This document shows, piece after piece, positions 1-64,000 of a DNA stretch of 64,000 bases. Location of the stretch: NCBI GenBank assembly GCA_964017145.1, contig OZ024844.1, forward strand, positions 310,001 through 374,000, written 5' to 3'. The notes beneath the pieces are model-generated. The model searched no databases and was not told the origin of the DNA. It worked only from the letters and a program-made list of their open reading frames with translations. Numbering within the stretch: the first letter of the stretch is position 1; the number at the start of each line of letters is the position of its first letter. Origin of the DNA: Agrocybe praecox. Its lineage: Eukaryota > Basidiomycota > Agaricomycetes > Agaricales > Agrocybaceae. The translations under genes were made by a program, and so were the position numbers.

Positions 1-1
1 C

Positions 2-97
2 CGCAATGGATCAGCTGTGCGCAAGCACGACGGAAAGAATACGACAGCCTGGGAGATCGTCAAAGTTTTGTTGGACAAGCAAATCGAAAAACCATAA
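2..97 (+). CDS. 3' end of an unidentified gene (partial)
   Basis: An open frame runs from the window edge to a TAA at 95-97 and encodes about 31 residues ending in DKQIEKP. The rest of the gene lies outside the window. The frame is short and I do not recognise it. It is listed because it is open from the first full codon, has coding-like composition and is followed by an AT-rich 3' flank typical of a gene end. Confidence 0.35.
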   Translation, partial: RNGSAVRKHDGKNTTAWEIVKVLLDKQIEKP

Positions 98-410
98 GCA
101 GATGGGTCCTTCGTTTTGTCTCCGATATTTATCGTTCACTGTAATTTACTCTTAAGTTATGGAATATATATAATATCACTCGTGTACTTGCCATCGAGCC
201 AGTTGTCAGCCAATTCGAGGCTAGTGCCTGTTTTTGGACCATCGTCATTCCATCAGAATTGCCCCTATCGGATTCGGCAATAATTCGGGAAACATGACGC
301 GGTGAGCGAATCGAGCAAAGCCAAGTACAAATTGCGTATTACACCTCTTTATCAGATCCATCAACCTTCAGCATCGTCCAGCTTCATCATTGAAGAAAAA
401 CCAACTCACC

Positions 411-1118
411 ATGTCAGAATCATTCATACCCAAACTCAGGCTTCACCATGGTTCATCTGCGATGGCGATTTCGCAAGCTGAACCGGACAGTAACATAGCC
501 AAGAAGCTCACTTACGATCCCATAACCATCCATGCTCCTCCTAAAACCGATTTGTGGAGGAAACCTCCCAATACCGACATCGACAATGTGCCCATCTACC
601 TCATTTCCACCCCCATCGACCTTCATAGATTCCACACTGCTCGCGTCACCGTCAGCGCAGATTGGAGCACCCAATACGATCAAGGTGGACTCGCCTTGTT
701 TATCCCTGATGAGGATATCAAGAAATGGGTCAAAACCGGCATAGAATTTGTCTGGGGAAAGCCATTCGTCGGCACCGTCGCAACGAGCAGATGGAGCGAT
801 TGGTCTCTCGTTCCTTTACCCGAAAGCGCCAACGGCAAAGTTACCATCCAGGTCGAGAGAGAAGTCAAAGGCGAAGAAAGAGTAGAAAGTCTATGGATTT
901 ACATCGTCAACGAAGAAACCGGAGAAAAGATGGGAATTAGAGAAATTACCTGGTGGTTTAGGCACGACGTTCTTGGTGGCGAGGAAGTCGAAGGCGAGAA
1001 ACCAAGGAACTTGCTCATAGGTGTCTATGGCGCCCGACCTACTGTTCCCGAAGGAACTGGACAAGAAACGCTGGACGTCAAGCTCGAAGGATTTGAGGTC
1101 ACATTATTTGACGATTGA
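411..1118 (+). CDS. DUF1349 family protein (concanavalin A-like fold)
   Basis: A single-exon gene of 235 aa. The ATG at 411 (context CTCACC-ATG) is the first real ATG; the open frame extends a few codons upstream but only from a TTG. The protein has the features of the DUF1349 family, also called 'regulation of enolase protein 1-like': a DLWRKPP segment near the N-terminus, then WSTQYDQGGLALF, then a TSRWSDWSL motif and a C-terminal strand ending in LEGFEVTLF. Members are about 200 aa beta-sandwich proteins related to glycan-binding folds, with no clear catalytic role. No signal peptide is visible, so it is probably cytosolic. Function in this organism is unknown. Confidence 0.85.
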   Translation: MSESFIPKLRLHHGSSAMAISQAEPDSNIAKKLTYDPITIHAPPKTDLWRKPPNTDIDNVPIYLISTPIDLHRFHTARVTVSADWSTQYDQGGLALFIPDEDIKKWVKTGIEFVWGKPFVGTVATSRWSDWSLVPLPESANGKVTIQVEREVKGEERVESLWIYIVNEETGEKMGIREITWWFRHDVLGGEEVEGEKPRNLLIGVYGARPTVPEGTGQETLDVKLEGFEVTLFDD

Positions 1119-1976
1119 AGAGGGGTTTTTCCGATGGATTCACGATAAACTATTCCATCGTGCGGTTGAGCATCTACTTGTATTTTCTTCCTGGTTGATT
1201 TCTGCTTAATTGATCCAGTTGCTTGAAACTGAAAACAAACGAAAAAGACAAATGAAAAAGCCGCAGGGCGCTATGCAAGTTGCCGTTGCCGGCAACTGTC
1301 AGATCTATCTCCGACAGTAAGATTAGGACTCCGGCAACTCTCTAGACTCTCAGAGTCAGAGTGAGTTTGCTTTTGAAATCAGCACCTGTAGACCTTTGAC
1401 TCACGATACGGAATGGCCATGATTCTGGCGTAAATTTTTTCCCGAACATCTCAATTTATATCATACTATGATTCTATGGCCGTAATCCGATCACAATGTT
1501 CGATCTATGCATACCTCAAGTAAACATCGTGGTATCCGGTACCTAGTCTGTTATACGGTTATAATGGACGGCGCATCTTCTAATAACAGTCACTCGTACC
1601 CTCTTGAGAGTGTTTTTCAGAGAAATGCATTACGAAGATCTTGAGGTCCCAACTGCACTCTCGACAGATGATATCCAGAGGCCTGATCCAATCCGGACAA
1701 AAATCACGCCAGATGGCGAAATTTCATCCGGACAAAACCCTCATTTTCTAGATCAAGCCTCCCCTACCATTATCAGGGGTCCTATGAAAGTCCTCCTGCA
1801 CGTGAAAAGTTGATGCCATCATTCTTAGTAATACACGCGTTCAGTTCGCCTTTCGATTTGGATTGTTCTTTCGTCTGTTGCACCCTCAGCCTCTTCCTCC
1901 ATGACTATTTTTCCCGCTATTTGAATTCCTGCAAATCTAGAGAAAATCGACTACTACTTGAAACCACTTATCGAGC
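1119..1976. other. Intergenic, no gene supported
   Basis: This stretch holds only short frames without family features. One open frame at about 1604-1813 has no recognisable motif and no paralogue in the window. The right end merges into a decayed GTPase fragment. Confidence 0.5.
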
Positions 1977-2390
1977 ATGTCGTCATTGCCATTATTTTTT
2001 TCACTACATACCGCCTGGGACATACTTTCAAAGCGCGAAGTAGGAGAAGAACGTGAACACGAACTCAAGGGCTCCTGGAATGAAATGCTTGACCTTGAAG
2101 CCACCACAGCACGTTTTAAAAACAGCTGGGATGCTGCTTGGAAAATCGTTGACACGCTCCTTGCTCAAGAAGAACGGGTGGATCTGAGCTTGGGCTTGAG
2201 GGAGACGGCTGCTGGACAAGCGCTCTATATCGGGCTGGAAAGCCTCTTATTGAGCCAGCAAAACGATACTGTCAGGAAACTCCCCGAACAAATTTAGGTG
2301 GACAGCGACCCTGCGAGAAAGAAGGCCATTCTAGAGGAGTACCTCGAGATCCGCACGATCTTGAAAAGACCATGGCAGAATGCACGGTAC
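1977..2390 (+). pseudogene. Relic C-terminal fragment of an AIG1-like GTPase
   Basis: The frame from 1977 resembles the last exon of the HRITD-class GTPases that fill the right half of the window. It shows FSLHTAWDIL where intact copies have LVTTMWDxL, then VGEEREHELKGSWNEML, RFKNSWDAAWKIVDTLL and the helical LRETAAGQALYIGLESLL signature. The closest copy by eye is the gene at 56461-57604. An in-frame TAG at 2295-2297 is followed by continuing similarity (ARKKAILEEYLEIRTIL). No P-loop exon or DTPGF exon was found upstream. It is therefore a decayed remnant about 28 kb from the main cluster. Confidence 0.7.
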
Positions 2391-3097
2391 GGAAATGTAT
2401 GTGTTGTACAGCAACGAAATACAAACCGTTTACCATGCCAATGTCACTTGTACTTTCTGGCTTTAAAAATTGCAGGACTCAACGATCACGAAGTTCAAAG
2501 GGTAAATTTATACCTCAACATCTACTACCCTCTTACAGCGGCAAAATGATGTACATGTATCCAAGTGCTGTATATCATATTTTTTGTTGTCATAAAACGT
2601 CATAAGATCTATAGAGATACTAGTACATGTATGTGTGTACTGGTACATTTTTGTGTCATTAGGAAAAGAAAGAAAAAAGAAGACCCATCCAGTCCCCAAG
2701 TCCGTGCGTGATGAGGGCAATCAAGTATGAGTCCATAGAAACATAAATACAACCACCAGAGAGCAAAAAAATCGTGAACAACCCAAATCCCAATTCCGAT
2801 AACAAAAAAACAATTGAAATGATCGACGAAAATGAGAAGAGACAAGATGGTGATGATGATGATTGTCACGATGTGAATGGAAAAGAAAGAAAAATGCATT
2901 AGCTCCAGGGGTTTGTAGAGTGCGAGAATACTTCTGTGAATTAGATTTCCAATGAAAGCCCTACAATGGTGATGGTGGTGATGGTGGAGGGTGATACTGA
3001 CGACAACGATGATCATAGCACGAATATATAAGGCATGGCATGAAGAGAGAATGAGAGACAACGTCGATGGAAGTAATGACATTGAAGACAGGGTAAT
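2391..3097. other. Intergenic or 3' flank of eIF2A, with low-complexity tracts
   Basis: AT-rich sequence with imperfect ATG/CAT trinucleotide tracts near 2850 and 2970. These create a histidine-rich open frame on the minus strand that is not a credible gene. Part is probably the 3' UTR of eIF2A. Confidence 0.5.
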
Positions 3098-5516
3098 TTA
3101 AGCACCCAGAGCAGTGAGCTCTTTACGGATTTCGGCCTCGCCGTCCATCTTCCTGAGCTGCGTTGCCTCCAATCGCTCGCCTCGTTTAGCCTTTTCTTTC
3201 AGCTCCTCAATAGCCTTCAACTTCTTGTTGAGATTCCTAACTTTCTTCGCAATAGGGTCCAAAGCACTGTCCGCGCCAGGCGTGACAGGTGTTTCCTCAG
3301 CGGCAGCAGGCGGGTGGACAACGACAGGCGGTGGCAAGTTAACGATCCCACCAGCGCCATTGACCCGCTTTTCATTGTTATTCCTGTTGCCGTTATTTCC
3401 TCGTCCCTCTTGTCTCTGCCCTTGGTGTCCGTTACCCCGGCCTCCTTGTTGCTGGCCATACTGACCGTTGCCAGCAGCAGATTGGTCGAAAGACTGCCTT
3501 CCTTCGGCACCGTCTTCCTCTCCAGTACCAGGTGTCGTTGGGCCTCCCTCCTTCTTGCCCTTTCTTTTCCTGTTACCCTTCTGTTGCTGGTTGTCACCGG
3601 ACCCAGGATTCTGGGTAGGGGGAGCACCAGGAACATTCCTCCGGCCGCCATTCTGATTCTGGTAGTAGCCATTGGGATGTCCGTTACCATTTTGCTGACC
3701 ATACCCTGGAGCACCAGGGACTGGGCTCCTGTTGAACCTAGGTGGGGTAGCACTGCCGCTTCCAGTGCCGTTCATCATAGGTCCACCCTCATCCTCACGT
3801 TTGAAGATGGAAGGTGTGGCAAGACCGCGCGCACCGGGTGGGCGGTATGCTCCTGCAGGCTTCGTAGGCACCGGTTTTGCGATAGCCGCCAGGGCTTTCA
3901 CACTCTCACTGGGAGCTGGGGAAGGAGGAACGGTATGACCAAATGGCTGAACGTTCTCCACGGGCGTAGGTCTCCATTGAGCAGCATACAACTCCTCTGT
4001 CAATTGAACATGAACAAGAGGGCCCGAGCAGTGCCAGATCTTAATTCCGTTGTCAACACGTAGACGGGGAGAAAGTATAGCAGTCAAGAGGAATCGACCG
4101 TCTGGCGACCACTCGCAATGAGAGGTGCCAGGAGCATCAATTACGCAAACCTTGGCAAAGGTACGGCGGTCAATGATTTCAATCCTTCCTGCAAGGTTAC
4201 CAAAGCCAGCAATCGCCATGAGGCGACCCTGAGGGTTGAAAGAGATAAAGTTCTGGGGGGATGCACCGAAGTCATGGAGAGTTCGGACTCGTTGATCGAA
4301 GAGCATAGCCTTCGCAGGCATGTCTAACAAGAGAAAACAATTAAAATTGCGATGATGAAAAATCGTGTTGTACTCACATCCATAAACGACACCAAATTCT
4401 TTCGAGTTCGGGCTCCAGGAGAAGTCGTGGATGGGACCCTCCTTATCCAGCGTAACCCTGCAATCGAAGTTGCCCGCAGCGCTCAGGAGATACATGCCAG
4501 TTTCACCATAGTAACTCTTGTTCGAGTTATCGACCTCCGTCTGGGTCAAGAGCAACACCTGAGTTCCAAGAGTATTCCATTTGATTTGGCCGCGATCAGC
4601 CTTGAAGAAGGTCTTTTGGCAAGTCGGGGGACTTGAAAGAGCACCAAGGCTGTAGATCTTTATGCTAGCGGGCGCTCCCTTTTTCTCGGCTACGAACACT
4701 GCGATGGAGGGATTCAATCCAGGACTCAAAGTAACAGAGGTCGCTCCTTCCACTTTGAGCTTGTCGATGATTCCCTTGGACCATTCAGAGGGGCGGAAGA
4801 CTTGAATTTCGGATGACACAAGACGAATTGCGTGGGATTCGGAAATGGTGTATTGAAGATCCCACCCTTCTTGAGATTTTTGAGTGAATGAGATCAACTC
4901 CTCCCCAGTAGACACGGAGAACACGCGAAGGTTCTTGTGTTGAGTCCCGTCTTCGAGTTTGACTATAAAGATGATTAACGACGCGTAATAATTGACCACG
5001 GTGGCATGACATGCCTGGCCTCTCCCATGTGGAAATATAAGTTCCACGAGGAGAGAAACTGATGTCGACGACGTTGGGAACTGGGAGATCTTGAAGGAGC
5101 TGGGCACCCTCTGCCTGGAAGATACGGACTCTAAAAAGATAATCAGTAAGTAATCGGCAGGAATCCGATTTTGACACGAGGACTCGCCCAGTAGGCAGAA
5201 CATATGCATAGAGTCGTCCGTCGGTGCTGTAAGCTTGCGCTCGAGCTGGCACATCAGGCCCAACAAACCCGGCGACCGGGGTGTAATCCGGCGTTCCATT
5301 GACAAGACCGAGAGATTTTTGGGCACGGACTAGAAAACAAAGCAGTTTAGTCAGTATAAGTCTTCTAAAAGTCGTAACCCGCGCGGTAATATATCTGTCC
5401 AGCATCTAAACTGACTCCTCCGGATGGTAGTGGCATCCATATTACCCCTCCGCACGTGTCATGAAGGAAAAAGTTGGTGACTGACATGCGTATTGCTGAG
5501 AGATCTGCGAGGCCAT
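3098..5516 (-). CDS. EIF2A: Eukaryotic translation initiation factor 2A (eIF2A)
   Basis: Five exons on the minus strand: 5486-5516, 5188-5329, 5015-5130, 4378-4962 and 3098-4323, giving 699 aa with consistent phases. The N-terminus MASQISQQYAFRAQKSLGL leads into a WD-like beta-propeller (FSPRGTYISTWERP, EDGTQHKNLRVFS, HDFSWSPNSKEFGVVYG, FNPQGRLMAIAGFGNLAG, HCEWSPDGRFLLTA). A low-complexity Gly/Asn/Gln region follows, and the C-terminus is a basic helical tail ending in KELTALGA. This order matches fungal eIF2A, which can deliver initiator tRNA to the ribosome independently of eIF2 and has mRNA-binding tails. Two introns (5131-5187 and 4963-5014) start with GC instead of GT, each inside an otherwise good donor (GCGAGT, GCATGT). 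Only the GC sites restore the conserved reading frame. Confidence 0.93.
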
Positions 5517-6874
5517 TTTGATTTACAGAAGACTAGACTCTTTGAAGAAAGCAAATTAATGCTTCGAGGAGGAAGAAAACAAGAAGAGGGAAAAGGAGGA
5601 GGAAGATGTAAAGGAACGTTACAATGACTTCAAATTTTTGTATTCTGTTACATTGACCTTGTTTGGACTTTTCTGATTTAGGGCAGGCTCACATCCCTTG
5701 TCGCTTTCTTTTATTCCTGCTTGGTCTTGTTTTTCGGGCTACAAAGTTTCTGCATGGCAGCTTCTGTTTTATTTCTTGGCTAAAGGCAACCAAACTGCGA
5801 AAAAAGATACTAGAAAAAGAACAATACCGAAATGTGATTTGGCTGGCCGTTGTATCTGGGATATGTGACACGGCGGACAAATGCTTGTCAAGTCCGATTC
5901 AGGCGGAGTCTGTCAAGTTATCTGTCACTTCGTTGTCAAATTGATGGCCGAGTAAAGCCGTCAATTCCTGGTTTGCCTGCCCAGTGCCGAATATCAAAGC
6001 TGAACCTTTCTGCCAAACAGGTACAGAATATGTACACTCAAGCGACTGTCAAGAATACAGACACACAGAAACCAGTTTAAAGGAATAAATATATTTTAGT
6101 GGGTACCTCAATGTGAGGTACAGTTTGGGTACAGTGATACACAGGGTCATCAAATTGAAGAAGCAAAAAAATAAAATTATACACAATAAACTCAAAGTAA
6201 ACCAAAAAAAATTCAGTCTGCACAGACCAAGAGAGACCACTTCTCTATTTTGGTTAAAAAGAAAGCGCAACAGGCATGTAGTGAATTATAATGATGATGA
6301 GCGCACACATAAACACTTAACTATTACTTAACAGCCCTTTTCTGTAGTTCTTTATTCTTTCGCCTTTCCGGGGGTGGCTCAAATATCCTCCTATATTGTT
6401 TTCTGAGTTAAAAAGAGTCCTTCAGCGCAGTACAACTAGTGACAAGAGATAAAGAAGAAAAAGAGGGTAGTAGGAGTCAATTAGAAGTGCAAGTGCGTAA
6501 TGCCAGTTCTGGCGGTAAGTGTCGAACCCTTGTTCGAATTTCACAGTAAAACAATGGAACCATATCTTCCTACGGCGTAAAGAGTCGGAAAACAGGTGGT
6601 TGGGTATGGTAAACACGAAATCACGAAATCAATTGGATAGTCAACATTCAACGATAAAAACAGGCTGGATGCCGGCCTGGAAATAGCTGCTGGTCGGACC
6701 GGCTTGGCAAGCCGAGCACTTGACAAATCACTTGACACCTGACTTGACAGGCTCCGCCCAAATCGGACTTGACAAGCAAATGTCCGCCGTGTGATAACTT
6801 GAAAAAGGCTATAAAGTCAGCGGAAATGATAGAAAAAGGAGAACTCAAACCTCCTCTCTTCTGGGTACTGGACT
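5517..6874. other. Gene-free stretch containing an inverted-repeat element
   Basis: No gene is supported. Most of it is occupied by the inverted-repeat element listed separately. The left end is the promoter region of eIF2A and the right end is the likely promoter of the gene starting at 6875. Confidence 0.5.
5868..6792. mobile_element. MITE-like element with about 120-bp imperfect terminal inverted repeats
   Basis: The left end reads ACACGGCGGACAAATGCTTG on the plus strand. The right end, read on the minus strand from 6792, reads ACACGGCGGACATTTGCTTG. Both continue inward with matching blocks (TCAAGTCCGAT, GGCGGAG, TGTCAAGT) for roughly 100-125 bp. The interior is AT-rich, has no transposase-like frame, and contains an 8-bp hairpin GTACCTCA/TGAGGTAC at 6103-6121. 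A non-autonomous DNA transposon is the simplest reading. I could not identify clear target-site duplications, and the superfamily is unknown. Confidence 0.6.
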
Positions 6875-7758
6875 ATGTCTTATCCTCAGGGGATCTACTC
6901 TCCCCCCTATCAATACACTGTTCTTCAGGATCCTCTTAATGTGGTGGAAGCTATAAATCAATCTGCTGGTGATGCAAGCTCATTCAAGGTATTTATTCCA
7001 TATTTGTCAAATAAAACATATTCCTAAACGTTAAATAGCCATGTCCTGGGGGTTGCATTAGAGGAAGCCGGTAGACTCAAAGCAAACGAACGATATCAGC
7101 TTTCCGCAGATCCGATTCCAACCGCTCAGAGTATCCTGGATGGCAGTTATGAACGTGCGACTATGAGCCGTAAAGATGTCGTATTTTACCTTCCTCGGAA
7201 AGATATATACACTGCAGAGCCTTCTCTCACTATTGTGTTCTCTACAAAATGGAAACTTGGACCTTGCGTCAAAGACTTGTTGACGAAACGCGTTAAAGTC
7301 GACAGAGCGTCTGAGCCAGCTTTCGAAGGCACCAATTGGAATCGTATCAGGCTACTTGTTGATGTTCGTACTCGATTGTATCACTTGTTACGTTCTTCTA
7401 TTATCTTATAACATGTTTGTCTCCTCAGTGGCCCGGGGTCAATGAACGTGCCATTAATTTGCAATGCGGTGCGGGATCAGGTTTCTTCACCTACGGAGAG
7501 GTTGCGCATATGTAGAGTGATACAGCAAATCAATTCACTCATGGTCGATTGCAGGTCAGGCATGATTCAACAAGTGAGTTTCCATCGCCTATTTTCTGAC
7601 TGTGACAAAAAAAAAACAACAACTTTGTATTTCAGTCTATCGATGAGACTACGCAGCAATGGAATATCAAGCCGGTTCCTCCTCGTAACTTACGCCTCAT
7701 TGGGATCAATTATTATCGTCGGGTTTGGGTACCTGTCCTTGCCATTGACTCGGATTAA
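6875..7758 (+). CDS. Hypothetical protein, 212 aa, five exons
   Basis: Exons 6875-6988, 7064-7363, 7429-7511, 7555-7573 and 7636-7758 join in phase. The protein starts MSYPQGIYSPPYQYTVLQ and continues through KEAGRLKANERYQLSADP, KWKLGPCVKDLLTKRV, LLVDWPGVNERAINLQCG and FFTYGEVAHM to NYYRRVWVPVLAIDSD. It has no signal peptide, membrane segment or motif that I recognise. The first acceptor (after CATTAGAG) and the 43-nt fourth intron are the least certain choices; an alternative acceptor for intron 1 leads to an early stop. Likely a fungal-specific protein of unknown role. Confidence 0.6.
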
Positions 7759-8182
7759 TCATCGTAATTTCGTGCCTCCTTAATGATACTTGGTGTTTTG
7801 TCGTCATACATATCGGATCATTTTCCTTGTTTTATCATTGCACCGCTTGCGACTGTAATTAGATGAGACGATCATTTTCGAATTCTTCAACACAGAAGTC
7901 CGAGTCATTAGATGCTAGCTACGGTAGCCAGAGACAAACTCAAAATAGCCATCGCCACGTTGTCGTTTCAACCCTTGTAGAATTCTCTGTCCGATGACCC
8001 AGGTTGCACCAACCATCTATCCGCAATGCACCGTCGTTGGGCGCTGTCTACTTACAGAGTCAGAGGCAGTGTCTCTAGATAAGCGCACATACGACGATGC
8101 GGATACAAAAAGCCTGGTATCATGTCCCTTAGTAAACTTATTGTCTTGATACTCAAATCGCCTTCTTCTCCAACATACTAAC
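7759..8182. other. Intergenic, no gene supported
   Basis: No credible coding exon. A branch-point-like TACTAAC followed by CCCACAG at about 8176-8202 leaves open an extra 5' exon for the acetyltransferase gene that follows. Confidence 0.4.
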
Positions 8183-9179
8183 ATGCTATTATCGAACCCA
8201 CAGTCTACGAGCTTTACAACGAACGTTCTATCCACGTTATCGTTCTTATCGACCATCGCCCTTGAGAACATCTTCAGCTTCTTCAAGCATGATAAGATTG
8301 TGGCCCCAGAGAACGCTATCTTTCGCGTCCGATTATTCGAACCAAGTGACAATGAAGCAGTACGACATCTGTTCCATACGGCGTTTGCTACGCAAGGTAC
8401 GCATACAGCGATCTCAAAAAGCAGCTTTAAAAAGCAGATTATAATACCAAGGCGTTTATTTTTGTTTCCCTTTGCACAGAAGGGTCGCTCCTCCGGACAA
8501 CGATTCACGCTGAATTGACTGGAGGCATGACATCGCTTTTTTACATCATTGGATTTCTGGGTTTCACTCTCTTCATGCCCAATGATGCATATCATCCCGT
8601 CCAAGGAACTATCATGATAATGATTTGCCTTGTTCTCATTTTTCGAAGCTTGCACAAAATCTTCATGGCGTATAGATTCTTCATCAATCAGGGATTGACC
8701 GGGGACCTTTTGGACGTCGGAAAATACTACTCATGCAACAACGCATATTGGGTCGCGGAGATGATCACTAAAGAAGGTCAGGCGACGGTCGTTGGTGGTA
8801 TTGGTATCGGTATGGGTTCCTTTCCTATTAGATAAATGGTCACGGTGCCCGCTGACCGTTCTTCCATTTCCCGTTTTCTATAGAGGCAAACGTCGATCCT
8901 ATCACTGGATCAGTAAAGTCCGCAGGACTTCGTCGTATGATGGTTTCTCCGATTTGTCGCAGACGCGGGGTGGCAAGTCGGCTAATAGAGGTATCACTGG
9001 AACATGGGAAGAAACACGGCATTCAGTCAATCGTTCTGTCGACTTCATCATTCCAGGAGAGCGCGATTCAGCTATATCAAAAGTACGGATTTGTCATGAA
9101 AGAGAAATGGGCGTTTAAACAAGGTATCTGGGTGGCTACAATGGAGCTTGACTTGTCTTATAGTATCAGTAAAAACTAG
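8183..9179 (+). CDS. Membrane-anchored GNAT N-acetyltransferase, array copy 1
   Basis: Exons 8183-8396, 8480-8809 and 8884-9179 join in frame to about 279 aa. The first exon holds the VRLFEPSDNEAVRHLF strand-helix that opens the GNAT fold. The middle exon has hydrophobic segments (SLFYIIGFLGFTLFM, GTIMIMICLVLIFRSL) and then the YWVAEMI...VVGGIGI core strand. The last exon has the acetyl-CoA-binding motif A, CRRRGVASRLIEVSLEHGKK, and the STSSFQESAIQLYQKYGF motif B. The layout resembles NAT8-like enzymes with a membrane hairpin. Substrate is unknown. Start codon is tentative, because an upstream exon is possible. Both introns are phase 1, as in the three neighbouring copies. Confidence 0.82.
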
Positions 9180-9837
9180 AACATCCTTCAGATGGACTTT
9201 TTCGTAGTTTAGTTCGCAGCTAATACCTTAACTTATACAATCATATTAATATTATGTATCTCTTTAATAACTTTAGCTTTCTGTCGATATATACCGGCCT
9301 CGTTTTCTTTTCATGCGAGCAATTGAGAGGTAAGTATGACGGTCCGGCCGAGCACTTCCTCAGAACAAACAAAATAAAATCGTTTCACAGCTCTGTAAGC
9401 TATACTATGGCCCTATCGGATGTACAATGTGCTCTAGCTAGGATGACGAAGCGAGCCTTCCGCCGCCGTCCGGCGGCAGACCTTTACATAGTTGACGTTC
9501 TAACATTGAGCAGCATTGAGCACCGAGCCTTAAGTACTTAAGTACTAGTTGGGCCCCTGAACGGAACCAAATCTACTAACGGATCACAAACGTGGCCTGT
9601 ACACAATCCGATCAATCTTGGCTGCAGGTCAGGTGCCTTTGCAAGTTTGAAACGCCCGACTTACTCGCATAAACTTCTTTACGCCTTACCGTAGCTGGCC
9701 GTATTGCTTACTGGAGTCTCGAAGTGATTCGAGGATTACGAAGCGATGAGGAAGCTCAATGTGACCTGATACCCTGAACTCATTGTTAGTAGCCGGCACA
9801 TCCACTACAACTTCTCACCAATCCTTACCTCGACGAA
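9180..9837. other. Intergenic between acetyltransferase copies 1 and 2
   Basis: No gene seen. It contains a perfect 14-bp palindrome CTTAAGTACTTAAG at 9529-9542 with no obvious function. Confidence 0.45.
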
Positions 9838-10733
9838 ATGGTGGACCTTCAGCAAAACCGCGAAGAAATTTGTGTCCGTCTATTCCAACCATCCGACTCA
9901 GAAAGTATATTGGGCTTATATCAGGCCTCGATGGTCAAAGAATGTGAGTCCAAACGCAAGTCTTCATATGCAACCCACTCTGAAGGCTTGTTCTCATAGA
10001 TGACTCGCCATTTTCTAGGGCGATGCGTGCACAATTAGTTGCGCCTTTGTCATTAGCCTCCTATGCGACTATTGGTCTCGGGCTATCTATTAAGCTGACG
10101 TTTAAAAACAACCATCTGCGGAAATATGGATCAATCATATCAGCCGCAGGTGCTATCGGCTTTCTGCTGTACCGACTCTTGATCAACCTTGGATTGAAAA
10201 GAGTAGTCCGCCAACAATTCGAGGGGGACCTTGCCGATATATCCAAGCACTACGGACTAGCTGGACCATCAGCAGGCAGCAAGATGGAAGGTATAGGAGC
10301 ATCGAGTCGGGAAAGAAGTGCGTTTTGGGTTGCTGAGTGTCATCTGAAAGGCAGAAAACCCACAGTTATTGGATGTGTTGGTCTCGGTGAGCTACTTCTT
10401 CCCCAATGAGCCCACTAACATGAGTTGTTTACTTTACCAAAAGATGACAGCACCGACCCAGACCCAGAGAAAGCTGAACTTCGACGAATGATTGTCGCGT
10501 GGAGCTTTAGAAGAAGGGGCGTGGCTCTGAGACTCCTAACATCTCTTATTGAGCATGCTCGGCTACATAATATCAAAACCGTATTTTTCAACACATCATC
10601 CTACCAGACAGAAGCGATGAAGATGTACCAGTACTATGGTTGGAAACCACAGCATAGGGAAGACGTTTCTGTTCTTTTCCAACCGATTTACATGCAACAT
10701 TTCCTCCTTCATGTAGACGAGTGGCGTTTCTAA
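9838..10733 (+). CDS. Membrane-anchored GNAT N-acetyltransferase, array copy 2
   Basis: Exons 9838-9943, 10000-10386 and 10444-10733 give 260 aa. MVDLQQNREEICVRLFQPSD starts directly at the GNAT fold, so the ATG is well placed. Two hydrophobic segments follow (LVAPLSLASYATIGLGLSI and SAAGAIGFLLYRLLINLGL). The core is FWVAECHLKG...VIGCVGL, then FRRRGVALRLLTSLIEHAR for acetyl-CoA binding and NTSSYQTEAMKMYQYYGW. Intron positions and phases match copies 1, 3 and 4, which shows tandem duplication from one ancestor. The reading frame is intact. Substrate unknown. Confidence 0.87.
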
Positions 10734-10883
10734 ACTACGCGGAGATAAAACTCTCGATTTCCACGCTTTCGTAAGAGCTGGCGGATTGGCAGCCTGCTTG
10801 AGACTTATCAAGGATACTTAATGTGAGTTCCCGAACTTAAGAACCATAACACCCCCCCTTCGTGCTAGAGGGAGAAGAGATAC

Positions 10884-11862
10884 ATGGCCATGATTGCAAA
10901 CGCTCTATACACCGCATACTTTCTTTTCACAATATTTATCGAAGAATTGCGGACTCGGAAGACGAGACTGTTCGCTTCCCGAAGTGGTAAACAAGATACC
11001 AAACTAGTTAATATACGGACATTTCAAATCCCAGATCACGAGGACGTCCGCACGCTTTTCCAGAATCTGCTCGCTTACGAAGGTATGGCTTCTCAATTCT
11101 CCTCTTTTCTTGTAGCGAAAACTAAGGTTCATTTCGTACAGAAGGATCTCCATTGCGAGGCGCCATGAAAGCGCAATTTGGGAAGGGAGACACTATGTGT
11201 TTCTTTGTTGTCTTACTTTTCGCTCGAAAATTACTGTCCTCGAATTCAATTTTAACCCCCTCACTCAATACGTCCTCCTTTTTATGCTGCTTCTTAATTC
11301 CTTCCCTGATCATCTTTTCACGGTTATGCGCCTTATACTCGGCGTATATGACATATATCGATAGGAGCCTGAACGGAGATCTTTTAAATATCGCTTACCA
11401 CTACAAACTGGTACCTGATCCGCACTCAACCTCCAACGAAGGCCTCCTTCCTATCGAGAAAAGTGGTTTCTGGGTAGCAGAGACCGTTAACGAACTAGGT
11501 GGTACAAAATTAGTGGGATGCGTCGGATTGGGTACGTCGTTGATGTTTCTCTAGACATAATCCGATGACTCACAAAAAAAATAAAATCCAAAGATGCATC
11601 TACCCGTGACAATAAGAAACATGCTGAACTTCGACACATGTTTGTATCTCCTTGTTATCGTCGGCGTGGAATAGCTGGTTTACTCATCAAAGCCGTACTC
11701 GAGCATGCTAAGGATCAAGGGGTGGGATCAATTTACTTGACAACTTCATCTTACCAAACAAGTGCTATCGCTTTTTATCAAAAGTTTGGCTGGGTTGTAG
11801 GGAATAGATATGCTATGTACGACAATATCCCTTTCGCGGAACTTCGTAGGGCTATAGTATAA
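10884..11862 (+). CDS. Membrane-anchored GNAT N-acetyltransferase, array copy 3
   Basis: Exons 10884-11082, 11142-11531 and 11594-11862 give 285 aa. The N-terminus has an extra hydrophobic stretch (ANALYTAYFLFTIFI) before the VNIRTFQIPDHEDVRTLF fold start. The middle exon has further membrane segments (CFFVVLLFARKLL, FLCCFLIPSLIIFSRL) and the core FWVAETVNELGG...LVGCVGL. The last exon carries YRRRGIAGLLIKAVLEHAK and TTSSYQTSAIAFYQKFGW. This is the most divergent copy in its membrane part. No frame lesion was seen. Confidence 0.85.
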
Positions 11863-12125
11863 AGTATATCGAGCACTTAGACGCGCATACTAAATTACTT
11901 CGTTCGCATGGGCGCTTCTGAGCGGTCCGTGGGTCGTCGGAGATTCGGAGTATATATTATCTTTTAGTAAATACTAATGCCGTAGTGTTACCTGACTCTG
12001 CTCTGAGTTACAATACATAGGATATCCGAGTATGCCTTGAACATCAAACTGGCTGTTTCATGAACACAGTCCCACGCGTCCTTTAGGCCGCTTCCAGCAC
12101 CATCACGCATAGTTTCAATATCATC

Positions 12126-13039
12126 ATGAATGGCTCTATCTTGCCTGGAGAGGACACTATGATTCGTGTTCGTCCGTTTCAAGAATCGGATGCCGACAAG
12201 GTGCGCGAGATGTTTCTTGAATCTATGGTCAATCAAAGTAAGTACCGTCAGTCAATCACTAATATAGACGTAGGATTTGATATGTTTATTATCCTCAGGT
12301 GATTCGCCTTTCGCCAAAGCAATGTATGGTCAACTTATAGCGCCGCTGTCTTTGGCATCATATACCACCATTGTTCTTGGATTAATCATGCGTAAAATAT
12401 CGAACAAGAAGTTGGGGACGATCTTGTCACTATTGGGGAGCACTATAGTCGCAGTCCACAGGTGTATTCTTTACATCGCGTTAAAGAGACGTGTGCGTAG
12501 GAATCTAAAGGCCGACCTTGCAAATATAGCTCAACACTATAATATGGCCAAGTCAGCCGTTAAGGAGCAAGCCGCGTATGATTACCCGCTTGTACCATCC
12601 GGAAAAAGTGGATTTTGGTTGGCAGAGATCTGTAGTGAAGGGAAGGACCCAGAGGTGGTTGGTTGCGTTGGGCTAGGTAAGCATTACCTGCGTCATGATT
12701 CTATGTATATAACTAAAATCAGGTTCCCACATCTTCTTATGAAACCCAGACGCAAATACTACCGCTGATACAACCACCGCTGAGCTTAGGAGGATGTCAG
12801 TCGTTTCAAGTCATAGGAGAAAGGGAATAGCTCTGCATCTTATCAGAGCCCTTATGAATCATGCGAGTAGCTGTGGAATAAAGAAGGTCTTCTTTAGTAC
12901 TTCGTCCTTCTAGGAAGGGGCTATGAAAATGTATCAGCATTATGGATGGAAGCACCAAGGGAAGGAGGACGTATCTTTCTGGACTCAACCAATATTTTGG
13001 CATACGTTTTCTATTCATGTAAACGACTTCTCTTTGTAG
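12126..13039 (+). pseudogene. GNAT acetyltransferase array copy 4, interrupted by a stop codon
   Basis: Exons 12126-12237, 12299-12676 and 12750-13039 join in the same phases as the three intact copies. The conserved parts are present: IRVRPFQESDADKVREMF, LIAPLSLASYTTIVLGLIM, FWLAEICSEG...VVGCVGL and HRRKGIALHLIRALMNHA. At 12911-12913 the STSSF-Q motif has TAG in place of the Gln codon used by copies 1-3. Similarity continues after it (EGAMKMYQHYGWKHQGKED) to a TAG at 13037-13039. A single C-to-T change would explain the stop, so inactivation looks recent. A truncated product of about 217 aa would lack part of the acetyl-CoA fold. Confidence 0.85.
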
Positions 13040-13282
13040 TTATACGAAATATATCATTTTCCCTCTCGCGTTACTGCGAGTTGGAGTCAAATTGAAGTTG
13101 AGTTGTAAAATGGTCGTAACGACTTGCGTAGTGACGAAATTTGGACGAAGTTGGTCGGCCCTCCAAGAAAATGCCGACTTGCCGAGACAGATCAACCAAA
13201 ACAAACGCGTATTAGGTAAGGGCTAATTAATGACACGGCGCGAGCCCCTTGCTTACGACAACAACAAAGAAAAAAAACGAAT

Positions 13283-15492
13283 ATGAGCCGCAATAACAAT
13301 AACGTTCGAAGGCCTACTTCTGCTCTAACCGAGTTCTTAAGGGTGAGCTGTTATGACTGTATAGCTTGAACGAAACTGAATTTCTTTGTAGGCATCAGGA
13401 ATTACTTCAGTAACGATAGCAAGAAGGGCAGCGACACAGAATCAACGTGCTGCCAACGCACAAGAGCAACCAATAGCAGGTCCAAGCCGAGCGTCTAATG
13501 CAGATGCGAGCTCGAGTGGTACCAATAGACGCAGACGGACTTCAAGGGTACGTAGATGTAGTCCTTAGTTTCAGGGTCAAACCGATATATCTTGTTTTAT
13601 TTAGAGGTCTGGATATGCCTCTGATGAGCTGGACGAACCTGAAGGCGAAGTAGCGGAAATGGAAGTCCACGAAGATGAAGACGAAGATGAAGATGAAGAT
13701 GAAGACGCGAAACCGGCCAAGAGGCGTGGGCTAACCAAAGCTACAGAGGCCAAGCTGAAGGCGAAAGAGAAGGCAAAGGCAAAGGGCAAGGGCAAAAAGA
13801 AGGGAAAGAAAGAGAGCGACGACGATTATGACGAAGATAAGGACGCGTACACGGCCCTTTCAAGGTCCTTGTGGAAGAGCAATAATCCAAAGCCGCCTGT
13901 TGGTAGTTTTGAGAGTTGTGCGACCTGTGGAAAACAATTCACAGTGGTATGTTTGATTATTTCTTACTATTTATTCATTGGAAGATTTTTCAATCGAATT
14001 TTACAGACCAAGTACACCTTAGCTTCTAGCAGTGGAGACGGATTCTTATGCCACCAGTGTGCGAAAGCTGGTGGACAGGATCCATTCAAGAAGCTGACCG
14101 TCCCTAAGAAACGTAAGGCTCCAGCGGACAAGAGGAGTGTTGTCAACTTCGAAGAAACCCGGTTTCCTTCCCTCGTCTCCCTTTGTATACAGCTCATCAC
14201 GAAGCATATCAACGATATCGATGCTCTGGGGGATATTGGCAGTTTGAACGTTGAAGCCATCGCTAAGGCTCTGTCAAAAAATCGGGGCTTGTATGTCTAC
14301 ACTCATATCTCCATATTTCTATATAATAATTTCGATGGCAGGACACAGGAGAATGCACACCTTTTCTACAGTCCTAGCAATTCAACTTTGACCTTGTTCG
14401 ATGCAACAAGTAAGGTCCTGATTTCTTAACACACGATGCAAATATTTACCGCAGTTTAGACCTTCCTTCTCCCGCCCTCGAAACACTGGCCTATCACAAT
14501 GCCAACCTGACCTCTTTGCGTCTCGATTTTTGCGGACATCTTGATGACGCTGCTTTTCAAGTATTCAGCAAGTCCCTTGCGTCATTAAAGCGCCTCGAGC
14601 TTCTAGGCCCATTCCTTATACGCCCAGCTGCGTGGCAAGAATTTTTCAAATCTCATCCAAAGCTGGAAGGCCTCCTCATCACTCAGAGTCCCCGGTTTGA
14701 CGACGACTGCATAAAGTCGCTTGTCAAGTCTTGTCCCAAAATCACAGAGCTTCGTTTGAAAGAGATTGGACAAATGAAAGATTTGTTTCTAAATCAAATC
14801 AAACTCCTCAAAGGCGGTGTTTGGTACCTCGACATCTCGGACCCTACGCATTCGTGCTCGGAAAAAGCTATGATTGACCTTGTACGTGCCCTTGGGAAGA
14901 CGTTGACAGATCTAAATGTGTCTAAGCACGACCTCTTGACGGACGACTTTTTGCGGAAAGGGCTTTTAGCCCACGGGAAATCTATCCAGTCGCTTACACT
15001 TTCTCATCTTCCTGAACTCACAACTGATGGAGTCTCCAAATTTTTCGAGGATTGGACTGACAAGAATCCTGCTTTAGTTTCTATTGATATGTCTAGAAAC
15101 GAAATCTTGACTGGCCCAGCTCTTAAGAGCATCCTGACGCATTCAGGAGAGAAGTTAGAGAATTTGAACATCAATGGCTGGAAAGATATCGAGGAGGATG
15201 CCTTACGAGCAATAGGGAAAAAAGGCACGCAGTTGAAATCGCTCGACGTCGGTTTCTGCCGTGCAGCCGATGATTTCGTTATTCAAGCATGGCTAGAAGG
15301 CGATGCTCGTCGCGGCGGGCGCAGTCAAGGTTGTCAGAATATACAGGAAATCAAGGTGTGGGGATGCAACAAAGTCACAGCTTCTTGTCCTAGAAAGGTT
15401 CGTCATCATGTTTGTTCAGTGGAATTGCCATTGACCGTTATGTTTAGAAGGGCGTTTTGATATTCGGCGTTGAATCTCATACCGCACGTTAA
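13283..15492 (+). CDS. RAD7: Nucleotide excision repair protein Rad7 (LRR protein)
   Basis: Seven exons (13283-13342, 13392-13547, 13605-13946, 14007-14290, 14342-14409, 14460-15397, 15448-15492) join in phase to 630 aa. A disordered N-terminus contains an acidic run (Glu/Asp repeats, 13665-13705) and then a Lys-rich run. A CATC...CHQC zinc-ribbon-like pair follows (FESCATCGKQF and FLCHQCAKAGG). The rest is a leucine-rich-repeat array (LETLAYHNANLTSLRLDFC, LKRLELLGPF, LNINGWKDIEEDALRAIG, VWGCNKVTASCPRK), and the last exon gives KKGVLIFGVESHTAR. This is the fungal Rad7 architecture. With Rad16 it forms the NEF4 damage-recognition complex of global-genome repair, also linked to an E3 ubiquitin ligase. 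The acceptor of intron 5 (CAGTTTAG) was chosen by frame. Confidence 0.92.
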
Positions 15493-15703
15493 CGATCCAT
15501 CTACTTCCAAACTGGTTTTATTTATTTTTCGATATTCCTCTCTCGAGTTTCTTTCTTTCCTATACCACTTTTGTCTCAACAGTTTAGCATGACGTCTTAG
15601 CCTTTTGGTCACGATCGAATGTCATACAGGTTTCGTACTTACAATATAATAGTTCTCCACCCACCTGTTGAACCTTCTTCCCCCCTCTTCCCTTATATTT
15701 ACT

Positions 15704-16605
15704 ATGCGACTTTGCCTGATTAACAATGATCCAACGTCAACGCTGTTCGTTTCACTTGAAGGAGAGCCGTTGTATTCCATTGAAACTCCTCCACGCCCAT
15801 ATTTGACCATTATCAACGACGACCAGACAAAGGTTCACTCGCGCCCTGAGTGTGACGGACCAGCGTCAGCAACGATGCCGACAATCATGAAGCGCCTGAG
15901 TCACGTTCAGAAGAGTACTGGGCATGTGGAGACGGAAATTGCAATGATTGAATATTCTGGACCAGGAAAAGGGACGCGGATGACAATCTGTTCCAAACTC
16001 TGCGGGCTCAAAATCACTGCTCCTGCAGCTGATCAACGGTTTGAGGCGAGCAATGACAAGGAAGACAAAGGAAACTATGTGATGGAGGGGATGAATGTCG
16101 AAGAAGAGACCTCGTGAGTACGACTCTTGGCATACCTTTACTATTTCATGAAAACCTTATTCTCCTGCAGATCATGGGAGTTTGTGGGTCCAGATATGAG
16201 ACGATACAAGTGGCAGTTTTTTGTACATTCGCCTGTCGTACGCAACTTTTTATCGATTCAGATTGGATGACTGCAATCTTTCTCTCTTTCTAGTTCATGC
16301 TTGCAGAGAAAACCTCCACACCTTTAGCTTTTTTTCGGCGTGCAAAAATCGGGATCGTGTCTCGCTCACGTCGTGCATATCTAGAGATCCTACCAACAGG
16401 AACCAACCTCGTAGACTTCATAGTCATCACCTTCGTCGCGTTTATGAAGCAGTGCATACTCATTGATATGGTTGAGCCCTCTGATTCGAGTGGAGGGACC
16501 AACAGCCTCCCCAATTCCCTCCCCAATTCTCCAGTGACACCTTCCTCTCCCGGGCCGTTTGACTTGGACAAAATGACCCGTCTTTCGCGCGTTCATACCT
16601 CTTGA
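15704..16605 (+). CDS. DUF6593 family protein
   Basis: Exons 15704-16113, 16171-16222 and 16294-16605 give 257 aa. The N-terminus MRLCLINNDPTSTLFVSLEG is the typical opening of the basidiomycete DUF6593 family (a short strand, then 'NDPxxTxL', then a beta repeat). The WEFVGPDMRRYKWQ and FRRAKIGIVSR segments and the late hydrophobic strand LVDFIVITFVAFMKQ also fit. The Pro/Ser-rich C-terminus looks disordered. Family function is unknown. It lies tail-to-tail with a second member of the same family. Confidence 0.78.
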
Positions 16606-16820
16606 GACAAGCTACTACTATGATTGCCCAATTGCTACAAGCCATTTCTATACCTACCAGACCAATTTTAACACCGATCTTTTTGTCAATTTCAAACCAG
16701 AGCTTTACTGCACCTGATAGGCGTTTTAACTTGATAGGCATTAATTGGAGCTTGAAAGCTCGAAGTAGTGTAGCTCTCACTATAATTTAATAGTTAGAAT
16801 GATAAATGATGTACAAGAAA

Positions 16821-17727
16821 TCAAGAATTAGACGTTGATCTGGTGTGCCTTTCCTGCCTTAGCCTCTCCGCGTATATAAACGTGATTAAAATAAGCTCTA
16901 CCATATGTTCTCCAGCGGGAAAAACCTCTAATAGCGCCGGTTTTTGAATATCCGATTCCGTGTTACTAGCACTATTGAGATCATGGTTTGGGTACACATA
17001 TCTAGCAACGAGAAGAGGAACGTGTGCTTTTCCGCGTTCTTCTTTAGGATCTGAATCTCGAAGAAATAGCTAAAATTTGATATATGTCAGTTGCAGAAAG
17101 TATCGAGCAAAGAAAACGTGAAAAACCTCAGACATGCCCTCCCCTACCTTCCACACGTAGTCGTTCCCATCTTCCGCAGTGAAGACCCGGTTACTGTACG
17201 TTATACGAATAAATTTCATGACACTAGGACCCACATCGCGTAAAATCTTCATACCTCCCATACCAAGCCCGTCCTTCTGTCCTGAAAAACTCACTGGTTT
17301 TCCATGCTTTACCGCGATAGCGAATTATCGTGGCTGAGATTGAATGAAATTCGATCTGAGCAACCTCTGTAAATCGAGTTCGAAGCTCCGTTTCCGCTGC
17401 AGCCTCCTGCATTTCCTCCAGATTGGGAATAGGATCTTCCCAGTGAAACTCATGATCATGAGAATCGACAGACGACCGACCCTTCTTTCCTTCAAAAGAG
17501 TTTCCGTCTACATTGGAAGAAGCGGGAATAGAGCTCGAGGAATTCATGAAATGTTTTTCGGCCCATAAAATTTCGGCTGGTGTGGGTTTTAGATCGGGAA
17601 GTGCGTGGTATACGGTGGCCGTCCGTGATTTTGAGTTAGTAGGGCAAACAACCTTGAAAAGTACTTGGCCGGTCTTGCTGCAGTAGTTAGCGTTGGTTGG
17701 GTCATGATTGGTTAAGAAAAGAGGCAT
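16821..17727 (-). CDS. DUF6593 family protein
   Basis: Exons (minus) 17295-17727, 17127-17254 and 16821-17069 give 269 aa. MPLFLTNHDPTNANYCSKTG is the family N-terminus. The central part has VAQIEFHSISATIIRYRGKA, the third exon VPLLVARYVYPNH, and the C-terminal strand is HMVELILITFIYAERLRQ. It shares two intron positions and domain order with the plus-strand neighbour 216 bp away, so the pair probably arose by local inverted duplication followed by strong divergence. No signal peptide. Function unknown. Confidence 0.8.
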
Positions 17728-18573
17728 TGCAAACGGATGGAGAGAGTAGGATTGTCGGGGTCTGCCTTCAGGGAATCTGTGGCAGTCCGCAGGAAATTTG
17801 AAGATGAAATGGCTTTGACGATTTGCATCGAGGCCACTGTTTAAATATGTCCATAGTCAGGGACACAGTGGGAAATGGAGCAAAACTCACTAGTCTCTAT
17901 AGGAATACTTGTATAATATCGAAGTCCAGGGGCACCTAGATGCAACAGATATTGAAACTCTAGACCTCTCTAGACAGTCATGTCATTTAACATACTGTTA
18001 CCAATATATGATGAAAGAGGCGTATGTTTACCACTGTTTACCCATCAGTCGAGAACAGTCGCGGCCAAATATGCTTGGGAGTACTTGCTGTCCTCTATGT
18101 CAGGAGGTGAATGTCTCTCATCGTGAGTATGTATTAGTAGTTGAGATCTTAGGAGCAGATTGCAGATTAGAGTGGAAGAGCTTAAAGAGAAAGATTTCAC
18201 CCCATTGCGGGGTTTGTTGTGGACAGGACAGGGCTTAAAAGTGTAAATAGCAATGGTCGGTAAGTCGTGTTGCGTCGCCTCCACGGTCCATGTCGCGTGA
18301 CGTCATTCCACCTTTGTTTTTAAAATTAGAGTCAATAGAGGCGTCTCTGCTGGTCTATTTTGCAATTTAAACACTTTTCAGTGGGGGAATACGGGCACTT
18401 GTTACCGGTTCAGCGAGGAACCAGTGACTGAAGAGCTATGAGTGCAGACTAAAATCAATATGACCAACGACACTTTATTTGCAACTCTTCATCCAAAGAA
18501 AGTGAGTTATCGATAGAATCAATAAGCATAATAAATGACACTTGAATTTATTGCCAAAATTGTTCTCGGTCAT
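17728..18573. other. Intergenic, no gene supported
   Basis: Contains the 5' flank of the minus-strand DUF6593 gene and the 3' flank of RAP1. Short frames near 17909-18284 lack motifs or paralogues. Confidence 0.5.
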
Positions 18574-21507
18574 TCACGATGTCCCCTCCTCCTGCTTCAC
18601 CCAGGTATTTTCGAACGACGCAAGAGAATCGACGATCCATTGGAGAGAGGCCAGTCGAAGACGTCCGCATTCATGCACAGCTTCTAACTTCCTCATCTCA
18701 TCTGAACTTCTGGCAGTGACATTAAGAGCTAGTGTCCTGATTTTATCGGCCATTTCAGAATCCCATGTGTCTGCGCATTCTTCTTGAGATTCATGCTTCT
18801 TAGAAGGCTGTCTGCTAGGCACCGGAGAAGCAGAAACAAAACCGGAATCATCTTCATCTTCGTGGTCCGATTCAACTTCCAGTTCTGGTTCTTGCTCTTC
18901 AGCTGAAGCTTCTTGCTGTTCTTCGAGCACGTCATCGTCTTCCTGTTCGTCTTCCTGTTCGTCTTCTTCTTGCTTTTCGTCCTCCGTGTGCATATATATG
19001 TCCATGTCATCGTCGACATCTTCAACATGCGGTTCTTCATTATCCATGCTTACGTCCGCAGGGACAGCATGACCTCGAGGAGAGGGTGTTGCATCCCTAG
19101 GAGAAAATGAAACTTGACGCTGAAATTGGGAATTAGGAACATAGACTCCACTTGCTCGCCGTTGCTCGCGTGCAAAGGCTTCCTCTTCCCTTCCAGCTTT
19201 AACGAGCCTAATAAACTGTCCAGCGCGTGATTTACCTGGGGGTGAATAATCGGAGAGTCGTTCGTCGTCAAGCCGAAGAGGCTTGATCTTCAGACTTGGT
19301 CGTTTACTTTTGCGGGAAGAAGTTGACTGCCGATGTGAGTGGTTCAAATTAAACGTACTTGAACGTCGGCTTGATTGCACCGATTCATTGTGTGGAATAA
19401 GGCCACCAAGAACGTCTTCGTCGGATTCAACCTCCCCATTCGGAACATATCGTAAGCTAGGCATTCGAGTAAATAACTCCTGCTCCAACGCGCATAGACC
19501 TTGAAAAAATTGGTTCAAGACGAATTTGGTTTTTTCGACGTTTCTAGTATTCAGATAGGTTTTCATGGCAATTTCATTAGATACACCATGTTGCTTTGCC
19601 AATGTCTCGATAAGATGAGCCAAGTCTTCCGTAGCGGCCACTGCGAATGAGTCCTTGGTTTCTTCGGGTAAGTCTAGGCTTGATAATGACTGTCGTAAGG
19701 AATCGGAAGTACGATGTCTAGAAGAAACATTCTTTGAGCTTCCCGATGTGGAAGTGCGCGAACTTAAAGCAGAGCTAGGTCTGGACACGAGAGAAGTGTT
19801 GGGGCGCAGACGTTTTGCCAAGCTTTTTCGATGAAGGTCGATTCGACGGGGTGGTTTACTCTCGTCAATAGGCAAATCATTGCGGACCTTTCCCACTGAT
19901 TTGGCCGACACAATGAAGGGATCAGCGTCAGAAGAAGGTCCGGCAGGCATAGCATGATTGAACTTTAAGTGTGACGCGATCCTTGTTGGATGTGGAACCA
20001 TCGGGGCAACGACCTCTTCCGGAGGCCCTAGCATGTTCGGAACAAGGTCTTGCTCTTGCTGCCTATATCCGTTGACAGTGACTACAGATGACTCGACGGC
20101 GTGATGAGTAAGTACACCATTCGCGACCTGTGCTGCCTTCGATTCCCTTGGCACATCGGTGGAAGATGTGTCTGGAGCCAGAGACCGCGGAATAGAAAAA
20201 TGGTGATGATCCCTTCTTACTCCCGATTCCAGTGAGGTAGGTTGGGCGGGATTTGTGTGAATGAATTCAGGTAGCTTAACTTTCGATGACGAAGCAACAG
20301 CATTTATATGTACTTGCTGAGGTCTAGAAAAAACGGTTTTGGGATTAGACACAGGTTCCCTGGATACTTCGATATCTTGGACGATATGATCCTCTTTTCT
20401 GCGTTTCCGGTTAGGTGGCCATTCTGGGCTTTGGTTATTGCTGCCCTCGTCTGGTCGTGAGCTCTTCAATATTGAATGAAACTTCCCTTCAATTCGAATA
20501 GGGGGGTCTCTTTTCGTCGTGATCGGATGAGGAGAGGGCGATTCTGGAGGGGTTCCAAAGATGTCATCCTCGTTTTTTCGTTTCATTGCCTTTCTGGGCG
20601 GTGCAGTTTTCTTTGCAGGAGACACATGGTGGTTAGAACTTCCTTCTGCGATTACGGCGGGAATGGGTAGTCGAGGTCGAGATTGGATATTGCTCAGCGC
20701 GTCTGCCACAGGACTTTCTTCCACAGGTATTCTGTTCTTTATCAGCAAAATAGTTGAAGTGGATGGTCAACAAAATGCTCACCTATCAATGCTTGTCTCC
20801 CGCTCAGAATCCTCATAGGAGCCAAACAATTCGTTCATCGTGTTTTGTGACATAATTTCAATGTCACTGTTATCACTCTCCTTGGGATCGTTCTTTTGCT
20901 GCTCGTCATCGCGTGTTATTCGTGAAGTTTCCATCTTCAAAAAAGTATGGCTTTCTTCCTTGCCACCATGTAAGCTCTGAGCACCATAATCATGAGCATT
21001 TTCTTGAGATTCTGTGTCTGGAAAACCAGACTCGTTTTCCTGGATAGATTTGGACGGTTTGTCTGTGGCGGTTTTTGGAGTCGTTGGGACTTTCGCTGGT
21101 TTCGTGTGCGAGGGACCTTTCTTCTTTTTCGCATGCTTGCCCATTTCCTTCGCTTTCTTGGTCTTTCTCATGAATTTTTGGATATGATAATTAAAATATT
21201 CTTGATTCTTCTTGTATCTCTCGCGCCATGACTGCCATGGATGGTTTTCGGACCATGGCCATTCTCCAGCTACCTAGATAATCCGTAAGAAATATAAAGA
21301 GGAACAGAAAGAGCACCGCTAACGTTTTCTTCGAGCCTCTCGTATAACTTGTTACCCAGTCTCCCAGAAGTTTCAGGGTTATAAGTCGCCATATATTCTA
21401 TAAGATGTTTATCATCCTGCTCAGTGAAATCATTTCGGTTTCGCCTGAGACAAAAGGTTTCAGAGTGAAAGATAGTATATAAGAGGTCTCGACACATACC
21501 CTGTCAT
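18574..21507 (-). CDS. RAP1: Telomere protein Rap1 homologue
   Basis: Four exons (minus): 21500-21507, 21324-21444, 20783-21273 and 18574-20731, giving 925 aa. The first coding exon is only 8 nt (ATG ACA GG). The N-terminal Myb-type domain reads RNDFTEQDDKHLIEYMATY, then GRLGNKLYERLEEN, then HPWQSWRERYKK, which are the marks of the Rap1 Myb domain. A long basic, Ser-rich disordered region follows. About residues 520-580 include VAATEDLAHLIETLAKQHGV and a helical region, then an acidic tract of Glu/Asp/Gln repeats. The last about 65 residues are helical (EMADKIRTLALNV, LASLQWIVDSL) and may be the Rap1 C-terminal protein-interaction domain. Rap1 sits at telomeres through shelterin-type partners and controls telomere length and silencing. 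No BRCT domain precedes the Myb domain here; an in-frame TAG just upstream of the ATG supports the start. Confidence 0.82.
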
Positions 21508-21691
21508 AGGCGCCTAGAAAATCGAATATCTAACTGCAATGGTGGAATGAAATGAAGATGACAATAGCTCATGTTAAGGAGCTGTCACGACCAACACGTT
21601 AGTCACATCACCTGATGTTGCGCCTGATGCGTTACTTATTCACATAACCTGTCACAATGGTTTCTTTCTCTCGCCCAAGTCAACTAAGTAT

Positions 21692-22480
21692 ATGCCTCAG
21701 AGAGTCAGCGCTCAACATTTCAATGCATATCACCACAAAATGTTCTTTGAGAACGCCAGTGAAATTTTCGATATTGCCACCCGCTCGAACTCCTGCAAAT
21801 ACGAGTTCAATCCACACCGTCAGCCAAAGAAGTTAGAACTCCCAGTAGGGTATCCACTGGAGTAGGAAAAGATACCGTCATGTAGCTTATCCATTCTCAA
21901 TGTTCGTAAAACTGTCCCCATTAATTTCCACGACGTGACGCTCGTACCACTTGCCTCGGAGGCGCAGGCGATCTTTCCCGAGGAACAGTGGCATCAAATT
22001 GACTTCGAGTTCCTCCTTTTGACTCTATCATTTCCTGTTGCATCGCAAAGGTTATCTAAACCTCGTAACGCCAAGAGCAGTATCCACAAAGAATAGGATT
22101 TGCTTTGCAATGGGTGTGCGATCATTATTGAAGAGCTTCAACACGGAAACTACCCAGTTATCTAATCGCGAGTTCGGGACGTCGATATTTTTCCAAATCA
22201 AGGGTCAACTTTACCTGAGAGTGTGTGGCTGTTGTTGCGAATAGTGGCAAAGGAACGACGATGCTTATAGCGAAGTAATTGAATATGTTATGGATGATTC
22301 ACGGTAAGCCTGTACTCCGCTCTTCATCTTCGTATCCAAGATTATTATCTGATGCTTAACAAACTTTTAAATGAAACGTAGTAGCCTGTAGTGGCAAAGC
22401 TTCATTGGCTTGGCGCTCAAGTACTCCTGTCCATTCATATACGTCAAGGTGGGTATATATAAAGCGCATTTGTAGTCAGA
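21692..22480 (+). CDS. Uncertain multi-exon hypothetical gene
   Basis: ATG at 21692 opens MPQRVSAQHFNAYHHKMFFE and FNPHRQPK. A plausible intron (donor GTTAGA, acceptor near 21888) joins it to a frame reading LSILNVRKTVPINFHDVTLV and FPEEQWHQIDFEFLLLTLSF. Further coding-like pieces follow near 22245-22303 (QRNDDAYSEVIEYVMDD) and 22394-22450 (SFIGLALKYSCPFIYVK). I cannot close a full reading frame and do not recognise the family. It may be a real short gene with tiny introns or a decayed one. End coordinate is approximate. Confidence 0.3.
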
Positions 22481-22512
22481 CTAAATCCCAGCTAAAGCTT
22501 GCAGTCATTTGA

Positions 22513-25389
22513 ATGGCCATGTCTCGACTCCACTCTGAACGGGGTACTCTTCTTGATTCCTCGTCGGTGCCGAAAGGATCGACGCAACGAAAATATGGAC
22601 TGGATTTCAGTTCACCCACGTCTACCATATCACAGCCTCTTGGACCTTTGGAAATTTCAAGCAGCTCACGACGCTGGATACTAGCTGGCATTTGGTTGGG
22701 ACAATTCCTTTCCGTAAGTCTCTTACCTCGATGGCCGATGTCGGATTTTAACTACCTCGTAATTTTAGGCCCTAAACTGTCAGTACGCCATTGACAACGA
22801 CATTCTGCTCTTACTAACGCTCTTTTTGTTTTGTTTTTGTGTGTACAGTAACATTGGTACCAACTAGTACGTTTCCCATTGTGGCACTTTCGTTCTCCCG
22901 TCTGATATGGCATTGGCAGTGCTTCCATCAATATCTTCCGAATTCAAAAAGTCAAACGAAGCCAGCTGGGTTGGCACGTCGTATGTGTCGCCTATCATTT
23001 ATTTTTGTTACCACGAACATTTTGACATCTTCATCCTTCTGCTTGTTACAGCTATTTATTGGCAACATGCACGTTTACGCCTCTTTATGGACGTCTCAGT
23101 AATGTGATGGGCAGAAGCGGCGCCAACCAGTCTGCATTGCTATTCTCCATGGTCGGAATACTAGCATGCGGTATGTCCCAAAGTATGCAAATGTTGATAA
23201 TTTCTCGATTCGTGCGTTCGCGTCAATATTTTCTCGGTCATTTTGATATTTATATTGTCATCCTCCAATGAAGATCTCCGGAATGGGTGGCGGAGGAATA
23301 TTCACGACTTCCTCGTACGTCAAACTTTTATCCATATTGGTATATGGTAACTGACGATTTTCTAGAATTATTACAAGTGACATGTACAATATAAGGGTGA
23401 TTATATTTTATCTATCCTGCTGTGCTGCAATTAACGTGCTTGAATCATAGTCTCGAGGCTATGTGCAGAGCATAGGTGGGATATTCTATGGTGTAAGTTT
23501 TCATGGTATCGATTTTGTATGCATGGTTGACTAATTTGGACCCATAGCTCGGAATGGGTCTCGGTGGCCCAATTGGAGGCTTGATAACGGATTGGTAGGA
23601 GGGTCCCACTTCTTTTAATTTCAAACCCTTGTTTAACTTAGGACCAGGCTTGGTTGGAGATGGGCGTTCTTCATTCAAGTCCCTTTTTTTGTTATCTCAC
23701 TCCTGGCGACTACCTACAATTTGACATATGTCATACCTGTGCGTCTGGCCGCAATTTCTCTGATTATTGCGACCATTCAATTTGCTATCGTTTTAGGGGG
23801 CTGGAAGAAGCACATCCGACATTTTGAAGCGAATTGATTACGGTGGTACCTTCACCCTCCTTGCAGCTGTAAGTTGCAGTATCTCTCATAATGCGCCCTT
23901 GATTTACGGGGAACTATAGGTAGGCTCTTTCCTAGTCTTCCTAAGTACCCGTTTCAGCGAAGGTCTTTTTGTAAGTTTATTGTGCGACGTATTTGGCTCA
24001 AGTTATATCCAATTTCTCACCCAAAATATTATAGTGGAGTGATCCTTTGGTCTTAGCACCTTTCATCTCTTCAATTCTTTTCAGCATCTTATTCATCCTT
24101 GTCGAAGTATATATCGCTGTTGAACCGATCTTGCCTACGTGTCTCCTGACACAGAAGGTCCCTGTTCTCGTCGGCTTCAGTAATGCCTTAGTGGCTGTAT
24201 GCAACTTATCCGTCACGTACTACTTTCCAACCTGGTTCCAAACTGTGATGTTGACTTCAGCATCAACGGCCGGTAAAGAATATTTATATCTCCAATGATT
24301 CGATATCTCATATGTGCACCAGGTTTGCATCTCCTCCCGAACAGTGTCTGTATTTCTGGCGGATCTTTGTTTGCAGGGTAAAATTCATTTGGACATTGAC
24401 AAGAGTATTGGTTCTAATTTCGTTTTGTCCTTACAAAAAGCTGGATGATGAAGCGCTATGGAAGATATAAAACTATGAACATGGTCTTCGGGATCTTGCC
24501 CTTCTGCGCTGCGGTCTTGATGACCCAAATGAAGAAAGACTCGAATCCTATGATATTATGGATGACTATTGTGGGCCCTCCATCTGTCCTAATTTTATTA
24601 TATTCTCACGATTGCATAGATGCCTTTGGGCTTTGGAAATGCTGTCGTGCTCCAAACGATGTTCAGTGAGCATCCATAATTGCTGGACAATAATACGATC
24701 AAAAGCCTAACCTACCTCGCATAGTTGCTTTAGTATCACACTTGCCTGAGTCACAAATGGCGGTAGGCACCGGTTTTGCTCAATTGTTGAGGGGCCTAGG
24801 TCGGTATTTCAGTATAGACAAACATTTCACTATTTCATTGACATTTACGGTGTGATCTAGGTCAAGTCGCTGGGCTTGCTTCTGCTTCTGCTATCTTTCA
24901 GTCCAGGCTTGATACCGAACTTCATCGACGCTTTCCCAGTGGGGAGGAAGAGGTTCGTATCTTCTGTGTAACTTCGACTGCTTCATAATGCTAAAAAAAA
25001 TAACAGCTTATCAAAAAAATTCAGCATTCTGCTCGTCTAGTCGCCACTCTTCCTCCAGAAACTCAATATCTCGCTACGGAAGCCTACGCCGCTAGTCTGA
25101 AATCCGTCTTCGTATTAGCAGCATCAGCTTCCTTGTTCGCGTACCTTGCCCGGATGCCTGTGAGTTACTCAATTCCGGTGCAACACCGCTGTTAAGATGG
25201 GTGTCATACTCACTGGTTGAATTTTACTAGATACCCGATAATCATTTGGAAGATAGCGGTCCTGTCAAAACGATAGGTTCTGACGCTGAATCAGCCACAT
25301 CCGTCAGCTCGTCAAATTTTGAGGAAATCAGAGATGACGAGGATAAGATTGTGCGGCCCCGTCATCGATGTGCAGCTTCCTCTAACTAA
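22513..25389 (+). CDS. MFS transporter, DHA2 / vacuolar basic amino acid transporter-like
   Basis: Twenty exons can be joined in one frame (589 aa): 22513-22713, 22769-22778, 22849-22866, 22920-22980, 23052-23211, 23274-23314, 23366-23396, 23451-23492, 23548-23594, 23642-23738, 23797-23868, 23920-23970, 24035-24272, 24323-24377, 24441-24570, 24620-24665, 24734-24799, 24861-24952, 25007-25159 and 25231-25389. TM1 carries ILAGIWLGQFLSALNLTLVP. The MFS signature loop reads YGRLSNVMGRSGANQ, followed by GMGGGGIFTTSSIITSDM and LGMGLGGPIGGLITDW. Later helices include ILFSILFILVEVYIAV and FVLAASASLFAYLA. The 14-TM DHA2 layout fits multidrug exporters and fungal vacuolar amino acid carriers. The exons of 10 and 18 nt are unusual. 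No frame break. Confidence 0.88.
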
Positions 25390-25604
25390 ATTATATTGCC
25401 TAAACCTTTTTTCTTGTTCTTCAAAGAAATCCAGGCTCAAGTCATAGAATAACATCCCTTGTTGGGAATATACCTTGATCGTAGCTACTGGTGACTGCTC
25501 TAGAATTTCGAATAATATTTATATGATCCGTACTCTGATGATATGAAGTAATAGTCATACATGCAAATCGACACCGACCCCTCTCATTCAGGATTTGGCT
25601 AAGA

Positions 25605-26702
25605 TCAGGCAAAAATTCCTGCAACTAATTCTACTTGGCCCACTCTCCCGCCATTTGCGGTTCTTATCCCATCCCTTCCCAGTAAATCCTTCAAATCTGC
25701 GTCACAAAACCCTTGAGCAATCACTCCGACCGTCCAGATACTGGTTCGTAAGGCAGCCAGAGACAAAAGCAATCCTCCAAAGGCCATAGCCCACAGACTT
25801 GGGTTGATGCCTGTCTCAGAGTCCGACTTTGAAATTTGTCGTGGAACAATTATGGCAAGGAAGAAAAGGTAGACGAAAATGGTGATTGGAGTCAACGACC
25901 GGAAAATCAAGGCTTGCGAATATTTTTGATCAGCGCAGATGTCTCTTGTGGCCTTCTGTATGATTTCCGCGACACGGTATAATTCATGGGTCTCTTTGCT
26001 AATTTCAGCGAGGAGTAGGTCACTTGGCGGGTTTTTGCTGTTTTGGTCATATGCGCTGCAGATCGAGAAATCGCATTTGATGGCAAAACCTTCCGAATGA
26101 CGATGGGATGGAGAAATAGTTTGCCTGTCCGAATGGACTCGAGTCACAACAGACGAAGCAGCGATGCCGGAGTCGAAAGATTCCGATCGACAGATGATAT
26201 TTGCCTGCCGGGAGGTAGTATAATCTCGAGCACAAGGCGGCGACTCTGGAGCAAGAGGAGTCCTAGAAACAGCAGCACTGTTCAGCCTCCTGCGCTGTGC
26301 TCTTTCTAGAGGCGATTCTGGATCTTCTGCGGGTAGGAGCATCTGATTGATGTTTACGACATCTGCTTCTGGATAGCTCCGTGCCTGCAGAAATTGGGAG
26401 AGGCTGACCGCATATTGTCTATGATGCCGAGTCTTCAGCGTTCGAGTTTGCTTAGAAGAAAATAGGGATGTAATAGGAGTGCGGGTTTGATTTCCTGTTC
26501 CGCCCATTGACACTGTATTGCCAAATTTCGAGCCAAAACCCTTTTGAAAGTTAAACATTCTGTTGGTTCTCATACTGGAGGGACATTCATTACGAATGTT
26601 TACTTCCTTCGAGTGCCTGAAATCCTGTTCGGGAGTATTGGGAGAAGCAGAAGGTCCTGTAGACATTTTTTTCGTGTGGAAATTGATTTTGAATTTGGGC
26701 AT
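25605..26702 (-). CDS. Hypothetical protein with two C-terminal membrane segments
   Basis: A single open frame of 365 aa. The first about 215 residues are Ser/Arg/Thr-rich and probably disordered. Two long hydrophobic stretches follow, TPITIFVYLFFLAIIVP and LWAMAFGGLLLSLAALR, with a soluble helix between the disordered part and the first of them (LLLAEISKETHELYRVAEII). No known domain recognised. It ends 215 bp from the end of the MFS gene in convergent orientation. Confidence 0.6.
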   Translation of the reverse strand: MPKFKINFHTKKMSTGPSASPNTPEQDFRHSKEVNIRNECPSSMRTNRMFNFQKGFGSKFGNTVSMGGTGNQTRTPITSLFSSKQTRTLKTRHHRQYAVSLSQFLQARSYPEADVVNINQMLLPAEDPESPLERAQRRRLNSAAVSRTPLAPESPPCARDYTTSRQANIICRSESFDSGIAASSVVTRVHSDRQTISPSHRHSEGFAIKCDFSICSAYDQNSKNPPSDLLLAEISKETHELYRVAEIIQKATRDICADQKYSQALIFRSLTPITIFVYLFFLAIIVPRQISKSDSETGINPSLWAMAFGGLLLSLAALRTSIWTVGVIAQGFCDADLKDLLGRDGIRTANGGRVGQVELVAGIFA

Positions 26703-27373
26703 GGCGATTCTGCGATTTTCCGTGGAGTTTTGCCAAATGTTGAGAGGACTTCAATGTCTGACGAGTAGCGGCTGACCGTTCTCTTTATTCCATAGTGATC
26801 GTCGATCAAGTTTGCAAAACTGACCACGTATAAATGTATATAATTCGCTCATTGCGCATTAAGTGGTATGCATCGAATCAAACACCTCGTCCTGGGCGCT
26901 TCGCCCTTCCTGAGCTGCAGTAATATATATACAGTTTGCGAAAATTATTTTCGAGTTTAAAATTTCAAACGTGAAAATAATTCTTTGTTTCGTAGAATTT
27001 TGAGGTGAGTCTCTGGTAAGTCTTGAAGACTGAAGTGAAAGTAGTAAAACGTATGACATATTGGTTTTAAAGAAACGACGGAGAACGCGTGAAGAGCCAA
27101 GTTGATTGCGGATATTGAAATTTGGGGCGGCGCGCAACTTGTAAGTTGATCGCGGCAGCTTTGAAAACTAGCATGGTTCGGGCCGCTACTGTAAATTGAT
27201 CATTTCCAGCGCTGCCAGTCATTGTACCAAGTACATCCCTTTAAGTTACTCTTGTGGTCAATGTCAAGTGAGCGGGAGCACCTAAAATACCCACGGACGA
27301 CTCTATAGAATGGTGAGCTGCTATGTATATACATACTTTGATTTACTCGAAACTTGAAAATTTGAATTTGCAG
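26703..27373. other. Divergent promoter region between the two-TM gene and SUV3
   Basis: No coding exon supported. AT-rich with AACGTTT-like and TTTCAAACG stretches. An ATG immediately followed by a GT donor at 27310 and an acceptor at 27371-27373 could form a tiny first exon for SUV3. Confidence 0.45.
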
Positions 27374-29774
27374 ATGTTACGCTCTTTTAATATTTTTCGA
27401 CCTGTGATTGTACCTCGAGCGTCTGGGAGCACAATATTTTGTCGATATCGGACGGCTAAAGCCACCAAATCACCATGGCCACGACCTTCAAACGATGAGC
27501 CACAAAAAACATCTCCACGTCGCGACAATAACCGAGTCCCATTTGCGAAGCGCAAGAGCACCATCCCAGAAATTCCTGAATCCGAAGTAATACCATACTT
27601 TGAAGAGAACGTTCAGAAATGGGCATCATCATCCAAGGTTCGAGATCGTATGATTTCCTTTGGAATTTCGAGCGCGGATATTGGGAAACTCTTGAATGCA
27701 TTCGCTGAAGACGTCGAGGCTGGTATGCTCTCTGACGAGCAAAGTCACGGCCACTACACCCTCTCCCGGTTTTCCAACAAACATGACAGGGAAAGCATAG
27801 ATGTCATATACAGCACCATTTTCTTTTCATGGGCAGGCAGACCGGAAAACCGAGACGAACTCGTAGAGGCGCTGGACGTACATCCTGACACGGTCGAGTA
27901 TATCCAACGGTTACTTGCTATTGCCAGCCGACCGTACTTGGCGGACGAATTTTCAAGGGCTCGTGTCATGCAGAGGAAAGTTATTATGCATGTCGGTCCG
28001 ACCAACAGTGGGAAAACGCATCATGCTCTTCGTGCCCTCGCAGCAGCCAAAACGGGTGTCTATGCTGGACCACTTCGACTCCTCGCTCATGAGATTTGGG
28101 AACGCCTCAATACCGGTCAAATCGTGCCGTTGGGAGCAGAGCAAACAATCCCAGACCCTAACGCGAAAGCTCGGGGTAATCCTGCGTTCGCCAGACCTTG
28201 CAACATGATTACTGGTGAAGAGCAGAAGATAGTAGGAGACGACGTCCCACTCCTCAGCTGCACTGTGGAAATGTTGTCATATGTCACTAAATACGATGTC
28301 GCTGTCATTGACGAAATTCAAATGATAGGTGACTCCGCTCGTGGTGGTGCTTGGACAAATGCCGTTGTCGGAGTACCTGCAGACGAGGTCCATCTGTGTG
28401 GAGAGGAAACTGCCATACCTATTGTTCAATCACTGTTGAAGTACACTGGCGACGAGCTCATCATCAAACGGTACGAACGGTTAACGCCGCTGAGTGTAGA
28501 AAAATCAAGTCTTCAAGGAGATTTATCGAAAGTTCGGCCAGGCGATGCAATTGTTACTTTCAGCCGTCCGAGCATTTTCGAGATTAAAAGTGCTATTGAG
28601 ATGAAGACTGGCATGCGATGCGCCGTTGTTTATGGTCGACTACCTCCAGAAGTCCGAAGCGAACAAGCAGCTCTCTTCAACGACCCAGATTCAGGATATG
28701 ACATTATTATTGGAAGTGATGCTATTGGTATGGGCCTTAACCTGTTCGTCTTTTGTTCATTTTTCGTCGATTCCAAAATTTGACAACTGTCACAGGAAAA
28801 TCAAACGCGTAGTTTTTGAGGCTGTCAACAAATATGATGACGGAGGCATGCAGCCCTTGTCGATCTCCAGCGTCAAGCAGATTGCAGGCCGTGCAGGACG
28901 TTATGGACTTCACAAAGGACAAGTCGATCTCGGAGGTACTACAACCACACTTTACCCTGGGGATCTCGACAGCCTGGAAAGGTATCTAGCCAGATCATAC
29001 GAACCGTTACCGTATGGTCGCGTCGGGATAACAGCTACTTTGATCGAAAATATACTTGCCATATTACCACCAGGGACGCCCATTGCAGTCGCTATCTCAG
29101 CAACCAAATTTGTCGGTCGTTTACCACCTTACTTGCGATACATCAGCCTCCCTGAGTTAGAAAAAGTTTGCGAATTTCTTGACAGCGAATGGACGCATAT
29201 GAGCAACACGGACAAATCATTGCTTCTATACGCGCCGCTCCCATGGAGGGATTCCACCACTATTACAATCATCAAAAAGATGTTGACCATGCATGGCCAG
29301 GTCTTTGAGGTCGATTTCAACAGTGTCATCAAGGGTAGTGGGTTTATGGAAACACTGGAATATGTCGAAGATATGAAAGATAAAGTCGAAAAACGCGTCG
29401 CAACGTTTTCCACCAACACAACCACACTCAAGCTCCTGGAATCATTCCATAATGCCCTAGTCTTCTACATCTGGATGAACTTCCGAGTTCCCATCATCTA
29501 CTCCGACCCATCTGTGCTCGATCTCAAAGGGAGGGTGGAAGCCCTTTTGAACTGGTCGCTAGCCAATATGTCCATCATGGAGCAGAAACGGGCCAAAGAG
29601 GAATATCTAGCACGCCTTGCTGATTCCAAGAGCATTACCCCTCCTACAGGCGGCCTACCTCGACCAGAGAAGTTTGCTGTCAAAAATAAATTCCCAAAAA
29701 GAAAGCCAAACGCGGAGAAATTAACTCCAGCTGGTTTACCCAAAGCTAATGCCGCTATACCTGCTTCCCTGTAA
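27374..29774 (+). CDS. SUV3: Mitochondrial ATP-dependent RNA helicase Suv3
   Basis: Exons 27374-28743 and 28796-29774 give 782 aa. A basic N-terminus (MLRSFNIFRPVIVPR) fits a mitochondrial targeting peptide. Helicase motifs in order are GPTNSGKTHHAL (motif I), YAGPLRLLAHEIW (Ia), DEIQMIGD (II), IVTFSRPSIF, IIIGSDAIGMGLNL (V) and SVKQIAGRAGRYG (VI). The C-terminal region has the Suv3 helical domain, and the basic tail ends in KANAAIPASL. Suv3 unwinds RNA for the mitochondrial exoribonuclease Dss1 in the degradosome. The single intron interrupts motif V in LNL-KIKRVVFE. An extra tiny upstream exon is possible. Confidence 0.95.
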
Positions 29775-29999
29775 TTTGTACATCCACTGTAATTTAAATT
29801 AGATTATCTTAATACCTGCTCCGACATTTACCAGTTATCCGCCACATCTCATCCAACTAGACTAATTCGCACATGTGTAGCAATGGCATCCACTAGCATT
29901 TTGCGAAGGAGAATCATATACTGGATTCGTCATATTGTTACAGATTCTGTCTTCGAACGATCACCAAATACATTCCTGACGATGCACCTTTCTCGTCAT

Positions 30000-32041
30000 T
30001 TAGGAACTGCAGAAATCTCGCGTGTTACTGAGAAGGGACAAAAACTCCCTTTTGCTCTGTATCTCCTCGATCTTCGTCATACAGTCCCGTGCTCGTTCGC
30101 AACCAACAGACAACGCATTATCCAAATTTTCGTAGTCATTTAAGAGCGACCCCAAAGAAGCTCGGTCGGTCTTTGGGCGTTTGGTTTCCTTATCGATTTT
30201 GGCCAATATAGGTTGATGTTTCGACAACGTCACCTCCATCTCGTAAAGTACATTTTTCAACCCAACGATGGCTTCAGATCGAAGTTTATGATTCAGCTCG
30301 ACCATTTCGTGTTGGAGCTGAATGGACCTCTGGCGGAGATTGTTCCGATTGTTGAACGACTTTAGGAAAGGGACAATGACCGCCAATGCATCTTGTTGAT
30401 TTTTGTATTCCAATTTCTGTATGTGTGCTCCACGTTTAATCATATCGTTCCAGTACTTGGATTCCAGTTCGTTTTCCCGTTGACGACCGGTACTGAACCA
30501 TTCAAGTTTCTCCCACATTGTGGTTACGATGAGGACGTCCTTAAGCCTATTTTCTCCGACTATTGCTTTGAACTTTTCCAAATTATTCATATGAGTCTTG
30601 GAGGCACGATTGTCTGTGATACGATGAAGGAAAAGCCATCCATGTATTGGAATATTCCTATTCAAAATGAGATAACTCTCCGATGGTATTTTCCTTCTTA
30701 AAAACTCACAAGTCTTTGAACCAGGAAGAAACCGCTGTTGCGTCGTAACTGTCGGATAGACCAGGTGTATCAACAAGGACTACTCGTTTGCCTTCTCCAA
30801 GTAGCGAGACGCCAATAAGGCTGATTTTCTTTTGAGTGGATGGAGATAGATTCTGTGCAACTGGTACCTCGAAGCTTGTAACTAATCTGACGAACTGCAG
30901 GCGAGGTCAATATCAACAGAATGAACAAAGTTTGCAATAGCCGTACCGTGCTTTTTCCGGCCCCGGTATGACCCATGACACTGAAAAAAGTGAATAAAAT
31001 ATGTACTTGATCCATCGTCTCACTTACACAATTACCACGTCGTCCGATGTTATTTCCTTTGTTTGAAGTTTCTGTGGATAGGCGACTTTGACGTTTCTTT
31101 CAATCTAACAGAACCTCATCAGATATCACGACGAGAAAAGACGGAAAAAAGTACTTTACCGTCTTCGATATCGTCGTTTTCAGTGCCTGGTGAAGATGCA
31201 AGCAGCGGCTTTGTTCTGACGCGAAAAGGTGCTCAAGGAGCATCCAAGCAGAATCTTGCGTATTCTCGAAGCGCTCACAAGTCGCGCCATTTACGAGCAT
31301 TGCATACCAGTGCCTATCCTTTAGTTTTGCCTCTCGTTGAATTTCTTCGTCGTTGATCTTCAAAAGATCATCCCACATGGTGGTGCAAAAAGTGATATTA
31401 TGAATATGGGCCGCTTGGACCAATGTTTCAAAAATCCGGAATGCATTAACGCAACCCCCGTTCATTCGAATATCTGTGATTCGATGCAAAAATAATATCC
31501 CATGGATCCCTGCGCCAGATGGTCTGGACACGACTTGAGTAAGAAGACAGGCCAAAAAAAATGATTCAAATTTTCCCGTACATGTTCTGTGCCCAGGCTG
31601 CCACGACTTGAAGGATTTCGATGTCTGATTTGTTAGTGTCATTGAAGCCAGGTGTATCGACTAGAACAACCCTATCCCCGTAGGTAGGATGGCTCTTCAC
31701 GCGAACGGCGTTAACCTGTGCTGTACAGGAAACCAGGTTTGGCCCCGCCCTTCTGTCTATTTGTCCAGTTAAGCGATCAATGAACTGTCCAATACGTCAG
31801 TCAAGTCCTCATGAAAAGTTGTATAAGACGACAAAAAATGCAATTTACGTTGCTTTTGCCAGATCCTGTTAGACCCATCACTCTAAGGATATCGTTTTTA
31901 AGAATGAGACCATAGTTAAAAAGAAAACAAAGCCCACATTATGACGATATCTCTGGAGCAGAGAGCAGTCGAGTCTTTCAGGTCTTCGTAAGACATTCCT
32001 TGACCGTCAACGGAGTGTACTGGCATGCTTTTAGTAGCCAT
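30000..32041 (-). CDS. Double-domain AIG1-like GTPase (HRITD class, both modules)
   Basis: Eight exons (minus): 31938-32041, 31849-31882, 31582-31784, 31160-31523, 31028-31071, 30947-30980, 30710-30894 and 30000-30657; 541 aa. Module 1 has VMGLTGSGKSN (Walker A, G1), VVLVDTPGFNDTNKSD (G3), LFLHRITDIRMNGG and FCTTMWDDL at the G4 position. A 44-nt linker exon (KLQTKEITSDDVVIV) leads to module 2 with VMGHTGAGKST, VDTPGLSDSYDAT, LFLHRITDNRASK and IVTTMWEKL. A long helical C-terminus follows. Both Walker A motifs sit on 34-nt exons. This is one of six genes in the cluster with two G domains in one chain. All exon phases close, so the gene looks intact. Confidence 0.85.
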
Positions 32042-33554
32042 GAGAGGGGCGAAAGTATGTATTCGATACGGTAGAATGCGCTGTACTTGAAGCTTAACCT
32101 CTAAGGCCGGAAGCCTTGAGGCTTATCTTGAAGAAATTGGAATCTATAGCTATTAATAAAGTGGCGTTTTCGTGGGATGTGCATACTACCACATGTTGTG
32201 TCCGGAGCTTCCAGGTTCGTTATAAATTCACAGAAGCGGATTGATATCATCACATTCAATTATGTCTAGATATGTTTTCTCTTGTTCGATAGGCGTAGTT
32301 ATACTTGCAGATGCATAGAACACTGGTAGAGCAGAGTAGAGCAGACTCAAACAGAACGTGAAATCTTGAAAATGATGCATTACTTATAGTAGGCTCATGG
32401 AGGAAAGCAAGCGGCTCGTCACATTTGGGCGCTTATGTAAACCACACTGATTCTTCATTTCATCATTCTTGCCAAATTCTTGCTCGCTTCTCTCTTGTCT
32501 TTGACCCTCATTCTTGCCTTTCAAGCTGTTTGGAGTAGCTTCTTCGGGTCCCTAAACAATGTGGTACAACTTGACGCAGAAACCACTGACATGAGAGGTT
32601 GTATGTATGGATCACAGTTCGGACGACATTTCAAACTACAACTCCAACTTTGCTCCAACCCCAGAGTTTTGCCACAACAGTTACTTCGTCCTCGTTCTTT
32701 TGGTGCAACTAAACCAATCAACCAACGCATTGTCAAAAGGTACAGGGAAAATGGAGTATCACCAGTGGTGCCGTGCTTCGCGTGTAAACGTGAGGGTTTA
32801 TCGCTCGGAGGTCAGTGAAGAAATCTGCAGAAATCTTTGAATAGATACATGAAAGCTAAAACATACACTCTAGTTGTAATCTTCTCAGGTGTTTCAGGAG
32901 GTGCTTATCTGTCCAGGAATCACTTGACATACCTTGATAACTCAAACGGGACTAGTGGAGGACAGTGCTTTTTTTATTTAGCAAATTAAACTACTGCGCA
33001 ACACAGCCAATCCATAGCTTTGGTCTGCATGCACATACATGCTCCTCCCTGAGGCTTGAGGCTCGACTAAGTATTTCATCCGCATTCCCGCTTCTCGCAA
33101 TGCCAGTCATAAATTTGCAGAGCTTTCCTGCCCTTTTTCCCTCGTCCCTTTCTGTTTTGTTTTGTTTTGTTTTTTGATTTAACTTGCATCATGGACCGTC
33201 CAGCTACTAGAAGTATGGCGATTTATTCAGGGTTGACTCCGTGTATCTAACACTGATGTGCGAACAATGTGGCGTTTCTGTGTCCTGGGGTGTGCATCGC
33301 TTTCAAGTTTGGGCGCCTGCTAGTATGATAGTCTGTCTTTCCTTTCGGCGGTGTCTAACTCGAGTATCGGAGCCGTCAAGCGCTGCTTATTCGGCGCTGC
33401 ATACATTCCGTCTTTCTGCTATGTTCAAACTATGCCGCTCCGTGTATGTGTATAAAGGTCCGACTGGAAAATACCTTCTCGTCGCGTCCCTCAACCTACC
33501 TTTTCTCTTTGACTATCTCTCACCGAGCAATTGGAACATTAAACCAGCGCTAAT
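32042..33554. other. Divergent intergenic region between two GTPase genes
   Basis: About 1.5 kb between the starts of two divergently transcribed GTPase genes. Open frames at 32480-32818 and 33241-33669 start only at TTG or GTG and show no family resemblance, so I do not call genes. A TTTTG repeat lies at about 33158-33174. Confidence 0.5.
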
Positions 33555-34442
33555 ATGCAGGTCGAAATCATCACGGACCCCACCTCTATTAAGAACACAG
33601 ATCATGTCGTCATGTACTTTTTTTTTTACTGCGACTAAATATGATTTAGTTTTGCTAACGAACCTTTAGCCTGCTAGGCTTGGTTGGTACTGGCAAAAGC
33701 AACGTATGTTATGATTGCATTGGGCCGGGGCCCAGAATTGAATATCGAATGCTCATTACTATCCGCTGTAGATGATCGACATGCTACTTGAATCACCTGA
33801 AGGCCGCAGACGAGCCTCGGATGGTCTGACATCCCTTCCTCCCAAGATTGAGGCTGTCAGGATCGATAACGAGGCTTATCCTCATCCCATTGTTGTGGTT
33901 GATACCCCTGGGTTCGATCACCCAGAAATTCCCGATTTTGAGAAAGCTCGCATCATGATTGAGAATTGGTTACAAAAAGCGTAAGTTCATCGCGTACCTC
34001 CCAGTTTCCACAACTTACCTATCTTGTATGCTCATATAGGAAAAACATCAATTCATCGTCCTTAGGAGTGCTCTATTTCCACAGAATCACGGACAGACCC
34101 GTTGACGAAAAGGCCTTCCAGGTCTTGGACAAATTTCTCAAACCACGCAGCGTGAAGAACGTCGTTTTCATCACAACAATGTGGAGCTCTGCGGCCAATG
34201 GCGGAGATGAAACTAGCGCAGAAAAAGAGCTCGAAACGAAGTATTGGCGAAAACACATCAAGAAAAACGCTCTGGTCAAGAGATTCAATCCAAATGATTT
34301 CACAACCGCGTGGGAGATCATCGGTTCCGTTATCACTAATAGTAACAAGGCGAATGAGAATCGTTCGGGAGGCAATAACATCATAGGATGGTTGACTTCC
34401 AATGTTGGCAGATGTGGGACTTCGGTGAGCACTGAGGCGTAG
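33555..34442 (+). CDS. Short AIG1-like GTPase (HRITD class, single domain)
   Basis: Exons 33555-33613, 33670-33703, 33772-33980 and 34040-34442 give 234 aa. G1 is LLGLVGTGKSN on a 34-nt exon, G3 is IVVVDTPGFDHPEIPDF, and the fourth exon has VLYFHRITDRPVDEK and VFITTMWSSA. The DTPGF motif lacks the usual following D-T-x-x-x-D. The C-terminus stops soon after the G domain (NNIIGWLTSNVGRCG), so it lacks the long helical tail of its relatives. Confidence 0.82.
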
Positions 34443-34802
34443 GAAGGTATTGCGCAAATTGTAGTATTAAACGCTGGTCGGTCTTATTTGTATATATGTT
34501 TACTTATCTATTTTAGTATGCTGTTTACTCGTACCTGAAACTCAAATTGTGTTCAACAAAACCTGCTTGATCCTGGTCGTTGTATGATATAAATTGGCAA
34601 TGAATTGTGAAGAATAATATTAATAATGTGCAAGAGGTTGCGACAGGTATATAACGCGTGTAAATTAGTATGTGATAGTCGTGTAAGGATCATGAGGAAA
34701 CTGGTCAGAGCTTCGATATGTTACAAAATAGGTCAACGTTATGGGCCACCCAGCCCACACGGGGTGTCTAGAATACAAATCTAGTGAGTAATCGGGTCAG
34801 TG
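34443..34802. other. Intergenic, convergent 3' flanks
   Basis: AT-rich 3' flanks of the convergent GTPase and ATG15 genes. Nothing else seen. Confidence 0.5.
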
Positions 34803-36406
34803 TCAATGGCATCGCGAGTTCGTGAGCAGGCTTTTATTCCTGAAGTGGCCGAATTCCCAGTTGAAACAGTCCTGAGGTGATTATGGGCATAATGCATTTT
34901 CAAGAAGAGAAAGACAATCACGTACTGTGCAGACACCATCAACACCCTCTACTTCGTATGCTGGCTTGGCTATTGGAACTTCTCGATACCGCCCCTTGTC
35001 TTCACTGCCATCCGGTTCGCCGCCACGACGTCGCCATCCCCATCTAAGGGCAGAAAGCCAGCCATGTCCTGTCTCCTCCTCTTCCTCGCCATTGAACTCG
35101 TCTTTCCAGTCACTATTGTCAGAAAGCAGCCGGTCCACGACCAATTTAATGCCATGATTTCGGATATCGACAGACCATCCAAGTTTCTGAATGGTGTCGT
35201 ACAGAATGACTCGACCATTATGACAGCGAGTCTCGAGGGCAAAGCCCCCGATGGCACACAAGGAGGTTACTCCAGTGCATGTACCCATAGGAATAGGCTA
35301 AGTAAGAAATAAGTACCGTTTTATATTTTCGAAGAGGTTTGGGACGCACGTCTGCAGTATTGTATACATGAACGATATGGTCCATTGAAGGCTGGCAAAT
35401 AATATATATGTTCGATAAATTTGGTTGTAGATCGATAAATACGCACTGGTCGAGGTAGATGCAATCTCTGAGATGCCAACCTTTCAGCTGGAGACTCAAA
35501 GGCAACAACTGGCACTCCAAAAGTAGCTCCAATGAGCGAAGACAGGCCACCACCTAATGAGTGGCCAGTCAACCAAATGTTGGCATTTGGATACATGTAA
35601 GTGACATTATTGTAGAGATTCTGCAGGGTGTTCCATTTCAGTCAACACCTCAGCAGTGTCGGAAAAGGACTTACCAAACCAAAGGGATAAAATAGGCCTT
35701 CATCTTTCAGTGCCTCCTCAACACAATCCGTCTCGCAACGATAGCCGCCTTCGTAACAATTGCAAACAGGCGACCAGGTAGGTCCGACACGCGCGCAGCA
35801 ACACGAGAACAGAATATTATCGTTCTTCTTGTCCTTTCCAACCGTAGAACCACCACCACCGACTAACCATCCTGCAGAAGTGCCTTTGATAGAGATCACA
35901 ACGGTCGAATTGTCGTTAGAAACAAATATATGACCTCTCATTCCATCATCCTCCGGCTGCCAACCGTACGAGTCTGAGCTCCACTCATCCGAAAGGTCGT
36001 ACCACTCGCTGACGGTCTTGTTGTCTGCAGCATATGTATTAAATGCCATCTTGCCCATCATGAGCAATGTACTGCGTTTTGTGACATCCGGAGCGGCCAC
36101 ATCCCAGTCTTGCCACTGCACGCTTGGAGTTATTCCACTTTGTCGGTTTAGTCTAGCTGCGTGAAACGTCGCGAGAGATTCTGGACGTGGTACCCTAGAT
36201 TTTCTCTTCTGGACAGTGAATTGTGTTTCCACATCCGAAAACGACGCTGCTGGATTTAAGTCTGAGAATATGACTCGAGAAGTGTTCGTCACTGCATGTT
36301 GATGGCGCAATTGAAATGTAAGAGAGGATTCGCTGGACTCCGTGATAGTATTAGACCACAGTAAAGTGCTTAAAAGACCATGTAGTGTGGCAGGCAAGAA
36401 CAACAT
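34803..36406 (-). CDS. ATG15: Autophagy lipase Atg15 (class 3 lipase)
   Basis: Exons (minus) 35675-36406, 35447-35620, 35350-35391, 34926-35297 and 34803-34871 give 462 aa. The N-terminus MLFLPATLHGLLSTLLW is a signal-anchor. The lipase core has VVISIKGTSAG, then WLTGHSLGGGLSSL with the catalytic Ser, then FESPAERLA. The HVYNTADPIPMGTCTGV and GGFALETRCH motifs and the end CTDCFNWEFGHF are characteristic of Atg15, which breaks down autophagic bodies and intravacuolar vesicles. It is the only gene inside the 33-kb GTPase cluster that is not a GTPase. Confidence 0.93.
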
Positions 36407-36634
36407 GGTTGAGCGCTAACGGTGGCACACTGCTTGAAGCGGAAGACCTTGACCACCTTGACTTGGCGTTGCTGCTGATCAGTTCACGTGTAACGTTGCC
36501 ATATTTAGTAAACCACATTAACCTGGGCGGCCCATTCTCATGATCGTCTTTTTTCTTTTTCAAGGTCTTCCCCGAGGTTGGCTCATGAATCTATCAATCT
36601 TCATAATCTCTCAACAATAAGATACAGAGACGGA

Positions 36635-38456
36635 CTAAGTAGTCAAAAGTCTAAATAATTTTCCCAACTTCCGCGTGAATGGGATCTTCAATTCCCGAAT
36701 CTGACTGTCCAGTTTCTTGATTTTCTCCGTCGCCTCAGCGAACCTTTTCCAGGCTTCCTGGTCTCCTCCTCCTCGAGAAATCTCAGTGATTATCTTCTTT
36801 TGCGCCTCGAGTATCTCTTTAAGAGTGTAGCGAAGTTCTTGCCCCGCTTTGGTCTCCGGGATGATCTTGTTGTCGTCAACCAGCTCCGATTGTATGGCGA
36901 GGTAAGTGTCGAGTTTCATTTTGCTAACGATGACCTCGATGAACTGAATGGCAGACTCGCAACTGTCTTGAAATTTCAATACATCAGTCCCTCTTTGAAT
37001 CATAGGGAGCCAATGGGCCGATTCCAGTTCATTTTGGTGCAGTTGACCATTCTCTGGGTCAACCCCCCTCCAGTGTGTTGTTCCAATGACGACTTTTCTA
37101 AGCGCAGCATCTCCACAAATGTCATTGAACATCTCCAAATTTCGGCGGGCCGCACCCGAAAACCGACCACTGCTTATGTCGTGAAGAAAGATGATACCTC
37201 CAAGGACCTTTTTCTGGCGGTAACTTGGGCAGAACAATTACACGTTATTCAAATAGGAAATGAGTGTTGACATTGTAAACACGCTTACGATTTTGCTAGC
37301 CAATCAGCCAGTGTTTGAAGGATAAAAGCATCAGATCCATATGTATCATCGAAACCGGGAGTGTCAACCATCGTAATTGCGTAGTTTTGAAGACTAGGAG
37401 TATCGAGGAAAATTGTAACAGATTGGATTACAGTGCTACAGGAGGTCAACCCGTGACCAACACGCATTTTCTCCTGTCTCAGGAGATAATTGATGAACTA
37501 GTAAAAAGGGAGAAAAAAAAAAAAGTTAATCGACTATATCTCGGGGATCGGCGATACTACATACGCTGCTTTTTCCTGCACAGGACATTCCCATTACCCT
37601 ACGTCGTTAAAAGTTGAGGTTATCATAGTAGAGAAGGATTATAAATGGGGCCGCACGGGATAAATATTTCCTGTCGAACATTTACAATGCACTCGAGGAA
37701 CTCCAAAGCAGACAGGCGATTTTCTTCGAAATTTAATACGCGTGCACCTTTGTCAATCATCGAAGTCCAGAAATCCTTGAGCTGAGATTGTTTGTCTTGA
37801 AGAGTCATTTTATCCAACAGGCGTCGCCCTTTCGTTGTACCGAAAACAATCTTAGCATTCGTCGCTTCCTTAGACCTATCTTGAAGTCGCTTGAGTAATC
37901 GCCCAGCCTCAGGAGATACCCTATCCCTAGTTATGTCGTGGAGGTATATAATGCCACCCAAGGCTATCTTCCTAAAATCAGCGTGTAATCAGATTAGGGC
38001 CGTCAAGAACAGATGCGGACTATTACTTGTCTTTGAGGTACTTCAATAGATTTTCCAGTATGATGTCGTTTACCATTCCATCCTCTTCGAACCCTGGGGT
38101 ATCGACTATTGTGAAGACATAATCCTTGAGCGTTGAAATGTTTGTCGGGTAAGGTTTAAGCATAGCATCGTCGAAACTGATTGAATTCGATTCAAACGTT
38201 CTAGTGCAAGGATCCAGTGTAGTTCCAACAGGACAGTTATCCGACTCGAAAAGATGATTGATAAACTGGCATTTCCGTAACAAAAGTAAAGCGTTCAACA
38301 ACTGGCTAGAGTTCGGCCACGAGAAGAAAAGTTCCTTACAGTGCTTCTTCCTGCCCCGGTCATTCCAATAACCCTAAATCATGTCATTTTCAGTTGAGCG
38401 AACAAACAGAATACATACGGTATGAGGACTTCCTTCTGATGTTTTGGTTTCGCCAT
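36635..38456 (-). CDS. Double-domain AIG1-like GTPase (HDIS class); module 1 has a Walker A Lys-to-Arg change
   Basis: Seven exons (minus): 38419-38456, 38340-38373, 38027-38265, 37657-37971, 37565-37598, 37289-37497 and 36635-37223; 485 aa. MAKPKHQKEVLIP runs into module 1, VIGMTGAGRST, where the invariant P-loop Lys is Arg (38346-38348). G3 is TIVDTPGFEEDG, then IIYLHDITRDRVS and FGTTKGRRL. The module-1 exon ends VRQEIFIP and is spliced straight to VMGMSCAGKSS of module 2, with VDTPGFDDTYGSD, IIFLHDISSGRFSG and IGTTHWRGV. The C-terminus has the NKIIPETKAGQELRYTL helix and a basic end. Module 2 is close to the single-domain gene at 45141-46208. Module 1 probably cannot bind or hydrolyse nucleotide normally. 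Confidence 0.83.
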
Positions 38457-39161
38457 CTGGGATTGCATCTAATGGTCCGGTCTTGAGCTTGAATTGCAGA
38501 AATGTGCTAGAGGCGAATGAGAAAGGACAAAAGGCCACATTTGTGATAACAAATGTCATTTGTATCAATAGACACGCGGTTTTCGTTAGCCATGGGTGAA
38601 ATAAAGTTCCAAAGACCGAGTAAGTAATTCAAACCCTCAATGTTCTCGTTCGTGGTGTGAGCCGCTCGGCATGCTCTGATGTTCGTCTGACTTCGAAATT
38701 CTATCCGGAACCCTGCGGCTTGAACTCAGAAACCCCCTTTTGACCACTCCCACATTGTCGTGATCATTTCCCTCCCAATGAGCGTCTTTACGATCTTGTC
38801 GCAGACGATTAATCTATAGTGATACATCATTTAATATCGTGCCAGAAGATGCAAGGGGCATGCTTCCTTACTATTATACCATGACATTGGTCCGATTCAT
38901 CCTCGCTGGAACCTCAAGGCGATACAATGTGATTATGTTTGTTCTAAATCTGTTTTTCTTTTCCTTTCAGGAGGGATCGTACATGAATCGTGGTACCAAA
39001 TGTCAATTACACGCCGCACCTTTTGCAATTGGACGGATAAATTCGTCCTTAACACTTCTAGAGTGACAAGTCGGTTTCACATACCCCGCCTGTCTTCATT
39101 TCCCGCAAAGTCCACTTTTCTTTCTTTCTGTACGGTCAACCGTCGGTCTCGAGTGGCAGAA
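38457..39161. other. Divergent promoter region between two double GTPases
   Basis: No coding exon supported. Separates a minus-strand and a plus-strand double-domain gene. Confidence 0.45.
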
Positions 39162-40969
39162 ATGGGCCGAAGCGTCGAAGATTTACGGGATGATGATATT
39201 GGAATATTGTGAGGGTCAGTATCTTTACATAAGTGTTTATCCAACCATTTTTGCAGACTCTTGGGCCCTACGGGGACCGGGAAAAGCAATGTAAGTGTAT
39301 CTCTTTCAATCCAAGTTGACGCATTTGATAAGACGTTTTTGAAGATTATAGATCTTCTTTCGCAACATCCAGTCAAACGTGCTGATTCTGGATTAAATTC
39401 TTTCACTGCTACCGTTAATCCCGTGAGACTCAAGAATTATAAATCGTACGGAGATCGTGTCATTATGATTGATACGCCTGGATTCAACGACACTGATACC
39501 AACAAGTCTGATGCACAAATACTGGAGCTTATAAGGGAATGGCTTGGAGAGAGGTATGCCCTCGTATCCTTGGCCATCTATATTGCTAGATGTGACTCGC
39601 GACTGTCATAGCTCCCAAAAGGCCCCAAAGATTTTACGAGCAATATGTTTTTTGCATCGTATCTCCGACCCTCGAATGGATGGTGGGAACCTTCGTGCTC
39701 TAGAGATGTTCCAGAAGCTTGTACACGAAAGTCAAACTGCCGCTTCAGTTATTTACATCACCACGATGTGGGATATCCTGGATGGCGATATACCTGAACA
39801 GCGCGAAACACATCTCAAAAAAAAATACTGGAAGTTAACACTTGATTCCGGTGCCTCTACAAAGCGTTTCCACAATACCCAGGATTCGGCAATGGACATC
39901 TTGGATCACGTTCTGGGAGTGATACACAACAAAAACGAACCAATTACCTTCTCCATTTACAACACTATGATGGCTTATTCAAGCGACCCAGGTTGTCAAC
40001 CTCGAGATGAACATGAAAAAGTGTACCACGCACAATCGAGTAAATCAACGAAAGTCCTTTTCCTGTAAGTATGCCCAACACCTTCCAAGCCCTCATTTTA
40101 ATACGTGAGTTAAAGAATACTGGGTCAGACTGGGGTAGGGAAAAGCACTGTAAGTAAGGATGAATTGTGTTCATGCAAATTGGTTGTCTTATATATATCT
40201 AGTTCGTCAATTATGCTGCAGGGGAAGATGTCGCTACGGTCAATCATACTTCGAAAGCCCATAATCTAGCCATAAATTGTTTCGACGTTCAACATCCAAA
40301 TCGTTCCAGGACACAGTGCCTGTTCCTGGACACTCCCGGATTCAACCAACCCCATGATGGTGATGATGTCATTTTGAAAACTATTGCAAATTGGTTCAAA
40401 CACAATACTGCGTATGTTATATCCGCTTATCTCATATTTTAATTACTCATTGTGGATACACAGCTCTTATCCTAACATGACTTTTGGAGGAATTATCTTT
40501 CTCCATAGCATCGACGAAAAGCGAAATCAGTCGAATATAGAATCGCGTATCTTGAGTAATATCTTCGTGCCAGAACCCATGAAACATCTCATTTTGACGA
40601 CAGTAGCAACATGCCAAAACAATAAGGAAGACGATCGTCGGGAAGAACTGCGAAAAAAAAACTGGAAACACCTCCTTTCTCGGAATGCCAGCGCATTTGA
40701 TTTCACGAATACGAAGGAATCCGCCTGGGATATCGTGGATCGTCTCCTCGAACACGGTACCCTAGACATTAGCGTAATTCAAGAAAACTTGGACAAGATT
40801 TGTAACGGGCATAAATCGAGAAAAACGCAGCAACCTGACAACGACCTGGTGCAAGGTTTCTTTTCCATGCTCATGAAATTCAGCTTCATCAAGGTGTGTC
40901 GGAGATCTGGTGACCCAGGGTTCTCATTACTGACTATATCTTCAGTTTCTGCGTCAATTATTTGACTAG
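39162..40969 (+). CDS. Double-domain AIG1-like GTPase (HRITD class; module 2 degenerate)
   Basis: Eight exons: 39162-39208, 39257-39290, 39345-39553, 39612-40064, 40116-40149, 40203-40411, 40464-40893 and 40946-40969; 479 aa. Module 1 has LLGPTGTGKSN, MIDTPGFNDTDTNKSD, CFLHRISDPRMDGG and YITTMWDIL. The same exon runs on to STKVLFL and is spliced to the second 34-nt exon, ILGQTGVGKST. Module 2 has FLDTPGFNQPHDGDD and IIFLHSIDEKRNQ, with LTTVATCQ where TTMWD is expected. It keeps a complete P-loop but has lost the G4-like motif. Frame is intact throughout. Confidence 0.83.
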
Positions 40970-41872
40970 CCGACCTTCACTCCGTCTAATTAGTCTATGA
41001 TGCCTCTTTTTCTGTCCCTCTCTCCGATAATAAAACAAAACGATCCTAGCTATCCCCGATTCTTTCCGATGAAGGAGGAAGGGAGGGTTCTCTGTCAGTC
41101 AAGATCGTACAGATTCCCCTCCAAATTTCGTTGCAAGCACATGGGAGAATAGATCACACAAGCTGTTAAGTAACCAAGTAAGCCAATGATTTCCGAGGAG
41201 GGTGCCGTCTTTCTTTCTGTACACTTTTACTTGACTTTCATTTGATCTCAAACTTTATCCCATCCCAATGGGAGTGAAGTTCAGCGATGGATAATGTGGT
41301 CAAATAGAGGAAATAAATGCGAGAAAGGAATTAAGTTTCCAGGAAGGAGTCGAAGACTGGCGCTCGAGCTTGAAGCGTCGCTACGATTAGTACATATGCA
41401 CGAGAAAATTGGTAAGCGTAAGCATCAGGAAAGTGCGCATTTCCCTTAATGCTTACCCATCGACACTTCTTGAGCTTGATCGATGATCACTTCAATGGCC
41501 AGCTGGCTGCTGATAACCAATAACACCTAAAATTTTATCTTTGCTTTTCGTGTTGTTTTCGTGTAACAGGACTGAGGTCCAACCATGCTATGGAGGCGTG
41601 TAACACGTTGCTGGGCTGCCTCTTAGCGTCATTCCCGCATCGGGAGTCATACATGTTGCAAACTTCTTATGACCAAGAATGACATTTGGGGTGGTACGCA
41701 TGTTACATCACACGGAGAAATGGTTTCATAAAACGAAGGTGATTTATCTTTATCTTTGGTATGAACCCTTCTGACCGAGAATACCCCTGCGACTCTTTCC
41801 CTGCCTTCTTCCTTCCAGATATCAACGCAACTTTTGCTCGTCGTCTCCGACTCTCTGCACTAGACCAAGATC
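40970..41872. other. Intergenic, no gene supported
   Basis: 0.9 kb between two same-strand GTPase genes. No open frame with motif support, no tRNA-like cloverleaf noticed. Confidence 0.45.
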
Positions 41873-42997
41873 ATGAAAAGCTCGATAAATAAATCGAAGC
41901 GTGACTCCAATTCCAGCGCCGAAGAAATTATAATTCCGTGAGCTATTCCCGACATAATGGTACAGTAGAAATTTATTCGAATCATGTAGGATAATGGGAC
42001 CTACTGGTGCAGGTAAAAGCACCGTAAGTGCTTCGAAAATGCCTATAAATTCCCTGAATTAACACCGCAAGTTAGTTCGTCAACACCCTTTTGCAGACCA
42101 CAGTCGCCGATGTCGGTCACCAGTTAACATCTTGTACAACCAATCTCCTTCCCGTTGAAGTCCCACTTCAAGGCATCGACGTACCAGAATACTTGAAAGG
42201 TTATCGTTTCACTGTAGTCGACACACCTGGGTTCGATGACACTCACGAGAGGGACGCGGAGATCTTGTATCTCATTGCGAATTGGCTCAAAGCTGCGTGA
42301 GTGATTGGCCCAATAGAACTCGGACTCAAAAATTGATATTAATTCAACTCACAGGTACCTTAGAAACAGCCATCTCGGCGGTGTCATCTATTTGCACGAC
42401 ATCTCTTTGAAACGATTTACCGGGACCGCCCGCAGAAACCTTTCTTTGTTCAACTTGATGTGCGGAGATGAAGCTCTCAAAAATGTTGTGCTGGCCATGA
42501 CGAATTGGCCTTCGAACAGCGCATCTTACGAGGGTCATAACAATCCCTTCATCAACCGCGAAAACGAATTCAAAACAGAGCATTGGCGCGACATGATTGA
42601 CAAAGGGTCCCAAGTTACGCGCTTCATTAACACCCAAGCTTCGGCCCTGGATCTTATCAATCTCACAATTCGTCAAATTGATCTGCAGAAAATGCAAAAC
42701 AAAGCTGCTGTTATGCTCGAAATCCAGAGTGAACTTGCCCTGCAACGAAAAATTGTCCCAGAAACCAAAGCAGGAAGAGAGCTTCGGTACACTCTGGAAG
42801 AACTCCTGGCGATGCAGAAGAAACTCGTAAATCTAGAGGGAGAAATTGCAAGGGGAGACCCAGAGGCGAAGGAGAACCTTGAAGCACTGAAGGCGAAAAT
42901 GTATAATTTCCTTTCCCAGGTCAAGCAACTGAAAGTCCCGCTTACGCGTAGACTTCGCAAGTATCCAGATTTTGATGACACAAGTGTAAATAATTAA
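41873..42997 (+). CDS. AIG1-like GTPase (HDIS class, single domain)
   Basis: Exons 41873-41937, 41990-42023, 42076-42296 and 42355-42997 give 320 aa. The N-terminus MKSSINKSKRDSNSSAEEII ends in IIIP before the 34-nt exon IMGPTGAGKST. Then VGHQLTSCTTNL, TVVDTPGFDDTHERD, VIYLHDISLKRFTGTARRNL and LAMTNWPSN. The C-terminal half is a predicted coiled coil with RKIVPETKAGRELRYTLEEL and ends in a basic VPLTRRLRKYPDF. Closest relatives in the window are the genes at 62266-63357 and 45141-46208. Confidence 0.88.
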
Positions 42998-43122
42998 TTT
43001 TGCGGTACATAAATTCTATTTCATGTCTGGAAGGATCTGCCTATATCACTAAAAAAATCATTCTTGCGTTCAGTCGTTCTCTTATAATTATAAATTATTA
43101 CGAAATGATTGGTATAACCTTT

Positions 43123-44061
43123 TCAACATATGATACACAAGCTGCGCGTTCTTTTGACATCCCGCTCCGATATTCTTTTCCTTTCGCTTCTCATCTCCTT
43201 TTCCAGTGTGGAAAGCGCCTTGAGGGCCCCATTCGTTTGGATCCCACGACAATTATCTGACTCGATACGTCCGACGACGAACTCAACAAATCTTCTGGCC
43301 GATTCAATATCATCATTAAACTGGACGACCTGCTCTCCACTTCTACCGGCGAACTTTTTGCAAATATTCGCGAGTTCTTGCGCACGACTTATACCATCCC
43401 GGACGTGTACCCGGGCCCATTTCGTGGTCCCAAAAACCACTTTTTGCCACACTTTGTCGCCATAAATGGACTGGAATATAAGGAGGTTTTTCTCTAGTGC
43501 AGATTTGGAGATATTGTCATAGACGCTCCCAAGGAATATGAAGCCAACAAGTGACCCAGTTCGACTAGGGATAGGGTGTGCCAGCGTAAGGTGAGATCAG
43601 CCACACAGTGAGTTTTATCTTGTTATAATAAACAAACTCACGTTGTTTCTTCCAATTTATTTACTATGAGCTTCCATGTATCCAGATCATCGCGCTTTCC
43701 ATCGTCGAATCCGGGAGTATCAATAATGGTGAAATCATAGTGTTCGTATTTCGACAAGCTCATCGGAAAAGAAAGGAGTTTCTGGGTACACGAGGCCAAA
43801 TCAGGTCCAACAGTAGACTTGTTTGCTCCCAAGAGTGTATTGATAAACTGCATATAGCCATAAGTCAAGGCAACACAGATTTCACGCAAGTTACTCACAG
43901 TGCTTTTACCCGCTCCAGTCAGTCCTATAATCCTTCCGGCGATATGCGAAAGTCAATTAGGGAGGCTTCAAACCACGTTGAATTATAGAATTTTACATTA
44001 TTATCATTTTTTTTCCCGATCCTGCAGGTTGTTGATTTGCCGTCTGCTTTGACTTCGCCAT
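43123..44061 (-). CDS. AIG1-like GTPase (HDIS class, single domain, divergent)
   Basis: Exons (minus) 43997-44061, 43899-43932, 43642-43847 and 43123-43564 give 248 aa. MAKSKQTANQQPAGSGKKMI leads to IIGLTGAGKST, then NKSTVGPDLASCTQKL, TIIDTPGFDDGKRDD and VGFIFLGSVYDNIS, where the usual HDIS box is changed to GSVY. VVFGTTKWARV is kept. The C-terminus is short (RISERDVKRTRSLCIIC) and lacks the PETKAG helix; the final CIIC could be a lipid-modified Cys end, but this is speculative. Confidence 0.8.
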
Positions 44062-45140
44062 TCTTTATGCCCTGAGCGGTATAGTGCAGAGTGTGGTCAA
44101 ATAGTATGTGCGAAGAATGCGTTGACACCCCAGTGCAAGAAAGCAACCGTTCACGATCCGAGTTTTCTGTGGCAAAACAATCTCGTAGTCCGACGTTTGT
44201 GTAGTATATGAAGAGCGTCGTCTCCATTGAAGCTCATTATAACATGAGCATGCGTACCTACCAATATATTTTAAGCCGAGCATCGATCACTGACCCGGCC
44301 TCAAATGCAAGTCCCTCGAGGTTTAAACGTGTCAAGAACTTCTCTTGATTAATACAACCTTTCCCTTGAATTTCATAGTGGGCCTACTTTTTTTATCAAA
44401 TAGACGGGCACTGAGCGAAAGGCTCATCGCGGCGGGCAATACTAAACGCCCTTGGGGGTTTCTTTACACATTAGCTTTTGTACATCTTCTTAATGCTGCT
44501 TGAGATATCTGCAGAGCTTGGTGTGAGTCAAAGGCGGTAGGTCCCGTAAAACAGTCGTCTTACCAGATACTTATCAAACTGCATTTTCTTACATCAAGAT
44601 CCAGTGGCCTCAAGTGAAGAATATCTTCCGGCAACGGGCGCCAGATTTCAAAGTCCGACAATCGCGCTGTTGACTAGTAATGCCGGTGACATTTCTACTC
44701 AGAGTCGGTTGACTCTGAATGTACATCAACCATGTTAGAGATCGACAAGGCTTCCTCTTTCCGTACCATATCTCTCCGGATCACACAGGCCTACTATAGA
44801 TGTACATTGCTTCGATGTGATTTGCAGTCATGGTCGACAGCCTGAGCTGCCAGCATCCTGCAGGCAGCCCTGAGCCTAAAGCCTTGCACGCACATACCGA
44901 ACCGTTCTGCCTTATGCCAGGTGGTTATTAAATTCTAAAAAAAAGGACAGGGCACGCGGTACCCGCGTGCACATACTAAGTCGTGGGCGACAGATGTGGA
45001 CGCCAGGTTTGTTCTCGATGTAAAGTGATAAACCTTGGATAAACCCTCGTTTACACTTTACTGTAACCTTCTGGCGCTTACCACCCATTGTAGTAACATA
45101 ATTTTCTCCCTCATATCACAAATACCCAAGTGCAGCTTAA
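44062..45140. other. Divergent promoter region between two HDIS-class GTPases
   Basis: About 1.1 kb without a supported gene. One of six divergent spacers in the cluster. Confidence 0.45.
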
Positions 45141-46208
45141 ATGCCGTCCAGCAAACCCGTCCAGCGTACAGAGATCATCATACCGTATGATTTTTTCTGT
45201 ATTCTTTAATAACCACTATTAAATATCATTCGGGTTAGCGTCATGGGTGCCACTGGGGCAGGGAAAAGCAGTGTATGTACTTGTATAACTCAACATGATT
45301 TACTCTGGCGCTGAAGTTCTGCTTTCCTTTTGCAAATTCTCGGATTTATAGTTTATCAATGGTCTTCTTGGGAAGGATGAAATGCTCGTCGGCCATCAAC
45401 TAACGTCCTGTACCAGCGAGCTTCAAGCTGCCACAGTCACTTTCAATACCTCTGTCCTAAAGGACTACATCATCACGATAGTCGATACACCAGGATTTGA
45501 TGATACGTACGCTTCAGATGCGATGATTCTTCGAACCGTGGCTGAATGGTTAGAAAAATCGTAAGTTTATTAGTATTGGGTGATCGCTCACGTTATGCTT
45601 ATACAATGTTTCTACGAAGTTATCGCCAGAAAAAAGTCCTGGGGGGAGTTATATACCTCCATGACATATCTAGCGACAGGTTTTCCGGTACCGCTCGTCG
45701 AAACCTGGAAATGTTCAACCACATGTGCGGGGAGGCTGCGCTCCGAAAGGTCGTAATTGGAACGACGAAATGGAAGAGAACCTCGCCGGACATTGCTCAA
45801 AGACACCAGGACGAACTGCAAACGGTTCACTGGAAGTCTATGATACAAGGAGGGACTGATGTATTGCAATTTCGTGACAGTCGCGAGTCTGCCATTCGAT
45901 TCATCGAGGTCATCGTCAGCAAAATGAAATTAGATACTTACCTCGCCATACAATCGGAGCTGGTCGACGACAAGAAGATCATCCCGGAGACGAAAGCGGG
46001 GAAAGAACTACGTTACACCCTGCAAGAGATGCTTGAGATGCAAAGGAAGATGGTAAACCTTGAGATAGCGATTGCTCGAGGGGGAGACCAGGATGCCCAG
46101 GACAAGCTTGCTGAGACGACGGAGAAAATCAAGACATTGGATAGTCAGGTTCGGGAATTGAAGATCCCATTCTCGCGAAAGTTACGCAAGTTATTCAAAC
46201 TGTTTTAA
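45141..46208 (+). CDS. AIG1-like GTPase (HDIS class, single domain)
   Basis: Exons 45141-45184, 45239-45272, 45352-45560 and 45620-46208 give 291 aa. MPSSKPVQRTEIIIP is followed by VMGATGAGKSS on the 34-nt exon, VGHQLTSCTSELQ, TIVDTPGFDDTYASD, VIYLHDISSDRFSGTARRNL and VIGTTKWKRT. The C-terminal helix has KKIIPETKAGKELRYTLQEM and ends KIPFSRKLRKLFKLF, a basic amphipathic end. It is very similar to module 2 of the double gene at 36635-38456, so one arose from the other by duplication. Confidence 0.9.
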
Positions 46209-46539
46209 TTATATCATGACTACATTCAACGAAGCACACAAATACCTCCCTTTTATTGTTGTATCCCTCACGTTCGACCAGACCTCGACCTCAGACCAAT
46301 TTTTTCGTAATATAATTATTTGATTGACTCGTATTATATCATCTCATCCTGAACGTGTCCTGTTCGATCTTGTCGCTTTATAACGACAACAGCCTAAACT
46401 ATTCAATCCGGGAGTGAACTAAATTTTCACAAAATTCTACGCGTTATCACTACAAAGGCTACCGACGTGTGTGAGTAAATCTGTGATTTATCTGCATTAC
46501 TTAGTGGTAAAACTTTCACGTTAGAAAGGTTGACTTACG

Positions 46540-48212
46540 TTACAAAATAGAGAAAAAATCCTGCACCCGGAGGGAAAATGATCTACTCGCCTCTTGGAAA
46601 GCTGAGATTCGCATTTTAATTTTGTCCCTCTTTTCCCGTAGCTTTATTCCATCCAAAGCGGGCCGATTAATAAAACCGTCCAGAAGATTGGAACCTCGCG
46701 CGGCATCGATTTGAACCAACTCCTGTTGGAATTCACGGAATGACGCTTCCAGAAGGCCATCCACGACGCGATGAATGAGCCTGGTCGCTGATTCACGATC
46801 CTTGAAACTATCGACTTGAGCGCCCTTTGCTATGATCCAGCTATGGAAGGATCTCAGAGCATTTTCTTGCTGTTGACCGAATTCTTCAGGCACACGGCCC
46901 CATTTTGTCGTTGCAAAAACCAGCCTTTTCGGTGCGAATTTACAGTCGGCCAACATGAATTTCAAGATGGTTGTACTCGTAAGAGAGAGACGAGAATCAG
47001 TGATATCGTGGAGGTATATGATACCTCCAAAAATGTGTGCCCTGTGACGAGCACTGTTCCGACTTTAGAATATGGTCATCGGTGGAAAGGTAAGCCTTAC
47101 GATTCTACCACGAAGTCCAGGACAGATTTGAACGTAGAGACTTCAGAAGCAGCACCTTCGCCGACTCCCGGAGTGTCGACCAGAATAATTCGATAGTCTT
47201 TCAACCCCGGGTCATCGAGTACGATGGCTGCCTCGCTGATCTTCTTAGTACATGGTTCCAGGTTGTGAGAAACTGGCATTCTTTCTTCTCCCAAGAGAGA
47301 ATTGATGAGCTAGATAGAATGGTAAGGACTCTCCGATAAAAAAGGATAGATAATAATAATTTACAGTACTTTTCCCTGACTTTGTCGGCCCCATGACGCT
47401 ACAACAAAAATTAGGTCAGGGACACAAAGGTGAGAGGGGTAGGGCAGCAAATGGGAAACAACGAACCACACTACGATATCCTTCTTCATCATAATGTCAA
47501 TCAAGGACCGAGCAGATTCATATGTTTCGTATAGAGGGCAAATTTTTGCACCCATCTTCGTAGTGAGTGATTTGCAATACTGGGTAAATTCGGTTTCAAG
47601 CTTGGGGTGGAGGTTCGGGGGAACCCGATCCCACTTGGTCGTTCCAATGATGACCTTACCTCGACATTTATGGCTGACCATCTTGAGATTATCTTTCAAA
47701 GTTTTAATTGACGGCTGCGAGGTAGAAACATCGTGTAGGTAGACAATGCCGTCCAGCGGCTTTTGCCTAATGAATGTATGTCGGTAAACTGAAGATGGTT
47801 GAGTAAAGAGGAAGCTCATACGATTTGTCGACCCAGTCGTCTAGGTCTTTCATTGCTTGTATATCGTCGGTGTTGACGCCCATAAATCCTGGGGTGTCAA
47901 TTAACTCTATGTCGAACTGGGACGCCATGCCGAACACAGGGAACGAAGATACTGTTTCGGTGCAACGGCTGAGACTTCCATGATCAACCTTTGCGCTCGT
48001 GTCTTTCAAAACATTGTTAATAAACTGACATAAAGCGTAGAATATTAGCAAAAGTACATAGATCTAACTGGGATTTAAACTTACAGTGCTTTTTCCAGCT
48101 CCTGACGGTCCAATAACACTAGGGACCGGAAAGCTGTGAGAAAATTTCCATCAAAGTGTAGAGCCAACACTAACGCAATCACAAATTTTTCTCGGTCAAG
48201 TCTTTGTTGCAT
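46540..48212 (-). CDS. Double-domain AIG1-like GTPase (HDIS class, both modules)
   Basis: Seven exons (minus): 48175-48212, 48085-48118, 47822-48024, 47470-47766, 47365-47398, 47101-47309 and 46540-47041; 438 aa. Module 1: MQQRLDREKFVIA, VIGPSGAGKST, LIDTPGFMGVNTDD, IVYLHDVSTSQPS and IIGTTKWDRV, the only copy with a full T-K-x-D at G4. The exon ends SLIDIMMKKDIVV and is joined to module 2: VMGPTKSGKST, ILVDTPGVGEGAASE, IIYLHDITDSRLS and VFATTKWGRV. In module 2 the residues after DTPG are unlike the other copies. Frame intact. Confidence 0.83.
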
Positions 48213-49300
48213 CTTATGGAGAGTCAAGGGCTTAAAAATATGGGCGTCGAAATCAAGAACAGAATGCGTGCAGACCGACCCTGCCCATGAATTCTGTAAC
48301 TATACGTATAAGTCAAGAATAGCACACCCTACTATGCGTCAGATCCTGGACATGCCTATCGAGTAATCGATATTACATCCTATCATAGTTTTCATATCAA
48401 CGTGCTGTTCCAAAGCTTCAATTCAGTGGTTTTGAACAGGTGAACCGCACTAGATCATACGTACTGGTTTACAAGACATGCGTCCAACTCAATGGCAAGC
48501 TCCTAGATGACAAGCATTGGGGAAATCTATTCTGAACGTCTGAACATCGTGGTCATGGTATTGGAGAAGCCTGGACTTGAAGCCAGGTCCGGCATGGCGA
48601 CCGTGTGGTAAACATGTGTCGGACTTCCAAAACTGCTTAGGGCCGATCAACTTTCCGGCTCAGCGCTCAACGTTCAACAACAGCTCAGCTCAGCTCTCTC
48701 TCTTTCACTCATCACATTGTCATGGGCAGCATACTGCTAAGCATCACATCGATTTGGATCCGAATAACAAACATGCTTTAACGACACGTTAAGCATTTCA
48801 TCAATCTTTGTCTATTCCAGTTTATCTCATCACATTTGAATTGCGGAAAGTCATGTTATGTACCAAGCGTGCTTCTTTCACGTTCCCTGCTATCGGGGAT
48901 CCTTTGACACCTTAAACGCCTTATTTACTATCGAAGAAGTCGAAGAAGAGAAATGAGAAGAAGAATACCGGTCATAGAAAACATTGAACGCCACCGTGCC
49001 TCGCGAAGACCATGTTGCAGATCACAGTACTCCTCGCCTCTTCAAGTTTTGCGTTGCAGGTTATGGGGTCTAATCCTTATACCTTTTCAAACACTGTCCA
49101 TAACGCTGTAGCATTCAGGTACAATGTTCGAGGGCGCCCGACAAGCCGAACAGTATGGATGGTCTCAATCAATATGACTGCAGGAAGATACTTACCGTTG
49201 TAACTTTGACATTAGAAAGAAGGGCCGTCGTTTGTTTCGCGGAAAGGCAAAGGTACAACGACCGTTTTCTTCTTCTTCAAAAGACTTACCGTCACCTTAG
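48213..49300. other. Divergent region with unresolved 5' exon(s) of the next GTPase
   Basis: The plus-strand GTPase that follows has no in-frame ATG in its first clear exon, which starts after the acceptor CACCTTAG at 49300. Its start must lie here. Candidates are ATGs at 48953 and 49013. A CTCAGCT/CTCTCT tract near 48685-48705 looks like a fungal core promoter pyrimidine stretch. Confidence 0.4.
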
Positions 49301-50469
49301 AAGAATGAATATTTGCACAAAGAAAAGGATTTCATACAGGAACGAAAACACCTTGAACATCTTGGAATCGCTCAAGCGACAAAGTTGAGCACCGAAGATT
49401 TATGTCCTGACGATGTTATTATCGCGTGAGTAAAATCAATGATAAAAGTATCGAAGGATACCTCATCATTATCTAGCGTCATGGGCCCAACTGGCGCAGG
49501 GAAAAGCACTGTAAGTGACTTCTTGCTTCAATCATATCCATCAAATCAACCCGCTGATATCATGATGCAGTTTATCAATCTAGTCACGAACTTCGACGTC
49601 GCTGTCGGCCATGACCTGACATCTTGTACCTCTGAAATCAATATCGTGAAGCTTTCTTTCCTTGGTCTCAGTGATTACGATATTGTCTTCATCGACACAC
49701 CTGGTTTTGACGATACGCATATGTCCGATACTACAGTCCTTGCCATGATATCCGACTGGCTCAAAAAGACGTGAGTTCTGGTCTACTCACCGTCTAACGT
49801 TATCCGTTCTCACTTTTTTCTAGATACGACAAAGACATTTTGCTTAGCGGATTGCTTTATTTGCACCGTATCTCGGACAATCGCATGGCAGGCACCCCTC
49901 TTCGGAACTTACAGTTGTTCGAAAAGCTCTGCGGGGAGAACATGTTGAAGAACGTCATCTTAGTAACCACGATGTGGGACGAGCTGTGGGACGAGGCTGG
50001 CTTGGCCTCGGGGAATACACGCGAACAAGAGCTGCGATCAATTTACTGGAAAGGGATGATTGCCCAAGGTTCGAGCATCCGTCGACTCACCGAGCGATCG
50101 CGGACAGCTGCCTTCCGTGTTCTCGAGCCTATACTAGAAGTCGCAAATACTAAACATTCAATGCGGATTCAACGCGAGTTAACAGATCTCGGTTTACAAC
50201 TTCGCCAGACATCAGCAGGCAAGACATTATTCTCATCCCTGGAGACCGCTCTGAAGAAGCAACAAGAGGCATTGGCTCAGATTCGGGTCCAAATAAAAGC
50301 CGGCATAGATGACATGACAACCTTGAAGGTCTTAATGGAACAATGCGACGAATTGAGGGGTCACATTTTGGTTCAGTATGAAGAGGTCCAGAAGTTGAAG
50401 CTGACTTTCGGCGAAAGACTCCATTCAGTTATGGTGGCGACTTTCAACAGCAAAGTTCGTCGTTTTTAG
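49301..50469 (+). CDS. AIG1-like GTPase (HRITD class, single domain); 5' end unresolved
   Basis: Exons 49301-49425, 49477-49510, 49571-49770 and 49824-50469 join in frame to 334 residues. The first listed exon starts KNEYLHKEKDF and ends STEDLCPDDVIIA without a Met, so an upstream exon is missing. Then VMGPTGAGKST, VGHDLTSCTSEI, VFIDTPGFDDTHMSD, LLYLHRISDNRMAGTPLRNL and LVTTMWDELWDE. The C-terminus is a long helix with LRQTSAGKTLFSSLETAL and ends in NSKVRRF. A canonical, probably active member. Confidence 0.87.
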
Positions 50470-50744
50470 TGAATCACGTACCTAATAAATTTCAGCCCAG
50501 GTGGAATTTCTTCTGGTCGTTATTCAATAGTACTGGAATTTATTTACGCTTAGTCTCTAGCTTGAAGTAAATGCTTACTGTGCAGTATTCATCGTGCGCC
50601 TGAGGCGATCGTTGGTTAAAATGTTGCTGAGAGGAAAATGTAGGGATTCAATGTCGCTGGGTAGCACAAAAGATAGTTGGATGCAGTACATCGTCAGTGT
50701 CTACGCAGAAAAAGTCCAACCAATGTGTAAAGTTGAGAAAATAT

Positions 50745-51811
50745 CTACACTAATCCTAATAACGCCCGAATACGTCGAGAAGCAGGGATCTTCAGATCCT
50801 GTATTTGCTTAACAATTGCTTGTACGTTGTGTCGGGCTGCTTCGAGTTGCTCTTGAATTTTGCCCTGGTCTTCGTCTTGCGATATCTTTATTTCAATGTC
50901 GAGGAATTTTTTCTGCAATTCCAATGCCTGCTGAAGGGAGTAACGCAACTCTTTGCCCGCCCTCGTCTCCGGTAAAATTTTCTTGTCGATGGCCAGCTCC
51001 TTTTGAATGTTGAGGATATTGTTTATGGCAAAATTCCTAAGAATAACTTCGACGAAAGCCCAGGCGGACGTGTGATCGTCATGGAATTGGCAGGTTTGAG
51101 TCCCCTTTTGTATCATTGCTTTCCAGTGAGCTTCCTTCAATTCCTGCTCGCGACTTGAGGCGTTGGGAGCTCGACTCCATTTCGTCGTTCCGAGGACTAC
51201 TTTGCTCAACGCAGCATCCCCACACATATGGTTGAAGGTCTCCAGATTTCTCCGAGCCGTCCCCGAGAATCGGTCACTCGAAATATCATGAAGATATATG
51301 ACTCCGCCGAGTATCATCTGATGAAGGTAACTGTACAAAACTGTTAGTCGCTCATCTCGAATATCTTATAGAGGGATTGCTCACGAAGCTTCTAGCCAGT
51401 CGGCAATTTTTCGCAAGATATCTGCATCTCCTTCGTATGTGTCATCAAAGCCGGGGGTATCAACGATGACCAAACGATATTGTTGGAGCCCAGGCAAGGT
51501 GTGAATAGACGATGGATAGATTTTTGAGACCACGATATCATGGGTACACGATGTCAATCCATGACCGACGACCATCCGTTCTTCGCCCAAAATCGCATTT
51601 ATAAACTGGAAAAGAAAAGGCAGAAAAATATCGTATCATTTGAGGTGACGTGAACATCATTCTGCGAGTCTTACCGTGCTTTTGCCTGCACCCGTTGGCC
51701 CCATAACACTGGAATTTGCATGAAACTGCGTCAGAAATACGTAGCGGGAATTAAGATGGAAGATTTCACGTACGGGATCACAATATCCGACACAATTGAT
51801 GTCGCCTCCAT
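50745..51811 (-). CDS. AIG1-like GTPase (HDIS class, single domain)
   Basis: Exons (minus) 51774-51811, 51675-51708, 51385-51605 and 50745-51330 give 292 aa. MEATSIVSDIVIP, VMGPTGAGKST, VGHGLTSCTHDIV, VIVDTPGFDDTYEGD, VIYLHDISSDRFSGTARRNL and VLGTTKWSRA follow in order. The tail has KKILPETRAGKELRYSLQQA and ends KIPASRRIRALLGLV. Intact. Convergent with the GTPase at 49301-50469. Confidence 0.9.
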
Positions 51812-52350
51812 CGAGTGCGAATTAGGACCGTCAAGGTAGAACTTTCAAAATCCCGGGCTTGAATCCAGCAACCACTTTGTAGCAGTGTTGATGGGGTTGA
51901 AGTTGAGGCAAGGCTAGTAGCATACATCGCACGGACGGACGGTGATTGCACGTCGGGTAAACTAAGTGTTTGATAGTGGCTTCTAACGCAGAGCGTGTCG
52001 TCCTGGACTAAGACGATCGGTTTTGAATGAGCAGGTTGCATTTAGGGACGTGTAGGTGAAGCATGGAGCGAATGACGGTACAACAGTTCTGGGGCATGAA
52101 CAGGATTGGCACGACCTCGTGGTTGCGGTGAAGTGAGGTCAAGTAAAAATGCTCAGTTATATTTGATCGAACATACGGCAGATTGATATTGAATTATCGA
52201 TAACAAGTTTATCCAGTGGCGGGGCCGCCAATCGGATGTCCAGCAAGATGTTTACCACGTTCAAGGGATAATATTGTAAGAGAGGTCGCTTGAAACCTGA
52301 CAAACCAAGTAATGAATGATGGACAAGAATTTATTTCAAACGTCTACGCA
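51812..52350. other. Intergenic between two minus-strand GTPases
   Basis: No gene seen; the small open frame at 51778-52041 overlaps the start of the neighbouring GTPase in the wrong frame. Confidence 0.45.
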
Positions 52351-54054
52351 CTAGGACCTACGCCCGAACATTTTACGAAACCAAGAGGAAAAAAAGCCTT
52401 TCTTCGGGGCCTTGACGGGGTTCGGGTCGGGGAGGAGATCGTGTATTTTCTGCAACTCCTGAACAGCGACACCAAATTCAAGGGGCTCGCGATCGAGGAG
52501 AAGATCGATGAGTTTCCAAGCCGAAGATTGTGTGTCGTCGAAACAGTCCATACGAGCGCCCTTTTCCATAATTTGCTTCCACGTCCGATTTTTGAGTTCA
52601 CTGGCCCGTTCTAGGGATGTTTGGTCCCCTCTTGCCCTGCCCCATTTCGTGGTGGCCATGAGTAAGTGGTTGGTGGGTTCTGGACTCGACAAAAGCTTCA
52701 GAATGATGGTTCCAATAGAAGATTGCGTCCGACTTTCTGTGATATCATGAAGATAGAGTATTCCGCCGAAAGAGACATCTTTGAATGTCCTTGAATGGCG
52801 TATTAAGAGGTCATGGTGGACAATATCATGAAATAAGAAGGCTTACGAGTGATTCAGGCGGTTCATGATTGCGTTAAGAAGTTCTTTGTCCGTAGCGGAC
52901 AGGTTATTAAATCCGGGAGTATCGATAAGGACAAGCGTCGTGAAATCGTTCGGGTGGTCGACAAAGAATTCTCGAATATTTATATCCATTGCAGTCAAGT
53001 TGCTGTTGACCTCCGCATCCTGTTTCCCTGTGGCAGCATTGACAAACTAAAGTTGTCCAAAAGTAAGTTTGCAGCACATAACACGAGCGGAGGAAAACAA
53101 ACCGTGCTCTTTCCAGCTCCAGTCAGCCCCAACAAACTTGAATTTATACATTAGACAATTATAAGATGGACAAACAATAAAACTTACAGGACAGCCACTG
53201 TTGGTCGTACATATAATGCTTGACCAGCCCTTGTTCCCGCCACTGGTTTCTTCAAATTGACTACCTCCCGCTGGATTTTGAGAGGGACCGCAGGTGAGGT
53301 GTGCGATTCAAGGAATGAGTTCACCACATCCAAAGCAGACTGTGAAGTGTTCCAAAATCGCTCGGCCGATGCTCCATAGTTAATCATCGAGCGCCAGTAG
53401 CGGCATTTGAGTTCCTCCTCGTTCTTCTCCGCAAAATCCATTTTGACTTCGTCCCACATCGTCGTAACGAATAAGGCATTTTTCGCAGCGTCGATGCCGC
53501 ATAACTCCCGAAACATACCTAGTACTCGATGTTGGGTACCCGACATTCGGTTGTCGCTAATTCGGTGTACATACAAAATACCGCGCAATGGAATGCGTTT
53601 CAAATAACTAAGGAATGTATTGCGTTAATTAATTGAGCGTAAAGGAAGAGCGTCAACTTACATTGTTTGTAACCACTCGCTAATTATCCCCAGAGTCTCC
53701 ATGTTGGATAATTCTGTGTCATTGAGCCCGGGGGTGTCAACGATTACTATTCGGTCTTGAAAAGTTGAATGGCCTTTTATCCTGATCATTTCGACTTCGC
53801 GAGTGCAGGAGTTCAAATCTGAACCGCAACGGGTTCCTGGTCGGCGGCATAAATGGTCGATAAACTGTTGTGGATTCAACGTCAAGACTTGACAATAGTA
53901 CCAGCCATGTATATGTGGTTTCTCACCGTGCTTTTACCAGCCCCAGTTACACCGATACAGCTTGAAAAGAAATTTTACAAAAATCCTGATAAAGCGCAGC
54001 ATATATTTCTTACACCATAACGATGTCATCACTTCTCAGGTCTTTCAGTTCCAT
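52351..54054 (-). CDS. Hetero-double AIG1-like GTPase (HRITD module then HDIS module)
   Basis: Seven exons (minus): 54014-54054, 53927-53960, 53662-53864, 53188-53607, 53103-53136, 52847-53046 and 52351-52789; 456 aa. Module 1: MELKDLRSDDIVMV, CIGVTGAGKST, VIVDTPGLNDTELS, ILYVHRISDNRMSG and FVTTMWDEV. Its exon ends RAGQALYVRPTVAVL and is spliced to module 2: LLGLTGAGKST, VLIDTPGFNNLSATD, ILYLHDITESRTQS and MATTKWGRA. The C-terminus is short and basic (FFSSWFRKMFGRRS). It is the only protein here that joins one module of each class. Confidence 0.85.
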
Positions 54055-54916
54055 ACTATCAAGCTATCAGAGCAAATGCATCGATAAGACAGTCATACTT
54101 ATTCTTAAATAATTAGTAGTACTCACGTGTATATAATTATCTTTTAGCAGCATTGGTGGGCTCTAGCAGGGTGGCAGATTTTTGGCAGCGTCAGTCGAAA
54201 GTCCAATGTTGTATTTGGAAAAACTCGGGATGGCATTTGCTCACCTTCCTCTAGCAAGTCATTATTAGACGTCATTGAACGCTTTTCAAGCTGATGATCT
54301 TTGTGGTCAAATTCCCTTCTGAGATTAGATCTGCGGATTGGCACGCGGTGTGAACATCGGCGTGAAATGACACAGGCCCATAACACGCTTCAATAATGAG
54401 GCTAATGCATTCATTGATCAAGTTGTGTGACAGTGATATAGTGAAAGGTATGATGTCGATAGTGAAGAAGACTGAAGTGGCCATCAACTTTGATCCCGAA
54501 CTTGGAGTGACCAGCTGCTCACCTCATCACTTCACGTGTATGCATCGTGGTGGAAGTTCCGAAGTCCAGTTTGAGCTCAGCGGAACGTTGAACGCGCGTC
54601 GCTCGATCATATATGCATCATGCATGTCCGGATAACTGAACACCTTAAGGAAAGTAGGATATATCGATCCCATATTCGCGATCTCGTTCAATTACAAAAT
54701 GGACGACTTCCAATTATGATGGTTCACGTTCAAAAACTTGAAATCCCATTCTCAACCCATTCTTCCTTGACATAACGGCAAATAGTCGTGAAGAGTCGGA
54801 CGGACGAAAATTTCTTCAACATAGGACATCTCAATTTCGTTCAGGGTAAGTAAGTTTCCAAGCAAATAAGTAAATCGAGCGTCGTTGAATCTACCGTACA
54901 GAACAAGTTTGATACT
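54055..54916. other. Divergent promoter region between two GTPase genes
   Basis: No supported gene. The last about 20 bp before 54917 match the sequence before 60467, showing that the duplicated unit includes upstream sequence. Confidence 0.5.
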
Positions 54917-56135
54917 ATGGACGAGAGCGCAAAAACTGATAAGAGTAGGATTCTTCAAAGTGGGATGCCATTCAGGCTAACATCTGGTCTTTAGAGCTAA
55001 ATCAAAATCCAGCCGCTTCAATTACTACTAAGTTTGTAAAAACTTTCAAAAGAGTTGAAAAACTAAAGGCTGACGATATGATAATTGTGTATGTATTTTT
55101 CGACTTCGTAGAACGACAGTTAACATTTTTACAGCTTCATGGGACCGACAGGGTCTGGTAAAAGCAATGTAGGACTGCCTTTCTCTTAGCAACGCTTCCT
55201 CTGACCGATGTCCAGCTTATAGATACTATTGCCGGACAACCAGGCAAACGAGCCAATGTTGGCTTGCGCTCTGCCACTTCCGCGGTGAATTCTGTAAGGA
55301 TCTCAACGGATGACCCGTTCTATAAAAATCGCCTCGTGCTTGTCGACACTCCTGGATTTGACGATACAAACAAGACGGATTTCGAAATTCTAGAAATTAT
55401 CAGCAAATTCTTGGTTAAAACGTAAGCTTTCCTGTATATTCGTACTGAATGTCTATCTGAACGATACTTACTATCAGGTATACAAAACATGTCAAGATCA
55501 CTGGGGTTGTGTATTTGCACCGCATCACTGATAACCGCATTGCCGAGACTCTTCATCGTAGCTTCCATGTTTTCACTAAGATCTGCGGAGAGAACGCGGT
55601 GAAGAATGTCGCTCTAGTTACGACGATGTGGGACGAAATTGACTTGGAAACAGGGCAAGAACGCGAAAAGGAGGTTGAAAACAAGTTATGGGGAACGATG
55701 AAAGACGCCCACCATCTACGTTTCGATAATGCATACGATTCTGCGTGGAAGGTCATCGAGGAGCTCACAAATCCCCAGCAAGCAAAGCATCACCCCATAA
55801 GGCTCTCTCTGCAACAAGAAATTGTCGACGACAAAATGAAACTCATGCAGACCAAGGCTGCACAGGCACTCTTCACACCATTGAACGCCATAATAGCAGA
55901 GCAAGATTCCCTTTCTCAACAGGATGCCTCAACTCAGAGCGCGGAAGAAAAGGCGAATACATTGCTCAACGAAACGATCGCCAATCAAGTTGCAATCGAC
56001 GCGCTACTCAGCGAGCTCCACAACAAACCCTCGCCCTTTGGACGTAAAATTTCTAACCAACTCATTAATACTTGGAGGAGCCTTTGGGGAGTATTAATCG
56101 TGTGTACCTGTATTTTGAGCGTCCTAATTTGCTGA
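54917..56135 (+). CDS. Tail-anchored AIG1-like GTPase (HRITD class), copy a
   Basis: Exons 54917-54944 (alternative donor), 54995-55088, 55135-55168, 55216-55421 and 55478-56135. KADDMIIV, FMGPTGSGKSN, LVDTPGFDDTNKTD, VVYLHRITDNRIAETLHRSF and LVTTMWDEI follow. After a helical region (QTKAAQALFTPLNAIIAEQD) the protein ends in a hydrophobic stretch, LWGVLIVCTCILSVLIC, typical of a C-terminal tail anchor. It is a recent duplicate of 60467-61726. The first intron donor that is GTAAGA in the sister is ATAAGA here. The next GT, 9 nt downstream, would keep the frame; without splicing a stop follows. Confidence 0.83.
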
Positions 56136-56460
56136 TATTAATTGATATCCTCACCCAGTCCCCCCGTGGATAAACCACCTCATCGAAATGAGAGTATGGA
56201 AACAGAAACAAGCCTTCTCATTGATTACGCTTCCTCATGCTAAACGTTTTATCTTTTTGAATTTACGCGTAAAATCAATATAAGCTTTGGTACGATCAGT
56301 CTGACTCCGGATGTTCAATCCTTACTCTTATACACTGGTCCCCTGTCATGGAATACATATACTGAATTCATCGATGGTACATGATACAAAGCGCTACGTA
56401 TAATACAATATGGCCTAATTTTCGCGTTTAATCGCCAGTGCTCGCTAAAAAAAAAAACTG
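56136..56460. other. Convergent 3' flanks of two GTPase genes
   Basis: A possible last exon of the minus-strand gene (RALAIKREN-stop, ending at 56415) lies here behind a poly-T acceptor tract at 56448-56458 (poly-A on the plus strand). Otherwise nothing seen. Confidence 0.4.
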
Positions 56461-57604
56461 TCAGATACAACGACGGAAAGGACACCGTTGGAGATAACTT
56501 ACCCCGTTGCCGTTGCGCTTGAAGAACAATACGACCCTTCGTCCAAAAGATATTTGAAGTCTTTCTATCAGTTCGGCTGTCATGGCAATTTGCTCTTCCA
56601 TAGTCTTTATCTTGCCGTCCAGCTCTTCTTGAGACATCGAATCAGGTTTAACTTTCGAGAGACTTCTGAGCGTAACAAGCTGGTGTTTCTGTCTGGCCTG
56701 CAGTCTATGTAAATCAGCAAGCAGGGCTTGGGCAGCCTTGGTTTCCTCCAAAGCTCGCCCTAGTTGGGCTATTTCTTCCTGAATGAGAAGGACCATCCCC
56801 GTGGTATTCTTGGATATAAGATTGTGGATAATTGACCAAGCAGAGTGTTCGGTATTCTCGAAACGGCCAAATGTGGCCCCATGGTTGAGCATTTCACGCC
56901 AAAAGTTGTGTATGAGATCCTGCTCTCGTACTTCGCCCACTTGACGATTCTTCAGGAGGTCCCACATAGTCGTGACCAGAACAACGCCGGCTGCGCCTTT
57001 GTCGCCACAGAGTTCGCCCATGATACGCAAGTTACGGTGTGGTGATCCTGCCATGCGATTATCGGTGATGCGATGGAGGTATATAATACCCTTGACGCAA
57101 ATATTTCTCTGATGTCTGGAGAAAGATTGGGTCAGAATGAAGCCTAATATTTGATATTTGAGAGTTTGAGCTTACACTTCAACCAGCCACTGTGATATCA
57201 TTTCAAGGATCTCCAGATCAGATTTTTGGGTATCGTCAAACCCAGGGGTATCGAGAATTACGAGGCGGTCACTGTAGGCTTCGTGCTTTTTTATCCTAAC
57301 GGCGACAACATTCGATGATTGGGCATGAAGGCCGGAGACAGCGTGTTTGGCCTCTCCAATGAGTATATCAAGAATCTAGACGTGAACCAGTCAATTCAAG
57401 GTGGACAGTGCTGAAGAGATACACCAGGGGCGTACGTGACTTTTTCCAGCACCCGTAGGTCCCATAATCCTAAACGGAGAGTAAGTTTGAGTCTTCGTGA
57501 ATAGATAGATAAAAAGTTGAATAAATTACACACGCGATGACGATGTCATCCCCCTTAAGTTTGTGAGCGCTTTCCACGACTTCGTGCTCATAAGAGGTAG
57601 ACAT
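56461..57604 (-). CDS. AIG1-like GTPase (HRITD class, single domain)
   Basis: Exons (minus) 57534-57604, 57436-57469, 57176-57375 and 56461-57115 give 319 aa. MSTSYEHEVVESAHKLKGDD leads to IVIA-IMGPTGAGKSH; the residue after GKS is His. VILDTPGFDDTQKSD, IIYLHRITDNRMAGSPHRNL and LVTTMWDLL follow. The tail has LEETKAAQALLADLHRLQ, a coiled coil and RLQISFGRRVVLFFKRNG. A last intron may replace the final 12 residues. The relic at 1977-2390 resembles this gene most. Confidence 0.87.
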
Positions 57605-58432
57605 CTTGGAGAGAAGGACAGATACGGCGCTAACCATGTAATTATACGAAAGAGCTTTTTATCTGGCACTCATCTCTGGAAATACTGTGAAACCACAGTT
57701 TCAGCAGGGGCAATCCAGATCAGTGCCGGCCAAAAACAAACCAAACCTGTCACTAGGCGCTACACTTTAATTTGTGCCCCGTGTTTTCAACGAGGACCAT
57801 AAGCATTCAATTAGATATAGACGACCAACACGTTGACCAGTGAGTATTGAGTTCCGGTTAAATTCCTTAATACAGGATACAGAATGACATGCAGTCGCAA
57901 CGACGAGACGTATTCTTTCATCAAGATCCAAGGGCTATTTAGCTTAGGCTGACTCCGATGAGCGAGTGTATGATGTTGAAGATTAGAAGTGGAATTGTTG
58001 GTGCAATGCTTTAAGTTTATGTGCGCTTTGTCGTGTTTCCGAGGATTTTCGCGACTTGAAATGCCTTGCTGCATGTTGCTGCAGGTGGTGTGTATTTTTG
58101 ACATCTGCGCTTTAGAAATTAGAAGAAAGAGAATCTGGCACTCGATTGTCTTAGAATCAAACTCCGCCTGAACTCCTCCGGGCCGATGTTAAGGTCACGA
58201 AATCGGGCCTGAACGAACTGGGCAGTGGGGGAGTTTGAACCGTTCGGAACGTTTGCCTTGAATGATGACACGCAATATAGGAAACATTTAATCACATATC
58301 CATATCACATCTTAATGACTGTCATGAGGCTCAGAAGACAGCTGCTCCAGTAATACTTTCTATGGGACCGAGGATGTTCATATTCGTAACGCCTTTATAT
58401 TACCCAGCTTTCGACAATGTTATGGAAACATC
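57605..58432. other. Divergent promoter region between two GTPase genes
   Basis: No gene supported. Confidence 0.45.
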
Positions 58433-60313
58433 ATGATGCAGTACGAGAACATTCTTGAACCAAGCGACTTGAAAAGCGACGACTTGATTATCCTGTGAGT
58501 ATGCTTGCTCGAGCTGAGATTCAAGAGAAATAATCGCGAAGCGCAATTGGGCTCTTAAGGCTCATGGGACCATCGGGGGGAGGAAAGACGCATGTATGTG
58601 GCCATATTATTCCTATATGTCATCTATTAAAACAAAACAGATCATAAACAAATTCACAAATTGTCCCAATCAACCTTCGTCAAGCGTTTTGGTTTCATAT
58701 ACGTCACAAGTAACTGCTACCAGGATCAAAGCCCATCCCAAATTCAATGATCGTGTAGTCCTGGTAGATACCCCAGGCTTCGATAATACAGAGATGACCG
58801 ATATCCAAATCCTAGAATTGATTGAACACTGGTTGGTAAACATATAAACTGACATTCGTGCTTTGGAATCTGATCCATTTTTTACGCAGGCTTTCCTCAG
58901 ATAAACGCCTTTCTGGAATATTGTATGTCGATCAAATCTTCAATACTCGGCCCAGCGGCGCTCGCATTCTTAGGATGCATATGCTTCGAGAGTTCTGCGG
59001 CATGCATGCTGCGAAGAATCTTGTTTTTGTAACGACGATGTGGGATAATCCTCACGCTGGTGCGATAAACGTCGAGTGGGAGCGGCAACACAAGGAATGG
59101 ATTGCAGGATTGGTCATTCGTGGTGCGAAGTATACCAGGTTTCTCAATACATCGACTAGCGCTGTGAAGATTATCGAAGATTTGCTTCGTACACATCACG
59201 ACTCACCCATTATGCTCCAGGATATAAGCTCCATCCGAAGTCTGTCCCAACCATTCATACATTGTGAAAACCTCGACAATCCTACAGATCTCACAAAAGA
59301 CGATATAGTCATTGTGTAAGCGTCCATTTTTTTGTTGTCTTCTTCCGTCTAGTTGTTCAAATAATGGACTTTAAACAGGGTAATGGGTCCTACCGGAACA
59401 GGAAAAAGCAACGTGGGTTTTCTTTTCTTTTTTTGAAAAACTCTGTACCAGCAAATGACACTTTCTGACATGCATACCAGTTCATAGATCAACTCACTGG
59501 CCTGCCAAACAAACGATCAGGCTCTACTCTTACCTCGTGGACAACTGATGTTGGCGCAGTACGGATACACAATCACGTAATTTACGAGAATAAAATCGTT
59601 ATAGTCGATACTCCAGGCCTAAACGACACCAACAAATCGGACGAGGAAGTTATTCGAGTCATTGTGACCTGGCTACAGGCTATGTAAGATCAGATATTTT
59701 TGACTTTATGAGATGGCCCATTAATGCAACCTACCTTATAGAGTCAAAAACGGTGCTTCCGTCCATGCAATCGTATACTTGCACCGAATAACGGATGTGC
59801 GAATGGCAGGTGGATTTGAACAGTTCGAGAACTTTTTCGGACAAGGCAATCCGCGGCATGTTTTTCTCGTGACAACGATGTGGGACGAGCTTATCACAAT
59901 GGAAATAGGCGCTAAACGCGAGCAGGACCTTTCAGGGACCTGTTGGAAATCAATGATCAATGGCGGTGCATCTATGTACAGATTTCAAAACTCGCTTCAT
60001 TCTGCTCGACAGCTTTTGGCCAACATACTAATTAAACTGCTCGATCGCGATTCTGAGAGAAAGAATCAATGGAACTTGTTTATGGCTAGGCCCCAGGAGT
60101 CTGAGGATCACTCCGATATGATGGCAAAGTAATTCCTCCGTTCATTCAGTGGCAGCAATAACAAAATGATGAAAACACAGGTTGGGTACAAACCAAAATG
60201 CAACCACTAGGATTGACTTAGATGATATCGAATTACGTGGGGTGCAACCTCCCCTCACCGTGTACGTACCCAACTGCAGATATCACTTGCTTCGACATCT
60301 TATTATACCATAA
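58433..60313 (+). CDS. Double-domain AIG1-like GTPase (HRITD class, both modules)
   Basis: Exons 58433-58494, 58560-58593, 58641 to about 58838, 58890-59315, 59379-59412, 59481-59683, 59742-60128 and 60181-60313. Module 1: KSDDLIIL, LMGPSGGGKTH, VLVDTPGFDNTEMTD, ILYVDQIFNTRPSG (HR of the box lost) and FVTTMWDNP. The same exon continues LTKDDIVIV and joins module 2: VMGPTGTGKSN, VIVDTPGLNDTNKSD, IVYLHRITDVRMAGG and LVTTMWDEL. The third intron donor of module 1 is AT where paralogues have GT; an in-frame weak donor (GTTGGT) lies nearby at 58839. The C-terminal 45 residues are unlike the other copies. Confidence 0.8.
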
Positions 60314-60466
60314 ACGTTGCTAGCTCCTTGACCACTAGCAATCAATATCAACCACTTTCATCTCTCGAAGAACATCACAAAAATAAATCTCTCTCGGTAT
60401 ATCAATTTTAATTTGACCCCCATTGTAGCAGCATTAACAAGTGCCGTACAGAACAGGTCTCATACT

Positions 60467-61726
60467 ATGGCCCAGAGCTCAAAAACTGGTAAGAGTAGAA
60501 TTTTCAAAGGTGGGATGACGTTCACGCTAACATCTTCTAGAGAATGACAATACGCCGAAGTCACCTTCCAACGAGGGCCCAAATCAAACACCAGTCCCTT
60601 CGATTATTGTCAAAGGAACGAGGACTATCAAAAAATTCGATGGGCTAAAGGAGGATGATATGATAATTCTGTCCGCATCTTTTCAGCTCTGAAGAACGGC
60701 TGGAGATACTTATTTCACATTTTTTACAGCTTTATGGGACCGAACAAGTCTGGTAAAAGCAATGTGGGCCGACATTTCTCCCAGCGACGCTTGCTTTCTG
60801 ACAAATTTACAGCTCATAGACACTATCACCGGACAACCAGGCAAACGAGCCAATATTGGCCTGCTCTCTACCACTTTCGTAGTGAATTCTGTAAGGATCT
60901 TAACAGACGACTCGTTCTATAAAAGTCGCCTCGTGCTTGTCGACACTCCTGGATTTGGTAATACAAACAAGACGGATTTCGAAATTCTAGAAATTATCAG
61001 CAAATTCTTGGTTACAACGTAAGCCCTCCTGTTTAATCGTGCTGAATATCTATCTGAACGACACTTATCAGGTATGCAAAACATGTCAAGATCACTGGGG
61101 TTGTGTATCTGCACCGCATCACTGATAACCGCCTTGCTGGGACCCTTCATCGCAGCTTCCATGTTTTCACTAAGATCTGCGGAGAGAACGCGGTGAAGAA
61201 TGTCGCTCTAGTTACAACGATGTGGGACGAAATTGACGAGGAAACCGGACAAGAACGCGAAAAGGAAGTCAAAAACAAGTTATGGGGAACGATGAAAGAA
61301 GCCCACCATCTACGTTTCGATAACACTTATGGTTGTGCGTGGAAGGTCATCGAAGAGCTCACAAAGCACCAACAGCCAGACAACCACACCGTACTCTCTC
61401 TGCAAACAGAGATGGTAAAGGAGAAAATGAAACTCATGGAGACCAAGGCTGCGCAGGCACTCTTCACACCATTGAACGCCATAATGGCAGAGCAAGATTC
61501 CCTTTCCCAACAGGATGCCCCAACTCAGAGCGCGGAAGAAAAGGCGAATATATTGCTCAACGAAACAATCGCCAATCAAGCTGCAATCGACGCGCTACTC
61601 AGCGAGCTCGGCGACAAATCGTCACCCTTCGGCCATAAGGTTACTAACCACCTCATTAATACTTGGAGGAGCCTTTGGGGGGTAACAATCGTATGTACCT
61701 GTATTCTGAGCGTTCTAGTTTGCTGA
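60467..61726 (+). CDS. Tail-anchored AIG1-like GTPase (HRITD class), copy b
   Basis: Exons 60467-60488, 60541-60670, 60731-60764, 60813-61018 and 61072-61726 give 348 aa. KEDDMIIL, FMGPNKSGKSN, VDTPGFGNTNKTD, VVYLHRITDNRLAGTLHRSF and LVTTMWDEI follow, then ETKAAQALFTPLNAIMAEQD and the tail LWGVTIVCTCILSVLVC. The P-loop NKSGKSN and the DTPGFGN change (Asp to Gly) distinguish it from its sister at 54917-56135, which is nearly identical elsewhere. The donor after exon 2 (GTCCGC) is weak. Confidence 0.86.
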
Positions 61727-62265
61727 TGTTGATTGATATCATAATGCAGCCTCTCCGTGGATCACCCACCTCATCGAGATGAAACCGTGGAAATACAATT
61801 GAACAAACTGCAAATTGTTGATTATAGTACCACGGCGTTGAATGCCTATCTTCAATACGTATAAAAAATAAATGTGGATTGTGATGTATTCACTGCGAAA
61901 CTGCGTGGGTTAATTGGATTGGAGTCTGGACGTATGCGATTTACAATTATGTAGTAAACGGCTTTAAGAGGTTCTACAAAACTTACCTAGGTACTAGGAG
62001 CCTACAAATTCCCAATACCCTGTGAGCTAGATATCAAAGTACGCAACCAACACGCCCAAAACGAAGCACAGGTGAGTGACAAGTTGTTTGGGACACAAAA
62101 CCATATGGTCTGCTTTACGGATTCCTCGGATAGTTTCGACCTTTTGGGTTAACTTGAAGCAACTGAATAATATCAGATTTATTTGACCATGACGATACAT
62201 AGTTGAGTTAGGGATGGAAGATCTGCGGATGGTATTATCGATACCAGTTATTATGAAGGTATTAT
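61727..62265. other. Convergent 3' flanks
   Basis: The first about 70 bp after 61726 still match the flank after 56135, so the duplication extends past the stop. Nothing else seen. Confidence 0.45.
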
Positions 62266-63357
62266 TTAAATCCCAAACAACCTGCGTAATTTGCGCGAAA
62301 AGGGAATTTTGAGTTGCTTGACCTGAGAAAGAATTATTTTTTCCTTCTCCTTCAACTCTGCGTGTCTCGCCTGTGCCTCGGGATCGCCGTCATTCGCCAT
62401 GCTCCGTTCCAATTCTGCCATCCTTTTCTGCATAGCTATCACTTCTTTGAGTGTATATCGTAGCTCTTGAGCTGCCTTGGTCTCCGGAATAACTTTTTTG
62501 CGAGTAACAAGCTCTTGTTGAATCTCTAAAGCTTGAGGTTCCTCTGATTTCGTATGTCGACGTTGTTCAACCATATGCCTAACAGCATTCGCCACCACAG
62601 CCTCGGCGGATTCTGGAGTACGATAATATCTCATGACATGTGCGCCTTTTTCAATCATGGCCTTCCAGTGGTCTTCCCGAAATTCGGATTCGCGTTGCTC
62701 TTCTGCACGGTGCTGCCCAGCATTAGATGATGGCCAATTGGTTGTACAAAGAATGACGCTTGGTAAAGCAACGTCCCCGCACATATGGTTGAACATTGCA
62801 AGATTTTTTCTGGCTGTACCAGTGAATCTCTTCTGGGAGATGTCGTGAAGGTACAAAACCCCGCCAAGAATATGTGTTTGGTCTTTATAACTTCAATTAT
62901 ACGGAAATGGAGTCAGTATCATGAACTCCGAGAGTTTGTATTATGGTCGCTCACGCCTTCTTTAGCCACTCTGCAATTCGAGTCAAGATGACCGCATCTC
63001 CTTCGTTGGTGTCATCAAAGCCAGGTGTGTCGAGGACAACCAAGTTGTGCTCTGTAGCTAGTCCCCGTATCTTAACATTCAGAACTTCTACTGGGGTGGG
63101 TTCGCTGGTGCAAGACGATAGTTGGTGCCCGACTTTCATCTTTTCCTCTCTTATGAGCACGTTGATAAACTATTTATCCTGGTAAGCTTTAGGGCGTCAA
63201 TCAAATTGGCGGGTCACATACAGTGCTTTTACCGGCACCCGTTGGACCCATGATTCTGTGCTGGAAATGTTAGAGGACTGGCGAACAATATATCCAGCGC
63301 GGGAGGGACTCACGGAATTATAATATTTATTGGACCTTTTGAACTTGAACTAGCCAT
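62266..63357 (-). CDS. AIG1-like GTPase (HDIS class, single domain)
   Basis: Exons (minus) 63314-63357, 63222-63255, 62955-63169 and 62266-62890 give 305 aa. MASSSSKGPINIIIP, IMGPTGAGKST, VGHQLSSCTSEPT, VVLDTPGFDDTNEGD, VLYLHDISQKRFTGTARKNL and ILCTTNWPSS are in order. The tail has KKVIPETKAAQELRYTLKEV and ends KIPFSRKLRRLFGI. Intact and close to 41873-42997. It is the last clear member of the cluster. Confidence 0.9.
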
Positions 63358-63750
63358 GATAGAGAGCGTGCAAACCTAAAGTATCGTAATTTGTGAAGTG
63401 GAACGGATTATCGAGAGCTTCAAGAAAGTATAGCACTGTTCTCCACCAAGTGGTAAATACCAGAGACGTGCAGTAAAAGGCTAGGAAGCAAGCGGCCTGC
63501 AGCCTGCAGGCGGCCAAAGATCGTGTTCTATCGGACAGACTGGTAAAACGTGTTGGATGTGTGTCAATTATTAATAGATCAATGTGATAACGGGTTCGTC
63601 GATTATTTTTTTCACTGAACTGAACTGGCAACAAACCAAGCTGACAATATAGATCTTTATCAGTCATATTTTGTCTTTCTGGAGTGTTTCGACTGACCAG
63701 GGATTACAACAGGCCAACAGGTTCTTCAAGTTGCCCACCGTTGCAGGCGT
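63358..63750. other. Intergenic at the right edge of the cluster
   Basis: No gene supported. A short CCTGCAG/CCTGCAGG direct-repeat palindrome lies near 63498-63508. Confidence 0.4.
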
Positions 63751-64000
63751 CAGGCTAACCAATTGTAATCCACCCCACTCTTGGTTGTTAAAACATTTCC
63801 CAAAAGGCCACTCATCGTTGGCCTGTCACCTGGAGTACACAATCTTCCAAGTTCCAAAAAACGTCTTCTCTGTATTGCAGTCTTTTGGTAAGCCGTTTGT
63901 AATTTCGGCGTGCACGCCGGAGTTTGACGGACAACTTTCAAAAGAAAAAAGTCAACAATTCCCACATAATGGGTGGAAGAAACATAGTAATACCGTACGC
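63751..64000 (-). CDS. Possible 3' end of a protein kinase-like gene (partial)
   Basis: On the minus strand the frame includes FLELGRLCTPGDRPTMSGLL followed by GNVLTTKSGVDYNWLA and a stop. The PGDRPTMSGLL part resembles the end of a protein kinase domain (the invariant Arg of subdomain XI in 'DPxxRPTM'). The rest of the gene would lie beyond the window edge. Exon limits are unknown and the match is short. Confidence 0.3.

Follow-up and report, generated by a model that had tools for sequence, protein, structure and literature searches.

The window, that is, the whole 64,000-nucleotide stretch of Agrocybe praecox DNA that was analysed, contains between positions 30,000 and 63,357 a series of 22 G domains, which profile-guided spliced models assigned to only 16 genes because six of the genes encode two domains each (Table 1). 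These models bore out the earlier note, which had counted 22 G domains and 16 genes in about 33 kb, and its limits agree with the last frame, which ends at 30,000, and with the last gene, whose first ATG is near 63,357. The array extends past the window to cover C5:281.7-388.9 kb, with at least 33 domains in about 26 genes and one fragment, and at least six further domains are found elsewhere in the genome, outside this interval. Judged by its sequence, the chromosome carries a dense cluster of uncharacterised GTPase genes resembling animal and plant immune GTPases.

Table 1. Features of the window, with positions, strand and assignment
Feature	Position	Strand	Assignment and remarks
Class R gene, 3' part	1..91	+	start left of window
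Orphan class R fragment	2031..2264	+	profile positions 151-239 only
Gene 1	30000..31978	-	two-domain, class R + R; models 31978-31205, 31074-30159
Gene 2	33582..34358	+	class R; single divergent domain, no tail modelled
Foreign gene, ATG15-like class-3 lipase	35324..36415	-	Lipase_3 in 35324-35638, GHSLGG
Gene 3	36644..38468	-	two-domain, class D + D; domain 1 P-loop GAGRST; frame unbroken across join
Gene 4	39171..40755	+	two-domain, class R + divergent second-domain type
Gene 5	41876..42964	+	class D
Gene 6	43246..43931	-	class D profile, H-box lost
Gene 7	45162..46202	+	class D
Gene 8	46759..48218	-	two-domain, class D + D; frame unbroken across join
Gene 9	49370..50454	+	class R core type
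Gene 10	50748..51790	-	class D
Gene 11	52456..54057	-	two-domain, class R + second-domain type
Gene 12	55048..56135	+	class R; C-terminal hydrophobic tail (LWGVLIVCTCILSVLIC)
Gene 13	56512..57589	-	class R
Gene 14	58445..60030	+	two-domain, class R + R; frame unbroken across join
Gene 15	60618..61726	+	class R, hydrophobic tail
Gene 16	62269..63357	-	class D
Next class D gene, start only	63924..64000	+	runs past window end

As a control, ordered triplets of P-loop, DTPG and H-box (I or V accepted in the box) were counted; 18 were obtained in 30,000-63,357, none at 1-30,000 and none in any of 50 dinucleotide shuffles. A search of this one genome with the Pfam AIG1 family gave no matches, probably because introns were ignored and the exons are short, and the copies in the genome were located instead with the spliced proteins of the locus as queries. 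Six gaps between genes were inspected for other frames of at least 70 codons, and the repeats in 29,500-64,000 (minimum length 60 nt) correspond to the mutual similarity of the GTPase genes. The foreign gene, called ATG15 in the earlier note, was recognised as an ATG15-like class-3 lipase by its Lipase_3 score (29.3 bits against a cut-off of 22), 35,645-36,415 alone giving no Pfam match; the name ATG15 for this lipase is one that we presume.

Three introns at identical places and in identical phases were present in all 22 window domains (19 matched by program within four profile positions, and three first introns read by eye). The domains of the six two-domain genes are joined by a continuous reading frame in three cases and by one consensus intron, read by eye, in each of the others; in gene 1 this intron is about 54 nt long, and its domain 2 alone has no in-frame ATG. 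For gene 6, exon 1 with an ATG was placed upstream, at about 44061. No frameshift or internal stop was detected in the 22 domain models in 30,000-63,357, a result that covers the domain models and would miss a break concealed by a gap or by the choice of an intron; on these models, 'decayed copies' were not borne out within this stretch. The only damaged pieces were the fragment at 2031-2264 and, outside the window, a frameshifted copy at C5:381.6-382.3 kb.

Full-length single-domain members have about 290-330 residues, some members being shorter; their N-terminal G domain is followed by a segment predicted to be helical and then by a short tail at the C-terminus. The part after the G domain (about 90-120 residues) is mostly predicted helix in one model per class, and a basic-hydrophobic motif ends 38/57 class D and 15/59 class R homologues.

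The G3 motif (DxxG) is DTPG in 22/22 window domains, as claimed earlier, whereas the claim of 22 copies did not hold for the other two motifs: the strict P-loop (G1) GxxxxGK(S/T) was found in 21/22, the exception being 37,668-38,468 with GAGRST, and the strict box H(R/D)I(S/T) in 18/22, with HDVS at 47,481 and larger departures at 43,246, 40,117 and 58,445. Domain 2 of gene 4 is without the usual H-box and G4. Two classes could be distinguished. Class D has an HD box and G4 TTKW, in which Lys is mostly kept and Asp mostly lost, and class R has an HR box and G4 TTMW(D), in which Lys is lost (turned into Met) and Asp often kept. The G4 carries a Trp in both classes, and the residue beside the box His is Asp or Glu in class D versus Arg in class R, that is, of opposite charge. 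The canonical G4 (N/T/R)KxD is thereby missed, Lys and Asp occurring together in 1/22 window domains (47481) and in 5/249 homologous domains. The box Arg is near-invariant (237/249 homologous domains and 32/34 domains of this genome). Both classes occur in the locus and in other mushrooms, and the mixing of classes noted earlier agrees with domain models and trees.

Structural models of one homologue per class were compared with PDB chains by Foldseek. For the class D model (A. pediades P0002, pLDDT 88.7) the 16 best matches were all GIMAP chains, followed by mitofusin-1 and Toc34, and for the class R model (Pleurotus P0132, pLDDT 85.0) the top three were GIMAP chains (GIMAP7 best), followed by Toc33 and Gtr1/Rag. 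On these models the GIMAP/Toc-type fold is the closest; a geometric ranking of the fold matches did not single out GIMAP/Toc. A profile built from 55 proteins, most of them class D and the others class R, aligned with GIMAP7 (E 3.6e-7) from the P-loop to the helical part; in this alignment the box Arg is matched to that of the GIMAP7 LGRYT box, with a 5-residue insertion. Foldseek and profile alignment thus support, at the fold level, the AIG1/GIMAP-like reading proposed at the outset. In the profile-HMM check on 10 window domains that had been suggested with it, Pfam AIG1 (PF04548) passed its cut-off of 27 bits in four and fell short in the other six (16.4-25.4 bits), septin passed 26.2 bits in two, and Dynamin_N passed in five. 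Together with mitofusin-1 as the first non-GIMAP fold match of class D, and with GBP2 and GBP5 as the best PDB sequence matches of the class R profile, the Dynamin_N scores would suit proteins of the dynamin superfamily (fission, fusion or GBP/IRG-like) instead of the septin/GIMAP type; we consider this very improbable, as the single-domain proteins have only about 300 residues with a short helical part, GIMAP chains lead the fold matches of both classes, and the GBP/IRG sequence matches span only the part from the P-loop to DTPG. Since the canonical G4 is lacking, the proteins are not filed as members of AIG1/GIMAP and are best regarded as a sister family in fungi, with a probably similar mode of action. 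Matches in the PDB to 7rdr, a designed repeat protein, and to designed PPR proteins seem accidental, and 'Far-17a/AIG1' (PMC1854895) is by its name a different family.

Proteins of the same family at E <= 0.001 numbered 764, 1053 and 1208 in three query searches, so that in two of them more than 1000 public proteins match. Among the best 120 matches of each, from which names and species were drawn, were proteins of Agrocybe, Galerina, Lyophyllum, Pleurotus, Agaricus, Pisolithus, Jaapia, Sparassis, Rickenella and Serendipita. Most of the named ones carry uninformative names ('hypothetical', 'G domain-containing protein' and the like), and the annotated labels were 'AIG1-type / G domain-containing' and 'P-loop containing nucleoside triphosphate hydrolase'. 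No description of the mushroom proteins as a family was found among the best matches of topic searches in the open-access literature.

Local duplication, claimed in the earlier note, is evident from domain models, trees and repeat similarity. Gene 15 arose recently as a tandem copy of gene 12 (82% protein identity, dS 0.24), gene 7 shares 70% identity with domain 2 of gene 3, and relatives of gene 11 lie at C5:387-389 kb and C5:548 kb. Several subfamilies are old, as a careful, better-sampled tree, built with homologues from the best matches listed and omitting 8/25 class R domains of this genome (long branches, second-domain type) and the fragment, interspersed Galerina, Agrocybe and Gymnopilus genes with those of the window; gene 9 clustered there with Galerina and Gymnopilus genes. 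A quick tree, which omitted the fragment and gave gene 2 a long branch, had suggested that 14 class R domains are private to this genome, and this claim was dropped because the careful tree put genes of the three genera among them.

A fast-evolving recognition or immunity locus, whose copies diversify under selection so as to detect or hold back bacteria, nematodes, viruses or non-self mycelium, is a tentative and on the whole unlikely explanation of this pattern. The gene-dense cluster, some turnover and the class mixing would fit it; AIG1 kin are placed in plant resistance and animal immunity (PMC12845241, PMC8201404), and an AIG1-named gene is reported as induced when two Rhizophagus isolates share a root (PMC7490403). 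Against it, dN/dS was 0.14-0.55 in 13 of 32 paralogue pairs, the remaining 19 being saturated, sliding windows in seven pairs gave no sustained windows above 1 (two short ones exceeded 1, both on very small dS), and several subfamilies are common to Galerina, Agrocybe or Gymnopilus. The low dN/dS across paralogues, named earlier as an observation that would speak against such a locus, was thus what the unsaturated pairs gave, and the proposed diversifying pressure was not borne out. By these sequence comparisons, most of the duplicates are old and evolve under purifying selection, and a few are recent. A link to the Podospora non-self response (PMC4835503) was rejected, because the MMR_HSR1 enrichment appears in that source to be of the generic family and among down-regulated genes.

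Purifying selection and open frames would also be expected of house-keeping GTPases of membrane traffic or organelles, multiplied by neutral tandem duplication and subfunctionalisation and without a defence role. Gene 10 is paired with A. pediades P0002 (67% identity), and members in other mushrooms have near-consecutive locus tags or lie on one contig, as in A. pediades (D9613_003447, 003448, 003466, 003469 and 003470). This explanation is possible, and we hold it rather unlikely: the trees are not one-to-one across species among the best matches listed, and several domains have degenerate motifs yet are open, which is not expected of house-keeping enzymes.

The best explanation, with a probability of about 0.6 for its parts taken jointly, is that the locus forms the central part of a large superlocus of fungal GTPases belonging to the septin superfamily (AIG1/GIMAP/Toc-like), and that its products would be nucleotide-dependent, membrane-associated scaffolds. 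The proteins would bind nucleotide in a GIMAP-like manner, and their G domains would pair in the nucleotide-bound state; parallel GTP-dependent G-dimers are described as a feature shared by GTPases of the septin and dynamin superfamilies (PMC4774019). Hydrolysis may be triggered by the box Arg, which would lie in the dimer interface or close to it; GIMAP7 is reported to dimerise with GIMAP2 and to activate it with a catalytic arginine finger (PMC8066113, PMC8201404). The basic-hydrophobic tail would hold the proteins on internal membranes, the tails of genes 12 and 15 being candidate true hydrophobic anchors, and under stress or in defence the proteins may serve as scaffolds that can be switched. 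Since each class mostly lacks a different half of G4 and the residues beside the box His are of opposite charge, classes D and R might even be obligate partners, with D:R heterodimers, not homodimers, forming a working two-site membrane enzyme. We regard this extension as improbable; if true, the superlocus would provide a repertoire of GTPase pairs in varying combinations, and GIMAP-type clusters would have grown independently once more, in addition to those of animals and plants.

A GIMAP-like, clustered family split into two classes poses the biochemical question of D/R pairing and of which nucleotide is bound, and cell-autonomous, membrane-based defence of fungi could be sought at this locus. 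Should these GTPases prove to serve in defence, animals, plants and fungi would each have expanded GIMAP-type clusters on their own.

Plant AIG1/IAN and Toc34/Toc159 GTPases resemble the mushroom proteins in having an AIG1-type domain, in the tandem growth of the IAN genes and in fold, Toc33/34 being among the fold matches; their box, G4 and tails differ. To our knowledge, the chloroplast import role of Toc GTPases cannot apply in a fungus. Plant IAN genes are described as multiplying through tandem duplication, frequently in head-to-head orientation (PMC12845241), and six neighbouring head-to-head pairs occur here. Within the fungi, expanded AIG1 proteins are also described in Glomeromycotina as AIG1-Hint proteins (PMC8778642), in which, unlike in the mushroom locus, where none was seen, a Hint fusion is present. 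Vertebrate GIMAPs (GIMAP2, 4, 7 and 8) share with the mushroom family the gene cluster, the G domain with a helical segment, an Arg-bearing box between G3 and G4, some hydrophobic-tailed members (C-terminal anchors in some GIMAPs; PMC8201404) and multi-G-domain proteins, as in GIMAP8 with several G domains (PMC4201521). In contrast, they have just 12-22% identity to the mushroom proteins, in which the box has five extra residues with H(D/R)I(S/T), G4 is TTKW or TTMWD, and two classes carry complementary G4 losses.

The cluster described in the earlier note was rebuilt by profile-guided spliced alignment and recovered with its full 16 genes and 22 G domains; all 22 domain models were open, without frameshift or internal stop (the models cover the G domains). 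Spliced models gave two domains to 6 of the 16 genes in the stretch, joined by a continuous frame in three and by one consensus intron each in three. Each G domain contained three short introns of constant place and phase: phase 2 immediately 5′ of the P-loop (G1), phase 0 directly past its GK(S/T)x, and phase 2 ahead of the H-box, the H(R/D)I(S/T) box between G3 and G4. This pattern was found in 22/22 domains (19 by the program, 3 first introns by eye), with intron lengths of 45-121 nt (mean 59) in 39 models across the genome's loci, and its constancy speaks for DNA-level duplication rather than retrocopying. Ordered motif triplets numbered 18 in 30,000-63,357 and 0 in 1-30,000; in the control for chance, 50 shuffles gave none.

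The 59.2-Mb genome was searched with three different members as queries, which gave 55, 53 and 49 exon matches at the same places each time. Spliced modelling of the fetched loci yielded at least 39 domains and one fragment, the counts being lower bounds because only the 50-60 best candidates were scored per search. The main array, which extends beyond the window (C5:310,001-374,000), held at least 33 domains in about 26 genes, plus the fragment; outside it lay at least one two-domain gene near C5:548 kb, two-domain status beyond the window being assigned by resemblance to gene 11, and at least four genes on C7. The array was interrupted by about 28 kb in the window's left part, where nine long frames were scanned, five with Pfam matches and four without.

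Features of the array and its surroundings (window coordinates unless prefixed C5 or C7)
Feature	Position	Strand	Remark
GTPase gene cluster	about 30,000-63,357		genes 1-16
Main array	C5:281.7-388.9 kb		
Pfam-matched frames in array gap	left part of window		DUF1349; eIF2A; Rad7-type finger; SUV3 (two parts)
Isolated class R gene piece	2031-2264	+	profile positions 151-239; relic of the array
Long open frame	18577-20748	-	724 codons; no Pfam match at E 0.001
Long open frame	25608-26702	-	365 codons; no Pfam match at E 0.001
ATG15-like autophagic lipase gene	35324-36415	-	within the GTPase array
Two class R genes off the main locus (L011)	C7:786001-796000		G4 TNMWG in place of TTMWD; continue into long charged coiled-coil-like sequence, which cluster members do not

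Ten window domains were scanned against Pfam: all passed the threshold of MMR_HSR1, 5 that of Dynamin_N, 4 that of AIG1 (6 did not) and 2 that of Septin (8 did not). The Pfam assignment, as judged from sequence, is broad only. For fold comparison with the PDB, predicted structures of two homologues were used, P0002 (Agrocybe pediades) for class D and P0132 (Pleurotus) for class R. The 16 best Foldseek matches of P0002 were chains of GIMAP2, 7, 4 and 1, and P0132 matched GIMAP7 best, followed by Toc33 and Gtr1/Rag. Geometric re-ranking of the P0002 model placed YsxC first with many small GTPases close behind, so that geometry alone cannot set GIMAPs apart from other TRAFAC GTPases. With sequence profiles, GIMAP4 was the best match of the mixed profile A1, leaving aside a chance repeat match, and GBP2 and GBP5 were slightly ahead of GIMAP4 for the class R profile A2. 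The A1-GIMAP7 alignment begins at the P-loop and extends into the helical part; in it the H-box, five residues longer, falls on the LGRYT box of GIMAP7, and the Arg residues of the two boxes are aligned. The AIG1 family is defined by five G motifs and the box in the excerpt of PMC12845241; since a canonical G4 is almost absent from the mushroom GTPases, they are said to be built like GIMAP/Toc GTPases without being filed as AIG1, and they probably work like them. Three Serendipita members (P0158, P0179 and P0219) bear the annotation 'Translocase of chloroplast', which misleads in a fungus. No paper on this mushroom family was among the matches listed in the open-access literature.

The class survey comprised 322 domain hits, with all boxes readable in 283 (249 homologous, among the best matches listed of two homologue searches, and 34 own). 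The residue after the box His place in the listed homologous domains was Arg in 116, Asp in 100, Glu in 24 and another in 9. In the Arg type (class R), 115 of 116 domains had the G4 Lys replaced by Met and 83 contained the G4 Asp; in the Asp type (class D), 81 of 100 had the G4 Lys and 96 were without the G4 Asp. Trp at G4 was present in 242/249. Own domains were similar after the box His (Arg 17, Asp 12, other 5), and own Asp-type domains were more varied at the G4 Lys place (Lys in 6/12). Lys and Asp occurred together at G4 in 5/249 listed homologous domains and 1/34 own.

The diversifying pressure proposed in the earlier note was assessed in 32 pairs of close paralogues, which shared 45% identity or more across 120 residues, each member being paired with no more than its three best partners. 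Synonymous sites were saturated in 19 pairs, dN/dS was 0.14-0.55 in the 13 unsaturated ones, and sliding windows in 7 pairs gave no sustained dN excess, so this proposal was not borne out. Recent events were the tandem pair of genes 12 and 15 (dS 0.24), which also showed up as direct repeats at a distance of 5.6 kb, gene 13 and its copy some 11 kb further right, and gene 11 with relatives near C5:388 and C5:548 kb. In one tree, other class R genes clustered with Galerina, Agrocybe or Gymnopilus genes, and in a second tree gene 10 paired with P0002 (SH-aLRT 99), whose locus tag, D9613_003469, is near 003447, 003448, 003466 and 003470, all of this GTPase family on one contig. The picture is one of old subfamilies with some recent birth, and not of a burst driven by diversifying selection. 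In the second tree, a separate clade (SH-aLRT 99) united the second domains of genes 4 and 11 with those of their relatives. Genes 1 and 14 are fusions of other subtypes, and a repeated origin of the two-domain architecture is therefore suggested, although the place of gene 1's second domain, a long branch, is unsure.

A basic-hydrophobic end motif was found in 38/57 class D and 15/59 class R homologues. The last 17 residues encoded by genes 12 and 15, directly before the stop codon, formed a hydrophobic stretch; such an end was found in 0 of 84 newly found homologues, and its threshold, counted by threshold alone, was reached by 3/322 collected proteins. Given the box Arg, the helical segment and the membrane-seeking tail, the simplest model would be a membrane-bound, nucleotide-switched scaffold, and the complementary features of the two classes suggest a possible D:R pairing. 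A role in defence would follow by analogy only.

According to the extracts cited, parallel GTP-dependent G dimers are common to septin- and dynamin-superfamily GTPases (PMC4774019), and GIMAP2 is stimulated by GIMAP7 through pairing and an arginine finger (PMC8066113). Sordariales orthogroup OG0000027, excluded from an NLR survey for domains overlapping MMR_HSR1, RsgA, Septin, AIG1 and Dynamin_N (excerpt of PMC12258605), has a Pfam mixture equal to that of the mushroom GTPases, and the family may reach into ascomycetes. Six gene pairs among the 16 (window 30000-64000) are head-to-head neighbours, as also reported for plant IAN genes (PMC12845241), and the tails of genes 12 and 15 resemble the C-terminal membrane anchors carried by GIMAP1, 3 and 5 (excerpt of PMC8201404).
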